Positions 1 through 64,000 of a stretch of DNA of 64,000 nucleotides are shown one piece after another. How positions within the stretch are numbered: position 1 is the stretch's first letter; every line of letters begins with the position of its first letter. The DNA is from Planctomycetia bacterium (GTDB taxonomy: Bacteria; Planctomycetota; Planctomycetia; Pirellulales; Thermoguttaceae). The position numbers and the translations under genes are program-made. The stretch covers positions 1-64,000 of the forward strand of contig JAUNBG010000005.1 in NCBI GenBank assembly GCA_030527205.1, read 5' to 3'. The notes under the pieces are model-generated. The model ran no database searches, was not told the DNA's origin, and worked only from the letters and a program-made list of their open reading frames with translations.

Positions 1-861
1 TGGGGTTGACTTTTATCCATTTTTATTATTCATAAAAAAGTTGAAAAGTCAAGCTCTTGAAGTTTTTTTTAAATCGCGGAAAAAGCAGAGATGTTATTCA
101 AATAGATTGCGACATCGAACAAACGTTATTATCGGAGGTTACGCAAAATTGGCGATTTGATTTGTCAAAACCGCGACAGCAATTGCGTTGGGCTGATTCA
201 ATAATTCAATAACTGAAAACGACCTTTTTAACGGGACTTTTTAATGACTCAAAAAAAGAGATGACGTTGCAACTTCCGCAGGACAAATTTGCGCAAAAGG
301 TCCCATTTAAAAACATTGCTTGATCTATGCGATTCGTCGATTGATTTCTTACGGAAAAGTTGTTCGGATGGATCACAATTTTTCGGATTCTTTCGAGTTG
401 ATCAAAACTGAATTATGTCGTCGGCAAAATGTCCAAAAAAACAATTAAAAGTCACTGAGATATTTCCTATTCGACATATATTCTGTAGGTTTCCCATTTT
501 CTAATAATAGCCGTCGGTATACTCGGGAAATTTTGCGGCAAACTCATTGATCATTGGCGATTTAACTTTGATTTAGAATTTGATTTTTTATTCAAAGAAA
601 ATAGAGATTCGCGGCTCTCAAACTCAAAATGAGAATTGGACTCGTCTCCGTTTTCAAAAGATTCGCATAGATTTTTGCAGTCAAACTTCCCAATGATATT
701 GAGATAAATGCAACGGTATTGATTTAGTGTAACAAGATAAAGCGAAAAAATATAGACTCTCTTTTCAATTGAAAAGATTATCGTTCAGCAAATCAGAAAA
801 AAGAAGCCTGTTTTAACGTTCAAACAATAACGCAAGTTATTGAGACAGAAAAACTTAAAAA
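1..861. other. Gene-free stretch
   Basis: No open reading frame of convincing length or composition is visible on either strand, and the text is AT-rich with many stops. It is the 3' side of tRNA-Ala. A short piece near 797-825 resembles the hairpin end of repeat family B, but too weakly to call a copy. It could be a decayed gene or simple spacer. Confidence 0.5.
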
Positions 862-934
862 TGGAGCAAATGGGAGTCGAACCCACGACCTCAACATTGC
901 GAACGTTGCGCTCTCCCAACTGAGCTATTGCCCC
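862..934 (-). tRNA. tRNA-Ala (anticodon CGC)
   Basis: Read on the minus strand this is a full 73-nt cloverleaf. It has a 7-bp acceptor stem (GGGGCAA with TTGCTCC), a D arm with GCTC/GAGC, and a 5-bp anticodon stem around the loop TTCGCAA. The T arm is GTGGG-TTCGACT-CCCAT and the discriminator is A. Loop positions 34-36 read CGC, which decodes the alanine codon GCG. The 3' CCA is not encoded. A near-consensus promoter lies about 100 bp upstream. Confidence 0.95.
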
Positions 935-1032
935 TTTTTAATAAGCTTTATTCTTCAGATTTGTCCTTTCAATGACCAAAATCATTGCGAAATGACAAGA
1001 TCAAAATAAAGGTTATTAACTTTCATGAATCA

Positions 1033-1060
1033 ATTATAAACTCGTCGCTTTTTATGTCAA
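1033..1060 (-). promoter_or_regulatory. Sigma-70-type promoter of tRNA-Ala
   Basis: On the minus strand a perfect -35 box TTGACA (1060-1055) is followed after 16 bp by a perfect -10 box TATAAT (1038-1033). It points at the tRNA-Ala gene, whose 5' end is about 100 bp downstream. This is one of the strongest promoter matches in the window. Confidence 0.75.
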
Positions 1061-1100
1061 GAGGCAAAATTAATTTTCCATTTTTCTCCTTTCTTATTTT

Positions 1101-1213
1101 AAGGAAGTTCTAAAAACCCCGATTTTTCAACAAACGCATTTCGGATAACGTCGTTAAAACAAGTTTTTGCTGACGAGACGTCCTCGCTCCTCTGAAGGCC
1201 TTGAACTTCCCTT
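1101..1213 (+). repeat. Dispersed palindromic repeat family A, copy A1
   Basis: The copy starts AAGGAAGTTCTAA and ends with the near-complement GAACTTCCCTT. It carries the shared core with ACGCATTTCGGATAACGTCG, a GTTTTTGC block and GACGAGACGTCCTCGCTCC. It belongs to the subtype with A4 and A6. It lies between tRNA-Ala and the 3' end of the OleC-like gene. Confidence 0.85.
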
Positions 1214-1321
1214 TGTTTTCAAGTTCATTTAAAAACTAAGATCAAAAGTTGGCGAATTTGGTAAAAATAAGTTAAATGCGAAAAACGAAACTTGTTGAGC
1301 ATTCGATTTCAGTTAGACCAT

Positions 1322-3106
1322 TTATTTTGAAAATTGCTTTGCTGCCCAAACAGCAAGCTTTTCTCGATTAATTTTGGCGTTATGACGAACGTCAACAGGA
1401 AATTTTGGGCAAATTAAAACATTTTCAATCGAAGAGGTTATTGCCGAGTTTTGCAATAAACGCAAAACATTTTGAGTCAAAATATTTTGGTCGGACTTTG
1501 TTTTCGGAAAACGATCGGCAAAAGGTTCAACAATAATGACCGGTTTTAAAAAGGAACGCGATTCCGATTGGCCATTCAAAGAAAAAGAATCAGGCGTTGA
1601 ATCGTCTTGCTGTCGGACAATATCATCATTTGACTGGCTGGATTGTTTCGGCAACGTTTCAGGAATGCCAACTAAAGCAGAGCGAAAAACGTCCGAATGT
1701 TCATTGGCTATTGACTCACACGGAATCGAAAAAAGCGTTCCTTGACGCGTTTCAACCCGATGAGCTTTTCGACCACAGAACCAGAAACGGTCCAAATGAT
1801 CCAAATAGCCGACATCGCCGATTCGATGCCAAATTCGTCCGGAAGAATCGATCATTTTTGCTAAGGCGTTTGCTTCAAGTCGCGTTACATATTGTTTCGT
1901 AACTTGAGGACCAGTAACGGCCAGTTCGCCTATTTCTCCAGGCAAAAGCGGTTGAACGTCTTCCAAATGAGAAATGGGCGAATCGGTAATCGGCAAAATG
2001 AGCCATTCAATCGAATCAAAACGTTTGCCCACGCAAATTCCTGATCCTGAACGAGTTTTTTGAGCTGTTTCCGCTAATATGATTGAAGCGCAATTTGACG
2101 CAACCGGCAATGATTCCGTTGCGCCATAAGGCGTATGAATATCGCCGTCGGCTGCGATACATTCTTTAAAACGTTCCAATAAAGAAAACGGGACCGGAGC
2201 GCCAGCGATTATTGCCCGTTTCAGAGTCGTCATTTTTCGATGTTTTTCGCAACAATAGCCAACAACGCGATTCCATAAAGCAGGCGAACCAAATGATTGC
2301 GTGACCTTCCAATCTTCAACAGCTTCAAGAAACAGTTCCGGATCAACGCTGGCCGGTCTTGTCGAATCCATATCCGGAATGATTGCCGTTGTTCCCATTG
2401 CGGCATTAAAAAGTCCAAAAAAAGGAAATCCGGCCAGATCAATTTCGCCTGGTTCGATTTTATAGCGACGACTAATCTCTTCGACTTGCGTATCAAAAAT
2501 TCGATGCGTATACAAAACGCCCTTGGCTGGGCCTGTGCTTCCGCTTGTAAAAATAATCGCCGCAGGGTCATCCGCTCTCGTTTCAGTTAAAACGGCCTCG
2601 CCAAAAGGTTGCTTTCGAATTTGCGATAACGAAAGACCTCTCCAAAACCAGCGTTTTCCAACAGTCAAATTGATTTTCGCATGCGGAAACCAATGAGACA
2701 TCAAAGTCCGAACCGCCTGAACTTCCGAAATGGCAACAAATCCATCCAAATCAATTTGTCGCAAACATTTTAACATTTTCGAAATACCCATTCCGGGATC
2801 AATTAAAACCAATACAGCGCCTGCTTTATAAAGGGCAAAAACAAGAGTTATAAAATCAATTCCCTGTCGAACCATAATCGCAAGTTTCATGCCGGGAACC
2901 AATCCTTGATGACGCAAGGCAAAAGCAATACGGTTGCTGTCTTGATCCAGTTCTTTAAAGGTTATGACTCGATAAGTTCTTTTGCCATAAGGATTTCTGA
3001 CTGCCTTGCCTCTTTTGTTTATCGGTTCGGCGATCGCAATATTATTTGGAATTTTAGCTGCCATATTGACAAGTCGTTGCGCAACATTTAATTTCAAGTC
3101 GTCCAT
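1322..3106 (-). CDS. AMP-dependent acyl synthetase, OleC-like
   Basis: A 594-residue member of the adenylate-forming (ANL) family, which activates a carboxylate with ATP. The phosphate-binding motif TSGSTGPAKG lies near residues 189-198, the A5-type motif TPYGATESLP near 325-335, and the hinge region with IGDVGYLDHLDRFW near 435. The TPYGATE-LP form is typical of fatty-acid ligase-like proteins related to OleC, which closes beta-hydroxy acids to beta-lactones. That narrower assignment is inference, because no OleA, OleB or OleD partner is in the window. A polar insert rich in Ser, Asp and Gln (about residues 488-520) interrupts the C-terminal part. The start is ATG. The gene stands alone between two family A repeats. 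It could instead be an ordinary acyl-CoA ligase. Confidence 0.85.
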   Translation of the reverse strand: MDDLKLNVAQRLVNMAAKIPNNIAIAEPINKRGKAVRNPYGKRTYRVITFKELDQDSNRIAFALRHQGLVPGMKLAIMVRQGIDFITLVFALYKAGAVLVLIDPGMGISKMLKCLRQIDLDGFVAISEVQAVRTLMSHWFPHAKINLTVGKRWFWRGLSLSQIRKQPFGEAVLTETRADDPAAIIFTSGSTGPAKGVLYTHRIFDTQVEEISRRYKIEPGEIDLAGFPFFGLFNAAMGTTAIIPDMDSTRPASVDPELFLEAVEDWKVTQSFGSPALWNRVVGYCCEKHRKMTTLKRAIIAGAPVPFSLLERFKECIAADGDIHTPYGATESLPVASNCASIILAETAQKTRSGSGICVGKRFDSIEWLILPITDSPISHLEDVQPLLPGEIGELAVTGPQVTKQYVTRLEANALAKMIDSSGRIWHRIGDVGYLDHLDRFWFCGRKAHRVETRQGTLFSIPCESIANEHSDVFRSALVGIPETLPKQSSQSNDDIVRQQDDSTPDSFSLNGQSESRSFLKPVIIVEPFADRFPKTKSDQNILTQNVLRLLQNSAITSSIENVLICPKFPVDVRHNAKINREKLAVWAAKQFSK

Positions 3107-3189
3107 TTTTCGCTCAATAATTCAAATAGAGTCAATACGCTGCCATAATATTCGTCGATATTATGAGTTATGTTACATTTATATATTAT

Positions 3190-3296
3190 AAGGAAGTTTT
3201 AAAACCAGTTTTTTACAATAAACTCCATTCGGGAAACGTCGCAACCGTTTCCTGCGATGAGATGTTTGCGTTCCTAAGGGGGTTTAGAACTTCCTT
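3190..3296 (+). repeat. Dispersed palindromic repeat family A, copy A2
   Basis: Left end AAGGAAGTTTTAA pairs with right end TTTAGAACTTCCTT. The core reads TTTTTTACAATAAACTCCAT followed by a CGGGAAACGTCG block, which is the subtype shared with A3 and A5. It sits between the start of the OleC-like gene and the end of the esterase gene. Confidence 0.87.
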
Positions 3297-3312
3297 ATCG
3301 TTTCATTTATTC

Positions 3313-4266
3313 CTAATTTTCAGACCATTGTAAAAAGTCGAAAATGAGCTTTATTCTTTCTTCCCAAGGAAAAAGGTTTGCTGTATGCCCCTGAGAATTG
3401 TCAAGATAAAGTTCAGTTCGAACTCCAGCTCGATTGAGCGCTTCATAAAAAAGACAACTTTGACTTGGAATAACAGCCTGATCGCGAGTTCCCTGCAAGA
3501 TCAGGGTTGGCGAAAAATCGTTGTCGACATAAGTAATCGGCGAATATTTTCGGGCTTTTTCAATGATAGGGGCAGCTCGTTCGCTATTGGAAAGATTATT
3601 ATCTCTGCTCGCTCCCAGAACGCTATAAACCGGTTCCGGAGTCTGCTCCGGGGAACGTTCAAGATAAAAGGCCATATCCGCAGTGCAGCAGAGATCAATG
3701 ACAATTTGAACTTGCGACGATTGTTCAAGATTTTCGCCGACATCAAAAAGTCGGAATTTATCGGAAATGCCAAGCATTGAGGCCATATGCCCGCCGGATG
3801 ACGTTCCATAGGCGGCAATACGATTTGGATCGATTCCGTATTCCTTCGCATGGGCTCGCAAAAAACGGACTGCGGCTTTGATGTCTTCTATTTGAGCAGG
3901 AAAAATACAGTCCGGCGCCACGCTTCGATGGGCAACGCTTGCAACGGCAAAGCCTCGCTCAACGCTTTTGCAAGCCCGCCAAAATCCGCCGTCGCCTGGA
4001 CCTGGGCTGTTCCAGCCGCCGCTGACAATATCAATCAATAACGGAGCATTTGAAATCGGCTCTCCTTCCGCAGTCGGCAAAAAGAGATTCAACTTAATTT
4101 CCTGACCTTGCGCAACTTTATAAACAATATTATTGATTTCTTTTGTTGCGTAAGGCTTCTTTTCGACGTCATTCTGAGCAAAGGTTTTTGTTGAAAGAAT
4201 TAATGCCGCAGCAAGGATCAACCAGACAGTCAAAAGAAATATCCCATTTTTAATATAGAAGCGCAT
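3313..4266 (-). CDS. Secreted alpha/beta-hydrolase (esterase)
   Basis: A 317-residue alpha/beta-hydrolase of the BD-FAE/carboxylesterase type, with an N-terminal signal peptide (hydrophobic residues about 9-25, then TKTFAQN), so it probably acts outside the inner membrane. The nucleophile elbow GTSSGG places the catalytic Ser near residue 155. Asp in GTRDQAV (about 259) and His in QGHTANLF (about 294) complete the triad. A glycine-rich oxyanion loop (VSGGWNSPGPGDGG) lies near residue 80. The ATG start is preceded by an AAAGGG ribosome site. The substrate is unknown; sugar-ester or xylan de-esterification would fit the family. It is separated from the upstream synthetase gene by repeat A2. Confidence 0.88.
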   Translation of the reverse strand: MRFYIKNGIFLLTVWLILAAALILSTKTFAQNDVEKKPYATKEINNIVYKVAQGQEIKLNLFLPTAEGEPISNAPLLIDIVSGGWNSPGPGDGGFWRACKSVERGFAVASVAHRSVAPDCIFPAQIEDIKAAVRFLRAHAKEYGIDPNRIAAYGTSSGGHMASMLGISDKFRLFDVGENLEQSSQVQIVIDLCCTADMAFYLERSPEQTPEPVYSVLGASRDNNLSNSERAAPIIEKARKYSPITYVDNDFSPTLILQGTRDQAVIPSQSCLFYEALNRAGVRTELYLDNSQGHTANLFPWEERIKLIFDFLQWSEN

Positions 4267-4404
4267 TTTTAAACCCTTTCTGTTTTAATCCATATAATTC
4301 GACTCCTGGCTTCGCGTTCTTTTTTTGACCCATTCAGAAATCCTTAACGTTTTTAGCAATGATAACCGGGAAGATTATTATAGCAAAATTGATATTTTTA
4401 AATA

Positions 4405-4516
4405 GATTTCAAAATCGAAGTCATTATGAGCAACAGGCTTTATTTTCAAAAGTTTGCTCATTGACCGCTGACCTGCGAACCCAAAGATCTGGAATTTTCA
4501 ACAGGTTTGAGTATAA
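4405..4516 (-). repeat. Dispersed repeat family B, copy B1
   Basis: Read on the minus strand it opens TTATACTCAAACCTGTTGAA, has the middle block TTTGGGTTCGCAGGTCAG, and ends with AAAGCCTGTTGCTC...GACTTCGATTTTG. All three blocks occur in the same order in B5 (10010-10120). It fills the gap between the esterase and cutA. Confidence 0.75.
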
Positions 4517-4600
4517 TGTTTATAAAGACAAAAGTCAATCGAATCGCAGAAAAGTTCAGTTTTTTTGATTTTTAATGAGAGTCAACATTTTTATTGAGAA

Positions 4601-4954
4601 TCAACGATTCTGGTTTCTCTTTATTTCGGCTTCGATATAATCAATCTGATTATCAAGCCAACTTTCATAATCTCGAGAAATATATTCGATTGGTAAAGCG
4701 ACAATTTGCGGACATTCATAAGAATGAGCCTTATTAATTTCTTCAGAAAGCATATTAAAATACGAAGCTCTTGTTTTGGCTAAAAGGAGAAACTCTTCGT
4801 CGTTTTCGAGCTTTTCTTTCCAATAATAAAAACTTTGAATAGGGCCAATAATTTGAACGCAAGCAACTTTATGACTTTCAACTAAACGTTTCGCGATCTT
4901 TTCGGCTTCGTTTTTATTCGGAAATGTAATTTGGAATTGAATAAAGTTGCTCAT
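4601..4954 (-). CDS. cutA: CutA1-like divalent cation tolerance protein
   Basis: A 117-residue CutA1 homologue, about the usual length. Family marks are ACVQI near residue 31, the FYYWKEKLENDEEFLL stretch (W-x(n)-E), the LLAKT strand, and HSYECPQIVALPI, where the conserved His/Tyr/Glu/Pro lie. CutA proteins are trimeric ferredoxin-like folds linked to metal tolerance, but their biochemical role is unsettled. It follows the TPR gene after 20 bp on the same strand, so the two are probably co-transcribed. Confidence 0.95.
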   Translation of the reverse strand: MSNFIQFQITFPNKNEAEKIAKRLVESHKVACVQIIGPIQSFYYWKEKLENDEEFLLLAKTRASYFNMLSEEINKAHSYECPQIVALPIEYISRDYESWLDNQIDYIEAEIKRNQNR

Positions 4955-4974
4955 AACAATAAACTAATCAAAAA

Positions 4975-5493
4975 TCAGGACGCAATCGTTTGAACAGTTT
5001 GAATAAAGTCGGGATCATTTCTTAACGAATCGAAATCGGGCACACTTTTAATAAGTTTGCCAATATTTCGATCCAGATCAACGGCAGTCGATAATTCTTC
5101 AAGGGTTCGATATTTGTAGCCCAATAAAGAATAATAACAGGCAAGGTTGAAATGATGAATACCGGAATTGGGTTCCAATTCCAATGCCCGTTTCATTGAA
5201 AGAGCCGCTTTGTCAAATTGACCAAGGTTTTTATAACAGGACGCAATCAGACTATGTAACAAAGCAAACTCTTTTTTGCGATTCAATTCGCGAAAGCAAA
5301 TAATAGCAGATTGAAATAAATGCAATTGTCGCAAAGCCTCTCCTTTTAAAAGGAGAAGTCTGGGATAACGACGAATCGTTTTATCGTCGAGGCGAGTTAA
5401 AGTTGAAATGGCTAATTTAGGAAGACCAAGTTCGAGATATCCTTCTGCTTCTCGACACAATTTATACAATCGAATATGTTTAATGGATTTCAT
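4975..5493 (-). CDS. TPR-repeat protein
   Basis: A 172-residue soluble protein built of tetratricopeptide helices. Recognisable units include a FQSAIICFRELNRKKEFALL segment and the better-preserved GQFDKAALSMKRALELEPNS (about residues 92-111), followed by a HHFNLACYYSLLG helix. No signal peptide or catalytic domain is visible. TPRs mediate protein-protein contact, and the partner is unknown. It is the first gene of a likely two-gene unit with cutA. Confidence 0.8.
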   Translation of the reverse strand: MKSIKHIRLYKLCREAEGYLELGLPKLAISTLTRLDDKTIRRYPRLLLLKGEALRQLHLFQSAIICFRELNRKKEFALLHSLIASCYKNLGQFDKAALSMKRALELEPNSGIHHFNLACYYSLLGYKYRTLEELSTAVDLDRNIGKLIKSVPDFDSLRNDPDFIQTVQTIAS

Positions 5494-5585
5494 AATTATT
5501 TGACCTTTTCACATTATGAATTTTATACATGAAGGAAAAAGGGCAAAGGGGGGATTTATTTTTTTTGACTTTTTTTTTTCATGGG

Positions 5586-5690
5586 TTATACTCAAACCTA
5601 TAAAAAGTCTTGGATTTTGGAGACACAATGCCGATAACGACGACGAATCGCGGAACGACGAAACCTGTCACGCATTCTAGGTTCAGTTTA
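5586..5690 (+). repeat. Dispersed repeat family B, copy B2
   Basis: Opens TTATACTCAAACCTATAAAA and ends with CGAAACCTGT...TAGGTTCAGTTT, which can pair as a short hairpin (AACCT/AGGTT). It is followed about 30 bp later by family A copy A3 in the same orientation, as seen again at B5-A4. Confidence 0.7.
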
Positions 5691-5720
5691 ATTATGATTT
5701 TTATTGCCGATATCAGTTTT

Positions 5721-5831
5721 GGGGATTCTAAAAACCTGTTTTTTACAATAAACTCTATTCGGAAAATGACGCGAAAACCGTTCATGCGGACGAGACGTTC
5801 GCGCTCCCTGCGGGTTTTTAGGACTTCCTTT
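5721..5831 (+). repeat. Dispersed palindromic repeat family A, copy A3
   Basis: The left end is degenerate (GGGGATTCTAAAAACC) and the right end reads TTTAGGACTTCCTTT. The core TTTTTTACAATAAACTCTAT with the following TTCGG and GCGGACGAGACGTTCGCGC matches A2 and A5. It lies in the leader of the glycosyltransferase gene. Confidence 0.82.
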
Positions 5832-5944
5832 TTCAATCATTGCGGAATATTGCAGAATATTGATGTTCGCAACTTTTGAAACAGAACATTCCTTTCAAGA
5901 ATATCCGATATTTTGGGTTTTCTTTTTTTGATGAAGTTATTTTG

Positions 5945-7669
5945 ATGAAACAATATTTTAAAACAAAAAGTTTATGGTTTCTCTTATTGATTTTTGCGCT
6001 ATTCATTCGAATTATGGCAGCCCTTGCCTGGGAACAACATTTTGAGCTTTCTGATTATTCTTGCATTGAAAATCAAAAAGGCATTGATGATCAAAAACCG
6101 TTTTTTTTTGGCGACAGCGATTCTTATTGGACGCTTGGTCGCGCTTTGGCTTTTAGCCGTCCTTATCAACACGGAAAAGAAAACTGGACCATTTTTCGAA
6201 TGCCCGGATATCCCCTTTTATTAATGCCGTTGTTCTGGTTTGGCGGAGAGAATCCGCCTCTCTTTTGGGCAAGATTAGAAAATGCTTTTTGCGGAATGTT
6301 GACTGTCGCTTTGGTTGGTTGTTTGGGATTTCTTCTGTTTCGGGATCAGCGAATAGCTTTGCTTGCCGCCTTTTTTGCTGCCGTTGATCCTTGTTCAATC
6401 GTTGAAAGCATTCTTGTTTTGGCTGAAGAACCTTTTGTTGTTACAATGTTGCTGCAATTAATCTGCTTTGTTGTCCTTTTTTATAAAATCGACGAAAATA
6501 ATGGAACAAAAATCTTGTTGTCAAACAAATTTTTATTGCGTCCCTTTTGGTCAATTGCCTTTTGGACGTCAGCTCTTGGTTTGACGTCTGCTTTGACTGT
6601 TTATTTCAGACCGGATTGGTTCTATTTTATGCCGTTTGTTTTTCTCTTTATGTTCGTCTATTTATTGAGCGATCAGTTTAAAACTTCTTCAAAAAACAGA
6701 TCGAAAAAGCGAGAATTGATTTCCTCAAAAACTGCGCAAAAAACTGTTTTTTATCGAACAAATCGATTAGAACCATTTTTGAAATCGGAAAAAAAAGGAC
6801 TTTTCTCTGTTTGGAGACAAATTCGTTATAAAAGAATGATTTGCGTTGTCATTGGCGCAACGGTTGTTTTTTGGACTGCGCTGTTGCCTTGGATATTGCG
6901 AAATGAACGTTTAACCGGACGTTTTATTCCAACAACGCTTCAAATGGGAGCAAGTCTTTATGACGGACTCAATCCGAATGCGGACGGATCAAGCAATATG
7001 AATTTTGTCGAGCAATTTCGATTAATGGAACAAAAATATCCTTCCGATGATCCTTCCGTTCATTTTGAGGTTCGACTTGATCGACGCTTTAAAAAAGCTG
7101 CTTGGGAATGGATTCGCGAAAATCCGCAAAAAGTTTTGGAGTTAGCTGTTATCAAATTTTTGCGACTTTGGAATTTTGTCCCAAATGAACCCGCTTTTTC
7201 TTCGACGCCAATTCGAATCGTTCTTTTAATAACTTATTTGCCTTTACTAATTTTAGGGATAATCGGCGCTTGGGGGACATTAGGGTTAAGATCAGAACGC
7301 CCTTGGGATTCTGTTGAATCAGATTGTCAGATCATTCAACCCAACGACGCTCAGGACAAAAATGAATGTTCAAACCTTTTAAAAAGCTCGAAATCTGTAT
7401 TTGTAAGCTCAGAAACAACAAGCGGATTAAGGAAGGCAAAGTCTGTTGCCCCAGTCAGTTTCGATATAAATCGTTTTCAATATCAAGGGGGATTTCCTTA
7501 TTGGCTTCTCTGGCTTCCCGCTCTTTATATAACGTTGCTTCATATCATTTTCGTTAGCTCGATTCGATATCGAACGCCAGCAATGTTTGGAATAATGATT
7601 CTTGCTGCGGCAACGATAATTTTTGGAGTTGACTATTACAGAACAAAAATATTGCAATCGAAACAATAA
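5945..7669 (+). CDS. Membrane glycosyltransferase, GT-C fold (GT39/ArnT-like)
   Basis: A polytopic inner-membrane protein of about 574 residues, using the ATG at 5945. An in-frame TTG at 5876 would add 23 residues but overlaps the end of the repeat region. The first membrane helix is followed by a periplasmic loop with DSDSYWTLGRAL (about residues 57-68), the acidic motif expected for polyprenyl-phosphate-sugar transferases, and then FRMPGYPLLLMP. Multiple hydrophobic helices follow, with two long polar loops. The second loop (about residues 474-510) is encoded by a copy of repeat family B (7366-7475). The donor and acceptor cannot be told from sequence. No partner gene is adjacent. Confidence 0.82.
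   Translation: MKQYFKTKSLWFLLLIFALFIRIMAALAWEQHFELSDYSCIENQKGIDDQKPFFFGDSDSYWTLGRALAFSRPYQHGKENWTIFRMPGYPLLLMPLFWFGGENPPLFWARLENAFCGMLTVALVGCLGFLLFRDQRIALLAAFFAAVDPCSIVESILVLAEEPFVVTMLLQLICFVVLFYKIDENNGTKILLSNKFLLRPFWSIAFWTSALGLTSALTVYFRPDWFYFMPFVFLFMFVYLLSDQFKTSSKNRSKKRELISSKTAQKTVFYRTNRLEPFLKSEKKGLFSVWRQIRYKRMICVVIGATVVFWTALLPWILRNERLTGRFIPTTLQMGASLYDGLNPNADGSSNMNFVEQFRLMEQKYPSDDPSVHFEVRLDRRFKKAAWEWIRENPQKVLELAVIKFLRLWNFVPNEPAFSSTPIRIVLLITYLPLLILGIIGAWGTLGLRSERPWDSVESDCQIIQPNDAQDKNECSNLLKSSKSVFVSSETTSGLRKAKSVAPVSFDINRFQYQGGFPYWLLWLPALYITLLHIIFVSSIRYRTPAMFGIMILAAATIIFGVDYYRTKILQSKQ
7366..7475 (+). repeat. Repeat family B, copy B3, inside a coding sequence
   Basis: The stretch opens TGTTCAAACCTTTTAAAAAG, continues with CGGATTAAGGAAGGCAAAG, and closes with TCTGTTGCC...AGTTTCGATAT. 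This matches intergenic copy B5 block by block. It is read in frame without a stop and supplies a polar loop between two membrane helices of the glycosyltransferase. Confidence 0.65.
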
Positions 7670-8143
7670 TCTCGTCAAGATTGTTGAAAAGTTTTGAGTG
7701 ACGGCTTTAAATGCCTGGAAAACGGGCAAATCCTGTTGTTCATATCGATTCTGATATGAATCATAAAGTTTAATCTCATTCTTTCAATTGAGAAAACAGG
7801 AAAAGAAGAAAAAAATCGTATTCGTTGCCTTCTTGACAAAAATAGATTATATTAATAATTGAAATTTCCCTGGTTTTTGATGTTGAGAAGAAAAATTCGG
7901 AGCGATTGACTCCCAAAAATTCATTTCTTGTTGGGGGACTCCTCGGAAAATCGTAACGACAAGTTGCCCATTAAAAAATAAGGAAAAAACAGTTAATAAC
8001 CAAGCCTGTTAAAAAACTCTTCTCTTTTTCGGCCTCAATATTAGCTGGCTGAAAACTTGTTTTTTTTATAAAAGGAACAACGCCAGGTTAATTGATAAAT
8101 AATATTAGAATCATAAATTGCAATGCGAGACAGAAAGTTTAAA
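7670..8143. other. Intergenic region before desulfoferrodoxin
   Basis: It holds no gene. Positions 7858-7904 match a block at 14807-14853 (see candidate RNA). A TTGACA at 7832-7837 and an AT-rich stretch 15-17 bp later may form a promoter, but the -10 box is not clear. An imperfect hairpin with CGATT...AATCG ends lies at about 7903-7957. Confidence 0.4.
7858..7904 (+). ncRNA. Candidate small-RNA start element, copy C1
   Basis: The block reads ATTGAAATTTCCCTGGTTTT, then TGATGTTGAGAAGAAAAATT and CGGAGC. It matches the block at 14807-14853 in about 38 of 46 positions. In both places an AT-rich promoter-like stretch lies just upstream and a potential hairpin downstream. It could be the 5' end of a small RNA or only a third repeat; the evidence is two copies. 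Confidence 0.3.
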
Positions 8144-8524
8144 ATGACACAAAAAAACGAAATTTATGTCTGCGATATCTGCGGCAATATTGTTGAAACT
8201 TTAGATGACGCCAAGGGCGAACTTGTTTGTTGCGGTCAGCCGATGACGCTTCAAAAAGCGAATACAATTGACGCCAGTCACGAAAAACATGTTCCCGTTG
8301 TTACAAAAGAAGGAAATCGGATTAAAGTTAAAATTGGTTCAATTCCTCATCCGATGCAGCCCGAACATTTTATTCAATGGATTGAACTGATTCAAGGTTC
8401 AAAAGTCAAACGAACTGAGCTCAAGCCCGGCGATCTGCCAGAAGCGGAATTTTGCGTTGATGAAAACGATTTTATCGTTCGAGCTTATTGCAATCTTCAT
8501 GGGTTATGGGCAAATCAAGAATAA
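8144..8524 (+). CDS. dfx: Desulfoferrodoxin (superoxide reductase)
   Basis: A 126-residue two-domain superoxide reductase. The N-terminal desulforedoxin domain binds a rubredoxin-like iron through C10, C13, C29 and C30 (CDICGN...CCGQP). The C-terminal domain carries the catalytic square-pyramidal iron with H49 (next to the E47-K48 pair), H69, H75, C116 and H119 (CNLHGLW). It reduces superoxide to peroxide without making oxygen, typical of anaerobes. The ATG at 8144 is preferred over one at 8123 because it gives the family length and starts directly at the domain. It is monocistronic, with repeat B4 downstream. Confidence 0.96.
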   Translation: MTQKNEIYVCDICGNIVETLDDAKGELVCCGQPMTLQKANTIDASHEKHVPVVTKEGNRIKVKIGSIPHPMQPEHFIQWIELIQGSKVKRTELKPGDLPEAEFCVDENDFIVRAYCNLHGLWANQE

Positions 8525-8576
8525 ACATTGATCGCATTCTTTTCAAAAGCGTTTTATTTGATTTGTCCATTTTTTT

Positions 8577-8738
8577 CATACTCAAACCTGTTGATAAGTC
8601 TGGTTCGGGTTCGACGGGGCGAATGTTTTCAACTCTCAACTCAATAACAGGTCAGGTTCATCGGGGCGAAAGCCTGGCAACGACGATCGGATTGCAAAAC
8701 GCGAATCCCGTTGCCCAAATTGATTTCGATCAAATCCA
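8577..8738 (+). repeat. Dispersed repeat family B, long copy B4
   Basis: Begins CATACTCAAACCTGTTGATA and ends CGGATTGCAAAACGCGAATC...GATTTCGATC, so both ends match the family. The middle is about 50 bp longer than in other copies and includes AACAGGTCAGGTTC, suggesting an insertion or two merged copies. It lies between dfx and the cyclase gene. Confidence 0.65.
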
Positions 8739-8844
8739 GAAACGCCAAAACGCAAAGAATGTTTTCCGTTGTTTTTAATCTCAAAACGTTCTTCCATACT
8801 GAAAAAAATAAAGAATTTCGGAAAGAATAGCAGACAGCTCAAAA

Positions 8845-9909
8845 ATGTTTGTTGATTTAACGCGCAAAATCGAAAGCGGAATGCCTGTTTATCCGGGCGA
8901 TCCCTTATTTCAATCGCGAATCGTCGCAGACCATTCTTTTGACGGTTTTCGTTGTTCCTGTTGGACAATAGGTTCTCATCTCGGAACTCATATCGATTCC
9001 CCCTTTCATCAATTTATCGACGGAGAAATCTTTGACGATTTATCTCTTGACTTTTTTGCTGGAAAGGCCGCTGTTATTGATTTGTCTCAAGATATCGACA
9101 TTTTTTATCGAAAAAATATTCAAAAATCATTTCATATTGAACCAGAATTATTAGAACCGTTTGAAAAAATATTTGAAAATGTTTCGCGAATTCTTATTCG
9201 AACAGGTTGGGATCGATATTGGAAATCGTCCGACTTTTATCGATTGTTTCCTTCTTTTTTGCCGGAAACAGCAGAATGGATCGCTGATTTTCCCATTAAA
9301 TTACTCGGATTGGAAACGCCCTCTCTTGCCGCTTTATCGATCGATGTTTCCGTTGATTCGCTCTCCGTTGATTCTCCTTTAAAGGAAGAGGTCAAAGATC
9401 GTTCCAAACGCTTACAATTAAAATTGAATCATTTAAAAAACAATTCTTTGAATTTTGGTTTGAATGAAGACGAATCCCCAAAAATCGAAACAAACGATAA
9501 AAGAAACAAAAAATGCAATATCGAAACAAATGACAGTCAAGTTGATAAATATTTAGCAAAACCAAAAGACCTTGATCTTAATCTTTCTGCTGAAAGAGCT
9601 CTTTCTGACGAAACAACAAGAATTGCCGATTTCTGTGAGGAAACGATTAATGAAGTCCAGCTTCATGCCGATCAGGAATGTCATCGCATTTTATTAGGAC
9701 GTCGTCCGCCCATTTTATTATTGGAAGGTCTGGTTCATTTAGAACAACTTCCGGCTTTTAAATTATCAAATGGAATCGAAAAAAAAGCGTCAGACTGTCA
9801 AAACGTTATTTCGTTTGACGAATCAAAAACATTTGTCCTGTATTGCTTTCCCTTGAACATTGAAAACGCAGACGGTTGTCCTGTTCGAGCCGTTGCGGAA
9901 ATAAAATGA
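8845..9909 (+). CDS. Cyclase-family metal hydrolase (kynurenine formamidase-like) with a large insert
   Basis: A 354-residue protein of the cyclase/KynB family, whose members hydrolyse amides or cyclise small molecules using a metal. The signature H45-x-GTH49-x-D51-x-P-x-H55 (SHLGTHIDSPFH) is intact. DLTRKIESGMPVYPGDP at the N-terminus, RILIRTGWDRYW and LLGLETPS also fit. Family members are usually near 210 residues. Here a Lys/Asp/Asn/Ser-rich stretch of roughly 105 residues (about 168-272) sits between the LGLETPS strand and HRILLGRRPPILLLEGL. The insert has no recognisable domain. The substrate is unknown. No clear operon partner. Confidence 0.85.
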   Translation: MFVDLTRKIESGMPVYPGDPLFQSRIVADHSFDGFRCSCWTIGSHLGTHIDSPFHQFIDGEIFDDLSLDFFAGKAAVIDLSQDIDIFYRKNIQKSFHIEPELLEPFEKIFENVSRILIRTGWDRYWKSSDFYRLFPSFLPETAEWIADFPIKLLGLETPSLAALSIDVSVDSLSVDSPLKEEVKDRSKRLQLKLNHLKNNSLNFGLNEDESPKIETNDKRNKKCNIETNDSQVDKYLAKPKDLDLNLSAERALSDETTRIADFCEETINEVQLHADQECHRILLGRRPPILLLEGLVHLEQLPAFKLSNGIEKKASDCQNVISFDESKTFVLYCFPLNIENADGCPVRAVAEIK

Positions 9910-10009
9910 TGTTTGATCCAATCAATTCTCAAAAGTATTTTTTGAAATTTCCTGATTTCTTTCTCTTCTCGCTTGGCATTCTTTGACTAAATGGATAAAA
10001 TGAAGATTT

Positions 10010-10120
10010 ATAAACTCAAGCTCGTTGAAAATCCCAAAGCATAGGTCCGCAAACGAATAGACGGATTAGGAAAAAGCGAAGCCTGTCGCGCTTACAGGTT
10101 TCGATATTTGGGTCGAAATC
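10010..10120 (+). repeat. Dispersed repeat family B, copy B5
   Basis: The clearest full copy. It opens TAAACTCAAGCTCGTTGAAA, has GGTCCGCAAACGAATAGACG and GGATTAGGAAAAAG, and ends in a 10-bp hairpin: CGAAGCCTGT pairs with ACAGGTTTCG across a 7-nt loop with one G-T pair. Family A copy A4 follows after 27 bp. Confidence 0.8.
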
Positions 10121-10147
10121 AATAGAATCTTCAATGATTTATTCTTT

Positions 10148-10257
10148 AAGGAAGTTCTAAAGACCGAGATTTTTTAACAAACGCATTTCGGTTAAAGTTG
10201 TTGAAACTGGTTTTTGCGGACGAGACGGCGATCCTCTGGGAGGGTTAGAACTTCCTT
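10148..10257 (+). repeat. Dispersed palindromic repeat family A, copy A4
   Basis: Left end AAGGAAGTTCTAA and right end TTAGAACTTCCTT are perfect complements over 13 bp. The core ACAAACGCATTTCGG and GTTTTTGCGGACGAGACG match A1 and A6. It sits about 130 bp upstream of the BASS transporter. Confidence 0.9.
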
Positions 10258-10388
10258 TTATTTAATTGCAAACCAGTCCCAAGTTTTCTTAAATGTCGTT
10301 TTTTATCCCTGTCAAGAATGAACGATTGTTTTTAAAATAATCTGTTGCTTCTTTAACAAATAATTCAAATAAGTTTTAATAAATTTTT

Positions 10389-11462
10389 ATGAATACATTT
10401 CGTCATTATCTAACAAAGTATTTATTGCTTTGGCTTGTTTTGGCCTGTTTTTTTGCCTTTTTCTGGAAAAAGTTTTGCGGAGCAGAAATATCAAATCCGT
10501 TTTTGCTTTCCAAATGGGCAATGCAAATGTTTATCGCCTTAACAATGCTGATGATTGGTTCTCTTTTGCCAATTGAAGAGGTTAAGCAAGTTGGGCGGCG
10601 CTGGAAAACAGTTTTTGGAGGAACAGCAGTTCAATTTATATCAATGCCGCTTTTGGCCTTTCTGACGGCTCATCTTTTTCATTTGAATAACGCTTATTTT
10701 ATTGGAGTTGTTCTGGTCGGCTGTGTGCCGGGCGCAATGGCTTCGAATATGTTGACAATGATAGCGCGAGGAAATGTCAGCTATTCAGTCAGTCTGACAA
10801 CATCGGCAACTCTTTTATCGCCCTTTATTGTTCCGTTTGCTTTGGTTGTTTGCCTTGGAACCCGAGTTTCCCTTAATGTAACGGAAATATCGCTGACTTT
10901 GCTTTTAACTGTTGTTTTGCCCGTTGTTTTAGGATTTTCCTTTTCCAGAATTTCTCAATTATGGCAAAATTTATCAGAGAAAATAGGCGAAATAGTTGCA
11001 AATATTGTTATTATCTGGATTATAGCGTCTGTTGTTGCGCAAAATCGAGAACTTATTTTTCAATTAAATCCGATTCTCTTTTTGGCTTTGCTTTTTTTGA
11101 ATCTCGGAGGTTATATGGCGGGCTATTGGGGCGGTTTTTTAATGAAAATCGACTCAAAAATGCGTCGAGCTCTGGTTCTGGAGATCGGAATGCAGAATGC
11201 CGGCTTGGGGACTTTTTTGGCAACGCAATATTTTCCAAAAACGCCTGAAGCCGCTCTTTGTTGCGCAATGTATACATTCGGCTGCATGTTTACCGGAATT
11301 ATTCTGGCTCAGGTTTGTCGAAATTTCTTTTCGAATGATTTATTGACTCTTTCTTCCGATGAGATTGCGTCAGTTCAAAACGAAACGCCCTCTTTATCGA
11401 AAATGACTTCAGTCAGCGATACAAATGTTTTGCCAAATGATTCCCAAAAGGACGCAAGCTGA
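10389..11462 (+). CDS. BASS-family (bile acid:sodium symporter-like) transporter
   Basis: A 357-residue inner-membrane protein with about ten hydrophobic helices. The fold is marked by the crossover-type motifs VGCVPGAMASNMLTMIARG (about residues 118-136) and LEIGMQNAGLGTFLATQYF (about 263-281), which line the sodium and substrate sites in this family. Members move bile acids, pyruvate, pantothenate or other organic anions with sodium; the substrate here is unknown. The polar tail after residue 320 is low-complexity. The ATG has no clear ribosome site. It lies 112 bp before the GH38-like gene and might be co-transcribed with it. Confidence 0.88.
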   Translation: MNTFRHYLTKYLLLWLVLACFFAFFWKKFCGAEISNPFLLSKWAMQMFIALTMLMIGSLLPIEEVKQVGRRWKTVFGGTAVQFISMPLLAFLTAHLFHLNNAYFIGVVLVGCVPGAMASNMLTMIARGNVSYSVSLTTSATLLSPFIVPFALVVCLGTRVSLNVTEISLTLLLTVVLPVVLGFSFSRISQLWQNLSEKIGEIVANIVIIWIIASVVAQNRELIFQLNPILFLALLFLNLGGYMAGYWGGFLMKIDSKMRRALVLEIGMQNAGLGTFLATQYFPKTPEAALCCAMYTFGCMFTGIILAQVCRNFFSNDLLTLSSDEIASVQNETPSLSKMTSVSDTNVLPNDSQKDAS

Positions 11463-11574
11463 TCTTTGTTTTGAAAAAATTTGGAGATTTTGTTTTTGGG
11501 ATTCGTTTGATTATGAATTGAAATAACAGAGTCAGACTATTAATAGACTTCAGAATATAAGGATTCAATCAATC

Positions 11575-14500
11575 GTGATCGTTTTACTCCCTTGTTACAG
11601 TTTGGAAGATTTTTCTCTTTATCGAAGCTCGGAAGAATCAGATGAAATCTTTTCCGCCTGGTCGGCGCTTTATCATCCCGCATTGATTGAAAAAATGAAT
11701 AAAATCCCTCGTTGGGAACCTGCTGGAAATCCAATGTCAGGGCGAAGTTATTCTTTAATTTTGATTCCGCCCTGTTGCGAGTCAAAAATTCCTGCAAGTT
11801 GGCTTAAGGAAGTTGAAGCGTCTGAGGCTATTTTAGTCCGCGGAAAATCGTCTCGCTCTGAAATGATTGCCGACGCATTGAAACAGCTGGGAATTGACAA
11901 TTCGTCTTTCGATTCGGAAACGGTTGAGTCTTTTTTATCTTTAGGTTTTTGTCATTTGTTGACTGAATTGTTGACTCGAAAATTGCGATATATGAGCAAT
12001 TTGGATGCACAAAATTTTGAGAATCGAATATTTGATGCGGTTAAGGCGGCTCAACAAAAACGCAGCGACGCCGTTGCCGATGGATTGCAAAATGCCTTTG
12101 ATCTGCTTTGTCAATCGAAAGAGTATTTCTTTCCAACGGCAGTCAAGTTTCTGGATTTGACTTGGATTGAAGAAGATGATTTGGCAGAAAATCTTCCCGC
12201 GATGATTCAACGTCGACAAAAACGTCAGGAAATAACGAATCTCGTTCTTCCTGAACCTTTATTGGAAACGTTGCAAAAGAATCATCCGCAAACGTTGGAT
12301 TTATTAAAAGAAGAAATTAACGCCGATCGGGTTCATTTGATTGGGAGTGACGCAGGCGAATCGCCTTTATATTTGTTGTCAGCAACAGAAATGGCAGAAA
12401 AAATAAAGAAAGGGCGTCAACATTATTTTGATTTCTTCAATATTTATCCAACGGTTTTCGGACGGCAATCAGCCGGTTATTCTCCGATTCTTCCGCAAAT
12501 TCTGAGACAATGCGGTTATCGCGGCGCTTTGGCTTGGACGAATGACGGTTGGTCCTTAAATGGAGAACGGCAAAGTCTCATTTTCTGGAAGACGCCAGAC
12601 GGTTCCTGTTTTCCAACATTGTCCAAGCAACCGATTGACGCTGAATCGGGCGAAAATTTTATGCTTTTGCCCGATTCGCTTGGCAATACATATTATTCGG
12701 ATAAAAATATTTCTGCCATTTTTGCTCATCGTCCCAATAAAGAATCCATTTGGTTGGGGGATATTTTTCGAATGAATCGTTTTGCCCCGGTTTTAGGACA
12801 GATTTATTCTATTGAAAAATATTTTGAGATTGCCGGAAAAACGGGACTCAAAAAAGAGTTCGAAAAAGATGACTTTCGAACGAACTTTCTAACAAGAGCT
12901 TCTAAAAACAATATTGCGGACTCGGTTTCTGTCTGGCAAAAAAATCATTGGAAAAATTTTGTTCAGCAGAATGATAAAGGAATCGAAATAGTTTCTTCAT
13001 TGATATTAAAAAAAGATAAATTTATTTCGTCGCAAATATCAAGTTCAATAGTTTCGAACATTTTAAAGGAAGCTTTTGAACAAACGTTTCTTTATGCTTT
13101 GGGCAATGATTGTTCAAACTCAACGACCCCATTCCCTATTGAGCCTCAAAACAACTTTCGTTCGTTTCCGGTCGAAAAGACATTTGAAGCAAAAAACAAA
13201 GATTCGGAAATTGGTTATTTGATCGTTAATCCGTCTTTGAGCGAAGAATCAATCATTTTGGATGAGCGTTTTGGCGAAATTTCTCAAGAACATTCGCATT
13301 TGATTTCTGTTTCGATTCGGGAAGAAAAAAACTATCGATTGTTGAAGCTTCCTGCAATGAGTCGAATTTGGATTCCGCAACGTTTGCCCAATTCTTTAAA
13401 TGAAGAAACGCTTTTGCAAAAAAACGAGAATAAATCAAATTTTTTAAAACGCCCAAGAGAAGAACAGTTGCCGATTGCAAAAACAAGCTTTTTCAGAAAA
13501 TTGAAATCAAAATGGTTGGGAAATGAGGACAATTCTGATTCAAAAACCCCTTCAATGGCCGATTATTTTGAAGAACGTTTTTCCAAAACAGAAATCGATC
13601 AATATTATCGCCTTTGTAACGAATTTTTTGAAGTTCGAATTGACCCAATAACAGGGGAAATGCGCCGTTTGACAACATTTTCGCAACCCGTAATGCGAGG
13701 GGACGCCTTAGCCAACGGTTTGTTGCGACAACCGAGTCGCGGAAATCGGTTTGCCTTTCAGCTTTGTTTGAAACTTTCCGATGAACAGCGGATATCTGAT
13801 CAACGATCAAAAGAGGATGCTAATTTTGGCTATTCAATAATGTCGGCAGATCAAATTGAAATTCTTTCAACGGGACCATTTTTCGGAAGAATTCAAATAC
13901 AGGGACGCTTGATGGCTCCTGACGGCGAAATGCTCTCTCGTTTTACGCAAATTTTAACGATTCAACGGGCCAGTCGAATTATTGATGTCTGGTTGAAATT
14001 TGATCCAGTTAAACTTCCAACCAAACATTATTGGGACAATTATTTGGGTTGTCGTTTTGCCTGGAAAGATTCTTCAGCCGATGTTCTCGTTGGAAATCAT
14101 CATTCGCTTTGGACAACTTCCCGCGATTATTTGCAAGCGCCGCATTGCGTCGATATTCGAAGCGACAAGTTCTATGGAATAACAATTTTATCGGCTGGCC
14201 TTCCTTTTTATCGACGCTTTGGATTGCATCGGCTTGACTCTGTTTTGATTCCAGCCAATGAATCGCAACGAATTTTCCGGTTTGGCATTGGCGTCGATCT
14301 GGCGAATCCGATTCAGGTTGCTCAACTTTATGGAAATGATTCTATTATTGTTTTAGATAATTGTCCTAAACTCAAATGGACTTTTGAGCAATTTATAAAA
14401 GTTGAAGTTCCCAATATCATTCCGTTATCAATCGAACCTGTTTATGAAAATAAATCAAATATTGGCTCTCTTTTGGGAATCAGAGTTGTTTTTCAGGAAA

Positions 14501-14673
14501 CGGAAAATAAAAAAACAGTCTCAACCCTTAAACTTTCTGTTCCTGTTAAAAAAGTTAATATTGTCAATATGGAGAATATTGTTTTGGATGAAATTTGCTT
14601 GAAGAATCATCAAGCGTTTGATTTGTCATTGAACCCGAAACAGATTTTGAAGATTGAAATCTGTTTTAAATAA
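11575..14673 (+). CDS. GH38-like glycoside hydrolase (alpha-mannosidase-related)
   Basis: A 1,032-residue protein with the layout of glycoside hydrolase family 38. The N-terminal alpha/beta part includes YPTVFGRQSAGYSPILPQIL followed by RQCGYRGALAWT (about residues 288-322), matching the family region where a conserved Asp normally sits. The C-terminal beta-sandwich region begins around EFFEVRIDPITGEMRRLT (about 682-699). A variable, Asn/Lys-rich stretch lies near 606-665. The nucleophile Asp is not certain, so activity is not proven. No signal peptide is seen. GTG start with AAGGA about 12 bp upstream. A terminator-like hairpin lies at 14904-14945. Confidence 0.72.
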   Translation: MIVLLPCYSLEDFSLYRSSEESDEIFSAWSALYHPALIEKMNKIPRWEPAGNPMSGRSYSLILIPPCCESKIPASWLKEVEASEAILVRGKSSRSEMIADALKQLGIDNSSFDSETVESFLSLGFCHLLTELLTRKLRYMSNLDAQNFENRIFDAVKAAQQKRSDAVADGLQNAFDLLCQSKEYFFPTAVKFLDLTWIEEDDLAENLPAMIQRRQKRQEITNLVLPEPLLETLQKNHPQTLDLLKEEINADRVHLIGSDAGESPLYLLSATEMAEKIKKGRQHYFDFFNIYPTVFGRQSAGYSPILPQILRQCGYRGALAWTNDGWSLNGERQSLIFWKTPDGSCFPTLSKQPIDAESGENFMLLPDSLGNTYYSDKNISAIFAHRPNKESIWLGDIFRMNRFAPVLGQIYSIEKYFEIAGKTGLKKEFEKDDFRTNFLTRASKNNIADSVSVWQKNHWKNFVQQNDKGIEIVSSLILKKDKFISSQISSSIVSNILKEAFEQTFLYALGNDCSNSTTPFPIEPQNNFRSFPVEKTFEAKNKDSEIGYLIVNPSLSEESIILDERFGEISQEHSHLISVSIREEKNYRLLKLPAMSRIWIPQRLPNSLNEETLLQKNENKSNFLKRPREEQLPIAKTSFFRKLKSKWLGNEDNSDSKTPSMADYFEERFSKTEIDQYYRLCNEFFEVRIDPITGEMRRLTTFSQPVMRGDALANGLLRQPSRGNRFAFQLCLKLSDEQRISDQRSKEDANFGYSIMSADQIEILSTGPFFGRIQIQGRLMAPDGEMLSRFTQILTIQRASRIIDVWLKFDPVKLPTKHYWDNYLGCRFAWKDSSADVLVGNHHSLWTTSRDYLQAPHCVDIRSDKFYGITILSAGLPFYRRFGLHRLDSVLIPANESQRIFRFGIGVDLANPIQVAQLYGNDSIIVLDNCPKLKWTFEQFIKVEVPNIIPLSIEPVYENKSNIGSLLGIRVVFQETENKKTVSTLKLSVPVKKVNIVNMENIVLDEICLKNHQAFDLSLNPKQILKIEICFK

Positions 14674-14806
14674 ATTGTAATCAATTATAATCAAGCCAAT
14701 TGAAAAATCAGATATTCAGGTTCGGAAATATAAAAATCGATTTTTTCAGCAAGCTTGAGCCAATTTCAGGTCAAAAAATATTTTTTTAAATTAGTTAATA
14801 TAATAA

Positions 14807-14945
14807 CTGAGTTTTCCCTGGTTTTTGAAATTGAGGAGAAAAGTTTGGAAACTTGTAATGACTGTTTTCGGGACGGGCGAAACGATTGCCTTTCGGATGG
14901 GACAGGGCGACGGTTTTTCGACTGATTTAAACGTCGTCCCTTTTT
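14807..14945 (+). ncRNA. Candidate small RNA, copy C2, ending in a terminator
   Basis: It begins with ACTGAGTTTTCCCTGGTTTT, which matches C1 at 7858, directly after a TATAAT box (14800-14805). It ends at a Rho-independent hairpin (GGGCGACG with CGTCGTCCC, then TTTTT) at 14904-14945. The span is about 140 nt with no reading frame. The hairpin could instead be the terminator of the GH38-like gene, with the element only a repeat. Confidence 0.35.
14904..14945 (+). terminator. Rho-independent terminator
   Basis: GGGCGACG (14905-14912) pairs with CGTCGTCCC (14932-14940), followed by five T. It lies 230 bp past the GH38-like gene and would stop that transcript or the candidate RNA. Confidence 0.65.
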
Positions 14946-15188
14946 GTGAAACATCGAATCGTCTTTGCTTTTGACTTTTATTGGATTATTTTTTGACGAA
15001 ACAGGTCAAAACCAGAACTCTGAAAAGGTTAAAGGATCTCAAAACGCGTCAATTCGAACTTAGATTGATCATTTAGAAACTGGGGAAAGATTAGATTATT
15101 CGGATTATAACGACAATAATTTAAGACATTTTTGAGAAATAGTCTTATCGCTTGCAAAATCTTATCCATATTTTAACTGAGGAAAACA

Positions 15189-16019
15189 ATGCCCAACAAT
15201 CCAGCTCAAATTGGTCCTTATTGCTGCGGCCAAGATCAACCGCTCCTGTTAATTGCCGGACCTTGCGTTTTGCAACGGGAAGCCGCTCTTATTATTGCCA
15301 AACGGCTTTGCGAAATTGGAAAAACGCTTTTAAATCGGGGGTTTGAAATTCAAATTATATTCAAAGGGTCGTTTGATAAAGCAAATCGAACGAGTCTTTC
15401 CGCTTTTCGCGGGCCGGGACTCGAAGAAGGTCTCGAAATTCTCTCTGCGGTTAAAGCGCAAACGGGACTTCCCGTAACAACGGACATTCATGAAACCAGT
15501 CAGGCAAAAGCGGTCGGAGAAATCTGCGATCTTATTCAGATTCCTGCTTTTCTTTCTCGTCAGACAGACCTTTTGATTTCTGCGGCTCAAACAGGCAAGG
15601 CGGTTCATGCGAAAAAAGGTCAATTTATGTCCCCCTTCGATATGAAATATGTCGTTGGAAAACTTGAGGAATCTGGATGCTCAAATATTCTTTTAGGAGA
15701 ACGAGGAACTTTTTTTGGTTATGGACAACTGGTTAATGATTTTCGCTCTTTAATTGTTATGCGGCAATGGGGGACGCCAATTGTTTATGATGCGACGCAT
15801 AGCGTTCAGGAGCCTGGCGGCAAAGGAAATTGTTCTGGCGGAAATAGAATGTTCGTTGGTCCGTTGGCCAAAGCGGCAGCGGCGATTGGTATTGACGCTC
15901 TTTTTCTTGAAACATTTCCCAATCCTGACGATTCGCCTTGCGACGGGCCAAATATGATTTCGCTTGATCAACTGGAAGGGTTGCTTGTTCAGGTTTTGAG
16001 GATTAGAAATATAGCTTAA
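15189..16019 (+). CDS. kdsA: 3-deoxy-8-phosphooctulonate synthase
   Basis: A 276-residue Kdo-8-phosphate synthase, which joins phosphoenolpyruvate to arabinose-5-phosphate to make the Kdo of LPS inner core. Family motifs: [47 protein letters not shown], and VYDATHSVQ followed by EPGG. C26 in AGPC stands where metal-independent enzymes have Asn. With the later His, Glu ([11 protein letters not shown]) and Asp (CDGPN) it predicts the metal-dependent class. ATG with GAGG upstream. Together with lpxC it shows that lipid A/Kdo synthesis genes exist in this genome. Confidence 0.97.
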
Positions 16020-16518
16020 TCGGGAGGAGATCAGAGAGTTTTTTTGATCCCGAAACGAATAACAGGGCGAGCAACGAACTTCGCTTTCTGAGACCGTTGT
16101 TATTATTGCCGGGCTTGCATACGCAAAATCAAGAGGGTTAATGGTTTGAAAAAAGGTTTAAAAATCATTTTTCCTTAAAAAATTTCTTTAAGAAAACAAG
16201 GTTTTCGTTTTTCAAACTTAAAGAATTACGGAATTCAATCGTCTTCAATTTGGATCTAATCGGAGCGTCGTTTGGTTGAAATGCTGTCCTTATTGGTTGC
16301 TTAGTTCTTCGAAAAGACAGGCAATATTAAGAGAAGAAAACTTCGAAAAACGGGATTCATTCCCCCTTTAATTATTAAGGCGGGCTTTTGAATCATTGTT
16401 TTAGTTTTAATAATTTGAAACAAAATAACGAATTACAGAACATTGGCAATTTGTTTCTGACAACTTGAGACAATTTGGACAATTTAAGGTTTATGGACAA
16501 AATAAACAGGGCGAAAAA
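16020..16518. other. Intergenic region between kdsA and pyrK
   Basis: About 500 bp without a supported gene. A loose stem (CGGGA...TCCCG) lies at 16020-16055 just after kdsA, without a T-run long enough to call a terminator. No family A or B repeat was recognised. Confidence 0.45.
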
Positions 16519-17409
16519 ATGAAGCAATCATTTTGCAATGGATCAACGACTCCCCGTTGGACAGGGGAAGTTCAGGTTACTGAAAATCGAAAAATCGCAG
16601 AAAAGACTTGGAGAATTTCTCTAAAGGCTCCAGATTTTATTCCTTTGATTTCTTCGGGACAATTTGTTATGCTTCGACTTATTCAGCGGAATGATCCTCT
16701 TTTAGGTCGACCATTTGCGATTTATTCTATTGATTTGCAAACAGAAACTGTTGATATTGTCTATTTAACTGTTGGGAAAATGACGCAACAATTAACAGAA
16801 ATTCGTCCAGGCGATCGACTCGAACTTTGGGGACCGCTTGGGAATGGTTGGAACGAAATGAAAAAAAGTTGGACGCGTTCAAATTGTCCGGAACATTTAA
16901 TTATGGTCGCAGGGGGCATTGGTCAGACCCCTTTTTATTTATTGTCTCAGGAAATTCTGGCAGAAAATCAGAATTCGGAAAAGGCAATCAGAACTTTTCC
17001 TTCAAAATTGTCATTGTTATTTGGCGCTCAAACGAAGTCTCGATTTTCCTGTTTGGACGATTTTGAAAGATTGGGAATTGATGTTCATTTGACTACAGAG
17101 GATGGGTCGGCGGGACAAAAGGGGTTAATAACATCGATTATTCCGAATATTGTCGAAAAGTCAGGCTGTTCCGAAGCGAAAACTGTTATCGCTGCTTGCG
17201 GACCTCATCCTTTGTTGAAAGCGGTTGCTTTATTGGCTCAGAATCAAAAAATGGAATGCTGGACTTCTTTGGAATCATCAATGGCCTGCGGACTAGGAAT
17301 CTGTTTTAGTTGCGTCATCAAATATCGAGATGATCAAGGTCAATGGGATTATCGACGAACTTGCGTCGATGGGCCTGTTTTTAACGCCGCTCGACTTTGT
17401 TGGGATTAG
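16519..17409 (+). CDS. pyrK: Dihydroorotate dehydrogenase electron-transfer subunit
   Basis: A ferredoxin-reductase-type flavoprotein of 296 residues. GRPFAIYSID is the FAD-binding motif, MVAGGIGQTPFYLL the NAD-binding loop, and ACGPHPLLKAV follows. The C-terminus holds the 2Fe-2S ligands C257, C262, C265 and C282 (CGLGICFSC...RRTC), the PyrK arrangement. It passes electrons between PyrD and NAD in pyrimidine synthesis. The ATG at 16519 is chosen because it has GGGCGAAAA upstream and opens right at the domain; a TTG 54 bp earlier is less likely. pyrD is not adjacent, so a related reductase remains possible. Confidence 0.85.
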   Translation: MKQSFCNGSTTPRWTGEVQVTENRKIAEKTWRISLKAPDFIPLISSGQFVMLRLIQRNDPLLGRPFAIYSIDLQTETVDIVYLTVGKMTQQLTEIRPGDRLELWGPLGNGWNEMKKSWTRSNCPEHLIMVAGGIGQTPFYLLSQEILAENQNSEKAIRTFPSKLSLLFGAQTKSRFSCLDDFERLGIDVHLTTEDGSAGQKGLITSIIPNIVEKSGCSEAKTVIAACGPHPLLKAVALLAQNQKMECWTSLESSMACGLGICFSCVIKYRDDQGQWDYRRTCVDGPVFNAARLCWD

Positions 17410-17666
17410 AGTTGCTCGCGCTGTTGCCGCCTTAAGAATTCGATATTTCAATTGACTTGAGTTCAAGATTATTTTGATAAGCCTTAAATTCAATATTGCT
17501 TTTGAAAACATTAAAATCAAACAAAATCATACAACCGGACAAAATTTTCAGACTTTCGCAACTTTTTTGCGAGGAATCTTTTCTTATGTTAAAATTTACA
17601 TTATAATAAAAACAGGAAGAATAAGGCTGATAAATATTTTGGGTAAAATTTGCCGAAAGGAATATT

Positions 17667-19211
17667 ATGCAAAGCAACGGAAGAAACGGTTTTTGTTCAG
17701 GAAGACCGTCTAATAATTCAAACGACGGCGTTATTTTAAGATCGGCTTCAAAATCGTGTCCGTTGTTTTGCGATTTGCATAGGCGCGAAACATTTTTTTC
17801 CGTTTGCTTGAAAAGGTTGCTAATGGGATTGTTTTTGAGCTGTTTCGCGCTTGGAACCGTTTGGGGACAGACAACTCAACCTTCTGACAATTTGGCCGAT
17901 GCCTTGAATAATCCAGAACTCAATAACGGAGTCGCCCTTTATATGACGGGCGATTATGATCAATGTTATAAAGAGTTCAAAAAAGCGTTTGAATCAAATC
18001 AACAATTTCCGCCTCCGGGAATTTTATTAGCGCGACTTTTTTCCGACAGCGGCAAATTTATCTTGATGCGTCAATATCTTGAAAAAACGGTTGACGAATA
18101 TCCCAACGATCCGGAGGCTTTTTTTCAGCTTGCCGGAATTGCGATTCAGGATCAGCGATTCGTTGAGGCGGCTCTTTTGATTGAAAAAGGAAAAGTTATT
18201 CTTGACGCTTTCTCCAAAAGTCGATCTTCATCGACAGAATCTCAAAAAGATTTCCGGCTCGAGTATTTAATGAACGACGCCCTTTCGCTTCAAGCCAATC
18301 TGGCTCAACAAAAAGGGGACACAGAGAAAGCGATTCAGTTTTTAAAGAAAATTCTTGCGGTTCATCCCGATGACGATTGGGCTCAACTGAGTTATGGCTA
18401 TTTGCTTTATGAACAAAATCGTTTGGATGAATCGTTGGCCGCTTTTTCCAAAGCTTATGAACTTAATGCGGAACATCTTCCCGGTTGGCTCATTCTGGCT
18501 CTTTTGTTGGAAAAATCAGAAAAGACAACAGAATCCCAACAATATATTAAGGACAATTTTAAAGAGGAAACCGCAACCATTATCCAATATTATAATGTTA
18601 TTCAACTTTATATGAAATGGAATCAGGTCGAGAAAGCTCTTTCAATGGCGGAAGAACTCAAGACAACATTCCCGAACGAGATCGAAACCTGGCTTCTTTT
18701 GGGACAAATTTCTCTTTATTATCATGAATATAAGGTCGCGGAAGATTATTTTCGGAAAGCGCTGTTGATTTCCCCTCTTCGTTTTGATGCCAATAATGGA
18801 ATGGTTTTGGCTCTGTGCGATCAGGGAAGTCAACAAAAACTGAAACAGGCTGTTCAAATGGCTTATGCCAATTGGCAGCGAAACAAAGATTCCGATGAAG
18901 CGATAACAACTTATGCCTGGATTCTTTATCTTTCCGGGCAAAAAGATGACGCAGAACTTATTTTTTCCCCATATTTGCAAAGCGGTAAAATAACGCCAAC
19001 CGTTGCATATTATCTCGCGGAAATCGCTCATGACAAAGGGGACGACAGTCTTGCGTTAAACTTTATCGATCTTGCCTTAAATCAGGCGACAAACTTTCCG
19101 AAAAAAGTTGCGACCAAGGAATTAAGGGAAATTATTTCTCCTTCGAAAGCCGATTCCAAAGAAGAAACTGCAATTCCTTCGGAACAAGATTCGCCTGAAA
19201 AAACAGATTAG
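17667..19211 (+). CDS. Exported TPR-repeat protein
   Basis: A 514-residue protein made mostly of tetratricopeptide units, for example GDTEKAIQFLKKILAVHPDD, DESLAAFSKAYELNAEH and YKVAEDYFRKALLISP. A hydrophobic stretch (about residues 53-66, MGLFLSCFALGTVWG) preceded by basic residues is either a late signal peptide or a membrane anchor, so the repeats probably face the periplasm. The ATG at 17667 has a good AAAGGA site six bases upstream, which supports the long N-terminus. An acidic Lys/Glu/Ser tail ends the protein. Function unknown; a scaffold role is likely. Confidence 0.8.
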   Translation: MQSNGRNGFCSGRPSNNSNDGVILRSASKSCPLFCDLHRRETFFSVCLKRLLMGLFLSCFALGTVWGQTTQPSDNLADALNNPELNNGVALYMTGDYDQCYKEFKKAFESNQQFPPPGILLARLFSDSGKFILMRQYLEKTVDEYPNDPEAFFQLAGIAIQDQRFVEAALLIEKGKVILDAFSKSRSSSTESQKDFRLEYLMNDALSLQANLAQQKGDTEKAIQFLKKILAVHPDDDWAQLSYGYLLYEQNRLDESLAAFSKAYELNAEHLPGWLILALLLEKSEKTTESQQYIKDNFKEETATIIQYYNVIQLYMKWNQVEKALSMAEELKTTFPNEIETWLLLGQISLYYHEYKVAEDYFRKALLISPLRFDANNGMVLALCDQGSQQKLKQAVQMAYANWQRNKDSDEAITTYAWILYLSGQKDDAELIFSPYLQSGKITPTVAYYLAEIAHDKGDDSLALNFIDLALNQATNFPKKVATKELREIISPSKADSKEETAIPSEQDSPEKTD

Positions 19212-19970
19212 ATTTGCTGTTAAAATTGTTGTGATCCGCATGTTTGTTGTTTTTATTAAAGTTGGTAAACATCCTGAAGGAATTATAAAAAATGCTTGAT
19301 ATATTTGAAACCTTTGGTTAAAATGAATAGATAAGAATATTAGCCAATATGAAACGAATGACGAACGCTAATCTTCTTTTTCTTTGAAATCATCTTTTGA
19401 GAAATCTTTTTCAGATCGATTTCATTCAAATTGCAGAAAAAATCGTTTGTCCCTTTTTTATTCATATCGAAAGAATATTCGAAATGAAAATATTTCATCT
19501 TTTCAGTCAAGATCATCTCTTCGAGTGGGAAATGAGTCATTTTTATGCCAAGCCGATTAAAATTCGGAATCGTTGGGGGCACAAATTTGTCCTCGATATG
19601 CGGATGACGAAAAGGAAGACTGTTTCTGCTTCGGCATATCATTGATTAATATCTTTTGAATGATTGCTGAAGATGTCCAGCTTATAACATGTATATTTTA
19701 AAAAAAACAATTTTTCGATAAAAACATTATATTCTTAATGATTGGTTCCAAATTTCGAGAGAATTGAAAAAATAACAGATTTTTAACAACTTTATGATAG
19801 ACGTAAAGAGTTAATCCAAATATATTATAAGTTAAGAGAATTTTTAAAAGTTTCTTGACTCGACAACTTTTTTTCGTAATTAATTAACAAATAATAAGTA
19901 TATTAGGGCACTCGTTAAGAGTGAATTGATAACCTGAACCTGGGCGAAGTCGCAATATAGGTGATAAACT
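19212..19970. other. Long leader region of the giant surface protein gene
   Basis: About 760 bp with no supported gene. Short reading frames on both strands look accidental. The last 150 bp are very AT-rich. AGGTGA at 19959-19964 is the likely ribosome site for the ATG at 19971. No repeat A or B was recognised. Confidence 0.5.
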
Positions 19971-22900
19971 ATGGCATTATCTGGAACGAACAGACTGTGG
20001 AAGTTAGCAGAAGCAATTCGGGATCGTATTGTCGAGAAAGGCCGACTCATGAAAATAAAAGGAGTCAATCCGCAAAAAACGAGAAAGCTCATTTTTGATC
20101 CTTTGGAAGAGCGACAACTTCTCAGTTTGTCGGTCGGCACAGCAACCGATATCCTGGTCAATACGGAATGGCAGGATATTCGAGGAAACAGCGCAACGGG
20201 CTATAATGACTCCGGAGATGCCGTCGTCGCATGGACGGCTGCCGATCGTTTAAGCAATCCTTTTTATTCTTATCTTAATGAAAAAGGAATTGATCCCTCT
20301 TCTGTCACCAAAATCATTTATTATCCCAATGATGACTATGATGGCGAACAGGTCAATTATCCGAACGGGATTGACCGTTATTATTATGTTGAAACGGTCG
20401 ATGAATACGGGGACGTATCCCTGAATTATGTCGAGGATCTCAATATTTATGCCCGTTATTTAACGGATGAAGTTCAGGTCATTACGCTTCCGACAACCAA
20501 TGTCGGAGGAAAATTTTATATGTTATACGGCGCCAATGAAGTTCAACGACTTTCCTTCTTTGCCGCGACAGAACAGTATACAGATTCAGATTATTATATT
20601 GACGACGAAGGAAATATTGTTCTCAGTCAGGGAGAGAAGATTTCCGGAACCGTTGATCTTCAGCTTTACAGTCTTCAGAACGGCGAATATATTTCCTTTA
20701 CTTATCAATATGACCAGAACCTTCTTCCTGAAGAGAACGCCGCCAATTTACAAAAAGCGATTCGGCGCGTCGATCCGGAATTTGCCGATTTTGAGGTTAC
20801 TGCTTATAGCGATACGGAATTCGATATTACGTATAATTATACGGGCGACTTTGAAAAATATAAGGGAACCAATGTCGCGGAAATGAAAGTTGCTGTTGGA
20901 ACATCGAATTTTGAATCCGGTTTTATTGCCGGGGCAATTGTTACAACAATCAGTGAGCCTACTCTTATTACGAATTACAGCGCGCAGACCAGCGTCGCAA
21001 CTGGAATCGTTGTTGACAGTGATCCTTTGGTTACTGCTGCGAATATTCAAAAAGCGTTCAACGCCGCCTCGGGAGGAAACGTCCTTTATGCTCCGACGGA
21101 ACGTATTTGGGTTTATGATGAAGCAACTCATTTATATATTTCCCAGAATACCCCAACCAAGCCGCTTTCCTCAACGGGAACTTTCAAAACGATTGATGTC
21201 AAGGTTCTTCCCGTTGAAGGTTCTGGAGGAATGCAATTTTATATTACATTCACAGGCAACAGCGGTCTGTCCGATCAACAGGAACTTCTTATTTCAACGA
21301 ATAAGACGCAATGGACTGGAAGTTCTGATTTTGTAAAAACAATCAAACAGTCAAGCCCGGTTTTTCGCGTTAACGCTCCGGAAAAAACGGAAATTTCTGA
21401 ATATTCAACTGAATCCTATTACAAAATTGAAGTCTATACAAAGGATTTGTCCGGCCAGGGATCGTTTAAAACAATTTATAATGTTGAACTTCCAGAAATC
21501 GTTCAAACCGGAAAAACGAATCAATCGCGTCCTGCTGTAACGATGGACAACGACGGCGAATTCACTATTGCCTGGCAAAGCGCCGTTGACGACGTTACCG
21601 ATACGATGAATACCTATGATATTTATGCGCGTCGTTTTACTGTTCAGGGAATTGTCGACGACACAGAATATAAAGAGCTGGTCGGCTTTTATGTCGATGG
21701 CGGCTGGGAGATCGGTTCAACTTATGTTCCTGTTTCGGCAAATGATTTGTTCTCTTCGTATGATTACGGCGATGTGATTCAAACAGTTCAAGGCGTTCGA
21801 CCTTTGGGAGAAGAGTTCCGCATCAATGCAACGACCAATGGCGCTCAAACCGATCCGGCCATTGACAGTGATGACGATGGGAATTTCGTTATTTCATGGA
21901 CGACCGATGGTCAATACGAAAGTTATTTCGGCGGAATTGTTGCCCGTTGGTATGGAAAAGACGGGCTCTCCATTTCGGGCGAAGTTTATGTTTCTTATAT
22001 TGACAATCCTTATGGCGTTCCTCATTATGGCAAATCTCAGGTTGCGGTCAGCCCGGAAGGTTATGTCGTCATAACCTATGATTGGTCAAATTCCTCGGTT
22101 TATAAGAGCGTTTATGCGCCGGGATCGACGACTCCTTTTGTTGATGATGAACTCGTTTCTCAGGATGCGTATGGCTCGTCGGTCGATTTTGATGATAATG
22201 GCCGTTATGTTCTTGCTTATACATCAACTGCGGAAGAAGGCGCCTGGCCCTATTATACCGATGTCATGGCGCAATATTTTATGATTTCACGCTCTGATGA
22301 CGGCGTTTATTCCGAGACGGCCCTGACGGGGGCTTTGATGGTCAATAATGCAGACAATTCAAATTGGACGGACCATGACGGCGATGATATTATTTATTGT
22401 AATCAAAGCGGCGTCAGTGTCGGTATGGATGCGGACGGCGATACGTTTTACGCATTCCAGGGATTCGGTATCGATTATCAATCAGGCCAACAGATTTATT
22501 CTCGTAATGATGAAGGCGATAATCGATTTGATACAAGCCGGGATATTTATTTGACCGTTTCGGATTTCGTCGATAATAATCTCATTTATGGAGAGGATCA
22601 TGCCGTCTGGGTCAATGGAAAATGGGCCTATCCCTGCAAAAATATCGATCTTTATCGATATTTGCCCGATATTTTGGAGAGAGCGAGCGGTTATATATAT
22701 GATGACGAGGGATATATAATCAACTATAATTACGGCAGCGGAACCGATGTTGATACTTATATTCGTGCCTGTTTGGTTGCGGCTCGCAAATTATTCGAAG
22801 CGGATAGTCTGACCGAAGCCGATATTCTTGACAAATTATCGCGACTCAATGCCGCCTTGGAATATCAACTTCAGTATCTTCGCGGCGATAGCAGCGGAAT

Positions 22901-25900
22901 TCTCTATTCAAGATTCGGCCATTCGCCAAGGGATATCACAAACGATGACAATAGCAATAATACAAATGACAACGATGATTCGGAAACAGAAACGAATCTG
23001 ATGGAAACGGCATTTTATGTCAATACGGGTTTTGTGAGCGGAACGGTTAATAATGCCCGCGATGGTTCCAATTGCCATTTTTATGTCCTTGTTCCTTTTG
23101 CCTCAAATCTGGCCAGCGCAAGTTTGACTTTGTATCTCGAAAGACTTGTTGAAAACCGATTGGTTGGCGCGGAAGTTTCTGTTACGGTTGATGCCGCTCT
23201 TTATGCCGATACAAATATCTTTGATCAAGGGCTTTTTGCCGACAATCTTGCGTCCAATTTAAACGATATTGCAAAATATAATACCGGTTGGGATGGATCG
23301 TTCGTTGTTAATGTCATTGATGATATTAATTATTATGATGGCACAGAATACGAGTTTCCTTATTCTGATTATGTTAATTCTTATGATTGGGCTGTTTTTG
23401 AGGTTATTTGCCAGCAAGGGGTTCATGATACTCCGATGCAAATATGGACAACCGATTCCGTAGCTGTTAATACGGCTGACGTTGAAGGCTATATTCGTGT
23501 CCTTACTTCGCAAACTGGCGATTACGGAAAGAAACAGATCAACGCTCAAACCTCAATGACCTCCAGCGGAAACGTTATCGTTACCTGGCAGAATCAATCC
23601 GACCAAAATTCTTACTATTATAATAATTCTGGTGGCGGCGAATATGCGGCTCTTGGAAATCCGGAAACAATTATCAGCGAACAAATTTATATTCGTTCCT
23701 TTAAAGAATCGACCGATACCGCAGGCGCAACGGTTACGCAAGTTGCTCTTGCCGATGGATCCCGTATTGAGGACGGCGATACGCTGACTTCCGCGATCAA
23801 AAATCTTATCGTTACTTTTGACGAAGAGTTGATGACTACCGAAACCTATACAAATGCGTATGGACAACTTCATTCGGTCGATAATGTCAATAATTGGGTT
23901 CTTCAAAAAGACGGCGTCGTTATTACGAACGCCATCGAAAGTATTCAATTCGGCTTCAGCGCAACAAAAGAACTGGCCAGAAACGCGACTGATCCTCGCG
24001 TCAACAAAAGCGTTCTGACGCTCGGATCAAATAAATGGGAAGCGATTATAACGTTCGCCGATGGTTACGAACCAACGTCGGGAACTTATACTCTTGCCCT
24101 GAAAAATGCTGTTCAGGATACATCTCGAAACGCGATGTACAGCAATGGCGTTCGACGGGAAGGGCAGAACTTTGAAATCAGTTTTCAAGTTATGCCGTTA
24201 AACGAGCCGCTCGGTTTTGAAGAATTTGAAGCGCCGCAGTCTCCGGAACAATCGTTGACCGATTCGACAACCGCGAATCAGGTAACCCGATCCGATATAA
24301 CGTCCGGCCTTACTGCCGATTCGCCGAATACCGCAAACGCAGTTGCTTCAGACGCAAACGGAAATTTCGTCTCTGTTTGGACAAGCGAAGGAGAAGGAAT
24401 TTACGCGGCTGTTTATCGCCAATATTATATTTTGGATGCAACTCGTCAACGCGTTTTGAAGTCTGAAGAAATTGCAAAATTCCTGGTTGCCAAAGACGGT
24501 CAAACTTATGCGGAATCCGAATATACCGATTTGAAACAGGCTTCTGTTGCTATGGACGATTTGGGACGATTCATGGTCGTTTGGGACGCGCTGGACGCAA
24601 ACGGCGATCGAAATGTTTATGCTCGACATTTCCATTTCGATTCCGTTGGAACCATTACTTCGCTTGATATCAACGATTTTGTGACGACCGATACGAATCC
24701 TTTCCGCATCAATATCGAAACCGAAGAAGCGCAACAAAATGCCGCCATTGCAATGGATTCGGATGGCGATATTGCCGTCGTTTGGGAAAGTTATGAACAG
24801 GATGGTTCCGGCTGGGGAATCATTGGACGTCGTTTCTATACCGATAATAAAGAATGCGTCTCCTTCGGTCGAACCAATGCTCAACAGCTCGTTACAATCG
24901 GCGGAACCGTTGAAACGGGCGCCTCGTCCTATACAATTTCCGGCGTTGTCAATGGCATTGCCTTTACAACCGATACCATTTCGCTTTATCAAGGAACCGC
25001 TCGAAATATCGATGCGATTCGCGAAGCTCTTCTGGCCGTTACCTACACCGATCAGGGTCAGGAAGTCAACGTCTTTGAATTGGGCGATTTCTTTATTTCC
25101 GCTTACAGTTCCAATCAACTCCTGATCGATTTTGCCGGAAAATACGCTTATAACAATATTGATACATTTTATGGCGAAATCAAAACCGGAACGAATACCA
25201 TTGATTTCTCCCTGATTAATAATGGCGCTGCCGGGGCGGAATTCGTTGTTAATGAAACAACGGCCAATAATCAACGCTTCGCTTCCGTCGGAATGAATGC
25301 TGATGGCTCTTTTGTCGTTTCCTGGACGAGTTGGGGTCAGGATCAGGACGATTGGTATGAATCCAATATTTATGCCAAGCAATTCGTTTCCAATCATTCG
25401 TTGCGGAATACGTCAACGGTTATTTCAACTTATAACGCTTCTATGAGTGATCAGGTTACGCCGACCATGATCGTTAATGATGAAGATGTTTCCCAATATG
25501 AAATAACCGATCAATCTTATGCCGGCGTTGTTCAGATTCTTATCGGAGGAACTGATGATGAAACGAACAATGACGACACGAATGACGATAATGATAATGC
25601 GGATACTTCGTTGAATGGAACCGGAACGCTTCTTATTTCCGGATGCCATATTTTGACCGCGGCTCATGTTGTTTGGGATGAAGCTGCCGCAGAAGCTTAT
25701 GATCCTTCGGAAGTCTTTATCAAATTTGAACTCGAAGACGGAATTGTCAAATATTATGAGGCTGCCGCGATTTATGTTCATCCTTCTTATATGGGCAATG
25801 TGACTACTGATGTCGATTTGGCCATCATTCAGTTGCGCGAGGTTGCCCCGGAAGGCGTTCAGGGTTACGATATTAATCGCGATTCCGACGAATTGGGCCA

Positions 25901-28900
25901 AGTTTTCACAAAACTGGGTTATGGCTATGCCGGTCAGGGAGACGATACAGCGGACGAGCTTGTCGTACGAACTTACGGCGATAAGGTTCGCGGTCAAAAT
26001 GTCTATGAGGTTACCGGTTCCGATGTCAATACGCTTTATCGAACCAGCGGTTTGATCGCTTATGACTTCGATGACGGAACTCGTAAAAACGATTATTTTG
26101 GAAATAATCTCGGAATCCGCGATCTTGGTTTGGGGAAAACAGAAGCGATTGCCGCTCCCGGCGATTCGGGCGGGCCGTCCTTGATTAATGGCAAAATCGC
26201 TGGCGTAACCAGTTTCATTGTCGGAACGACTGACAATAATGACGAAACTTATGGACCAACAGCCGGAGCTGTCGGCATTGATGTCCGCGTTTCGACTCAC
26301 AGTGATTGGATTGATTCCATTTTGGTCGGCGGAATGGGAACTGAGTTCCTGGTCAGTACTGATGCCAACAATACCGTTTTGATCGATTCAACCGATGATG
26401 AGTCAACCGGCGACGATACAACCGACGACGATACAACGATCCTCACTAACGACGTTGCTCAAAATGGCGATCAAATTTGGTCTTCCGTCGCCATTGATTC
26501 TTCCGGCAATTTCGTCATTTCATGGACTGGTTATGCCCAGGACGCCAACGGCGACGCCGATACCGGAACAACCGCAAACGGTTTGGGAGCCATTTATGCC
26601 CGTCGTTATTTCAATGCCGGAGCGAGCACAGTTTTAACCGGACCGGTCTTCCTCGTTAATGATTATACTGAAAATGACCAGGTTCATTCGCAAGTTGTTA
26701 TGAGCAGCTCCGGCGATTTTACAATCGTTTGGGAAAGTTATCAGGACAATCAATATCTTAACGATGTGACCCGAATTGATCCGCCGGCAAGTTATGGAAT
26801 TTATGCGAAACGTTTCATCAATACGAATGTCTATATTGACGCTCTTGTCGCCTTGAATACAACAACGACAACGGACGATGACACAACAAACAACGATGAC
26901 GATACAAATACAACCGCAATAGGCGACGACAATACTGACGACGATAATAGCAATGATGATAATGCTGCCGATGACGAAACGCCCATTATGACCATTTTCC
27001 CGAGCATTCCCGGCGGAACAACGTCCTTGACGATTGAAAATGTCGGAACGGTTGGCCTTGAGGGCGAACGAGGCTCCGAATTTCGTATCAATCAGACGAT
27101 TCTGGCCAATCAGCTTGGCGGAAGCGTTGCCATGAATAATAATGGCGATATCATTTTCGTCTGGACGGACGCTTACGATCAGAATTTGCAGGGAGACCTT
27201 CAATATGTGATCGAATGGACCGGCTTGGATAAAGTTAATTTCCAGAATTTCTATCAATTAACCTTAACGATCGGCGACGAAGTTTATACGGCAAATGTTC
27301 AACTTAAAAATAATGCAGCCGATACAACTCAGGCTGTTATTGACGCGCTTTATGATAATTTGATTGATTCCGACGGAAATGTTGTTGCGTTATTCGATCG
27401 AAATGCTGGCGATTTGGATAAATCATATTCCGAAAATGGCGAAACGATCATCGTTTTTTCCAGCGACAGCGTTCAACCGGATTATTTGACCGGAAAAATG
27501 TCTCCCGAAATGGTTGGAATTAATGCAATCCTCAGCAAAACATCCTATACGCAAGTTCGTTATCGAACCATAATATTGAGTTCCGATGATATGCCTCCTT
27601 ACGTAACTGCGGTTGACGCGAATTATACTGTCGACTCAGTCGAAAAATCAATCTCGCTCTTCAATAGCAAAGTTATTTTTGCTGAAGATTGCGGACCGAT
27701 TTCCTTGACTTACGATTTCAGTGAGTTAATGAATTCGACGGACTTCATGAATTATTTGAGAACGTTGGATAGCATCAATCATTTTGAGGCGGACCTTTAC
27801 ATTTCGCAATCGGGTCAATGGGACACCGGCACAAAAAGCGTTCTCAACGTTTCGAACTGGACTCTCCTCAAAGACGGAATTGCGGTCACAAGTTCCTATA
27901 TCAAAAGCCTTGCTTATGATACCAGCACAGGTTTATTGACAATGACCTTTACTCAACAGCTCGGCAAAGGCGTTTATATTTTAACGCTCAAGGATAACGT
28001 AACCGATCTGTTCAGTAATAAACTTGACGGCGACTATGACTATATCGAAGGCGGTTCCTTTACTGTTCGTTTTAATGTTGGCATTTCCATTTCCGGCGGA
28101 TCGGAAGACGATACGGAACTCAAAGAAGATTTGGTCTATTCCAATCGCTATTATGGGCATTCGCAGCCTGCTGTTGCTTCCCGGAGTTATACAACTTATG
28201 ATCCAAATGACTGGACGAAGACAATAACTTCGACCGAATTTGTCGTTGTTTCGACGGTCTCTTATACGGATTCGGATACAACAAACGATACAACTAATGA
28301 TGACAATACTAACGATACAACGGATGATACGAATAACTCAAATAATGAATACAGCGATATCGTCATTCGTAAATATGTTCAGGAAGACGGACAATTTATT
28401 CCCGCTGGAACAGAAACAATCGTCAATGTTTATACAAACGGAAATCAAATGAGTCCTGATGTCGCAATGTCCGATTATGGCGATTATGTTGTCGTTTGGA
28501 CGGGAACAGGCAGGGAATCTCAAATGGGAGCATTCGCCCGATTCTATCCCGACGGTTCCGCTCAAGCGGTTCAGGTTTTCGTTAGTTCCGCAGATCGGCT
28601 CTGCTATGACGCCAAGGTTACGATCGACAGCGATCTCGGATTGGTTTTGATTACTTGGCGCGAAGGAAGCAAAAATTATACAATCGAAGGCGACAAGGTT
28701 CTTGGACGTTATTATAATTTGAGCGGAAAAGCGCTGGGGAATCAATTTGAACTCCTCAATGAGGGAGTTTTCTCCGTCGTTGATTATGATATTGACTCAA
28801 CAAATATCGATGGCGAAGATACCTTTGTCGTTACCTGGTCTGTTTTGAACGCAGAATCTCGTTACGATAAAGATGTCTATGCGAAATCGTTCCAAACATC

Positions 28901-30992
28901 GTCTGTTTATACGCCAATCGAGACATTGCCAAAATTCCGCGTTAATCAGACAATACTGGGAGCTCAATATGATCCTCAAGTTGCCGTTGAAACGGATGGC
29001 GATTTTCATATTGTCTGGGTCAATACCTTGGATGGCTTGACTGATATTTATGGACGAAGCTATCAAAGCAATGGAACGTCTAAAACATTGCTTGGAACAA
29101 CCAACGAAGTTCTGATTAATGTAACAACCGCAAATCGCCAATTTGAGCCCGCTCTTTCCGTTTCTCCCGATGGCGGCGGATTGGTCGTTACTTATACTTC
29201 ATTTGATTCTGAGCCTTATAATTATGATGAAGACACAAATGAAAACCTGCATGACGAATCGATCCTGGCTCGCGTTTTAACAGCTTCAGCGGACGGCTTT
29301 GTTGCCATTGACAATACGACTTTGAAGGCAATGGTCAGTTATTTGACCTTATCGCCCAACGAGGAAAATAAAAATGGCGAGTTTTTAGTCAATCAGTATT
29401 ATAATAAAGACCAATATGAATCTGCGATTTCCGTTTATGGTTGCGGTTCCATTACGGATGGAACAACCAGCATTCCGTTGTTCGTCACAGCCTGGACAGG
29501 TCCAAATCCTCTTTATGGCTCTGATCTTGCGAATGACGACAATAGCGACGACAACGATACTGACGACAACACAAGCGATAATGACGATAACGAAACTTAT
29601 TCGCCAACGGATAAGGACGTCTATTTCATGACATTCCCGACGAGTACTTTTGGAAATGGTTCAAATGTTCCGAAAGTCGAGGACGGCGTTGTTTATTTGT
29701 CAACGGTATCCCGTTTCAATGAAAATGACGACGATATACAAAGCGGAGCCAATGGGTTCTATCGACCCGTTGAAACGTCAACGGACAGCAGCGGAATTGT
29801 CGTTGACACAACAACCGCCTATATCATTTCAGGAACAAATGACGATGACGTTTTGAGCGTTTCGTTCACAAATTCCGGTTGGGATATCAAACTGAACGGC
29901 ATACAAATTGAAGTTCCCTCAGGAACTAAAGAAATCGCGTTTAATGGGTTAAATGGTTCGGATAAAGTTCAATTCACAGGAACGAATCGAGCGGAAACCG
30001 TTATTATCAACGCAGCAACAGAAACCGCTTCTTTTGCTGGAATCTTCGCCGATGGTTCCGCATTTACTCTTTCCGCGTCAAAAATCGAAAAAGTTTTTGT
30101 CGATGGCCAAGCAGGTTCCGATTCCGTAACGTTGTATACTTCCCGCGGAAATGATACGATTATTGCTGAATTAGCAACTGTTGAACTTGTTTCAGCAGAA
30201 TTTGAAGCCGAAGTTTTGAACTTCGAAAAGGTCGCTTTCCGAAGCACAGCCGGCTCCGATTATCTCCTTTTGAAAGATTCAGAAGAAGATGATGTTTTGA
30301 CTTTGAGCAACAATTACGCGAAACTTGTCGCGGCTGACTATACTTTTGAAGCCAAGGGATTCAGTTCGGTTAAAGCGATTTCGTCATCTGGAAACGATTT
30401 TGTTTCCGCGTCTGGCGTTAAAAGTCTTTACAGCATTGTTGGGGCTGTCATTGCTCAAACAGCGAATTCAACCAATACAATAGTTGGTTTCGACGCAGTT
30501 TCCGCTAACGCTATTGCTGCTTCTTCCGCGACAATTTTTGGTTCGACCGGAAATGATATTTATCGCAGTTTGGCCGATTCTTCTGAATTTTTCTATTCGG
30601 ATCAAACAAAATTGACAATGAGCGGCTTTAAATCGGTTGCGATTTATGGAAATGGCGGTTATGACGTTGCGGTTATGAGCAGCGGTAACCAAAACGCAAA
30701 GTTCATCGGCAAAGAAAAAGAATGTCAGTTCGGAAATTCAAATTTCTCGAATATTCTGAATAACTTCTCTCATGTCATCGCGACGGGGTTGGAAGACGCA
30801 TTCCTTGAAGCGACTCTTTATGATACAACAGGGAATGATACATTAATCAAAAAAGACAATTCTGCAGTCATGAAGGTTAATGACAATGACCTTTATTCCC
30901 TTTTGGCCTTTGATGTTGTTAAAACACAAAATGATAAAGGAATTGGAACAGACGTCATTTTTGACGACGATGAATGGAACGTTTGGGAATAA
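19971..30992 (+). CDS. Giant planctomycete surface protein with embedded serine protease
   Basis: A 3,673-residue protein. FDPLEERQLLSLS (residues 42-54) is the planctomycete extracellular N-terminal motif, so it is exported. Repeated units of the kind PAIAMDSDGDFVVVW...GWGIYARRF recur along the chain and suggest beta-propeller- or YD-like blades. Two segments look like bacterial Ig-like domains (near 1245 and 2535). A trypsin-like domain has H1899 (TAAHVV), D1949 (DVDLAI) and S2066 (GDSGGP). Six Asp/Asn/Thr-rich linkers lie near 991, 1861, 2140, 2299, 2769 and 3188. From about 3288 the C-terminus has GNDTI/GSDSV-type repeats and ends in acidic residues. Likely an adhesin or cell-surface layer protein with self-processing capacity; that role is inference. 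Confidence 0.85.
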   Translation: MALSGTNRLWKLAEAIRDRIVEKGRLMKIKGVNPQKTRKLIFDPLEERQLLSLSVGTATDILVNTEWQDIRGNSATGYNDSGDAVVAWTAADRLSNPFYSYLNEKGIDPSSVTKIIYYPNDDYDGEQVNYPNGIDRYYYVETVDEYGDVSLNYVEDLNIYARYLTDEVQVITLPTTNVGGKFYMLYGANEVQRLSFFAATEQYTDSDYYIDDEGNIVLSQGEKISGTVDLQLYSLQNGEYISFTYQYDQNLLPEENAANLQKAIRRVDPEFADFEVTAYSDTEFDITYNYTGDFEKYKGTNVAEMKVAVGTSNFESGFIAGAIVTTISEPTLITNYSAQTSVATGIVVDSDPLVTAANIQKAFNAASGGNVLYAPTERIWVYDEATHLYISQNTPTKPLSSTGTFKTIDVKVLPVEGSGGMQFYITFTGNSGLSDQQELLISTNKTQWTGSSDFVKTIKQSSPVFRVNAPEKTEISEYSTESYYKIEVYTKDLSGQGSFKTIYNVELPEIVQTGKTNQSRPAVTMDNDGEFTIAWQSAVDDVTDTMNTYDIYARRFTVQGIVDDTEYKELVGFYVDGGWEIGSTYVPVSANDLFSSYDYGDVIQTVQGVRPLGEEFRINATTNGAQTDPAIDSDDDGNFVISWTTDGQYESYFGGIVARWYGKDGLSISGEVYVSYIDNPYGVPHYGKSQVAVSPEGYVVITYDWSNSSVYKSVYAPGSTTPFVDDELVSQDAYGSSVDFDDNGRYVLAYTSTAEEGAWPYYTDVMAQYFMISRSDDGVYSETALTGALMVNNADNSNWTDHDGDDIIYCNQSGVSVGMDADGDTFYAFQGFGIDYQSGQQIYSRNDEGDNRFDTSRDIYLTVSDFVDNNLIYGEDHAVWVNGKWAYPCKNIDLYRYLPDILERASGYIYDDEGYIINYNYGSGTDVDTYIRACLVAARKLFEADSLTEADILDKLSRLNAALEYQLQYLRGDSSGILYSRFGHSPRDITNDDNSNNTNDNDDSETETNLMETAFYVNTGFVSGTVNNARDGSNCHFYVLVPFASNLASASLTLYLERLVENRLVGAEVSVTVDAALYADTNIFDQGLFADNLASNLNDIAKYNTGWDGSFVVNVIDDINYYDGTEYEFPYSDYVNSYDWAVFEVICQQGVHDTPMQIWTTDSVAVNTADVEGYIRVLTSQTGDYGKKQINAQTSMTSSGNVIVTWQNQSDQNSYYYNNSGGGEYAALGNPETIISEQIYIRSFKESTDTAGATVTQVALADGSRIEDGDTLTSAIKNLIVTFDEELMTTETYTNAYGQLHSVDNVNNWVLQKDGVVITNAIESIQFGFSATKELARNATDPRVNKSVLTLGSNKWEAIITFADGYEPTSGTYTLALKNAVQDTSRNAMYSNGVRREGQNFEISFQVMPLNEPLGFEEFEAPQSPEQSLTDSTTANQVTRSDITSGLTADSPNTANAVASDANGNFVSVWTSEGEGIYAAVYRQYYILDATRQRVLKSEEIAKFLVAKDGQTYAESEYTDLKQASVAMDDLGRFMVVWDALDANGDRNVYARHFHFDSVGTITSLDINDFVTTDTNPFRINIETEEAQQNAAIAMDSDGDIAVVWESYEQDGSGWGIIGRRFYTDNKECVSFGRTNAQQLVTIGGTVETGASSYTISGVVNGIAFTTDTISLYQGTARNIDAIREALLAVTYTDQGQEVNVFELGDFFISAYSSNQLLIDFAGKYAYNNIDTFYGEIKTGTNTIDFSLINNGAAGAEFVVNETTANNQRFASVGMNADGSFVVSWTSWGQDQDDWYESNIYAKQFVSNHSLRNTSTVISTYNASMSDQVTPTMIVNDEDVSQYEITDQSYAGVVQILIGGTDDETNNDDTNDDNDNADTSLNGTGTLLISGCHILTAAHVVWDEAAAEAYDPSEVFIKFELEDGIVKYYEAAAIYVHPSYMGNVTTDVDLAIIQLREVAPEGVQGYDINRDSDELGQVFTKLGYGYAGQGDDTADELVVRTYGDKVRGQNVYEVTGSDVNTLYRTSGLIAYDFDDGTRKNDYFGNNLGIRDLGLGKTEAIAAPGDSGGPSLINGKIAGVTSFIVGTTDNNDETYGPTAGAVGIDVRVSTHSDWIDSILVGGMGTEFLVSTDANNTVLIDSTDDESTGDDTTDDDTTILTNDVAQNGDQIWSSVAIDSSGNFVISWTGYAQDANGDADTGTTANGLGAIYARRYFNAGASTVLTGPVFLVNDYTENDQVHSQVVMSSSGDFTIVWESYQDNQYLNDVTRIDPPASYGIYAKRFINTNVYIDALVALNTTTTTDDDTTNNDDDTNTTAIGDDNTDDDNSNDDNAADDETPIMTIFPSIPGGTTSLTIENVGTVGLEGERGSEFRINQTILANQLGGSVAMNNNGDIIFVWTDAYDQNLQGDLQYVIEWTGLDKVNFQNFYQLTLTIGDEVYTANVQLKNNAADTTQAVIDALYDNLIDSDGNVVALFDRNAGDLDKSYSENGETIIVFSSDSVQPDYLTGKMSPEMVGINAILSKTSYTQVRYRTIILSSDDMPPYVTAVDANYTVDSVEKSISLFNSKVIFAEDCGPISLTYDFSELMNSTDFMNYLRTLDSINHFEADLYISQSGQWDTGTKSVLNVSNWTLLKDGIAVTSSYIKSLAYDTSTGLLTMTFTQQLGKGVYILTLKDNVTDLFSNKLDGDYDYIEGGSFTVRFNVGISISGGSEDDTELKEDLVYSNRYYGHSQPAVASRSYTTYDPNDWTKTITSTEFVVVSTVSYTDSDTTNDTTNDDNTNDTTDDTNNSNNEYSDIVIRKYVQEDGQFIPAGTETIVNVYTNGNQMSPDVAMSDYGDYVVVWTGTGRESQMGAFARFYPDGSAQAVQVFVSSADRLCYDAKVTIDSDLGLVLITWREGSKNYTIEGDKVLGRYYNLSGKALGNQFELLNEGVFSVVDYDIDSTNIDGEDTFVVTWSVLNAESRYDKDVYAKSFQTSSVYTPIETLPKFRVNQTILGAQYDPQVAVETDGDFHIVWVNTLDGLTDIYGRSYQSNGTSKTLLGTTNEVLINVTTANRQFEPALSVSPDGGGLVVTYTSFDSEPYNYDEDTNENLHDESILARVLTASADGFVAIDNTTLKAMVSYLTLSPNEENKNGEFLVNQYYNKDQYESAISVYGCGSITDGTTSIPLFVTAWTGPNPLYGSDLANDDNSDDNDTDDNTSDNDDNETYSPTDKDVYFMTFPTSTFGNGSNVPKVEDGVVYLSTVSRFNENDDDIQSGANGFYRPVETSTDSSGIVVDTTTAYIISGTNDDDVLSVSFTNSGWDIKLNGIQIEVPSGTKEIAFNGLNGSDKVQFTGTNRAETVIINAATETASFAGIFADGSAFTLSASKIEKVFVDGQAGSDSVTLYTSRGNDTIIAELATVELVSAEFEAEVLNFEKVAFRSTAGSDYLLLKDSEEDDVLTLSNNYAKLVAADYTFEAKGFSSVKAISSSGNDFVSASGVKSLYSIVGAVIAQTANSTNTIVGFDAVSANAIAASSATIFGSTGNDIYRSLADSSEFFYSDQTKLTMSGFKSVAIYGNGGYDVAVMSSGNQNAKFIGKEKECQFGNSNFSNILNNFSHVIATGLEDAFLEATLYDTTGNDTLIKKDNSAVMKVNDNDLYSLLAFDVVKTQNDKGIGTDVIFDDDEWNVWE

Positions 30993-31066
30993 TCTGACTT
31001 TTGCGATCCCTCATCAAATGAATCAATTTGTCGGGGGATTGCTCATTCTTTGACGGATTGATTTTT

Positions 31067-31117
31067 GGGCTTTTTCCAAACATTTCAACCGAAGTTTGGA
31101 AATTTTGCCCTTTTTTT
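31067..31117 (+). terminator. Terminator of the giant surface protein gene
   Basis: GGGC (31067) pairs with GCCC (31107-31110) and CCAAAC (31076-31081) with GTTTGG (31094-31099), followed by seven T. It lies 75 bp after the stop codon. Confidence 0.75.
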
Positions 31118-31315
31118 ATTTTGTGAAGAAAAAAATTTTTTGCCCAAAATGAGCCGTTCGTTAAATTGTTCCTCTCCAGTTTATTTTGAATAAGTCCTCT
31201 GTTTTTAAACAATATTTCTTGTTTTGTTGACTGGTTCAAGATTCTATTCTTTTTGAGAATTGATCGTTTTAAAACATTTTGCGCTTGCGATCCTTTAACT
31301 TTATTTTTCGCATTT

Positions 31316-31410
31316 ATGTTCAAACCTGATTGCAAACAGGATCGTTGGTTCGCAAGTCCAGTTTAAAAAGGTTGAAGCTCGTTGTCCTTGTCGGCAACGA
31401 AATATTTCCC
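31316..31410 (+). repeat. Dispersed repeat family B, diverged copy B6
   Basis: Opens TATGTTCAAACCTGATTGCA and has TTGGTTCGCAAGTCCAG, as in B1 and B7. The 3' half (GAAGCTCGTTGTC...AACGAAATATTTCC) matches only loosely. It lies upstream of the Nudix-like gene. Confidence 0.55.
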
Positions 31411-31467
31411 ATTTCGTTATTACAAAAATGAGTTATCGCGTAAGTTAATTTTATAACAGGAAAAGTC

Positions 31468-32106
31468 ATGTCAAAAAAGGAAGAACAGATTTTGGTTGTT
31501 CCGACTTCGTTATTTCATCAGTTGGGACATTTTCAGGGATTCTCGACAAACGTCGAACTTTATCAAAAAACGCTTTTAGCCCCGGAGAATATATCGGCGC
31601 GACCGCGAGGAGAAATGGAAACAAATCCAAATTTCAAACAATTGATTCCTTATATGATTTTTTGTTATACGGATTCGCAAAATGGCGAAACGTCAATTTT
31701 TACTTATATCCGAGGAAAAGGCCAAGGCGAAAAACGACTTCATAGCAAAATGAGTCTTGGCATCGGGGGACATTTAAATGTTCAAGATTTTGATCAAAGC
31801 GAAAAAATGTCTTGTCGCAATTTTTATGAGGAAGGAAAAAATCGCGAATTGCATGAAGAAGTTCAAATCGAATCGCAATGGACAGAATCTTGCGTCGGTT
31901 TGATAAACGACGACGAAAATGAAGTCGGAAAGGTTCATTTAGGAATTGTTCATCGTTTTGATCTTGTTCAACCCAAAATGCAAGCCAATGAAACTGAACT
32001 TGTTGAATCAGGATTTCGATCAGTTCAGGAACTTTTAACGTTTCCAGAAGATCAATTCGAGAGCTGGTCCGCAATTTGTCTGAATGCATTATTTCGAAAA
32101 CGTTGA
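31468..32106 (+). CDS. Nudix-superfamily protein
   Basis: A 212-residue cytoplasmic protein. The stretch from GIGGHLN (about residue 95) to GKNRELHEEVQIE (about 122-134) fits an expanded Nudix box, with the REL-x-EE helix that binds the divalent metal. The spacing between the Gly-rich part and the helix is longer than in classical Nudix enzymes, so the substrate, a nucleoside diphosphate derivative in most relatives, cannot be predicted. A start with AGGAAAA upstream supports the ATG. It stands alone between repeat B6 and the convergent priA. Confidence 0.75.
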   Translation: MSKKEEQILVVPTSLFHQLGHFQGFSTNVELYQKTLLAPENISARPRGEMETNPNFKQLIPYMIFCYTDSQNGETSIFTYIRGKGQGEKRLHSKMSLGIGGHLNVQDFDQSEKMSCRNFYEEGKNRELHEEVQIESQWTESCVGLINDDENEVGKVHLGIVHRFDLVQPKMQANETELVESGFRSVQELLTFPEDQFESWSAICLNALFRKR

Positions 32107-32240
32107 TTCCGGATCAAATTGCAAGCAGAATAAGCCATTGATTTTCTTCCTATCAGTCCGTTATTGTCGCTTATTCGAACGGCAAATTGAGATTTTCAAC
32201 GGCTTGAATTGAACGGTTATTGATTCATTTGATCAAACAA

Positions 32241-34739
32241 TTATAACATATCCAACGGATCAACATCGACAATCCATTGAACATCGGTCGGCGTTTTCAT
32301 TTTTTTCTCTGACATCAAACGAAATGCCCCTCGAATCAGTTCGGGATCGTTTGCGAGAATTTGAATATGAAAACGATAATTTCCTCGCAATTTAACGAAA
32401 GGGGCAGGGGCAGGTCCGCGTAATTTGGCTTGAAGTTTGAGTTCCATTTGATTCGTTGGTCGATTTCGATCGAATGAAGAAAAGATAAAACGATTTTGTT
32501 GCAATAACTCATTAACTGTTTGAATAGAAAGTTGAATCTCTTGAGCAAGTTGTTTGGCAAATTGAATCGTCTCCAATTCATTCGGTCCGCGAATAACCAA
32601 ACGAATCATTGTTGAATAAGGGGGATATCCCAAGCCTTTTCGTTGTTGAAGTTCATATTGAACAAATTGTCGATAATTATGAGAACTTGCCGCAATAATG
32701 GCAGGTTCATCGGGGCTAAACGTTTGAACAATGACTTTTCCCCCTTTTTCTCCGCGTCCAGTTCGACCAGCGACTTGCGTAATTAAATGAAAAGTTCTTT
32801 CCGCAGCGCGAAAATCCGGAAGATGAAGGGCTGTATCCGCATTAATAACGCCGACAAGCGTCACATTAGGAAAATGAAGACCTTTTGCAATCATTTGCGT
32901 TCCGACCAAAATGCGATATTGCCCGTCCCGGAATGATTCCAAAGCGCGTTCATGCGTTCCGTGTCCTTGCATTGTATCGGTATCCATTCGCAAAACAGGA
33001 ACGTTTGGAAAACGTCCTTCTAATTCCTGTTGCAAACGTTGCGTTCCGAATCCGGAATAACGAATGCCAAAAAAACCGCATTTCGGACATTTTGACGGCG
33101 CTGGAATCTGATAGTCGCAATAATGGCAAAGCGCGATTTGTTGCGTTAAATGATGCGTTAGAGCAACGTCGCAATCGGGGCATTTTAAAACTTCGCCGCA
33201 AGCCGGACATTGAATATGGGTCGAATAACCTCGCCGATTGAGGAATAAAATGATTTGACCGTCATGACGAAGCGCCTCTTTAATCCCTTGAAATAAATAT
33301 TGATGAATGGCGCCTCGAGTAAAACCAGCAACGGCCTGACTTCTTAAATCGACAATTTGAACTTTGGGGAGCGGCAAATCCAAAACGCGTCTCGGTAACG
33401 AAAGAAGTTGATATTCTCCCGTCTCTTGGCGAAACCAACTTTCCAAAGCAGGCGTTGCGGAACCCAAAATCAATGGAATGTTTTCCTGTTTCGCTCGAAA
33501 TTCCGCAACCTCTCTTGCATGATAACGGGGCGCAACGTCCTGTTTGAATGAATTTTCATGTTCTTCATCAATAATAATGAGTCCCAAATGAGGCAAGGGA
33601 GCAAAAATGGCGCTTCGAGCTCCAATGACAACTTGAACCTTGCCCGAGGCAATCCGATTCCATTCAAAATGACGTTCCGAATCGGTTAAATGACTATGCA
33701 GAACAGCAATGTTGTCAAATCTCTGTTTGAAACGATTGACCGTCTGGGGAGTTAAACTGATTTCGGGGACAAGAACAATTGCCTGTTTCCCATAAGAGAC
33801 GATTTCATTGATTGCCTGAATATAAACTTCGGTTTTGCCGCTTCCGGTTACTCCATGAAGCAAAAAAGTTTGAGATTTTTGTTGACGAATTGCCATTAAA
33901 ATGAGATTCAAAACATTTGTTTGATCCGCATTTAAAACGAGCGGTTTTGTTCGAGGAACCGGCATTAACAACTCTTCGTTTAAATGGCTTTGTCGTCGAA
34001 CATATAACTTTTTAAGAAGTCCAAGTTTTTTAAGTTTATTGATCGGAACCGTCGAGCATTTGGCCATTCGAGTCAATTCGGAAAGCGTCATCGGTTCTTC
34101 CGCTTTTTGTAAAATCTCGAAGACATAACGTTGCTTGGGCGTTAAAAGTTCAATTTTTTGGGAATCATTGATCTTTTGGATTTCGAAAATTTTTTGATCG
34201 GCATTTTCAATTATTGTATAAACGGCAGTTAATCGAGTTCCTGCCTGATCTCGAACGCCCGCAGGAAGGACCGCGTCTAAAACCAATCCCAACGGACAAA
34301 GATAACGTTCCGATATCCATTGGGTCAACAGAATCATTTTCGGCGATAAAAGCGGTCGTTCGTCGATAATCTCCAAAACATATTTCAAGGCGAACGATTT
34401 TTGATTTGTTTTGGCAAAAGAAGAATTTCCATTAAGCGAGTCATTTTGATCGATTAATGAATCATTCAACGATAAATTATTTTTTGAACATAATGAATCA
34501 GATTTCAATTCAACGGAAATGCAATAAACAACAACGGGTCGATTTGCTTTTCCCAACGGAACCAAAAGGCGTTGTCCAGCCTTAACCCGATCAAGCAAAT
34601 GATCTGGAATGCGATAATCAAAAATGCCGTCGAGTCCTGTTGCGAAAACGACTTTAGCGATCCAGCAATTCTTCTTGTCATCGTTTTCCCAATTAATTAA
34701 ATCAAACGATTCCTCATCGAAAAAAGTTCTCTGTTTCAT
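32241..34739 (-). CDS. priA: Primosomal helicase PriA
   Basis: An 832-residue replication-restart helicase of superfamily 2. Walker A GVTGSGKTE lies near residues 296-304, the Walker B box IIIDEEH near 393, and GSATPALES follows. The zinc-binding insert has paired cysteines CPACGEVLKCPDCD and CHYCDYQIPAPSKCPKCGF (about 508-555), then helicase motifs GTQMIAKGLHFP and QVAGRTGRGEKGG. The 3'-DNA-binding N-terminal domain carries a polar Asn/Ser insert (about residues 78-108) absent from typical PriA. It starts 6 bp after the oxidoreductase gene, indicating co-transcription. Confidence 0.97.
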   Translation of the reverse strand: MKQRTFFDEESFDLINWENDDKKNCWIAKVVFATGLDGIFDYRIPDHLLDRVKAGQRLLVPLGKANRPVVVYCISVELKSDSLCSKNNLSLNDSLIDQNDSLNGNSSFAKTNQKSFALKYVLEIIDERPLLSPKMILLTQWISERYLCPLGLVLDAVLPAGVRDQAGTRLTAVYTIIENADQKIFEIQKINDSQKIELLTPKQRYVFEILQKAEEPMTLSELTRMAKCSTVPINKLKKLGLLKKLYVRRQSHLNEELLMPVPRTKPLVLNADQTNVLNLILMAIRQQKSQTFLLHGVTGSGKTEVYIQAINEIVSYGKQAIVLVPEISLTPQTVNRFKQRFDNIAVLHSHLTDSERHFEWNRIASGKVQVVIGARSAIFAPLPHLGLIIIDEEHENSFKQDVAPRYHAREVAEFRAKQENIPLILGSATPALESWFRQETGEYQLLSLPRRVLDLPLPKVQIVDLRSQAVAGFTRGAIHQYLFQGIKEALRHDGQIILFLNRRGYSTHIQCPACGEVLKCPDCDVALTHHLTQQIALCHYCDYQIPAPSKCPKCGFFGIRYSGFGTQRLQQELEGRFPNVPVLRMDTDTMQGHGTHERALESFRDGQYRILVGTQMIAKGLHFPNVTLVGVINADTALHLPDFRAAERTFHLITQVAGRTGRGEKGGKVIVQTFSPDEPAIIAASSHNYRQFVQYELQQRKGLGYPPYSTMIRLVIRGPNELETIQFAKQLAQEIQLSIQTVNELLQQNRFIFSSFDRNRPTNQMELKLQAKLRGPAPAPFVKLRGNYRFHIQILANDPELIRGAFRLMSEKKMKTPTDVQWIVDVDPLDML

Positions 34740-34745
34740 AAAAAA

Positions 34746-35969
34746 TCAATTATCCGTCAATACCGGAGTCCAAAGTCGCGATTGGCAAGATTTTGCAACG
34801 GCATCCAAAGCTGATTGAATGCGAATTCCCTGCAAAAGGCTGGGATTGCCTGGTCTATTGTTCGCAATATCGTTAAGAAAATTTGACAGCGACGCAATAT
34901 GAGCGCGGATCCAACCAGTCGAAGATTTATGAGACGGAAAATCTGCGTCGGGAAACTCATAACGACCCCCGCAAGGAATTTGAAGCCAACCGGAATAACC
35001 GCCAAACGGTCGATCAGAAAGAGTCGCGTCAAAAAATTCGAGATAATGCGGATTCATTAAAGAAAAACGCAAGGCTCCTTTTTCTCCATGAATTTCGAGT
35101 CTTAAATCGTCTTCGCAACCTGTTGCCAACTTGCTCGCTTCAATAACGCCTTGGACAGGCGAAAACAGGGGATCTGAAGAAGCAGGGGGATTTAAAAGGC
35201 CGCGAGTTAAAATCGAGACCGAATCTTCCGATTCAACCGTTTGATAATAAGTTGCATTGGACACATTTTTAGCGGAAGCTAAGGGAAGAGGTCGATTTGG
35301 ATAAGCGATAATGGAATCGGCCAACAATTCTTCAGGAAGACCAATCAGAAAATCAACCAAATCCAACAAATGCGAAACGAGATCGCGAATAGCGCCGCCG
35401 GACTCGCCATGCTTCCATTTAAAAGGGGTTTGTCGGGAAATATTGCTCGCATGATAATAGCCAATGCGATATTGAAAAATTCGTCCAATGCGATTTTCAT
35501 CTAAAATCTGTTTCATTCGTTTTATTGCAGAAAAAAAACGGAGATGAAATGTCATTTGCGAGGTTTTTGTATAAAGACGTTTTCCTTGAGAATCTGTCCG
35601 AGAGAGTTCCGCATCGATTTTTTTTGCTTCATTCAAAGAAACAACCAGCGGTTTATCGCAATAAATATTTTTATTCTGTCGAATTGCGGAAAGTAAAGCG
35701 GGAAAATGTTGATCATTGGGCGAACAAATATGAACGATATCGATATCAGGATTTTCTGTTATTTCTTTGAAATTGGTTGTTGCAAAATCGCAACCGATGA
35801 TTCTTTTCGCTTTTTCCGCTGTTTCCTTATGAATCGTTGCAACGGAAGTAATCTGACAGCGAATGGGAAGCAGCGGCGCATAATAGGACATTGCCTGATG
35901 AGCAAAGGCATGAACCTTGCCGATCATACCAAAACCAATGATTCCGACGCGAAGCGGATTTTCACTCAT
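34746..35969 (-). CDS. Gfo/Idh/MocA-family oxidoreductase
   Basis: A 407-residue NAD(P)-dependent dehydrogenase. The N-terminal Rossmann domain begins RVGIIGFGMIGKVHA. DIVHICSPNDQHFP and IYCDKPLVVSLNEAKK provide the conserved E/DKP motif with the catalytic-region Lys, and YHASNISRQTPFKWKHGESG followed by GAIRDLVSHLLDL lies at the substrate side. Family members act on sugars or their derivatives; the substrate is unknown. The ATG has AAGGGA five bases upstream. It is the first gene of a tight pair with priA, which is unusual company and probably not functional. Confidence 0.93.
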   Translation of the reverse strand: MSENPLRVGIIGFGMIGKVHAFAHQAMSYYAPLLPIRCQITSVATIHKETAEKAKRIIGCDFATTNFKEITENPDIDIVHICSPNDQHFPALLSAIRQNKNIYCDKPLVVSLNEAKKIDAELSRTDSQGKRLYTKTSQMTFHLRFFSAIKRMKQILDENRIGRIFQYRIGYYHASNISRQTPFKWKHGESGGAIRDLVSHLLDLVDFLIGLPEELLADSIIAYPNRPLPLASAKNVSNATYYQTVESEDSVSILTRGLLNPPASSDPLFSPVQGVIEASKLATGCEDDLRLEIHGEKGALRFSLMNPHYLEFFDATLSDRPFGGYSGWLQIPCGGRYEFPDADFPSHKSSTGWIRAHIASLSNFLNDIANNRPGNPSLLQGIRIQSALDAVAKSCQSRLWTPVLTDN

Positions 35970-36252
35970 TTTTTTCCCTTATTCATTGTTCGACAGATAT
36001 TATTAAAAAGAAACGTCTTATTTAATAAGATTTTATACGAAATTGCTTTTCCGTTAACAAGTCGAATTCCAAAAAACTGATATTCTTCGGTTTTGTCAAT
36101 AAATTTTTTCAAAAAAAAGAAGAAATGGTCAAACTGGTCTTTACTCAATCAGGAAAATAATTCAAAATACGCAAAAGTTCAATTAAGGTCAGGGAAGATC
36201 TGTTTCAAAAAAGTCGAACTGACGTCATTTGATTCATGCCAGGAGAGCAAAA

Positions 36253-37029
36253 GTGAAAAAATTACATTGGGAATCCCTCTTATTATTGTGCGTTTTGGTT
36301 TTTTTGCCCCGTAATTCTTATGGTCAGCAGCAGCAACAACAATTGCAGCAACAACAACGTTCGCCCCTTCTTGTTGCCGTTATTGATGTTCAAAGCGTTT
36401 TACAAAATCATCCGGCCATAACGGATGAAATCCCGATTCTTCAACAACAGTTCCAAAAAGAGGTTGCTAAAGCGTCTCAGATCGAACAAAACTGTCAAAA
36501 GAATGTTGAAAAATTGCAAACGGAATATAAAATCGGTTCCCCGGAATATGAAAATGCGCTTCGACCAATTCGAGATCAACTTCGCAATCTTGAAGTTGAA
36601 CTTCAGGAAAAACAGACCGGATATTTGAATCAGATATCTAAAATCCGTTATAAGGTTTTTATGGATGTTCAGTCAGCTATTCAAGAAGTTGCCGTTCAAT
36701 CAGGAATTCTTGTTGTTCATTTGAAGCTCAAAATGGATCGAACGAATGTTTCTGAAGAAGTTGCAACCTTACAGGAAGCCGATAACAATGTTGTCGTTTG
36801 GAATCATCCGAAATGCGATATAACAGAAATGGTCAAAAATCAATTGGCTCAAAATGTTGGAACACCGAAAACCAAAGCGGGCGGTCCATTGGAAAATATG
36901 GCCGGAAATATTCGACCGAGCGGTCCTCAACAAAATTTGCAAACGTTTGGAAACAATCTGAATAATGGAGCCAATAATGGGCGTCCAGCAATGGCAAGTC
37001 AACCGAACGCGAATAATCGAATGCAATAA
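36253..37029 (+). CDS. OmpH/Skp-like periplasmic chaperone
   Basis: A 259-residue exported protein. The signal peptide is KKLHWESLLLLCVLVFLPRN with cleavage near SYG, followed by a glutamine run. VAVIDVQSVLQNHPAI opens the OmpH/Skp domain. A long coiled-coil stretch (about residues 55-125, rich in Gln, Glu and Lys) forms the tentacles, and the sheet closes with SGILVVHLKL. Skp holds outer-membrane proteins on their way to the Bam complex. The Asn/Gly/Gln-rich tail after residue 210 is not part of the fold. GTG at 36253 is chosen for its AGGAG site at 36241-36245. It lies before lpxC, a common skp neighbour. Confidence 0.85.
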   Translation: MKKLHWESLLLLCVLVFLPRNSYGQQQQQQLQQQQRSPLLVAVIDVQSVLQNHPAITDEIPILQQQFQKEVAKASQIEQNCQKNVEKLQTEYKIGSPEYENALRPIRDQLRNLEVELQEKQTGYLNQISKIRYKVFMDVQSAIQEVAVQSGILVVHLKLKMDRTNVSEEVATLQEADNNVVVWNHPKCDITEMVKNQLAQNVGTPKTKAGGPLENMAGNIRPSGPQQNLQTFGNNLNNGANNGRPAMASQPNANNRMQ

Positions 37030-37033
37030 CAGT

Positions 37034-37141
37034 CAGAAGTTCTAAAAACCTGTTTTTTGTAATAAACTCCATTCGGAAAACGTCGCGAAAACCAGTTTCT
37101 GCGGGCGAGACATCCTCGCTCTCAGGGGGTTAGGACTTTCT
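37034..37141 (+). repeat. Dispersed palindromic repeat family A, copy A5
   Basis: Left end AGAAGTTCTAAAAACC and right end TTAGGACTTTCTC are imperfect complements. The core TTTGTAATAAACTCCATTCG and GCGGGCGAGACATCCTCGC match A2 and A3. It is inserted between the skp-like gene and lpxC, five bases after the skp-like stop codon. Confidence 0.85.
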
Positions 37142-37269
37142 CGTCCAAAACGATATTGCATATTTAACGGGTTATGTTTCGAAATAAAAAACAAACATCC
37201 AAGCAGACCGATTATGAAAGGTTCAAAATCGGTTCATGAAACTTTATCGGAGAAAATGGAGTCGGAAAA

Positions 37270-38157
37270 TTGTCCTTGCAACGAACCATAGCGAAAGAAG
37301 TTTATGTTGACGGTTTTGGTTTCTGGACAGGTCAAGATGTCCGGCTTCGATTTTGTCCCGCTTCTGAAGATTCGGGAATCCGTTTTTTTCGAACCGATTT
37401 ATCCCATTCCTTGCCTATTTCTGCCCATATTGAAAATCGAATAGACAAACCGCGGCAAACAAGTTTGGCAAACGCAACCGCTCAAGTCGATATGGTTGAG
37501 CATGTTTTGGCTGCCGTTCGAGCTGCCGGGATCGATAATTGCGATCTCTGCATTAATGGACCGGAAATGCCCGGTTGCGACGGTTCAAGTCGTCCTTTTT
37601 TTCTCGCTCTTAAAGAAGCGGGAGCGATTGAACAGTCAAAAGATCGTTTATTTAAAAAAATAACCGAAAAAATGCGATTTGGCGATAATAACGCCTGGAT
37701 TGAAATTCGTCCGTCAAACGACGAAAAAATGATTTTGAATTATCAACTTGTTTATGATTCTTTTTCTCAATTGGTTTCCGATGAAAAAGGTCTTCCGGAA
37801 AAAGTCAAGCGTCAACAACCAATCGTCAACCAGGAATATCATTTTGAGTTGAACGCCGAAAACTTCGAAAAAGAATTAATGATCAGTCGAACATTTCTGC
37901 TTGAAAAAGAAGCGGAAATGCTTCTGAAAAATGGATTATGTCAACGCGTTTCAGCAAAAGATGTTCTTGTTTTTGGCGAAAACGGTCCGATCGATAATGT
38001 TCTTTATTACGAAAATGAATGCGCTCGTCATAAAATTATTGATATGATTGGAGATTTTTCGTTATCCAAATATCATTGGATCGGAGAATTTTATGCTTGT
38101 CGAACCGGACATCAACAAAATGCAAATATTTTAAGACAATTATTGGGAATTTTTTAA
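37270..38157 (+). CDS. lpxC: UDP-3-O-acyl-N-acetylglucosamine deacetylase
   Basis: A 295-residue LpxC, the zinc deacetylase that commits sugar to lipid A. The first zinc ligand is H78 in DMVEHVLAA. The second His and the Asp lie near 253 and 257 in ARHKIIDMIGDFSL, and the conserved GPEMPGCDGSSRPF stretch lies at about 97-110. Length is normal and there is no FabZ fusion. TTG at 37270 is the only in-frame start giving a complete domain, and GGAG lies 7 bases upstream. With kdsA and the skp-like gene it indicates an LPS-bearing outer membrane. Any co-transcription with the upstream gene must read through repeat A5. Confidence 0.95.
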   Translation: MSLQRTIAKEVYVDGFGFWTGQDVRLRFCPASEDSGIRFFRTDLSHSLPISAHIENRIDKPRQTSLANATAQVDMVEHVLAAVRAAGIDNCDLCINGPEMPGCDGSSRPFFLALKEAGAIEQSKDRLFKKITEKMRFGDNNAWIEIRPSNDEKMILNYQLVYDSFSQLVSDEKGLPEKVKRQQPIVNQEYHFELNAENFEKELMISRTFLLEKEAEMLLKNGLCQRVSAKDVLVFGENGPIDNVLYYENECARHKIIDMIGDFSLSKYHWIGEFYACRTGHQQNANILRQLLGIF

Positions 38158-38435
38158 TTTTTATGGTTAAACAAAATAAAATTTCTTTTACAATTAAATA
38201 AATAGCGAATTGCTTAAATGAAAGACATAAAACAATCATTGAAATGTAACCTTATCAAGAATTCTTTTTGCGTCATTTAGTATTGATTTTCATGATTTTT
38301 TCGACGCAATGAATTTTGTTGAAAAACAATGAATGTTGTTTGAATTGAGATTCTTTTTTCCAAGCTGAAGTTATTGCTTTATCTGTTTCGAATGGGGGTT
38401 CAGAAACAGAAAAGCGATAAACTTCAGTTTTTTTA

Positions 38436-39407
38436 TTATTCAACCGAATGTTGCCTGGCAAAGAGACGTTGTCTTTGCGCTTCATAAAAAAGAATGGCTG
38501 CCGCATTGGAAATGTTTAAACTGTCGGCAATGCCGAGCATTGGCAATTTGATCGCTTGAATTTTCGCGTTTTTCTGAATAGAACTTTTCGATGAATAATC
38601 CGAAAAAGAGGACTTTTCCAAGTTTCTGAAATTCTTTTCCGACCAAATGGGAGTCAGCCCATCTGATTCGCAACCAAGAACAATGGCGGTTGGCCGACAA
38701 AAATCAACGGTTGTATAGGATACAGCAGAATCACAAATTGCGGCGGCTATTTGGATATTGAGCCGAATAAGGCGTCGAATTGTTTCTTCGCTTGACGCAA
38801 TAACGGTCGGCATTCGAAACAGTGTTCCCAAGCTTGAGCGAATAATGTTCGGATTAAACAGATCCAGCGAATGGTCGGAAATAAGAATGATTCCGTCCAA
38901 TCCAGCGCCGTCAGCGCTTCGATAAACGGCGCCAATATTGCCTGGTTTTTCTATATTTTCCAAAACGCCGATTAAAGGAATTGCAGGCAAACGCTTTTCC
39001 CAATTGTCAAAGGTCATTGTTTGACTTTCAACAATCGCAATGATTCCTTCATTTCGATCGCCAAAGCAAATTTTCGGAAAAAGAGAATCGTCAACGCCCA
39101 AAATTGGGATTTGTTTCTTTCGAAGAAGAGTCAAAAACCGAAGAAGATCGTCTTGATGTCTTAACGAACTTTTCGAGAAACTTAAAAGAGCCGAAAATGA
39201 ACTCTCAATTTTATCAAAATCAGTTTCTTGTTTTGCTGAAGAAACCGGAATATAAACTTCAATGAAGCGAAACCCGGATTCCCAAGCTCGAATGATTTCT
39301 CGAACCCCATCAATCAAAAAACAACCTTCCTGACGTCGGGTTCGACTTTCCTTCAAACGAATGAGTTGTTTAATTCGGGGATTCGTTGCGCTACTGATTA
39401 TGGGCAT
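38436..39407 (-). CDS. SpoU/TrmH-family rRNA 2'-O-methyltransferase
   Basis: A 323-residue enzyme of the knotted SPOUT superfamily that methylates ribose 2'-OH with S-adenosylmethionine. The N-terminal substrate-binding part begins SATNPRIKQLIRLKESRTRR. SPOUT motif 1 is LENIEKPGNIGAVYRSADG (about residues 174-192), motif 2 is IVLGCESDGL, and motif 3 is LNISNAAAILFYEAQRQR. A Ser/Lys-rich insert of about 30 residues separates motifs 2 and 3. The overall form is closest to TsnR/RlmB-like proteins; the exact nucleotide target is not predictable. Confidence 0.9.
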   Translation of the reverse strand: MPIISSATNPRIKQLIRLKESRTRRQEGCFLIDGVREIIRAWESGFRFIEVYIPVSSAKQETDFDKIESSFSALLSFSKSSLRHQDDLLRFLTLLRKKQIPILGVDDSLFPKICFGDRNEGIIAIVESQTMTFDNWEKRLPAIPLIGVLENIEKPGNIGAVYRSADGAGLDGIILISDHSLDLFNPNIIRSSLGTLFRMPTVIASSEETIRRLIRLNIQIAAAICDSAVSYTTVDFCRPTAIVLGCESDGLTPIWSEKNFRNLEKSSFSDYSSKSSIQKNAKIQAIKLPMLGIADSLNISNAAAILFYEAQRQRLFARQHSVE

Positions 39408-39640
39408 TTGAGTTTATCAAGTCGGTTGAGGTTTTGACGTCTCGTTTCTGTAAAAATGACTGCGTTTAATATCTTTTGTTTAAGGATAAAAATCAGAAAG
39501 CGTTTGCCGCAAATCAAATTCTGAAAACCAATATTTCTTAAAAACAGGAAACTTGAAGCAGAAACAATGCAATTTTCTTTATTCTTTGATAACGAACAGA
39601 CCTTAAATTAAGCCATTCCCGAAAGTCGGGGGGGCGGGGA

Positions 39641-41599
39641 TTAATTGGGCGAATCAAGATAAGGATCCTGCCCCATTCCTTTTTGCATCTTTTTTCGTTC
39701 TTTTTCATAATAAAGCATTGTTTTTCGATTTCGATAGCTTTTCTTTTCAACTTTATGTTGCGCGCGATAAAAAGTTCCCTTTTTATGTTTGAATTCGCCA
39801 TTGGGATTCGTTTCGCCGCTTAATTTATATTTTTTCGCTTTTTTCGGACCAAAAGCCTTTTCAAGAATTTCGTCTTCTAAAGAGATATATTGACGAAACG
39901 AACCAGGATCGCCCTGGCGTCCGCAACGACCGATTAACTGTCGATCAATTCGAGCCGATTCATGCAATTCCGTACAAATGACATGCAGACCGCCAATATT
40001 GACAACTTCGTCGGGAAGTTTGATATCGGTTCCGCGGCCTGCCATATTGGTCGAAACTGTAACTTTGCCCCATTCTCCCGCTTCTGCAACGATCATTGCT
40101 TCTTCTTCGATATGATTCGCATTTAAAACGCGATGTTCAATATTGCGTTCCTGAAGCAGAGCAGACAAAATTTCCGATTTATCAATTGTTCGCGTTCCAA
40201 TAAGAACCGAACGGCCCAGCGTATGCATTTCTTCGATTTCATTGACAATGGCCGCCCATTTTGCTTTCTCGGTTCCAAAAATACGAGTTGGGAGTTGGAC
40301 GCGTTTCGGCGGACGGTTGGTTGGAATCTGAACAACATGACATCGATAAATTCGTTTTAATTCTGTTCGGGAAGCATAAGCCGTTCCTGTCATTCCAGCA
40401 AGATGTTCAAATCTCAAGAAAAAATCTTGAACCGTAATTCGAGCCGCTTGGCCTGTCGCAACGGTTATTTCGACCCCTTCTTTTGCTTCAACGGCTTGAT
40501 GAATTCCGTCTCGCCATTTTCGCCCTTCGCCCAAACGTCCTGTAAATTCGTCGACGATAACGATTTCCCCATTCAAAATGACAAACTGCTGATCAAGTTT
40601 GAATTCGCGATCAACTTTGATTGCGCGTTTAATGAATTCATAAACATGAAACAGACCGGTTGTATCCATTGCGGGCGGTTTGGGAAGCATTCTTGCTTTT
40701 AAACGGCCTTTTCGCGTTAATTCAACGGATTTTTTTTCATGATCATATTCGTAATCTTCATCTTCGATGAACTCATACATCGCGTCGGCGGCCCATTTAT
40801 AAGCCTCAACCTCTTTCTTTTGTTCATCGGTCGCCAGCGCGCTGATAATTAATGGCGTACTCGCTTCATCGATGAGAATGCTGTCCGCTTCATCGACAAG
40901 GCAGAAATAAGGATCTTGACGTTGAGTCGGCTTTTCATCGACTCCGCGATTATTTTCGAGCATGGAACCGATCAAATCTGTTTGACCTTCTCTAATGCGT
41001 CGCAAAAGAAGACGATCTCGAAGAAAATCGAAACCAAATTCTTTTGCCGTTCCATATGTTATATCGCATTCATAAGCTTGGCGTCTTTGAGCGGTTTGCA
41101 TTTCTGTTTGAATGACGCCGACCTTCATTCCAAGAGCTTTAAAAATCGGCCCCATTAACTCCGCGTCACGAGCGGCCAAATAATCATTAACCGTTGCCAG
41201 GAGGGCGCCTTTTCCGTGAAGCGCATGAAGATAAAGCGGAGCCGTTGCGGTCAAGGTTTTTCCTTCGCCGGTTTGCATTTCGACGATCGAATGATTAAAC
41301 ATAGCGATTCCGCCCAGAATTTGAACGTCGAAATGGCGCATTCCAATTGTTCGATTTGCTGCTTCTCGAACAAGCGCAAAAGCTTCAGGCAGCAATCGGG
41401 AAAGCGGTTCGCCGCTCCGAGCTCGATAGCGCAAAGAAAGACTTTTCTTTCTCAATTCCTGATCGTTCAACTTTTGAACTTCTTGTTCCAGACTATTGAT
41501 TCGATCCAGTTCAAAAGACCATTTTGCCAAACGCCCCTTCGTCGTCCAGGGAAAACAACGATCAATTTGGCGGGATAAACCTGAAGGAATTGCCGACAA
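39641..41599 (-). CDS. secA: Short SecA-type translocase ATPase
   Basis: A 652-residue SecA homologue. Nucleotide-binding motifs are complete: MQTGEGKTLTA (about 107-117), LVDEADSIL (about 235), MTGTA, STNMAGRGTDIKLP (about 522) and IGRCGRQGDPGS (about 562). The preprotein-crosslinking domain lies between. The chain ends right after RAQHKVEKKSYRNRKTMLYY, the start of the helical scaffold in normal SecA. The helical wing, the two-helix finger and the zinc-binding tail are therefore missing; full SecA has 850 or more residues. TTG start with AAAGGAG ten bases upstream. No lost continuation is visible downstream, so it is probably a shortened paralogue and not a fragment of the main secA. Confidence 0.85.
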   Translation of the reverse strand: MSAIPSGLSRQIDRCFPWTTKGRLAKWSFELDRINSLEQEVQKLNDQELRKKSLSLRYRARSGEPLSRLLPEAFALVREAANRTIGMRHFDVQILGGIAMFNHSIVEMQTGEGKTLTATAPLYLHALHGKGALLATVNDYLAARDAELMGPIFKALGMKVGVIQTEMQTAQRRQAYECDITYGTAKEFGFDFLRDRLLLRRIREGQTDLIGSMLENNRGVDEKPTQRQDPYFCLVDEADSILIDEASTPLIISALATDEQKKEVEAYKWAADAMYEFIEDEDYEYDHEKKSVELTRKGRLKARMLPKPPAMDTTGLFHVYEFIKRAIKVDREFKLDQQFVILNGEIVIVDEFTGRLGEGRKWRDGIHQAVEAKEGVEITVATGQAARITVQDFFLRFEHLAGMTGTAYASRTELKRIYRCHVVQIPTNRPPKRVQLPTRIFGTEKAKWAAIVNEIEEMHTLGRSVLIGTRTIDKSEILSALLQERNIEHRVLNANHIEEEAMIVAEAGEWGKVTVSTNMAGRGTDIKLPDEVVNIGGLHVICTELHESARIDRQLIGRCGRQGDPGSFRQYISLEDEILEKAFGPKKAKKYKLSGETNPNGEFKHKKGTFYRAQHKVEKKSYRNRKTMLYYEKERKKMQKGMGQDPYLDSPN

Positions 41600-41861
41600 G
41601 ACTAACGATCTCCTTTATAGAAGGACTAAAATCAATATTCAATAACGATAAATGAGACAAATTCTTCTTTTTGTAAGATTTATTCAATCCTTTTAAAAAA
41701 CCCGTTTTTGCGTCATTAAACTTGACGATAACGGGCGGATTACTGAAGCCAAAATCTTTTTGATCATTTTGGCTTCGAAAAATCCATTTTATTAATATTC
41801 TTTCCCTATTAAACATCAATTATTAGAATTGACAACGGTCTTGACAAAATATCGACGTTTT

Positions 41862-42827
41862 TTACGGAATGACGATTGTTCGAACCGAAGCTTGATTTTT
41901 TCGAGATGAATAATGGCCGCTCAATTCATTTTTTGCATCTTGAATCAATAAAGGAATCGGAACAGGGGCAACAGGGGTCAGCGAATTCTCTCGATTGCTC
42001 TGTTGGGGGCTGGGTAATGTCGCAATCGGCAATGATTTTGAAACGGTTCGACGAACGCAATAACTTTCCTGGGGAAGAAAATCAGACGAATATTTCGGTG
42101 AGTCGGCCAACTGATAACGAAGAATTCTGGAATTTTCCGTTGACAAATTTTCCGTTGGTTTTGGAGCAGCTTCCGGTTCATTTTCAGTTGCATCGGTTTC
42201 ATGAGATTGATCCGATTCCGGAGATATTTGATCTTGACTGGTTTGATTTTCTGTTATTGAACTATGAGGGTTGGTTTGTGAAACATTAACCATTGATTCC
42301 GGAGAAGCTTTTTCATTCGCGCTATATTGATCCATATTTGTATTGAACGAATTGTCTTGAAGCGGAACAATGGGCATAATATTGATTTCTGATTCCCTGG
42401 CTTCTTTCGTTTGTTCTTTGGAAGAGTCAGCCGTTCCAGAAACTAAAGAAATCGGAGTTGTTTCATTTATTTGAGGTTTCGTTGAATCAATCGAAGTCGT
42501 TTGGATTGCGGATGAAGTCGCTTCAACAGGTTTTTCCGGATTGGGTTGAGAAACCGGAATGGTTGAGTTTTGAAGCGGTTCTGTTATGCTTCCGTTTGGA
42601 ACAGAGCCGGTTCCCGACGGAACGTTAATGGGAACCCCCTGCTCTGGCGATACGGAATCAATCGGAGCAGCGGTCGGCTGCGGAATCGGCTCTGGTTTGG
42701 GAGTTCGCAACGTTTGGCAGCCCGATGACAATATTGCCAATATTAAAATGTTAAAATATAACGAATTGTTGAGTCTCATTGTTAAAAATATATGTTTGGT
42801 TTTCATATCAATCTCTTTCTTATCCAT
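41862..42827 (-). CDS. Pro/Ser/Thr-rich lipoprotein
   Basis: A 321-residue protein of unknown function. A hydrophobic helix ends in the lipobox ILSSGC, so the mature chain is a lipid-anchored protein. The mature part is almost wholly low-complexity, rich in Pro, Ser, Thr, Glu and Gln, with no recognisable domain until a slightly basic C-terminus (SSRKNQASVRTIVIP). Three starts are possible (42827, 42806, 42779). The one at 42806 has a purine-rich AAAGAGAT upstream; the last gives the most compact signal peptide. It may act as a spacer or wall-linked linker in the periplasm or outside. Confidence 0.7.
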   Translation of the reverse strand: MDKKEIDMKTKHIFLTMRLNNSLYFNILILAILSSGCQTLRTPKPEPIPQPTAAPIDSVSPEQGVPINVPSGTGSVPNGSITEPLQNSTIPVSQPNPEKPVEATSSAIQTTSIDSTKPQINETTPISLVSGTADSSKEQTKEARESEINIMPIVPLQDNSFNTNMDQYSANEKASPESMVNVSQTNPHSSITENQTSQDQISPESDQSHETDATENEPEAAPKPTENLSTENSRILRYQLADSPKYSSDFLPQESYCVRRTVSKSLPIATLPSPQQSNRENSLTPVAPVPIPLLIQDAKNELSGHYSSRKNQASVRTIVIP

Positions 42828-42840
42828 AACTATTTGGATT

Positions 42841-42951
42841 TCAGGAAAACTGCCTTTATTCCGAAAACAGATTGCGCTGTTTTCGTGATTCGTCCCTCAT
42901 TTCTGACTTGCGAATCCAATGATTTCGGATGTTCAAACGGCTTGAGTATAA
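42841..42951 (-). repeat. Dispersed repeat family B, copy B7
   Basis: Read on the minus strand it opens TTATACTCAAGCCGTTTGAA, has TTGGATTCGCAAGTCAG, and contains a perfect hairpin GAAAACAG/CTGTTTTC around a 6-nt loop near its 3' end. It lies just upstream of the lipoprotein gene. Confidence 0.68.
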
Positions 42952-43744
42952 ATACAAAGATTTAATGGTTCCTGAAGAGTTATTGGAAAACTCAATTGCA
43001 AAAAGAATAACGAATATTTCGATTAAGAAATCATTGTTGCTTATTTATTATATAATGTATCTTTTAATATTTGAAGGCAAACATAAATATTTTAATCGAT
43101 TTAATAAAAAAAGAATTTATCGATATGCTAATATTAACGCTTATTTAAAATGAGTAAAATACAATCAATGAAAGTTATATGCTATCTTGGGGATATGGGC
43201 TATCCTTTCCGATCCCTTGATTTTTAGTAAAATGGATTTTTCTCAAAAGAAAGATATTATTGAATGTAACGATCAGCAAGAATTGACCGGCGGAGAAAAC
43301 AAAATTTTGCAAACAAACCAAAATCGTCATAAAAACTGTATTTGCGGCATAATCGGCAATAAAGTCATACTGGATACAATAAGGTTCGAATCTTCTTCGA
43401 AATGTGTCAAATGGTTACTTTTTTCTTTTGAAGTTTTTTGAACAAGTCGATTGAACGGATAAATAAATAAAAAAGTTGATAAACAATTTATCCTGAACAA
43501 ATTTCTGAAGCGTCAACATTGGAATTGATATGGAGAATTCTCAATTCGTTGCGTTGTTCGTATTTTGTTCGATAAATAATAAAACTGTCAAAACCTGATT
43601 CAAAACAAAATATAAACTGATGACAAATTGAATTCAGCGATAAGAAAATCATCAAAATACATAAAATATTGAAAATGAGCTGATTTTATATTTTAGGAAA
43701 TCAGGGGAAGGGACACATTTTGCAGAAATAATAGGGATAAAAGC
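42952..43744. other. Intergenic region upstream of csrA
   Basis: About 790 AT-rich bases without a supported gene. Two small frames (42929-43153 and 43187-43441) lack ribosome sites and protein-like composition. The csrA ATG at 43745 has TAGGGA upstream. The length suggests regulatory leader sequence, but no specific site was recognised. Confidence 0.45.
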
Positions 43745-43990
43745 ATGTTAGTATTATCAAGATATAAGGACCAAAGCATTTATATCGGCGATGATATTGT
43801 TATAACTGTCGTCGACGTTCGAGGCGATCGCATTCGTTTGGGAATCGAAGCGCCTTCCGACGTTCCAGTTCATCGTCAGGAAATTTATGAAGCGATAAAA
43901 AAAGAAGAAGAGCTTGTTCAATGCGTTGCAAAAGATACGGCTGATAATTCTGTGGAAAATCAATACGAATTGAGTTTTCACAATTTCTAA
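43745..43990 (+). CDS. csrA: Carbon storage regulator CsrA
   Basis: An 81-residue RNA-binding regulator. MLVLSR opens the first strand, IRLGIEAPSDVPVHRQEIYEAI gives the conserved core, and R44-type residues at the VHR motif contact GGA sites in mRNA leaders. The dimer changes translation and stability of target mRNAs. The C-terminal 25 residues are longer than in E. coli CsrA (61 residues) and unrelated to it. In many bacteria csrA sits beside flagellar fliW; that gene is not here. It converges on the kinase gene, with a shared hairpin between them. Confidence 0.97.
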   Translation: MLVLSRYKDQSIYIGDDIVITVVDVRGDRIRLGIEAPSDVPVHRQEIYEAIKKEEELVQCVAKDTADNSVENQYELSFHNF

Positions 43991-43991
43991 G

Positions 43992-44080
43992 AGCGCATTT
44001 TTTCTTCTTGATCCGCGAATAGGACGGCTTGGGATTGCTGATAAATGACAAGCCTTTTTTCGCGGATTTTTTATGCGCAT
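43992..44080. terminator. Bidirectional hairpin between csrA and the kinase gene
   Basis: ATCCGCGAA (44011-44019) pairs perfectly with TTCGCGGAT (44059-44067), and GCGCA (43993-43997) with TGCGC (44074-44078). T-runs lie on both sides. It can end transcripts from csrA and from the opposing kinase gene, whose stop codon lies inside it. Confidence 0.7.
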
Positions 44081-45171
44081 TGACGCAGCTCTTCTTGATT
44101 GGGCGAGCGGGGAAAGGTTTGCATTTCCAATTTATTTAGCGCGGTTAAGATTTCATTTGTTGTTTGAGGACGTCTTTCTTTTTTCCTGGCGGTTAATTGT
44201 TGAAGCAATTGAATTGCTTGAGGCGAAACGCAAAGTCGATTCAAATCGTTTTCGATACAACATTTCATTGTTTCATATTTGCGATAAAGGTCATTCCAGG
44301 AAAAAACGTTAAAATGGGATTTTCCTGTCAGCATTTCAAAAATAATGATCCCCAAGCTATAGAAATCGCTTGTTATATCGGGCGGAGCGGATTCCAATAA
44401 TTGTTCCGGAGCGAGATAAAACGGCGTTCCCGAGAACGTTTTGTCATTAACATTACAAGCAATCGGATTATTTGACTGGAAACAATAATCTTTGTTAAAA
44501 GGATCATTATTCTTGCTGGCGAATCCAAAATCAATTAACGTCACATGTCCTGTCGGGGAAACAAAAATATTGCCCGGTTTTAAATCATTATGAGACCAAC
44601 CTTGTCGATTTAATGCGTCGAGCGCTTTGACTGTTTGTCGCGCTATTTTCCAAACGGTTCGCTGATCAATTCGTTTTTTTTGGGTCAATTGTTCTTGAAT
44701 TGTTTGACCTTCGAGCCAGGGAGTAATAAAATAACCGGGCCAATAAGCAATATTATCAAAACAATCGGAATTATTTTGTTGAATATTATTCATTTCGTTG
44801 GAACAATTCAATAAAATGGAGTTCTCGTTGATTTCCTGAGGAACGATAGCTTCCGATTTCCAATATTGAATTCGAGATTGACGATAATCAAGAACAGGAA
44901 GAATATGCGGGCAAAAAACAGATTGTCCCAAACAAATTTCGTTACGAAGAATTCTTTCGCCGAGTTCGGTTCCCTGCCATTTCTTTTGAAGCGTTTTAAA
45001 CGCATAGGACGCATTGATATTTCGATTTTTGGGACGAGCTTGATAAACGGACAAAAACGACCCATCAATTCGTTTGCCGACCAATTCCCAATGATTGTTT
45101 GATATTGATTCGGATAAAAAGTCATTGGAAAATGAATGATCCTGTAAGCTGGAAGCGATAAGCGATAACAT
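44071..45171 (-). CDS. Ser/Thr protein kinase
   Basis: A 366-residue Hanks-type kinase without a membrane helix or PASTA repeats, so cytoplasmic. K59 (YAFKTL) is the ATP-binding lysine. SHNDLKPGN (near 193-201) is the catalytic loop, with Asn in place of the Arg of HRD. IDFGFAS is the DFG motif, GTPFYLAPEQL the P+1/APE region, and SDFYSLGIIIFEMLTG helix F. An Asn/Ser-rich insert lies at about 110-145. The non-RD loop means it may not depend on activation-loop phosphorylation. Targets are unknown. It converges on csrA; no functional link can be shown. Confidence 0.93.
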   Translation of the reverse strand: MLSLIASSLQDHSFSNDFLSESISNNHWELVGKRIDGSFLSVYQARPKNRNINASYAFKTLQKKWQGTELGERILRNEICLGQSVFCPHILPVLDYRQSRIQYWKSEAIVPQEINENSILLNCSNEMNNIQQNNSDCFDNIAYWPGYFITPWLEGQTIQEQLTQKKRIDQRTVWKIARQTVKALDALNRQGWSHNDLKPGNIFVSPTGHVTLIDFGFASKNNDPFNKDYCFQSNNPIACNVNDKTFSGTPFYLAPEQLLESAPPDITSDFYSLGIIIFEMLTGKSHFNVFSWNDLYRKYETMKCCIENDLNRLCVSPQAIQLLQQLTARKKERRPQTTNEILTALNKLEMQTFPRSPNQEELRQCA

Positions 45172-45357
45172 GATGCCGATCTTTCGTCGATTTAGAATAA
45201 ATCCGTGAAAAGTTCATGAACGATAACTCATTCATATATTCTTGTCCAATCTCAAAATCGTATCTTTCGATATATTTTTCCGAGTCTCAACAAGTTCTCT
45301 ATAAAGAAAAGTCGGCAAGTCCAAGAGGAATAATTAGCAAAACCGTTAAAATCGGGC

Positions 45358-45420
45358 GTTATTTTTGAAAATAAAGACGCATTCCGAGGTTTTCCGAATG
45401 CGTCTCCTTATAAAAATAAC
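45358..45420. promoter_or_regulatory. Two-tier hairpin upstream of the kinase gene
   Basis: GTTATTTTT (45358-45366) is the exact complement of AAAAATAAC (45412-45420). Nested inside, GACGCATTC (45376-45384) is the exact complement of GAATGCGTC (45396-45404). The structure lies about 190 bp before the kinase start and about 300 bp past the end of the small lipoprotein gene. It could be the terminator for the lipoprotein transcript or a leader structure of the kinase mRNA. Confidence 0.6.
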
Positions 45421-45719
45421 ATTTATATTGTTTTGGACAAAAACAATATGCGCATCAATAAACATAATACAGATTGATTTTATGTTAATGGCTCTTTATT
45501 TCCTGACTGTTCGCAAGATTCTCATTTCTCAATATTATTTCATTATTTCCTTTTCTTACAAATTGATTAACGCAAAGATCAAGGAAAATAATTTGCATAT
45601 ATTGAACCCCAGCAACAAAAAAACTCAGCTTCAGCAATTTGCGCATTGTCGGGGTTACGAAAAGAAAGCGACTATTTAAAAAAGTTCAAAAAAGGCTTTT
45701 TCAAATAAAAAATATCTCG

Positions 45720-46013
45720 TTATGAACCGATACCGGGATAATTTGCTGTCATGCCGCCTCCTGTCGAACAAGGGTCACAGGGATTGGCGCAAGCCGGCGT
45801 ACAAGGATTACATTGATTCATTGGGGATGAATAAATAACTTGTTCAACAGGCGCGCTGACCGGAAACTCCGCAATGGACGATCCGGACATACCGGATGAA
45901 ACCGTTGGAACGCGAGACCCATTATTTCTAAAACAGGATGACATGCTGCTGCAACCGGTTGCAACCAATGCCGCGATCAACAATAATGCGGACAAAATGA
46001 AAATCTTTTTCAT
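45720..46013 (-). CDS. Small cysteine-rich lipoprotein
   Basis: A 97-residue protein. A clear lipoprotein signal (KKIFILSALLLIAALVATGC) ends in the lipobox ATGC, so the mature protein of about 77 residues is lipid-anchored. The mature part contains a cluster NPCTPACANPCDPC that could form disulphides or bind metal, and otherwise Ser/Gly-rich text. GGAGA upstream supports the ATG. Function unknown. Such short lipoproteins are easily missed, but signal, lipobox and ribosome site agree. Confidence 0.8.
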   Translation of the reverse strand: MKKIFILSALLLIAALVATGCSSMSSCFRNNGSRVPTVSSGMSGSSIAEFPVSAPVEQVIYSSPMNQCNPCTPACANPCDPCSTGGGMTANYPGIGS

Positions 46014-46660
46014 CGAAACGTCTCCATTGATTTGAATATATTCGTTTATTTAATATTCAATATTTTAAGAACAAATGAATTTTCTGTTTTGAAACAGAGA
46101 ATTCCGTTGAGTTTCAGGCGAATTTCATTCCTTTGCCGCATGAATGGCAATCAACGGCAAGAGTTCAGAAAAACATTGCAAACAAACCGACATAATAAAT
46201 AAAAAAGCTGATCTGTTGTTTGAGATTTTCTCCCTCGAAAACAACAAACTAATTTTATATAGTTTACTTTAGCAATTGCTTTTTGCAAATAAAAATAATT
46301 TCATTTAAATTAATAAAACATTGTTTTTATTAAATTTAATCGATTAAATCAATAAGACAGACAGACTTTTTCTGGAAAGAAAATTCAATACAAAAGAGCC
46401 AGACGTTTCTGCCGTTATAATCGTCCTAGAAAAGTCTTTTGTGTTTACCCATTTTGTTTCGTTGATGTATTTTGCCAAATCAGACGTTATTCTTTAAAAC
46501 ATTGACTTTTGAACAGTCCAAAACGTTGAATTTGAAACCTTGCAAACGACGGACGAATTCTGCGGACGAAACCTGAGCTTCAAACTTGCTTCAAAATAAT
46601 TCAAACCAAATTCGACCAAATTCGATTTAATAAAAAAAGAAAAAAATAAAAAAATGATAC
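46014..46660. other. Intergenic region before tRNA-Val
   Basis: About 650 AT-rich bases, with no supported gene. The text around 46560-46580 (CTGCGGACGAAACCTGAG) recalls pieces of repeats A and B but is too short to assign. Confidence 0.45.
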
Positions 46661-46690
46661 TTGACGTTTTTCATTTTTATGAGATATTAT
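46661..46690 (+). promoter_or_regulatory. Sigma-70-type promoter of tRNA-Val
   Basis: TTGACG (46661-46666) and TATTAT (46685-46690) are separated by 18 bp, and the tRNA begins 65 bp downstream. Each box has one mismatch to consensus. Confidence 0.62.
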
Positions 46691-46754
46691 ATTTTGTTGT
46701 CGAGTTGCTAACGATATAAATGTCTTGGACATTTTATTTTCAGCAATCATGATC

Positions 46755-46829
46755 GGGCAGTTAGCTCAGTTTGGTTAGAGCACTAGCTCGACAAGCTAGG
46801 GGTCACTGGTTCGAGTCCAGTACTGCCCA
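46755..46829 (+). tRNA. tRNA-Val (anticodon GAC)
   Basis: A 75-nt cloverleaf. The acceptor stem GGGCAGT pairs with ACTGCCC, with discriminator A. The anticodon stem CTAGC/GCTAG holds the loop TCGACAA, so positions 34-36 are GAC (codons GUC/GUU, valine). The T arm is ACTGG-TTCGAGT-CCAGT. No CCA is encoded. It is followed at once by a terminator. Confidence 0.96.
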
Positions 46830-46831
46830 TT

Positions 46832-46869
46832 TAAAAGGCTTTTTGAAGCGATTCAAAAAGCCTTTTTTT
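46832..46869 (+). terminator. Terminator of tRNA-Val
   Basis: AAAAGGCTTTTTGAA pairs with TTCAAAAAGCCTTTT across a short loop, followed by T residues. The stem is about 15 bp and starts three bases after the tRNA. Confidence 0.88.
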
Positions 46870-47145
46870 ATTGGTTTGAACCCGGTTTAAATAGCAAATA
46901 GATCATAGAGTCATTTCTCTATTGACTGCTTTGGACAACTTTTTTCTGGATTATGTAAAAGTTTTTATGAAAATATTTTCCGATTTTTATGAATAACGGA
47001 TTGTATTTTCAACTTTTTTATTTTGCTCGATTGTTGACCGTTTTGCCCATATTAAAAAGGAAGGTTGTTTTTAACGAGTTTGAATCAATAAAAAGAGTTT
47101 TCGAGTCGATCAAAAAGACGAATTTCTTTTGAGAAAAAAACGAAG

Positions 47146-48579
47146 TCAGAAAGAATATTGAACAACAAACTCTGTTCGAAACGTTTTTCCGTCTTTCATC
47201 GGAAGAAAAATAGGTTCTGCTCCCGAAACGTCAGCGCGTTGATATTTTGTGTGCCAATAATCGAATTCCAAACCTGTCATTAAGGCGCTGCTCCAATGAT
47301 AAATGAAGTTTGTAAAGAAAACAGAATTTTGCAATCGGGCGGAAGTAATGCCGTTGCTCGGCAGGGAAGTTCCAATTAAATCGTTTTTATTTGGCTTGTC
47401 AATTCCGTAGCCGAAATTGGTTCCCAATTTATCGCTGAGATCATAATGAATGTTGATCCAACCGCCTTGATTGCGGATTGCGTTTTGAGTGAACAGGTCA
47501 ACGCCTTGATTGATGCCGCCAGTAAAGCTGCTCAAATTTTCGCCAAAATAATATTCGCCCTGAATACGCCATTTTTTTGTCAAAGGAACGTCCAATTCAA
47601 AATTTGCCGACCAGGTTTTGATCGGTTTGGATTGAATTCGTTGATTGGCAAATGTTCCGGCGATAGGCGAAAATCCAAACGTTTGTTCTCCCCAATGTCC
47701 GGAAACAGCGGCTGTAATGGGAAGACCATTTCTTGCCTGTTCCCAAAAGCTTAATGCGAGGCGTCCTTCAATGAGAGGGGCGCCGGAAACTTTGGCACTG
47801 ACTCCGGTTGTTGCTGTATAATCGCCGACGATATTATCGACCAGAGCGATTTGGGAAAGAGTTTTGAAATTGTTGCTGAACGTCATTCCTTTATCAAATC
47901 GAATTTGAGCGCGACGATATCCCAAATTTCCAGCAAAACCGGCAGGCAGATAATTCAACATTTGGGGATACAACAACGAGATGATTTCCCAATCCTGACC
48001 GATCAGGATTTTGGTCTGCTTTTCTTTGTTGGAAAGTTCGACAAACGCTTTTCGAAGCTGAACGCCTCCCTTATTCTTGGTTCCGTTGGGAGTTCCTTCA
48101 AAGTCCGCTTCAACGACGCCGCGAATTTTCGAACCGGGAATCGATGATATTTCCGGGCCGTCAACAAAGATTCCAAGCCGGCTCATTCGCGCATCAATCG
48201 AAAAACCTGGGTCATCATCAATATCTGCAGATTGAGAATATAAGACAAATTCGCCGGGAACGGTTCGGTTTGTATCGAACGCTGTATTGACCCAAATGAA
48301 TCCGTAAGGCGTAAATGTAAAATCGCCTTTCTTCCAGGCATAAGATTTCAGCTGTTCCTCAAGTTCATCCTTTGTTACAAATGCGTTGTAACGCTGATTG
48401 ATATCCAATGGAGGCAAAGAGTCATTTTCGGTTCTGTTGAGTATTACTTCCTGGGCATTAATCGTTGAATCGTTTCCCAAAATGAACAAAAAAAACAATA
48501 AAAAAATTATTGTCAAACAAAAATATTGTTTGATCAAAATTTTGTTTTGAGTTGAAGCAACCAAAAGAAAGGAAGTCAT
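47146..48579 (-). CDS. Outer-membrane porin, DcaP-like
   Basis: A 477-residue exported beta-barrel. The signal region holds the hydrophobic stretch FCLTIIFLLFFLFILG and a cleavage site near INAQ. A helical segment, DELEEQLKSYAW, precedes the barrel. Strands alternate polar and hydrophobic residues, for example GDFTFTPYGFIWVNTAF, KIRGVVEADFEG, VQLRKAFVEL and ILIGQDWEIISLLYPQML. The chain ends in FVVQYSF, with the terminal Phe used for Bam recognition. This pattern matches DcaP-type trimeric porins that pass organic anions or peptides. It stands alone; repeat A6 lies in its leader. Confidence 0.85.
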   Translation of the reverse strand: MTSFLLVASTQNKILIKQYFCLTIIFLLFFLFILGNDSTINAQEVILNRTENDSLPPLDINQRYNAFVTKDELEEQLKSYAWKKGDFTFTPYGFIWVNTAFDTNRTVPGEFVLYSQSADIDDDPGFSIDARMSRLGIFVDGPEISSIPGSKIRGVVEADFEGTPNGTKNKGGVQLRKAFVELSNKEKQTKILIGQDWEIISLLYPQMLNYLPAGFAGNLGYRRAQIRFDKGMTFSNNFKTLSQIALVDNIVGDYTATTGVSAKVSGAPLIEGRLALSFWEQARNGLPITAAVSGHWGEQTFGFSPIAGTFANQRIQSKPIKTWSANFELDVPLTKKWRIQGEYYFGENLSSFTGGINQGVDLFTQNAIRNQGGWINIHYDLSDKLGTNFGYGIDKPNKNDLIGTSLPSNGITSARLQNSVFFTNFIYHWSSALMTGLEFDYWHTKYQRADVSGAEPIFLPMKDGKTFRTEFVVQYSF

Positions 48580-48666
48580 TTTGTTTAAATAGCCCGTTTT
48601 ATGTAAAATATATAAATTAAAAATTTTAAATAAATTGATAAAATGAAGATTAAGTCCAATTAATAA

Positions 48667-48780
48667 TTAGGAAGTTCTAAAAATCGATATTTTTTAACAA
48701 CCCCATTTCGGATAAAGTCGTTAAAACTGGTTTTTGTGGACGAAACGTCCGCGCTCCGAAGGGGGGTTAGAACTTTCTAA
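48667..48780 (+). repeat. Dispersed palindromic repeat family A, copy A6
   Basis: Left end TTAGGAAGTTCTAA pairs with right end TTAGAACTTTCTAA. The core ATTTCGGATAAAGTCGTTAA and GTGGACGAAACGTCCGCGC is the subtype of A1 and A4. It lies about 90 bp upstream of the porin start on the other strand. Confidence 0.88.
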
Positions 48781-48965
48781 TCGTCTTTAAAATTGTTATC
48801 GTCGATATAACCGTTAAAACGGGAATAAATTTCGGTCTAATTGGACATTTTTACAAAGAATTTTCGGAAAAAGTTTAGTTTTTTAAAAAAAGAGCTTGAA
48901 ACCGGTTCTTGTTGCGGTCATAATAGAAAAAATAGTTTCTCCTGATTCTTGTCCGAAAACGCAAC

Positions 48966-49031
48966 TTTTTCCTGGTTCGAAGACTTTTCAATGAGAACGT
49001 TCGATTCCGGAACAGTCGGTTCCAGGAAAAA
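48966..49031. other. Inverted repeat upstream of the MFS gene
   Basis: TTTTTCCTGG (48966-48975) and CCAGGAAAAA (49022-49031) are exact complements 46 bp apart. A smaller GGAAC/GTTCC stem lies inside at about 49007-49023. It is 240 bp before the MFS start, and its role is unknown. Confidence 0.5.
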
Positions 49032-49270
49032 TGACGTTTATTCGGAAAAGTCGACATTAATATTAAGATCAGGGGGGTCTCTTTGGCTTGTCAGGTTTGG
49101 ATTCCGTTCTTGGGAATTGATCATGTCAGGCTTGCAAAACTCAAAAAAAGCTTTTTAACCAGTTAATAACGAAATCTCAAAAAATCAATTTGGATCAGAA
49201 AACGTTCTGTAAGAATATTTGTTTCAATAATAAAACGGTCAAAGTTCTCAATTATTAAAGGAGTTCATGA

Positions 49271-50581
49271 ATGTCAGAAAACAAAGTCATGTTTGTTTAT
49301 CCGCGACTTATGATCGCATATCTTTTTCAGTTCGCGATTTGGGGAAGCTGGTCTTATGCGTTAAGCGCTTATCCGGGAATCGACGGCAATGTTTGGATTT
49401 TTAAAGGGGTTGGCGGACTTTTTTCCGCTTTTGCCTTAGGCGCCCTTTTTTCTCCCCTTATTGGTCCTATTGCCGACAGCAAATTTGCCGCTCAGAAAGT
49501 TCTTGCGTTTTTGCATTTGATTTGCGGTATGGCCTTGCTGTCTTGCGGCGTCATTTGTCAAAAAGCCGGAACAGGCTCCGTTCCTTATTTTCCGATTCTT
49601 GCAATGATGTTTCTCGCCGGTTTGACTTATATGCCGTCGATTCCGTTGATTAATGCGGTTGTTTTCAAAAATATTCCTAATAAGGATAGAAGTCCTTTGG
49701 TCTTTATTTTTGGAACGTTGGGTTGGATTTTAATTAACTTGCTCGTTGGAAAAATGCAGGGCGGCAATGTTCAGGACCCAATTTTCTTTTTCCTGGGAGG
49801 CTTTTGCGCATTGTTTCTCGCTTTTTATTCAATGACCTTGCCGAATACTCCGCCGCAAGGAAAAGCCGGAGGCGATCTTTTTGGGTTGAAGGCGCTTGGT
49901 TTATTCAAACGAGCAGACTTTACTCTTTTCGTTCTTTGCGCTTTTTGCGTTGGAATTTTTGGATCAAACTTTTATTTCCCAATGCTCGGTCAATATTTGA
50001 ATGAGGCTTGCGGAGTTAAAGACGCAGCGACCTTTGGAACATTGAATCAAGTTTCGGAAATTGTGTTTATGGCGGCCTTGGCGTTTGCGGTTGCGCTAAT
50101 CGGTCTGAAATGGGTTCTCGTTTGCGGTCTTGCAGCCTGGACGATTCGTTATGGCCTTTTCTCAACTTGTGATAAAGAATTGGCAATTGTTGGAATTCTT
50201 CTTCATGGTTTGGCTTATGCGTTTTTGTATACAGCGGCCTATATGTTCGGCGACCGCGTTGCTCCGGCCAATTTAAAAGCAAGCGTTCAATCTCTTTTGG
50301 CGTTCCTGCTTCTTGGGGTTGGTCAGGTTTTGAGCGGGATTGTGTTGGAAGAACTTAAAGACAGATATCCTCTTGAAGCGGCGGCTTCGGTTCCTGCTGT
50401 TGAAAAAGCCGATGAAGATGCCGTTTCGTTCTTCTCGTTCTCGAATAATCTGTATGCGCAAGAGGAACCGTTGACTCTCCCGGCGACAGAAGAAGCGGCC
50501 CGGCCCCCGGGGGCTGCTGAAGACGCGGCCCGGGCACCGGCTCCGGTTCACGACGCGGCCCCGGCTCCGGCTGGGGCTTAA
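49271..50581 (+). CDS. Nucleoside-type MFS transporter, ended by an in-frame stop
   Basis: A 436-residue open frame of the nucleoside:proton symporter branch of the major facilitator superfamily. PRLMIAYLFQFAIWGSWSYA opens helix 1. LFSPLIGPIADSKFAAQKVL matches the loop 2-3 motif, and LTYMPSIPLINAVVFKNI is characteristic. Eleven helices are visible, then an Ala/Pro-rich loop ends in TAA at 50579-50581. The same frame continues without interruption to 50812 and encodes the missing last helix. The ATG has AAGGAG six bases upstream. The loop DNA (50490-50610) is far more GC-rich than its surroundings. Either a real nonsense mutation, a recoding site, or a sequence error. Confidence 0.85.
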   Translation: MSENKVMFVYPRLMIAYLFQFAIWGSWSYALSAYPGIDGNVWIFKGVGGLFSAFALGALFSPLIGPIADSKFAAQKVLAFLHLICGMALLSCGVICQKAGTGSVPYFPILAMMFLAGLTYMPSIPLINAVVFKNIPNKDRSPLVFIFGTLGWILINLLVGKMQGGNVQDPIFFFLGGFCALFLAFYSMTLPNTPPQGKAGGDLFGLKALGLFKRADFTLFVLCAFCVGIFGSNFYFPMLGQYLNEACGVKDAATFGTLNQVSEIVFMAALAFAVALIGLKWVLVCGLAAWTIRYGLFSTCDKELAIVGILLHGLAYAFLYTAAYMFGDRVAPANLKASVQSLLAFLLLGVGQVLSGIVLEELKDRYPLEAAASVPAVEKADEDAVSFFSFSNNLYAQEEPLTLPATEEAARPPGAAEDAARAPAPVHDAAPAPAGA

Positions 50582-50812
50582 CAAACGACTCCGGCTCCGG
50601 CTGCGGCAGAAGAAGCAGAAACCTGTTCTTGCTGCGAAGAGCAAGCGGCTTCGGCTGCGGAAGAAGTTGATAAACCAATCGATTGGAAGAAATTGTTGCG
50701 ATTTCCAACGCTTTTCTGCTTGATTTTCACAATAATTTTTCTTCTCTTCGGAAAGGAACCCAAAGCGGCTCAGGAAGAAGTCAATACCGAATCGGAAAAG
50801 AAGTCTGCATAA
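50582..50812 (+). pseudogene. Separated C-terminal part of the MFS transporter
   Basis: It is in the same frame as the transporter gene, directly after its stop codon. It encodes an Ala/Pro/Glu linker with a CSCCEEQ cysteine cluster, then KPIDWKKLLRFPTLFCLIF and TIIFLLFG, a convincing twelfth membrane helix, and an acidic tail to the stop at 50810-50812. It has no start of its own. Confidence 0.75.
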
Positions 50813-50888
50813 CTTGCAAAGATCAACGAACTTCCTGTTTTATTTAACGAAATAAAAGAAGGGTTCGTTGATAATGATTAAATTAAAG

Positions 50889-50914
50889 AAAGGGACAATG
50901 CGTCCCTTTTTTGT
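50889..50914 (+). terminator. Terminator of the MFS transporter gene
   Basis: AAAGGGAC and GTCCCTTT form a stem around AATGC, followed by T residues. Its place 75 bp after the second stop, not the first, supports reading 49271-50812 as one gene. Confidence 0.85.
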
Positions 50915-51151
50915 TTCGAATTTTGATATATATGCAAAAATCTTTGCAAAATGAGATTAATTTCTAGCTCAGCGACGAAATTGTTCAAGTCATTTGATGC
51001 TCAATGCGGTCCGAATGATTTTCTCAAACTCAAGGGGGTTGCCAGTTCTAAAACAAACGAAATGATGTTGTTGAATAGGGACAAGTCTTTGTTCCGTCTT
51101 CTTTTTTTGTCGTTTGACTTTTTTCCTTTTAATATTATTTGATTCTCCCCC

Positions 51152-51180
51152 TTGTTACTCGATATGTTTAATGTTATAAT
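51152..51180 (+). promoter_or_regulatory. Sigma-70-type promoter of rpmE
   Basis: TTGTTA (51152-51157), a 17-bp spacer and a perfect TATAAT (51175-51180). rpmE begins 97 bp downstream. Confidence 0.6.
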
Positions 51181-51276
51181 TTAACATTCATACAGATATT
51201 TGGATTTGCGGAACTTTGTTGGTTCAGCCCCTCTTTTAACTTTAACTTTCCTATTGTTTTGAATAAGAGTCTCAAG

Positions 51277-51504
51277 ATGAAAAAGAACATTCATCCTAAA
51301 TATGTTGAAACAAAAGTAACTTGCGGATGCGGAAATACGTTTACAACTCGTAGCACAAAACCGGAACTCCGAGTCGATATTTGCAACGCTTGTCATCCAT
51401 TTTATACAGGCAAACTGAAATATGTCGATACAGCAGGGCGAATCGAAAAATTTCGCAATAAATTTGCCGCTTCTTATGGCAAAAAGGCCAAAACAGAAGA
51501 ATAA
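51277..51504 (+). CDS. rpmE: 50S ribosomal protein L31, zinc-binding form
   Basis: A 75-residue L31. [17 protein letters not shown] and [13 protein letters not shown] give the four zinc ligands C16, C18, C36 and C39, so this is the zinc-binding paralogue. The ATG at 51277 is preferred to a TTG 18 bases earlier because it starts at the canonical MKKNIHP. It begins the group rpmE-prfA-prmC, an order common in bacteria, 73 bp ahead of prfA. Confidence 0.97.
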
Positions 51505-51577
51505 ATTCGGAATTTTCTTTTTTTTCGATTCTTGTTTGTTACGGTCAACGATATCATTTCAAATCGATTTATAACTC

Positions 51578-52654
51578 ATGCGCAAACTGCTTGATCAAAA
51601 ATTGTCGCGTTTTGAAGAACTCGAACGTTTGATGGTTGCTCCAGAAGTCTTGGCTGATTCCAATCGCCTGGCTTCTGTAGCCCGAGAACATGGTTCGCTG
51701 GCGAAGCTATGCAGCAAATATCGACGTTTTAATCAACTTAATGTCGAGATTGACGAAGCGCATGAAATTTTAAATGGTCATGACGCGGAACTCAAAGAAC
51801 TTGCCGAACAGGAAATACCGGAATTGAAAGAAGAGCGCGAAGTTCTTTGGAATGAACTTTTGGATTTGACAATCGGCGGCAATGACGCGAATCGAACGAG
51901 TTGTATACTCGAAATTCGAGCGGGAACCGGGGGCGAAGAAGCGGCTCTTTTTGCTCGCGATCTTTATGAAATGTATACGCATTTTTGTATGGATCGCGGC
52001 TGGAAAACCGAGTTGATGTCGATGAGTCCGAGCGAAATGGGCGGTTTTAAAGAAGTCGTTTTGGGAATCGAAGGAGAAAGTTGCTATCAGGAACTTCAAT
52101 TTGAGAGCGGCGGTCATCGCGTTCAACGAGTTCCAGAAACGGAAGCCAAAGGTCGAATTCATACATCTGCGGCAACCGTTGCCGTTATGGCGGAACCGGA
52201 AGACGTTGAAATTGACTTAAAACCGGAAGATTATCGGGTTGATCGGTTCTGTTCAAGCGGTCCTGGCGGTCAGCATGTCAACAAGACGGCGTCGGCAATT
52301 CGTTTGACTCATTATGAAACAGGAATTGTTGTCAGTTGTCAGGACGAAAAAAGTCAGCATAAAAATCTTGCCAAAGCGCTCCGGGTTTTGAAGTCGAGAA
52401 TTTATGAAGCCAAGCGAATGGAAGATCAGAAAAAACGTTCGGAAGATCGTTTGAGTAAGATAGGAACGGGCGATCGAAGCGAAAAAATACGAACTTATAA
52501 TTTTCCCGAAAATCGCGTAACTGATCATCGAATTGGTTTAACTATTTATAAATTGAATACCATTCTGGCTGGCGATCTTTCGCCTGTTATTGACGGACTT
52601 CTTGAATATGAACGTCAGGAACTTCGAAGTTCGTTTGGAAAAATCGATGAATAA
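51578..52654 (+). CDS. prfA: Peptide chain release factor 1
   Basis: A 358-residue class-I release factor that reads UAA and UAG. The catalytic GGQ is at residues 230-232 ([20 protein letters not shown]), where Gln is methylated by Prm[21 protein letters not shown] is the RF1 form of the preceding block. [19 protein letters not shown] lies in domain 1/2. Length and motifs are complete. prmC follows after 32 bp. Confidence 0.97.
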
Positions 52655-52686
52655 TGAATAACGCGTTTTGATGAAGGATCATCAAT

Positions 52687-53565
52687 ATGTCGCAGTCAGA
52701 CGTTTGGACTATTCAGCGCTTGCTCGAATGGACAACAGATTATCTAACCAAACAGGGGTCGGAATCGGCTCGTTTGGAAGCAGAGGTTTTGCTGTCTCAT
52801 TCTTTAAATTGTAAGCGAATCGAACTCTATACAAATTTTGAAACGATTCCAGATGATTCAAAACGATCCATTTTCCGCAATCTTGTCAAACGCCGCGCAA
52901 CAGGAGAGCCTGTTGCTTATCTAACAGGGCACAAAGAATTTTTTTCTCTTGATTTTGATGTTTCGCCAGACGTTTTGATTCCGAGATCGGAGACAGAACA
53001 AGTCGTTTTGGAAGCATTGGATTGCCTCAAACAGAAACAACAAGATCGGGTCTCTGTTTGCGATATTGGGACAGGAAGCGGAAATATTGCGATTGCCCTG
53101 GCAAAAAATCATCAAACAGTTGCGATAACTGCCGTTGATTTGAGCCCGGAAGCTCTTGTTATTGCGACAAAAAATGCTGCAAGGAATCAGGTTTCCGATC
53201 GAATTACTTTTGTCTGTTCCGATCTTTTTTTGAAGTTGACGCCCGATTCACAATTTGATATTATTGTCAGCAATCCGCCTTATGTCAGTGACGCTGAATA
53301 TGAAAAACTTGAAAAAACGGTTCGCGAGTTTGAACCGAAATCGGCTCTTTTGGCCGGTCCTGACGGAACGGAATTGATTGAACGCTTGTCGAACGAATCT
53401 TTGCCTTTCCTGAAAACGGAAGGGGAGATTTTTATCGAAATCAGCCCAATGATTGCGGAACAATCCAGAAAAATATTTGAGAGTTCAGGGACTTGGAAAA
53501 ATGTTCGCCTTTTAAGAGATTTTGCCGCCAAACAACGAATTCTCAGCGCCGTTAAAAATGATTAA
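52687..53565 (+). CDS. prmC: Release factor glutamine methyltransferase
   Basis: A 292-residue S-adenosylmethionine-dependent enzyme that N5-methylates the Gln of the GGQ motif of release factors. The NPPYV active site is at residues 196-200. DIGTGSGNIAIALAK binds the cofactor, VLIPRSETEQVV is the conserved PR(S/P)ETE motif, and the N-terminal helical domain binds the factor. ATG with GAAGGA upstream. It sits directly after its substrate gene prfA. Confidence 0.97.
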   Translation: MSQSDVWTIQRLLEWTTDYLTKQGSESARLEAEVLLSHSLNCKRIELYTNFETIPDDSKRSIFRNLVKRRATGEPVAYLTGHKEFFSLDFDVSPDVLIPRSETEQVVLEALDCLKQKQQDRVSVCDIGTGSGNIAIALAKNHQTVAITAVDLSPEALVIATKNAARNQVSDRITFVCSDLFLKLTPDSQFDIIVSNPPYVSDAEYEKLEKTVREFEPKSALLAGPDGTELIERLSNESLPFLKTEGEIFIEISPMIAEQSRKIFESSGTWKNVRLLRDFAAKQRILSAVKND

Positions 53566-53837
53566 AATGAAATGACGCATTTGTTTTTGCGTCTGACAAC
53601 TTGATTTGGAAAAATGATCCGTTTTTCATGATTTTATGCCAATAGATTATTGACCAAATAAATCGAAGCTGGACTGGATCAACTTGACTTTTGTTTCCCG
53701 GTCGTTGTCGGACTTTCGACCCAATGTTCAGGCATTCTTGATCGACTCGAACAGAAGTCTGAAGTTTTATGATTATTGTTTGTTTAAACTAAACGATGTT
53801 TTCAGTCCCAACAATATAATATTTAAAGAATATCATC

Positions 53838-53857
53838 CAATGAGAAATCTCTCATTG
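53838..53857 (+). promoter_or_regulatory. Perfect hairpin just before the accB ribosome site
   Basis: CAATGAGA (53838-53845) and TCTCATTG (53850-53857) are exact complements around a 4-nt loop. The accB ribosome site AAAGGAG begins four bases later, at 53861. No T-run follows, so it is not a terminator. A translational control element or protein-binding operator is possible. Confidence 0.55.
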
Positions 53858-53873
53858 AAAAAAGGAGTTGATC

Positions 53874-54392
53874 ATGTCTTCGGAAAAAAACGATCGGAAA
53901 ACGACGCATGATGTTTTTGACATCGAAAAACTTCGTCAGTTAATGGAACTTATGAAAGTTAATGACGTCTCTGAAGTTGATTTGCGACAAGATTATGTTC
54001 GAATACAGTTGCGTCGCTCGGTTGATAATGCTGGAATGCCGGCAACTTCTCCGCCCATTGCTGCCGCGCCGGTTTCTGTTGTTTCGTCATCCGTTTCTCC
54101 AACAATTGTTTCGAATTCTCCTGTTGACTCTGTTTCAGATGACTCTTTTGTAAAGACGATCAATTCGCCAATGGTTGGAACCTTTTATGCGTCTGCCAAT
54201 CCTGATTCTCCCGCTTATGTCAAAGTTGGCGATTCAATCAGTCCGGATAAAACGGTTTGTATTGTCGAAGCAATGAAAGTTTTTAACGAGATACAAGCCG
54301 AAATGTCTGGAAAAATTATTGCGATTCTTGTCAAAAATGGCGATGCCGTTGAGTTTGGTAAACCGCTGTTCAAAGTTGATACTCGAGGTTGA
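53874..54392 (+). CDS. accB: Biotin carboxyl carrier protein of acetyl-CoA carboxylase
   Basis: A 172-residue AccB. The C-terminal biotinyl domain carries the acceptor lysine K135 in VEAMKVFNEI, after the thumb-like NSPMVGTFYASANPDSPAYV region. The N-terminal part (IEKLRQLMELMKVNDVSEVD) is the conserved helical domain. Between them is a Pro/Ala/Ser/Val-rich linker. The ATG at 53874 has AAAGGAG six bases upstream; a TTG two codons earlier is unlikely. It forms a unit with accC, 24 bp downstream. birA, which attaches the biotin, lies 2.3 kb away. Confidence 0.97.
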   Translation: MSSEKNDRKTTHDVFDIEKLRQLMELMKVNDVSEVDLRQDYVRIQLRRSVDNAGMPATSPPIAAAPVSVVSSSVSPTIVSNSPVDSVSDDSFVKTINSPMVGTFYASANPDSPAYVKVGDSISPDKTVCIVEAMKVFNEIQAEMSGKIIAILVKNGDAVEFGKPLFKVDTRG

Positions 54393-54416
54393 TATTCAAG
54401 TCAGATCAGGAAAAAT

Positions 54417-55760
54417 ATGTTCAAACGAATTTTGATAGCAAATCGCGGCGAAATTGCTCTTCGTATTATTCGCGCTTGCCGAGAACTCGGAATTGAAACG
54501 GTCGCTGTTTATAGCGAAGCCGATAAAGAAAATGGTTATCTTGAACTGGCTGATCGAACTTTTTGTATTGGTCCGGCTAAAGCGAAAGAAAGCTATTTGA
54601 AAATTGATCGCATAATTAGTGCAGCAGAATTGGGCGACGTTGACGCCATTCATCCGGGTTACGGCTTTTTGGCGGAAAATTCGCATTTTGCAGACGTTTG
54701 TCGAAGTTGCGGTTACGAATTTATCGGTCCGACTTCGGAAGCAATGGAACTTTTGGGCGATAAAAATTCAGCGCGTTCCATTGCGAAAAAAGGGGGCGTT
54801 CCAACAGTTCCCGGCAGCGACGGATTAATCGATTCTCCGAAACAGGCTCTTTCGATCGCTAACGAAATCGGTTATCCAGTTCTGGTCAAAGCGTCAGCAG
54901 GCGGAGGCGGACGCGGAATGAGAATCGCTCTCAATGCGGAACAACTTAAAACCGCAATGGAACAAGCGTCGCAAGAAGCTCAAATTTCCTTTGGCAATGG
55001 CGACATTTATCTCGAAAAACTTATCGAAAATCCGCGTCATGTCGAAGCGCAAATTGTTGCCGACTCGTTTGGAAATGTTTGTCATCTTTGGGAACGCGAT
55101 TGTTCGATTCAACGACGTCATCAGAAATTGATAGAAGAGAGTCCGGCGCCTTGTTTGAGTTCACAAACAAGAAAATCGCTTTGCGAAGCCGCCGTTCGAC
55201 TTGTTAAGGAGTCCGGTTATACAAATGCGGGAACGGTTGAGTTTGTTGTCGATAAAAATGAAAATTATTATTTTATCGAAATGAATGCCCGAATTCAAGT
55301 TGAACATCCGGTTACAGAATTTGTTACAGGAATCGATTTGATTAAAACTCAAATTCGAATTGCGGCAGGCGAAAAACTCCCATTTTCACAAAAAGAGATT
55401 GTTCATCGCGGTTGCGCCATTGAATGCCGCATTAATGCAGAAGATTCGGCTCATCATTTTCGCCCTTCGCCGGGAAAAATTTCGTTGCTCATTCCTCCGG
55501 GCGGTTTTGGCGTTCGTTTTGATTCTCATGTTTATACAAATTTTGTAGTCAGCCCAAATTATGATTCAATGATCGGCAAACTGATTGTCTGTCAGCGCGA
55601 CCGTCAGGAAGCAATTGCGTCAATGGTTCGATGTTTGAAGGAATTTCGTATTGAAGGGATTAAAACGGCTATTCCTGTGCAACTTAAAATTCTTGAACAT
55701 CCCGATTTTATTCAAGGAAATATTGATACAGGTTTTATTGAAAAGAATTTTTCCTTATAA
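54417..55760 (+). CDS. accC: Biotin carboxylase
   Basis: A 447-residue ATP-grasp enzyme that carboxylates biotin on AccB, the first half-reaction of acetyl-CoA carboxylase. [20 protein letters not shown] opens the N-domain. [10 protein letters not shown] and [12 protein letters not shown] form the ATP-grasp lid, and [16 protein letters not shown] holds the metal and bicarbonate residues. RCINAEDS-type text ([18 protein letters not shown]) completes it. Full length. The carboxyltransferase subunits accA/accD are not in the window. A strong terminator follows at 55851. Confidence 0.98.
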
Positions 55761-55850
55761 TCAATCCGTTTTAAAATATTGATTCGGTTTCGTAATCTTT
55801 TGAAGTTTCAGGATCGTTAAGTTTGTAAGTCGGACGCAAATGGATAATGC

Positions 55851-55895
55851 AAAAGCGAATCCTGTTCGTTTATAAACGTTTCAAATCGCTTTTTT
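55851..55895 (+). terminator. Terminator of accBC, overlapping a family-B-like sequence
   Basis: AAAGCGA pairs with TCGCTTT, with the inner palindrome CGTTTATAAACG (55867-55878), followed by a run of T. Positions about 55840-55889 (GGATAATGCAAAAGCGAATC and CGTTTCAAATCGC) also resemble the hairpin half of repeat family B, so this may be a B copy now serving as a terminator. Confidence 0.75.
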
Positions 55896-56238
55896 GTCAA
55901 ATGAAAAGAAGACTTTTTAAAACTGAAATATAAACTTGTATATTTTGTCGCATTGGGGGCTTGTTTTTTTATATAAAACTTATATTATAATCTTTATATT
56001 GTTCATTAGCGTTTGGTTTTTAGCAATTCAAGAAAATAATTTGCGATCATTATTACGATTAGGCGGAAATCAAGGATTATAGCAATTTTTTTTGAAAAAT
56101 TTTATCAATTTCTTCTTTTCGCCTGTTGCTTCAAACAGATTTTTAAACGATGATGACGATATAATGCTTAGAATCCAATTGATATTTTGGGTTTGTTTCT
56201 ATTGTTTAATTGACAATATAACATTAAAAGGAAAAAAA
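55896..56238. other. Leader of the 36-residue lipoprotein gene
   Basis: AT-rich spacer of 340 bp. A frame open from 56092 runs into the lipoprotein in the same frame, but its amino-acid composition is poor and the ribosome site points to the ATG at 56239. Confidence 0.4.
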
Positions 56239-56349
56239 ATGAGAAAATTCATTGCTCTTTCACTCGTTGCTCTTTGCGTTGGTTGTTTTTCACTTGGTTG
56301 CAAACCAGCTGATAAACCAGCTGCCCCGGCTGCTGACGCTGCGAAATAA
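56239..56349 (+). CDS. 36-residue lipoprotein
   Basis: A very short protein: signal stretch RKFIALSLVALCVGCFSLGC, then an Ala/Pro/Lys tail KPADKPAAPAADAAK. Two cysteines (VGC at about 15 and LGC at about 20) can be lipobox residues; the second fits better. It resembles entericidin-like small lipoproteins in design only. AAAAGG lies upstream, and the gene ends before a strong terminator. The neat unit of ribosome site, lipobox and terminator argues for a real, possibly abundant protein. Confidence 0.72.
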   Translation: MRKFIALSLVALCVGCFSLGCKPADKPAAPAADAAK

Positions 56350-56422
56350 GTTTATTTGAAGATTTCATAATATAAATATTAGTTTTATATTATGGAATCT
56401 TCTCAAACTTTTGATTTTTCTG

Positions 56423-56451
56423 GACACTTCCTGCGAAGTGTCTTTTTTTTT
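56423..56451 (+). terminator. Terminator of the 36-residue lipoprotein gene
   Basis: GACACTTC (56423-56430) pairs perfectly with GAAGTGTC (56435-56442) across CTGC, followed by nine T. Confidence 0.93.
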
Positions 56452-56650
56452 GAAAAAAGATTGATTATAAATCATTGGACTTTTATCAAATAAAAACTTT
56501 ATAATCATAATTGCATGAATATAAGATTTGTTTTGATTTTAATGTTTATGTCGATATAGCCGATCGTTTTGGCTTTCTCGATTTTGAGAATCAATTGATC
56601 GGGGGCTTTTTCAAAAACTTGAGCGTTGAGAACATAAACAGAGCTGATTT

Positions 56651-57301
56651 TCAAAAGATTTCATTAATTAACGCAATTAAAAAAGATTGAAAATTGATTT
56701 CTGTCTGCGTAATATCGATAAGCGAAGTTATTTTGGTCTGAAGGTCATTTTCAATTTGTTTGACGCTGTTATTAATATTGATTCCGATACCAATAATGAC
56801 CGCTTGTTCGTTGGGAGATTCGATAAGAATTCCAGCGATCTTTTTTTCGGCAATATAAATATCGTTTGGCATTTTAATTCGAACTGAATTTGAGAATGGT
56901 TCAATTTGCGATGAGCTCAATGAAAGCGAAGAAACAGAGTTTTTCTCCGCTGTATCAAGAAAACGAATGATTGTTTTTTGAACGGCAACAGCTGTTCGCA
57001 AAGAAAGCATTGAGCTTTCGCGTCTCGACAAATTCAACTGGGACCAAGTTGTCAAAATAGAAATTAAAAGAGCGCCAGACGGACTAAACCAGGAATGATT
57101 GCCTCGTCCGCGTCCCGCTGTTTGTTGATCTGCAATTACAAGAAGAGGGAATAAATCTTTATCATTTCCCTGTTTGATTTTCTGTTGATTTTCCTGAATA
57201 TATTTTTTGGCCCAATCGTTTGTCGATGAAATCGTTTCAAAATGAAACATTTTTTGAAGCGGCGTCTCTTGAAGAATCTGTTTTGCGTTAATTTCAGGCA
57301 T
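56651..57301 (-). CDS. birA: Biotin--acetyl-CoA-carboxylase ligase
   Basis: A 216-residue biotin protein ligase that makes biotinyl-AMP and loads AccB. SSTNDWAKKYI opens the domain, QQTAGRGRGNHSWFSPSGAL is the biotin/ATP loop, and MPNDIYIAEKKIAGILIES carries the conserved PND and catalytic-region Lys. GIGININNS follows. There is no N-terminal DNA-binding helix-turn-helix, so it cannot repress biotin genes. The small C-terminal domain is short or absent. It faces accBC from the other strand. Confidence 0.94.
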   Translation of the reverse strand: MPEINAKQILQETPLQKMFHFETISSTNDWAKKYIQENQQKIKQGNDKDLFPLLVIADQQTAGRGRGNHSWFSPSGALLISILTTWSQLNLSRRESSMLSLRTAVAVQKTIIRFLDTAEKNSVSSLSLSSSQIEPFSNSVRIKMPNDIYIAEKKIAGILIESPNEQAVIIGIGININNSVKQIENDLQTKITSLIDITQTEINFQSFLIALINEIF

Positions 57302-57392
57302 TGAAAAAATTTGTCTGGTTCAATTGAAATTGAAATAAAATTAAAAATAGAAAATCGCAATACTAATTTATTTATTGAAACAAGAATCCTTT

Positions 57393-59846
57393 TTATAAAA
57401 AGATTCCCAATTGAAAAATGATAATCGCTAATAAAAAAGCAAGAATTGTATTATATAAAAATGAAATAAGAACCCAACGCCAGCAACCAGTTGTTCGATA
57501 AATGGCAATGAGAGTTCCGCTGCAAGGGACATAAAGCATAATAAAAACAAGCATTGCAACCGCTTTGGAGAACGTCCAGTTGGGCGATTGTTTTAAATAT
57601 TCCCGAAGCGTCAACAAACTCTCTGAAGGAGAACCGTCTGAAATTTTGAGAGATTTTTGATTGATTTCGTTTTCATAAATCTGATGATCATTGTTGAAAT
57701 TGAGAACAAAGGGATTTTCAACCAACTCGAAAGTCTTATTGACTTCATTTTCTTGAGAAATCAACGAATCAACAGGAATGGTTATTTCGATTTCGGATTT
57801 GTTTTGAGTTTTATTCGAAACAAGATCGTTCCGTTGTTGATCAATCGATTGATTGGATTGGTTTGGGCGATTGGCCTGGTTCGATTGATAAAGCATTGAC
57901 ATTGAGCTAATAATAAGTTCTTTTGAACCCAAACCGCTTAAAAGAGCAACGTTGTCCCGCCAATCAAAACCAGCAAAACGACTGACTGGTTCTAACAAGC
58001 GTCCCATTGCTGCCGCATAGGACGATTCGAGTTGTTGTATTCGTTTGTCTTGATTATTTGATTCAATATTCAAATTGGTAATAGGTTGATGATTGATTTT
58101 GGATTCGGGAATATCAATAAACAAGTTGTCTAATTTTGGATAAGACAATAAAAGCCAAAGAAGAATATTGGCTCCTAAAATAACAGTTCCCGCCTTTTTA
58201 AGAAATTCGCCGCTTTGCCTGGCAGCATTTTCAAAAACGTCGCGAATACGGGGAAATTGATAAGTCGGGAGTTCCAGTAAAAGCGGAAGTTCTTTGCCGC
58301 GAACCAACGTTTTTCCAAGAATCCAAGCCGAAACCAACGAGATTCCCCAGGAAAACAAAACAATAGCCCCCATCATAAGCCCTTTATGCGAAGCAAAGAA
58401 AGCCGCAATAATCATTGTATAAACAGGAACCTTGCCGCCGCAGTTGAGCATTGGAATAACGAGTATCGTCAGAATTCTCTGCCGAAGATTGGAAATGGAA
58501 CGGGTCATTAAAATGGCTGGAACAGCGCAACCGCCTGTTATCCCGCCGCCGAGAACCATCGGAAGAATACTTTGGCCTTGAAGTCCAAAACGTCGCATAA
58601 AACGATCCATAATCATAGCGACGCGAGCAATATAACCGCTCTGTTCCAAAACGGAAAGCATCGAAAACATGACAAAAATAACCGGAACGAATTGAACGAC
58701 GCCTCCAACGCCGGGAAGAATTCCTTCAATCAGCAAATTCCGAAATCCTTGTTGAGTCCCTTGCATACAGGAATCTAAGGCATTTGGAATGATTTGCGAA
58801 AATAAAAGAGCCAAAAATTCAACGGGAGTCAACCATTGAAGCGATAAAGAATTCATCGACAATAAAGGAAACCATTTCCAACCGTCTGCGATTTTGAATG
58901 TCAATTGAAATGTCAAAATCATTATGAGAAAAAGCAAAAACGGTCCAAAAATGGGATGACAAGCAATCGAATCAATTCGATCAGAAAAATGAATCGTTCG
59001 AGGTTTGAGTCTTGAAATGGTTTCCTGCTCGATTTGAGAAGCAAATTGATTTCGACGCTCTAAAATGATTTTTCTCGGCGAACATTTATTTTGATTAATG
59101 AAATGATTAAACTGTTCGTCGCAGAAGTCAAGAATATCGCGCCAGGAATCATCGTGAGTATGATGTTCAACAATGCGGCGAGCTTCTCGATCATTTTCCA
59201 TTAATTTAACTGCGAGCCAACGCGGCGAAAAGTCTTCTGCCAAATGCGGTTTTGTTCGAATGCCCGATTCAATTTTTTGCAAACATTCTTCCATAATCGG
59301 GCCATAATCAATTTTCCAACGAGTTGGAGCATGATCGTTCTGATCGGCAATTTTAAGAATGGCAGATCGAAGTTCGTCAAGACCGTCTTCTTTTGTTGCA
59401 ATAAATGGAATGACAGGAACGGCCAGAAGTTGCTCCAGTTTTGCTTGATCGAATTGAATTCCGCGTCGTTTGGCAATGTCCATCATATTCAGGCAGACGA
59501 CGACAGGAACCTGCATTTCCATAAGTTCGAGAAACAGAAAGAGATGACGTCGAAAATTCGAGGCGTCCATAACGTCAATGACAACTTCCGGGCGATCCAA
59601 AAGAACAAAATTTTTCGAAATTCGTTCTTCTTGCGTCGAGGACGAAAAAGAATAGGATCCCGGAAGATCAACGACTTCAATGCGTCGGTTTCCTTCATGA
59701 TAATGCCCGGATTGAGCGTCCATTGTAATTCCGGGATAATTGCTGATTTCGCTGTGACTTTTTGTCAGAAGACGAAAAACAGTTGATTTTCCGCCATTGG
59801 GTTGCCCAACAATCGCAACCAGAAGTTCGCAATGCGAATGAACCAT
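57393..59846 (-). CDS. feoB: Ferrous iron transporter FeoB
   Basis: An 817-residue FeoB. The cytoplasmic GTPase domain has G1 GQPNGGKST (residues 14-22), G3 DLPGSYS and G4 NMMD. The GTPase drives or gates Fe(II) uptake through the membrane domain, with gate motifs near GGGITGGCAVPAI and VPCSGTLIAIYRT. A Gln/Asn-rich insert of about 110 residues (roughly 640-750) interrupts the membrane region. The ATG at 59846 is chosen since it places the start eight bases after feoA and directly before the G domain; a frame start at 59909 would overlap feoA. Translationally linked to feoA. Confidence 0.95.
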   Translation of the reverse strand: MVHSHCELLVAIVGQPNGGKSTVFRLLTKSHSEISNYPGITMDAQSGHYHEGNRRIEVVDLPGSYSFSSSTQEERISKNFVLLDRPEVVIDVMDASNFRRHLFLFLELMEMQVPVVVCLNMMDIAKRRGIQFDQAKLEQLLAVPVIPFIATKEDGLDELRSAILKIADQNDHAPTRWKIDYGPIMEECLQKIESGIRTKPHLAEDFSPRWLAVKLMENDREARRIVEHHTHDDSWRDILDFCDEQFNHFINQNKCSPRKIILERRNQFASQIEQETISRLKPRTIHFSDRIDSIACHPIFGPFLLFLIMILTFQLTFKIADGWKWFPLLSMNSLSLQWLTPVEFLALLFSQIIPNALDSCMQGTQQGFRNLLIEGILPGVGGVVQFVPVIFVMFSMLSVLEQSGYIARVAMIMDRFMRRFGLQGQSILPMVLGGGITGGCAVPAILMTRSISNLRQRILTILVIPMLNCGGKVPVYTMIIAAFFASHKGLMMGAIVLFSWGISLVSAWILGKTLVRGKELPLLLELPTYQFPRIRDVFENAARQSGEFLKKAGTVILGANILLWLLLSYPKLDNLFIDIPESKINHQPITNLNIESNNQDKRIQQLESSYAAAMGRLLEPVSRFAGFDWRDNVALLSGLGSKELIISSMSMLYQSNQANRPNQSNQSIDQQRNDLVSNKTQNKSEIEITIPVDSLISQENEVNKTFELVENPFVLNFNNDHQIYENEINQKSLKISDGSPSESLLTLREYLKQSPNWTFSKAVAMLVFIMLYVPCSGTLIAIYRTTGCWRWVLISFLYNTILAFLLAIIIFQLGIFL

Positions 59847-59853
59847 TAGAATC

Positions 59854-60222
59854 TCATTCTGTTTCAGTTTTCTTTTGAATTGAGGATAAAACGGTTGAAT
59901 CTCTTTCAACCTGAATAAGGTTGGCTAATTCCTGACCAAGGACAATACGGGAATCTTCAACGCTCAACAAAACCGGTTTGTGAGATCGACCCGTTTGAAG
60001 AATTTCGATTCTTGTTCCGATAAATAATCCCATTCCCATTAATTGTCCAATCATTTCGATTCCTGTATGAATTGAGACAATGGTTGCTTTTTCTCCAACC
60101 GAGAGATTGGTTAACAGCAATCGCGAATTCAATTTATTTTCTTTGGTTTTGGATATATTCGAAAACAAAGATTTTGTTCTCCTTTTATCGTTTAATAATA
60201 ATGAACGCGTTTGATTTTCCAA
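59854..60222 (-). CDS. feoA: Ferrous iron transport protein FeoA
   Basis: A 122-residue FeoA, an SH3-like cytoplasmic partner of FeoB. The core is LTNLSVGEKATIVSIHTG followed by LMGMGLFIGTRIEILQTG and a final SVEDSRIVLGQELANLIQVE strand set, the usual about 75-residue fold. The N-terminal extension of about 35 residues is Lys/Asn/Ser-rich and unrelated. It leads the feoAB operon. Confidence 0.93.
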   Translation of the reverse strand: MENQTRSLLLNDKRRTKSLFSNISKTKENKLNSRLLLTNLSVGEKATIVSIHTGIEMIGQLMGMGLFIGTRIEILQTGRSHKPVLLSVEDSRIVLGQELANLIQVERDSTVLSSIQKKTETE

Positions 60223-60551
60223 AAACTATTCTGTTGGAAAACGGTTGATATCGAAGCCGTTTTGGTTGATTGATTTCGTATTTTGCAAAATCAGTTCGTC
60301 GTCAGTGATTCGCAGAGAAAAATCCGGGACTCAAAACGATTGAGTTCAACGTTTGACTGTTTTTAAGATCGGTTAATGATTTTAGCATAATCGACAATAT
60401 CAAGCAAATAATTGGAAAATGACAAGAATAAACGGCAAAATTCTTTATCGTTTATTGGTTAATGAATCAAATGTCCAAGGACCTGACAGATATTATTTTA
60501 TTCGTTTTATATAAATATTCAACCGATCAGGAACGGCAAAGGATCTTTTGT
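60223..60551. other. Intergenic region upstream of feoAB
   Basis: About 330 bp between the start of feoA and the end of the radical SAM gene. It should hold the feo promoter, but no clear Fur-box-like palindrome was recognised by eye. Confidence 0.4.
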
Positions 60552-61607
60552 TTATGAAAAAATTTCCCAAAGGGCAAGGCGAATCAAAGTTGAAATTTTT
60601 CGAATTTGTAAAACGCTTGCGGGTTCAAAGCCGCAATGAGTCATACAATTTTCGCAGCGTTGGTCTTTTTTGTATCCAATATTATCCCAATCGGTTTTTT
60701 CAATATAATCTCGATAAGTCGAAAAATGCTGATTGCCGATCAAATAACAAGGAGAACGCCATCCGCAGGGATTGCGAGTTGGGTTTGCCCAGGCGGCGCA
60801 ATCGAGAGAAAGTTTGCCGCATAAGAAGTCAAGAAAAACAGGCGTTGCCGTTAAACGAAAATGTTTCATATGAATACGAATCTGTTGAAAAAAATCGATG
60901 ATTTCATTTCGGGTCAGAAAATTGTCTTGTTGGTCGGATTGATCCTTGAACGTTGTTTGATGTTCAGAATAAACCGTTGGAAATTCAAAAGCGGGCGAAA
61001 TCATCATTCCGTCAATTGGGATTTCATGAAGCATTTTTGCCATTTCAATCAAAGAGTCAATCGTTGTTGAGCGATAAACAGTTGTATTTGTATAGAGAAG
61101 GAAACCTGCTTTTTTGGCCATTTTGATTCCGTTGAGAGCGAGATCAAAAACGCCGGATTGATTCGTTATTTTATCATGAATTTCAGCCGGGCCGTCAAGA
61201 TGAATATTTAAAAAGAGTCGTTTTTTGAGATATCGATTTTGAATCTGTTCCAATTTGGGCAATGCGTTTTCAAGCAGCGTCCCGTTTGTACAGAGATAAA
61301 TATGTTTGTCTCGTTTCAATATTTCCTGAATCAACAAAGGCAAATCCTGATACAGAAGCGGTTCGCCGCCGCATAGGCTGACGATTGGAGCTCCGCATTC
61401 GTCAACGGAATGCAAACAATCATCAAGCGTCATTTCCTGATGAATCGTTTTTTGATATTCTCGAACCCGACCGCAACCGCAACATTTTAAATTGCAACGA
61501 TGAAGCGGTTCGAGCATCAAAACCATTGGAAACTTTTTGTTCTTTTCCCATTTTTTTCGAATAATATAACGGCTCATTGCCCAAGTTAAGGAAAATGGAA
61601 ATCGCAT
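60552..61607 (-). CDS. Radical SAM protein, HpnH-like
   Basis: A 351-residue radical S-adenosylmethionine enzyme. The 4Fe-4S ligands are C38, C42 and C45 in HRCNLKCCGC, preceded by VLMLEP as in HpnH, the adenosyl-hopene synthase. GGEPLLYQDL and CTNGTLL are standard radical SAM motifs. The C-terminus has PCGWRSPCYL and CENCMTHCGFEPASVL, matching the HpnH tail that binds further iron-sulfur or shapes the active site. The ATG at 61607 is preferred over TTG at 61622. No squalene-hopene cyclase is in the window, so the substrate is inferred from family only. Confidence 0.8.
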   Translation of the reverse strand: MRFPFSLTWAMSRYIIRKKWEKNKKFPMVLMLEPLHRCNLKCCGCGRVREYQKTIHQEMTLDDCLHSVDECGAPIVSLCGGEPLLYQDLPLLIQEILKRDKHIYLCTNGTLLENALPKLEQIQNRYLKKRLFLNIHLDGPAEIHDKITNQSGVFDLALNGIKMAKKAGFLLYTNTTVYRSTTIDSLIEMAKMLHEIPIDGMMISPAFEFPTVYSEHQTTFKDQSDQQDNFLTRNEIIDFFQQIRIHMKHFRLTATPVFLDFLCGKLSLDCAAWANPTRNPCGWRSPCYLIGNQHFSTYRDYIEKTDWDNIGYKKDQRCENCMTHCGFEPASVLQIRKISTLIRLALWEIFS

Positions 61608-61876
61608 AAAACAAACTTTCAAGAAAGTTGGATTCTTTTTAAAAGAATCCCAAAAAGGTCAAACTAAAAATATTTTGGGCTTTCTGAAAAGAAAATGGCA
61701 AAATATTTTTCAATTATAAAGGAAGGAACAGAATATTTTCAAGGGGACAAAGGGATATATTGAAGCCGAATATCGGATGGGGCAACAGTCAAATCGAGCC
61801 AGAAAATGTTTCTGATAACGTTCCTGAACGTTGCCGCGGTTGCGATTCGATAGATCAAGTTTTTTTAAACATCAAA

Positions 61877-64000
61877 TTAACAGTTTTGGGAAAGCGTTTC
61901 AATTAATTGAGGCAAAAGCGAAAAACGAGTCAAACGAACAGCAGCCGCTCCGCCGCCTGGATAAGTTTCAATAAATTCTTTTTCTCGAACAATTTGAAAT
62001 CGTTCATAATAGGCTTGACGAAGAAAGTTTCGGACTTCTTCGGATGAAACCTTTTCTGTATCAATATGAACCTGAAAATAATCGCCCTGGCCGGCTGCGT
62101 TGACTCGAACAGCAACGGCATTTTCGCCGAATGCTCTTTTCAACATTGCTTCCGCTAAATCAATGAGAGCCAAACCTCGAAAGAAATTAGTTCCTTTTAA
62201 ACGATGAAATTCGATATTATCCGTTTTGAGAAGCGATTCGTCGTCTAATCCGCAACAGAAATCAAAAGGACGAGCTTCCATATTTTTTAACCAAAGATTG
62301 AGGCGGTTCTCTTTTTTCGTATTCTTTTCCCAGGAAAGCTCGCGCATGAGATCATTTTTGGACGGCAGTTTTTGAGGATCAATTTCAAAGCAACAATCGC
62401 CTCGCTGCGAAAGCGTTATCATTTCAATCCAGGAATCGGGATGATTCATTAAATAAAAATTTTTGGCAACTTCCGCATACAAATAAGCGATCATACTCCG
62501 TAATGGAACGCCTATTATATTTTTCAATTCGGGACTTCGAAAAATCGGTTCTCGCCAACCTTGAAAAAGAGACGCAAAAGTCGACTGCGATCGTTGAACC
62601 GCTTCGGCTTCGGAACAACCAAAACAACGTTTGAGCTCGGATTGATAAAAAGAAAAGTTCGATATAATCTGCTTTTGAAGTTCTGTTTTAGCTATCCATA
62701 AAGGCAATTTTAAAAGATAATTTTTGATTTTCTGTTGATTCTCAAAATTTAAAACGCCGTTATTCAAAAGATCATTTTGAATTTCTTGAAAAAGATCAAG
62801 GTCAAGCGGAATTTGTAAAAGGATTGCGGCAATTTCAGCAGCTTTTCCAGTCATTTTTCGAAATTCCGTTGTCGTTAGAATCGCAGGCGAGTTTGAGCGA
62901 ATATTGTCCGAATAAAATCCGCCTGACCAACGAAAAGCGACGCTGTCCCGCTCAGCAGAATAAGGGAAAATGACTTGATATCGATGGGAAGGAATCGGAT
63001 ATGTTCCTAAAATCGCATAATTGTCGCGCGAATTTGACGACAAAAGGGTTCCTTTGCCAACTTGACCCTTTTGAACCGTTGCCTGATCTAATGAACCAGC
63101 GCGAACCCCTGTTCCGTATTCCGCTTGACAGGCCAAATGAATCAACTGATCATTCGTTAATCCGAATCCGAAAAGAGCGTTTAACCCATTTTTCATTGCT
63201 ATAGTAACAGCGCTGGATGACGAAAATCCCCCTTGCGGAATTGATCCGGAACTCATAATTCTAAGTCCGAGAAATCGATTTTTCCCAAGTTTTTGCTGAA
63301 TTTTGTCCCCTGCGGAACCTTCGCGGCAGGTTCGTAATGACGCAATAACATTTCCAATTAACGAAAAAGGACGACGCATATTATTGCTGACCCAGAGCGA
63401 TTCAGGGGGAAGCGGAATTGATTTTTGACGCCGCATTTCAAGTTCATGGTCGCTAAAATATCCGAGAGAAAGAAGAAGGGTTTCGCTCATTTTGGCGCCA
63501 AATTCTTCATAGGAATACCAATCACGGATTTTTTCATCGGGATACATGATTTCGTTATCCGATTCAATCGAATCGACGGACTCTCGAAATTGCGGATCAA
63601 TAGGAAAAAGATGAACTCGATGATCATCGGTTTCTTGAATCAAAACGACAATTTGTTCCGATCCCTTTTCGTCTTTCGCTCCAATGGGCGTTTGCCAGGC
63701 AGGTCCCAAAAAACGTCCCATATCTGGATGCATAAAGGCAATTCGCAAACGACCGCCTGAAATGCCAATCGAAAAAGGTTGATCGAAATTGAAATTTTGC
63801 TTTTCTATTTGAGCTGTTTGCCAAAGCTCGCGAAGTTGTCGACAAATGGACGCCGTTTGACCGATCGGTCGATTGGATCGGATGACTCTTGCCGCTTCAA
63901 GAATTTCTTTTTCCGTTTGATTATATTGATCAAAAACCGATTTGAGTTCTTCAAGATTTTCTGCTCGCGTTACATCGGCGCAGAGAATCGAATATTCCTG
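61877..64000 (-). CDS. GHMP-family sugar kinase, N-terminus beyond the window
   Basis: Incomplete at its 5' end: the frame is open from the window edge (64000) without a stop, giving at least 707 residues. GSIPQGGFSSSSAVTIA followed by MKNGL is the GHMP phosphate-binding loop, and CQAEYGTGVRAGSLDQATV the conserved Asp region. ISGGRLRIAFMHPDMGRFLG matches the N-terminal substrate part. A C-terminal GHMP domain ends in GQGDYFQVHIDTE...GGGAAAVRL. Members phosphorylate sugars or sugar alcohols; the substrate is unknown. The TTG at 63748 is internal and not the start. Confidence 0.75.
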   Translation of the reverse strand, partial: QEYSILCADVTRAENLEELKSVFDQYNQTEKEILEAARVIRSNRPIGQTASICRQLRELWQTAQIEKQNFNFDQPFSIGISGGRLRIAFMHPDMGRFLGPAWQTPIGAKDEKGSEQIVVLIQETDDHRVHLFPIDPQFRESVDSIESDNEIMYPDEKIRDWYSYEEFGAKMSETLLLSLGYFSDHELEMRRQKSIPLPPESLWVSNNMRRPFSLIGNVIASLRTCREGSAGDKIQQKLGKNRFLGLRIMSSGSIPQGGFSSSSAVTIAMKNGLNALFGFGLTNDQLIHLACQAEYGTGVRAGSLDQATVQKGQVGKGTLLSSNSRDNYAILGTYPIPSHRYQVIFPYSAERDSVAFRWSGGFYSDNIRSNSPAILTTTEFRKMTGKAAEIAAILLQIPLDLDLFQEIQNDLLNNGVLNFENQQKIKNYLLKLPLWIAKTELQKQIISNFSFYQSELKRCFGCSEAEAVQRSQSTFASLFQGWREPIFRSPELKNIIGVPLRSMIAYLYAEVAKNFYLMNHPDSWIEMITLSQRGDCCFEIDPQKLPSKNDLMRELSWEKNTKKENRLNLWLKNMEARPFDFCCGLDDESLLKTDNIEFHRLKGTNFFRGLALIDLAEAMLKRAFGENAVAVRVNAAGQGDYFQVHIDTEKVSSEEVRNFLRQAYYERFQIVREKEFIETYPGGGAAAVRLTRFSLLPQLIETLSQNC

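What the first reader, a model, noticed from the sequence alone, without database searches (positions are those of the whole stretch)
1101..48780. Family A: six copies of a 107-114 bp palindrome-ended repeat, all intergenic
Copies at 1101, 3190, 5721, 10148, 37034 and 48667 share ends of the form AAGGAAGTTCTAA...TTAGAACTTCCTT that pair over up to 13 bp, and a conserved core with a GCGGACGAGACG block. Each lies outside coding sequence, close to a gene end or leader. They fall into two core subtypes (A1/A4/A6 and A2/A3/A5). No transposase is in the window. The pattern fits a non-autonomous mobile element or a family of structured RNA/DNA hairpins.
Basis: seen in the sequence. Interest (0 to 1): 0.82.

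Follow-up and report, generated by a model that had tools for sequence, protein, structure and literature searches.

The report
Hairpin-carrying IS5-type mini-transposon family
The six repeats belong to a family of about 110-letter non-coding inserts, an estimated 370-420 in this genome, that left a 4-letter duplication at their landing sites and were likely moved by an IS5-type jumping gene of the same genome; their conserved block is part of a hairpin sequence that also occurs, letter for letter, in a dozen groups of bacteria, where it is probably the repeat of a quite different transposase.

Summary
In detail: six copies at the stated places, in two subtypes. A covariance model finds 90 matches in an 831-kb sample (21%) of the genome, so roughly 370-420 copies in all. 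The repeats are a MITE: A|GGAAGTTCTAAAAACC...GGTTTTTAGAACTTCC|T, usually 110 bp, flanked by a 4-bp target duplication (32 of 75 exact against 2.7 in shuffles; 56 of 75 within one mismatch against 14.5). Four of five IS5-family loci in this genome were read to their ends; every end read (4 left, 2 right) matches the MITE end within 1-2 of 17 letters. One lies on the window's own contig. Against: neither two-ended IS copy keeps a 4-bp duplication. Copies avoid ORFs (6 of 87 overlap, 79% expected), show no strand preference and no compensatory stem changes, so a maintained structured RNA is not supported. Three same-genus genomes lack the family; another genus has one cousin with a perfect 4-bp duplication. 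Unexpectedly, the GCGGACGAGACG block belongs to a 22-letter hairpin found exactly in 12 named high-level bacterial groups, often in inverted pairs and, at 4 of 30 loci read, flanking RAYT genes. It also sits in a second repeat family here. So: an IS5-type MITE carrying a cross-phylum REP-like hairpin.

The parts
1102..1211 (+). MITE copy A1, subtype I; right end worn and placed by eye
   Evidence: left TIR 17 of 17 letters
3191..3295 (+). MITE copy A2, subtype II; flanks TATA / TATC
5720..5829 (+). MITE copy A3, subtype II; flanks GTTT / TTTT
10149..10256 (+). MITE copy A4, subtype I
10145..10148 (.). left 4-bp target duplication of A4 (TTTA)
10257..10260 (.). right 4-bp target duplication of A4 (TTTA)
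37034..37141 (+). MITE copy A5, subtype II; flanks CAGT / CGTC do not match (1 of 4)
48669..48778 (+). MITE copy A6, subtype I; flanks AATT / AATC
1169..1190 (-). embedded REP-like hairpin in A1 (20 of 22 letters of the cross-phylum 22-mer)
3253..3274 (-). worn REP-like hairpin in A2 (14 of 22 by ungapped match)
5786..5807 (-). embedded REP-like hairpin in A3 (21 of 22)
10216..10237 (-). worn REP-like hairpin in A4 (16 of 22)
37101..37122 (-). embedded REP-like hairpin in A5 (18 of 22)
48736..48757 (-). embedded REP-like hairpin in A6 (20 of 22)

Best explanation
The six repeats are members of a family of about 110-bp non-coding inserts with 17-bp terminal inverted repeats and 4-bp target duplications, and they were likely copied around this genome by the transposase of resident IS5-family elements that end in nearly the same inverted repeat. 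Shown: the element boundaries, the target duplications (targets lean to YTWWAR, with TWWA duplicated), about one copy per 9-10 kb in the sample, absence from the same-genus genomes held, and IS5-family copies with matching ends. Inferred: that this transposase, or a close relative now lost, acted in trans on the MITE ends. The right half of the element carries a second kind of module, a REP-like hairpin that in other phyla flanks RAYT (HUH/Y1) transposase genes. The likely history is that the hairpin entered the end of an ancestral IS or MITE before amplification and was then spread passively, so that one MITE burst seeded several hundred copies of it. After insertion the copies appear to decay neutrally (median 88% identity to the subtype consensus, no excess of compensatory changes); the intergenic placement would be what is left after selection against insertions in genes.
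For: 4-bp duplication: 32 of 75 exact, shuffles mean 2.7, maximum 9 in 300; 56 of 75 within one mismatch against 14.5; no other of the nine tested boundary choices gave as many exact 4-mers; seen in both subtypes, 17 of 36 and 15 of 39. Copy number: 90 matches in 830,833 bases. IS partner: intact 342-aa ORF, NCBIfam IS5 family 245 bits against cut-off 140; ends of the C75, C33, C65 and C37 copies 1-2 of 17 letters from the MITE end, 4 of 4 left and 2 of 2 right ends read; the four other DDE loci have no such end within 2 mismatches. The 17-mer within 2 mismatches is found 127 times in family copies and 9 times elsewhere in the sample, two of these being the ends of the C33 IS; 0.4 expected in a shuffled sample. 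Cousin in G011 with TATG/TATG and IS5 relatives in the same genome.
Against: Neither of the two IS copies with both ends shows a 4-bp duplication (C75 AGCA/TAAA, C33 TTAT/ATCA; read). Similarity between MITE and IS inside the inverted repeat is at best suggestive: 2-3 of 1000 shuffles for the best pair, 24 comparisons. The intact IS is on a 5.6-kb contig and the copy on the window's contig is frame-broken. Decay of the duplication does not follow decay of the inverted repeat (rho -0.13, p 0.28). No nucleotide-level empty site could be shown, as orthologues in the genus are only 42-64% identical.
Confidence: 0.88

Rival explanations
1. A MITE moved by a different, now lost DDE element whose ends resemble those of the resident IS5 copies.
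For: The two-ended IS copies lack 4-bp duplications and share little sequence inside the ends with the MITE; one intact transposase gene against several hundred MITEs.
Against: Every IS end read (4 left, 2 right) matches the MITE end within 1-2 of 17 letters. Recombination and adjacent deletion are published causes of missing duplications (PMC11708052, abstract).
Confidence: 0.15
2. A family of structured RNAs or DNA hairpins kept by selection for pairing, for example terminators or mRNA stabilisers.
For: Three copies tested fold better than shuffles (z -3.2 to -4.1) and copies lie near gene ends or starts (nearest boundary a stop in 39, a start in 33, median distance 42 nt).
Against: No excess of compensatory change in either stem, no strand preference (21 same, 22 opposite), no Rfam family in the window but two tRNAs, and clean target duplications.
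Confidence: 0.05
3. A REPIN-type element moved by a RAYT (HUH/Y1) transposase, the inner hairpin being the part that moves it.
For: The inner hairpin is REP-like and flanks RAYT genes in other phyla.
Against: Constant 4-bp target duplications and IS5-type inverted repeats; HUH single-strand transposition is not expected to duplicate its target (established knowledge). The single Y1_Tnp match of this genome is not flanked by the hairpin within 5 mismatches, and the G011 cousin has the ends and the duplication but no hairpin.
Confidence: 0.03

Closest known systems
IS5-family MITEs of Porphyromonas gingivalis, such as BrickBuilt (PMC4596501, passages seen)
   Same: MITEs whose terminal inverted repeats match resident IS5-family elements; BrickBuilt also carries a foreign-looking internal repeat (23-nt tandem repeats).
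   Different: BrickBuilt has 19 copies and target duplications that differ in length; here there are several hundred copies, a constant 4-bp duplication, and the internal module is a hairpin shared across phyla.
REP sequences and REPINs of RAYT/TnpA-REP transposases (PMC6006769 and PMC2817692, passages seen)
   Same: The inner hairpin flanks RAYT genes in inverted orientation at 4 of 30 loci read and forms 29 inverted pairs within 200 nt among 94 copies in a Blastocatellia genome. Read from the tag side, CTGGGAGCGCGGAC..., it resembles the Pseudomonas putida REP TGTGGGAGCGGGC... of PMC2817692 Table 1.
   Different: [quoted passage not shown] The foot is most often CTGG (43 of 100 matches continue GCTCC-CAG), not the published GT[AG]G. 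In the planctomycete it rides inside a MITE.
CGTC-tagged REPs (PMC3733652, abstract and passages seen)
   Same: Short dispersed palindromes; the hairpin contains CGTC.
   Different: Published CGTC families have 8-9 bp stems beginning with AT pairs and mostly a CCA tail, and are not associated with transposase genes; ours begins with G-C pairs and flanks RAYT genes.
MITEs such as RUP, NEMIS, ERIC, Nezha (named in PMC3733652, passage)
   Same: 70-300 bp, 15-30 bp terminal inverted repeats, no coding capacity, next to genes.
   Different: Not compared by sequence here; no embedded REP is mentioned for them in the passage seen.

Membership tests
MITE (bacterial, IS-derived) | short, non-coding, terminal inverted repeats of 15-30 bp | tested here: met
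   17-bp ends, 103-112 bp in 74 of 75 copies and 137 bp in one
MITE (bacterial, IS-derived) | target-site duplication of constant length | tested here: met
   4 bp, 32 of 75 exact against 2.7
MITE (bacterial, IS-derived) | many dispersed copies | tested here: met
   90 matches in 831 kb
MITE (bacterial, IS-derived) | autonomous element with matching ends | tested here: met
   IS5-family copies, ends within 1-2 of 17 letters
MITE (bacterial, IS-derived) | mobilisation in trans by that element | not testable with these tools
   needs a transposition assay
IS5 family (the partner element) | DDE transposase of the IS5 type | tested here: met
   NCBIfam NF033581 245 bits, cut-off 140; Pfam DDE_Tnp_1 and DUF772
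IS5 family (the partner element) | target duplication at the IS copies themselves | tested here: not met
   two copies with both ends, neither with a 4-bp match
REP of a RAYT system (inner hairpin) | flanks a RAYT gene in inverted orientation | tested here: met
   4 of 30 RAYT loci from 15 genomes; about 4e-6 to 4e-5 expected per locus if copies are independent. In the window's own genome and genus not met
REP of a RAYT system (inner hairpin) | GT[AG]G tetranucleotide at the foot of the hairpin | tested here: not met
   commonest foot reads CTGG (43 of 100)
REP of a RAYT system (inner hairpin) | high copy number and inverted pairs | tested here: met
   2-222 copies in 15 of 15 genomes, all chosen because they hold it; 29 inverted pairs in G041
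REP of a RAYT system (inner hairpin) | cleavage by the RAYT | not testable with these tools
   needs an in vitro assay
CGTC-tagged REP | stem beginning with AT pairs, CCA tail | tested here: not met
   hairpin begins with G-C pairs (sequence), description
structured RNA family | compensatory base changes in the stems | tested here: not met
   4 against 3.5 and 6 against 5.0 expected
structured RNA family | known Rfam family | tested here: not met
   only two tRNAs in the window reach a gathering score

The most novel reading that the evidence does not exclude
One 22-letter REP-like hairpin is shared, letter for letter, by at least a dozen bacterial phyla because it is horizontally mobile: it spreads with its own RAYT lineages and as a passenger inside unrelated DDE-type MITEs, two such repeat families in this one genome. 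It would be a cross-phylum selfish module moved by two transposition chemistries, against the published view that REPs are species-specific.
Probability: 0.42. Interest if true: 0.78.

Novelty: new variant of a known kind. Interest (0 to 1): 0.52.

Why it matters
The MITE by itself is a clear but ordinary case. What a specialist would not expect is the passenger: a REP-like hairpin identical over 22 letters in a dozen high-level bacterial groups, flanking RAYT genes in three of the genomes read and riding inside two repeat families here. It makes two open questions directly testable: how REPs cross species borders, and whether a REP spread by an IS-type MITE burst can later be used by a RAYT. 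It also gives a caution: a conserved GC-rich hairpin in many intergenic copies need not be a functional RNA.

Tried and rejected
A first alignment without turning the minus-strand copies was meaningless and was redone. Flanks were first tested for inverted complementarity, which was at shuffle level at every one of 12 positions, and then for direct repeats, which gave the 4-bp duplication. One clade for the four hairpin-flanked RAYTs was not supported (22 proteins that passed a motif filter, 3 changes, 86 of 500 shuffles as low). In relatives' RAYT loci (L227-L260) no hairpin within 5 mismatches flanks the gene on both sides except in G006 (L259), where hairpins at 4-5 mismatches surround the RAYT; single hits at 4-5 mismatches occur in L236 and L257. 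Nucleotide-level empty sites were given up.

Paper searches: the strings ADETSALP and GCGGACGAGACGTCCGC gave no paper; two shorter strings gave 32 papers, 15 listed, none of those titles about a bacterial REP or MITE, 17 not seen; RAYT + MITE + IS5 family gave one Bacillus paper (listing only); 'miniature inverted-repeat transposable' + IS5 + 'REP sequence' gave none; RAYT + REP sequences gave 11, of which I saw passages or abstracts of four (and 20-21 for PMC3733652). I claim no more than that these searches found no description of this hairpin or of a REP inside an IS5-type MITE. A precedent against full novelty: PMC2817692 (passage) infers transfer of a RAYT with its REPs from gamma- to betaproteobacteria.

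Rows dropped: of 90 model hits 88 were used (one cut by a stretch end, one antisense shadow); three of the 88 are under 40 bits. 75 of 88 had both ends readable, 87 of 88 entered, 73 of 75 the inner-hairpin test. The sample was not random: contigs C6, C71, C91, C96 and C60 were taken after one search showed copies there. Scaling by bases gives 419 copies, scaling by the whole-genome count of the core within 1 mismatch (27 of 112 in the sample) gives 365. The 42 and 120 matches are scoring caps, not counts. One search stopped with a script error after its first result and was repeated in part.
Full report
What was checked. The six copies are real and correctly placed. They align into two subtypes, and the family is much larger than the window. 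A covariance model built from 31 copies finds 90 matches at E up to 0.01 in 830,833 bases of this genome including the window; 88 were kept. Scaled to the 3.95-Mb draft this is 419 copies by bases or 365 by the share of core hairpins that fall in the sample, about 1% of the genome. The sample was not random, as most of its contigs were chosen after a first search had shown copies there. All six window copies lie on the + strand; in the sample both strands occur.

What it is. The flanks are not complementary beyond the inverted repeat, but they carry a direct repeat. Taking the element as A|GGAAG...CTTCC|T, the four bases on either side are identical in 32 of 75 copies, against a mean of 2.7 when right flanks are dealt out at random (maximum 9 in 300 shuffles), and within one mismatch in 56 of 75 against 14.5. 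None of the other eight boundary choices tested gave as many exact 4-mers. Both subtypes show it: 17 of 36 and 15 of 39 exact, 28 of 36 and 28 of 39 with at least three of four. The duplicated bases lean to T-W-W-A with C or T before and A or G after (column counts). In the window, A4 has a perfect TTTA duplication; A2, A3 and A6 match in three of four; A5 in one of four; A1's right end is too worn to place securely. A target duplication of constant length marks insertion by a transposase, so this is a MITE.

What moved it. A search with DDE_Tnp_1 found six matches in the genome, one of them on the window's own contig. That copy, C33:135625-136818, 72 kb past the window's end, is bounded by AGGAAGTTCCCAAAACC and, inverted, AGGAAGTTATCAAAACC, each two letters from the MITE end; its frame is broken. 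An intact copy on contig C75 encodes 342 aa, IS5 family by NCBIfam at 245 bits against a cut-off of 140, between AGGAAGTTCCAAAAACC and, inverted, AGGAGGTTCTCAAAACC. Two more left ends, on C65 and C37, agree. A fifth locus, a 41-residue match on C43, was not read. So every end read, 4 left and 2 right, lies within 1-2 of 17 letters of the MITE end. The four other DDE loci (L168-L171) have no such end within 2 mismatches. In the sample the 17-mer within 2 mismatches occurs 127 times in family copies and 9 times elsewhere, two of these being the ends of the IS; a shuffled sample gives 0.4.

Against this, neither IS copy with both ends has a 4-bp duplication (AGCA/TAAA and TTAT/ATCA, read). Recombination and adjacent deletion are published reasons (PMC11708052, abstract), but the point stays open. 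Inside the inverted repeat the best similarity, MITE right end against the C33/C65 left end (GACGTC.CGTCCG at nearly the same distance), is reached by 2-3 of 1000 shuffles among 24 comparisons: suggestive only.

Where it occurs. By DNA search over 40 genomes, the own included, only this one has full-length copies; three relatives gave matches of 21-35 bp. With the covariance model over 30 genomes, the own included, there is one further hit, 35.7 bits in G011, another genus of the family: a 100-bp element beginning GGGAACTTCTAAAAACC, with a perfect TATG duplication and no inner hairpin, in a genome with six matches to the IS5-family protein. The three same-genus genomes (76-92% complete) lack the family. 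The host is a planctomycete by inference: the 3,031-base stretch L031 of the same-genus genome G001 lies inside a public record titled Planctomycetia bacterium.

Gene context. With ORFs of at least 100 aa as a rough gene map, 6 of 87 copies overlap an ORF by more than 30 nt, against 79.1% of random placements (binomial p about 1e-47). Between codirectional genes 21 copies point the same way as the genes and 22 the opposite; 18 are in divergent and 11 in convergent gaps, 9 at stretch edges. Background gaps are 226 codirectional, 68 divergent and 63 convergent. This is what purging of insertions from genes would leave; it gives no sign of a conserved regulatory use.

Structure. Three copies fold better than shuffles (z -3.2 to -4.1), as inverted ends must, but across copies the stems decay independently: 4 compensatory cells against 3.5 expected in the terminal stem, 6 against 5.0 in the inner hairpin. 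No Rfam family other than tRNA reaches its gathering score in the window.

The passenger. By record titles, counted by hand and the list, they come from Acidobacteriota including Blastocatellia (40), Obscuribacterales (14), Bacteroidota (9), alpha-, beta- and gammaproteobacteria (6), Verrucomicrobia (5), Omnitrophota (3), Synergistales/Synergistaceae (3), Planctomycetes (3), Chloroflexi (2), delta/Desulfobacterales (2), Lentisphaeria (1), Hydrogenedentes (1) and one unnamed: 12 named groups. Many stretches come from a few repeat-rich genomes.

In 15 such genomes, chosen because they hold it, the slightly degenerate form occurs 2 to 222 times and the pattern read backwards never. In the Blastocatellia genome 29 neighbouring pairs of its 94 copies lie within 200 nt, all in the same inverted arrangement, 28 of them with starts 56-118 nt apart, which is the REPIN layout. 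Because RAYT transposases are thought to move such repeats, I searched these genomes for the Y1 domain: 14 of 15 have it, against 5 of 14 named control genomes. At 4 of 30 RAYT loci read (Obscuribacterales once, Reyranella twice, Methylumidiphilus once) the hairpin, some copies with 1-3 mismatches, stands on both sides of the gene in inverted orientation. From the whole-genome counts 4e-6 to 4e-5 would be expected per locus if copies were independent. The four ORFs carry [ND]HxH and Y[IV]xxNP motifs but are not one clade in a tree of 22 proteins. At 26 of 30 loci the gene is not so flanked. The hairpin is thus REP-like. Its commonest foot reads CTGG (43 of 100 matches) rather than the published GT[AG]G, so I do not file it as a canonical REP. 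[quoted passage not shown] this one is.

In this genome the hairpin looks like a passenger. Of 101 hits within four mismatches in the sample, 88 are in family A. Of the other 13, nine lie in a second repeat family of about 150 bp that looks unrelated outside the hairpin (two of the nine only half align), one in a 66-bp shortened relative of family A, and three look like chance (by eye). The single Y1_Tnp match of this genome lies on contig C98, 48% GC against 40% in the window, has no such hairpin nearby and may be foreign to the bin. Same-genus G001 and G003 hold 6 and 7 cores within one mismatch, G002 none. The simplest history is that the hairpin entered the end of an ancestral element before amplification. 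Why two families hold it is unexplained and is the most interesting thread.

Verdict. An IS5-type MITE family (confidence 0.88), a new variant of a known kind because of the embedded cross-phylum REP-like hairpin. That the hairpin is horizontally mobile is likely but not shown.

Noticed in passing
L126:2565, L126:12975, L129:2732, L131:1199, L135:12852, L147:17211, L150:16882, L152:9203, L158:11305 (core positions): A second dispersed repeat family of about 150 bp (GTTTTGTGAATGTTATAAATAGACGTCGGTTG ... CAACCGATAAATAGAAATTTAACAGAG) carries the same GCGGACGAGACG hairpin plus another hairpin, AGAGTCGGGACAACTCT.
   Followed up: partly
L165 / L261 (G000:C98, around 17365-17592): The only Y1_Tnp (RAYT-like) match of this genome lies in a long open frame with a DNA-methylase-like part and in-frame palindromic repeats reading EHSCS/QECSRS; the contig is 48% GC and may be foreign to the bin.
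   Followed up: partly
window:7840-7901 and 14788-14849: Another short repeat (TTCCCTGGTTTTTGA...GAGAAGAAAAA). Upstream flanks of several family-A copies (L159:13629, L133:320, L156:362, L129:14278) hold a similar-looking AAA.C.GGGGAAAG.ACAG stretch, so the two families may lie side by side.
   Followed up: no
L259 (G006:C166): A RAYT of the same family as the host is surrounded by six hairpins of the form GCCGGCG[AG]GACGCCGGCG, 4-5 letters from the cross-phylum hairpin: a related REP-like set.
   Followed up: no
window:22900-29600: Imperfect short repeats rich in GACGACGATAATGA-like units recur here, probably coding for an aspartate/asparagine-rich protein; not examined.
   Followed up: no
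G012 (21 matches): A same-family genome holds many pieces of IS5-family transposase genes, two of them preceded by GRCAACTTCTAAAAACC, a variant of the same end (L183, L186).
   Followed up: partly
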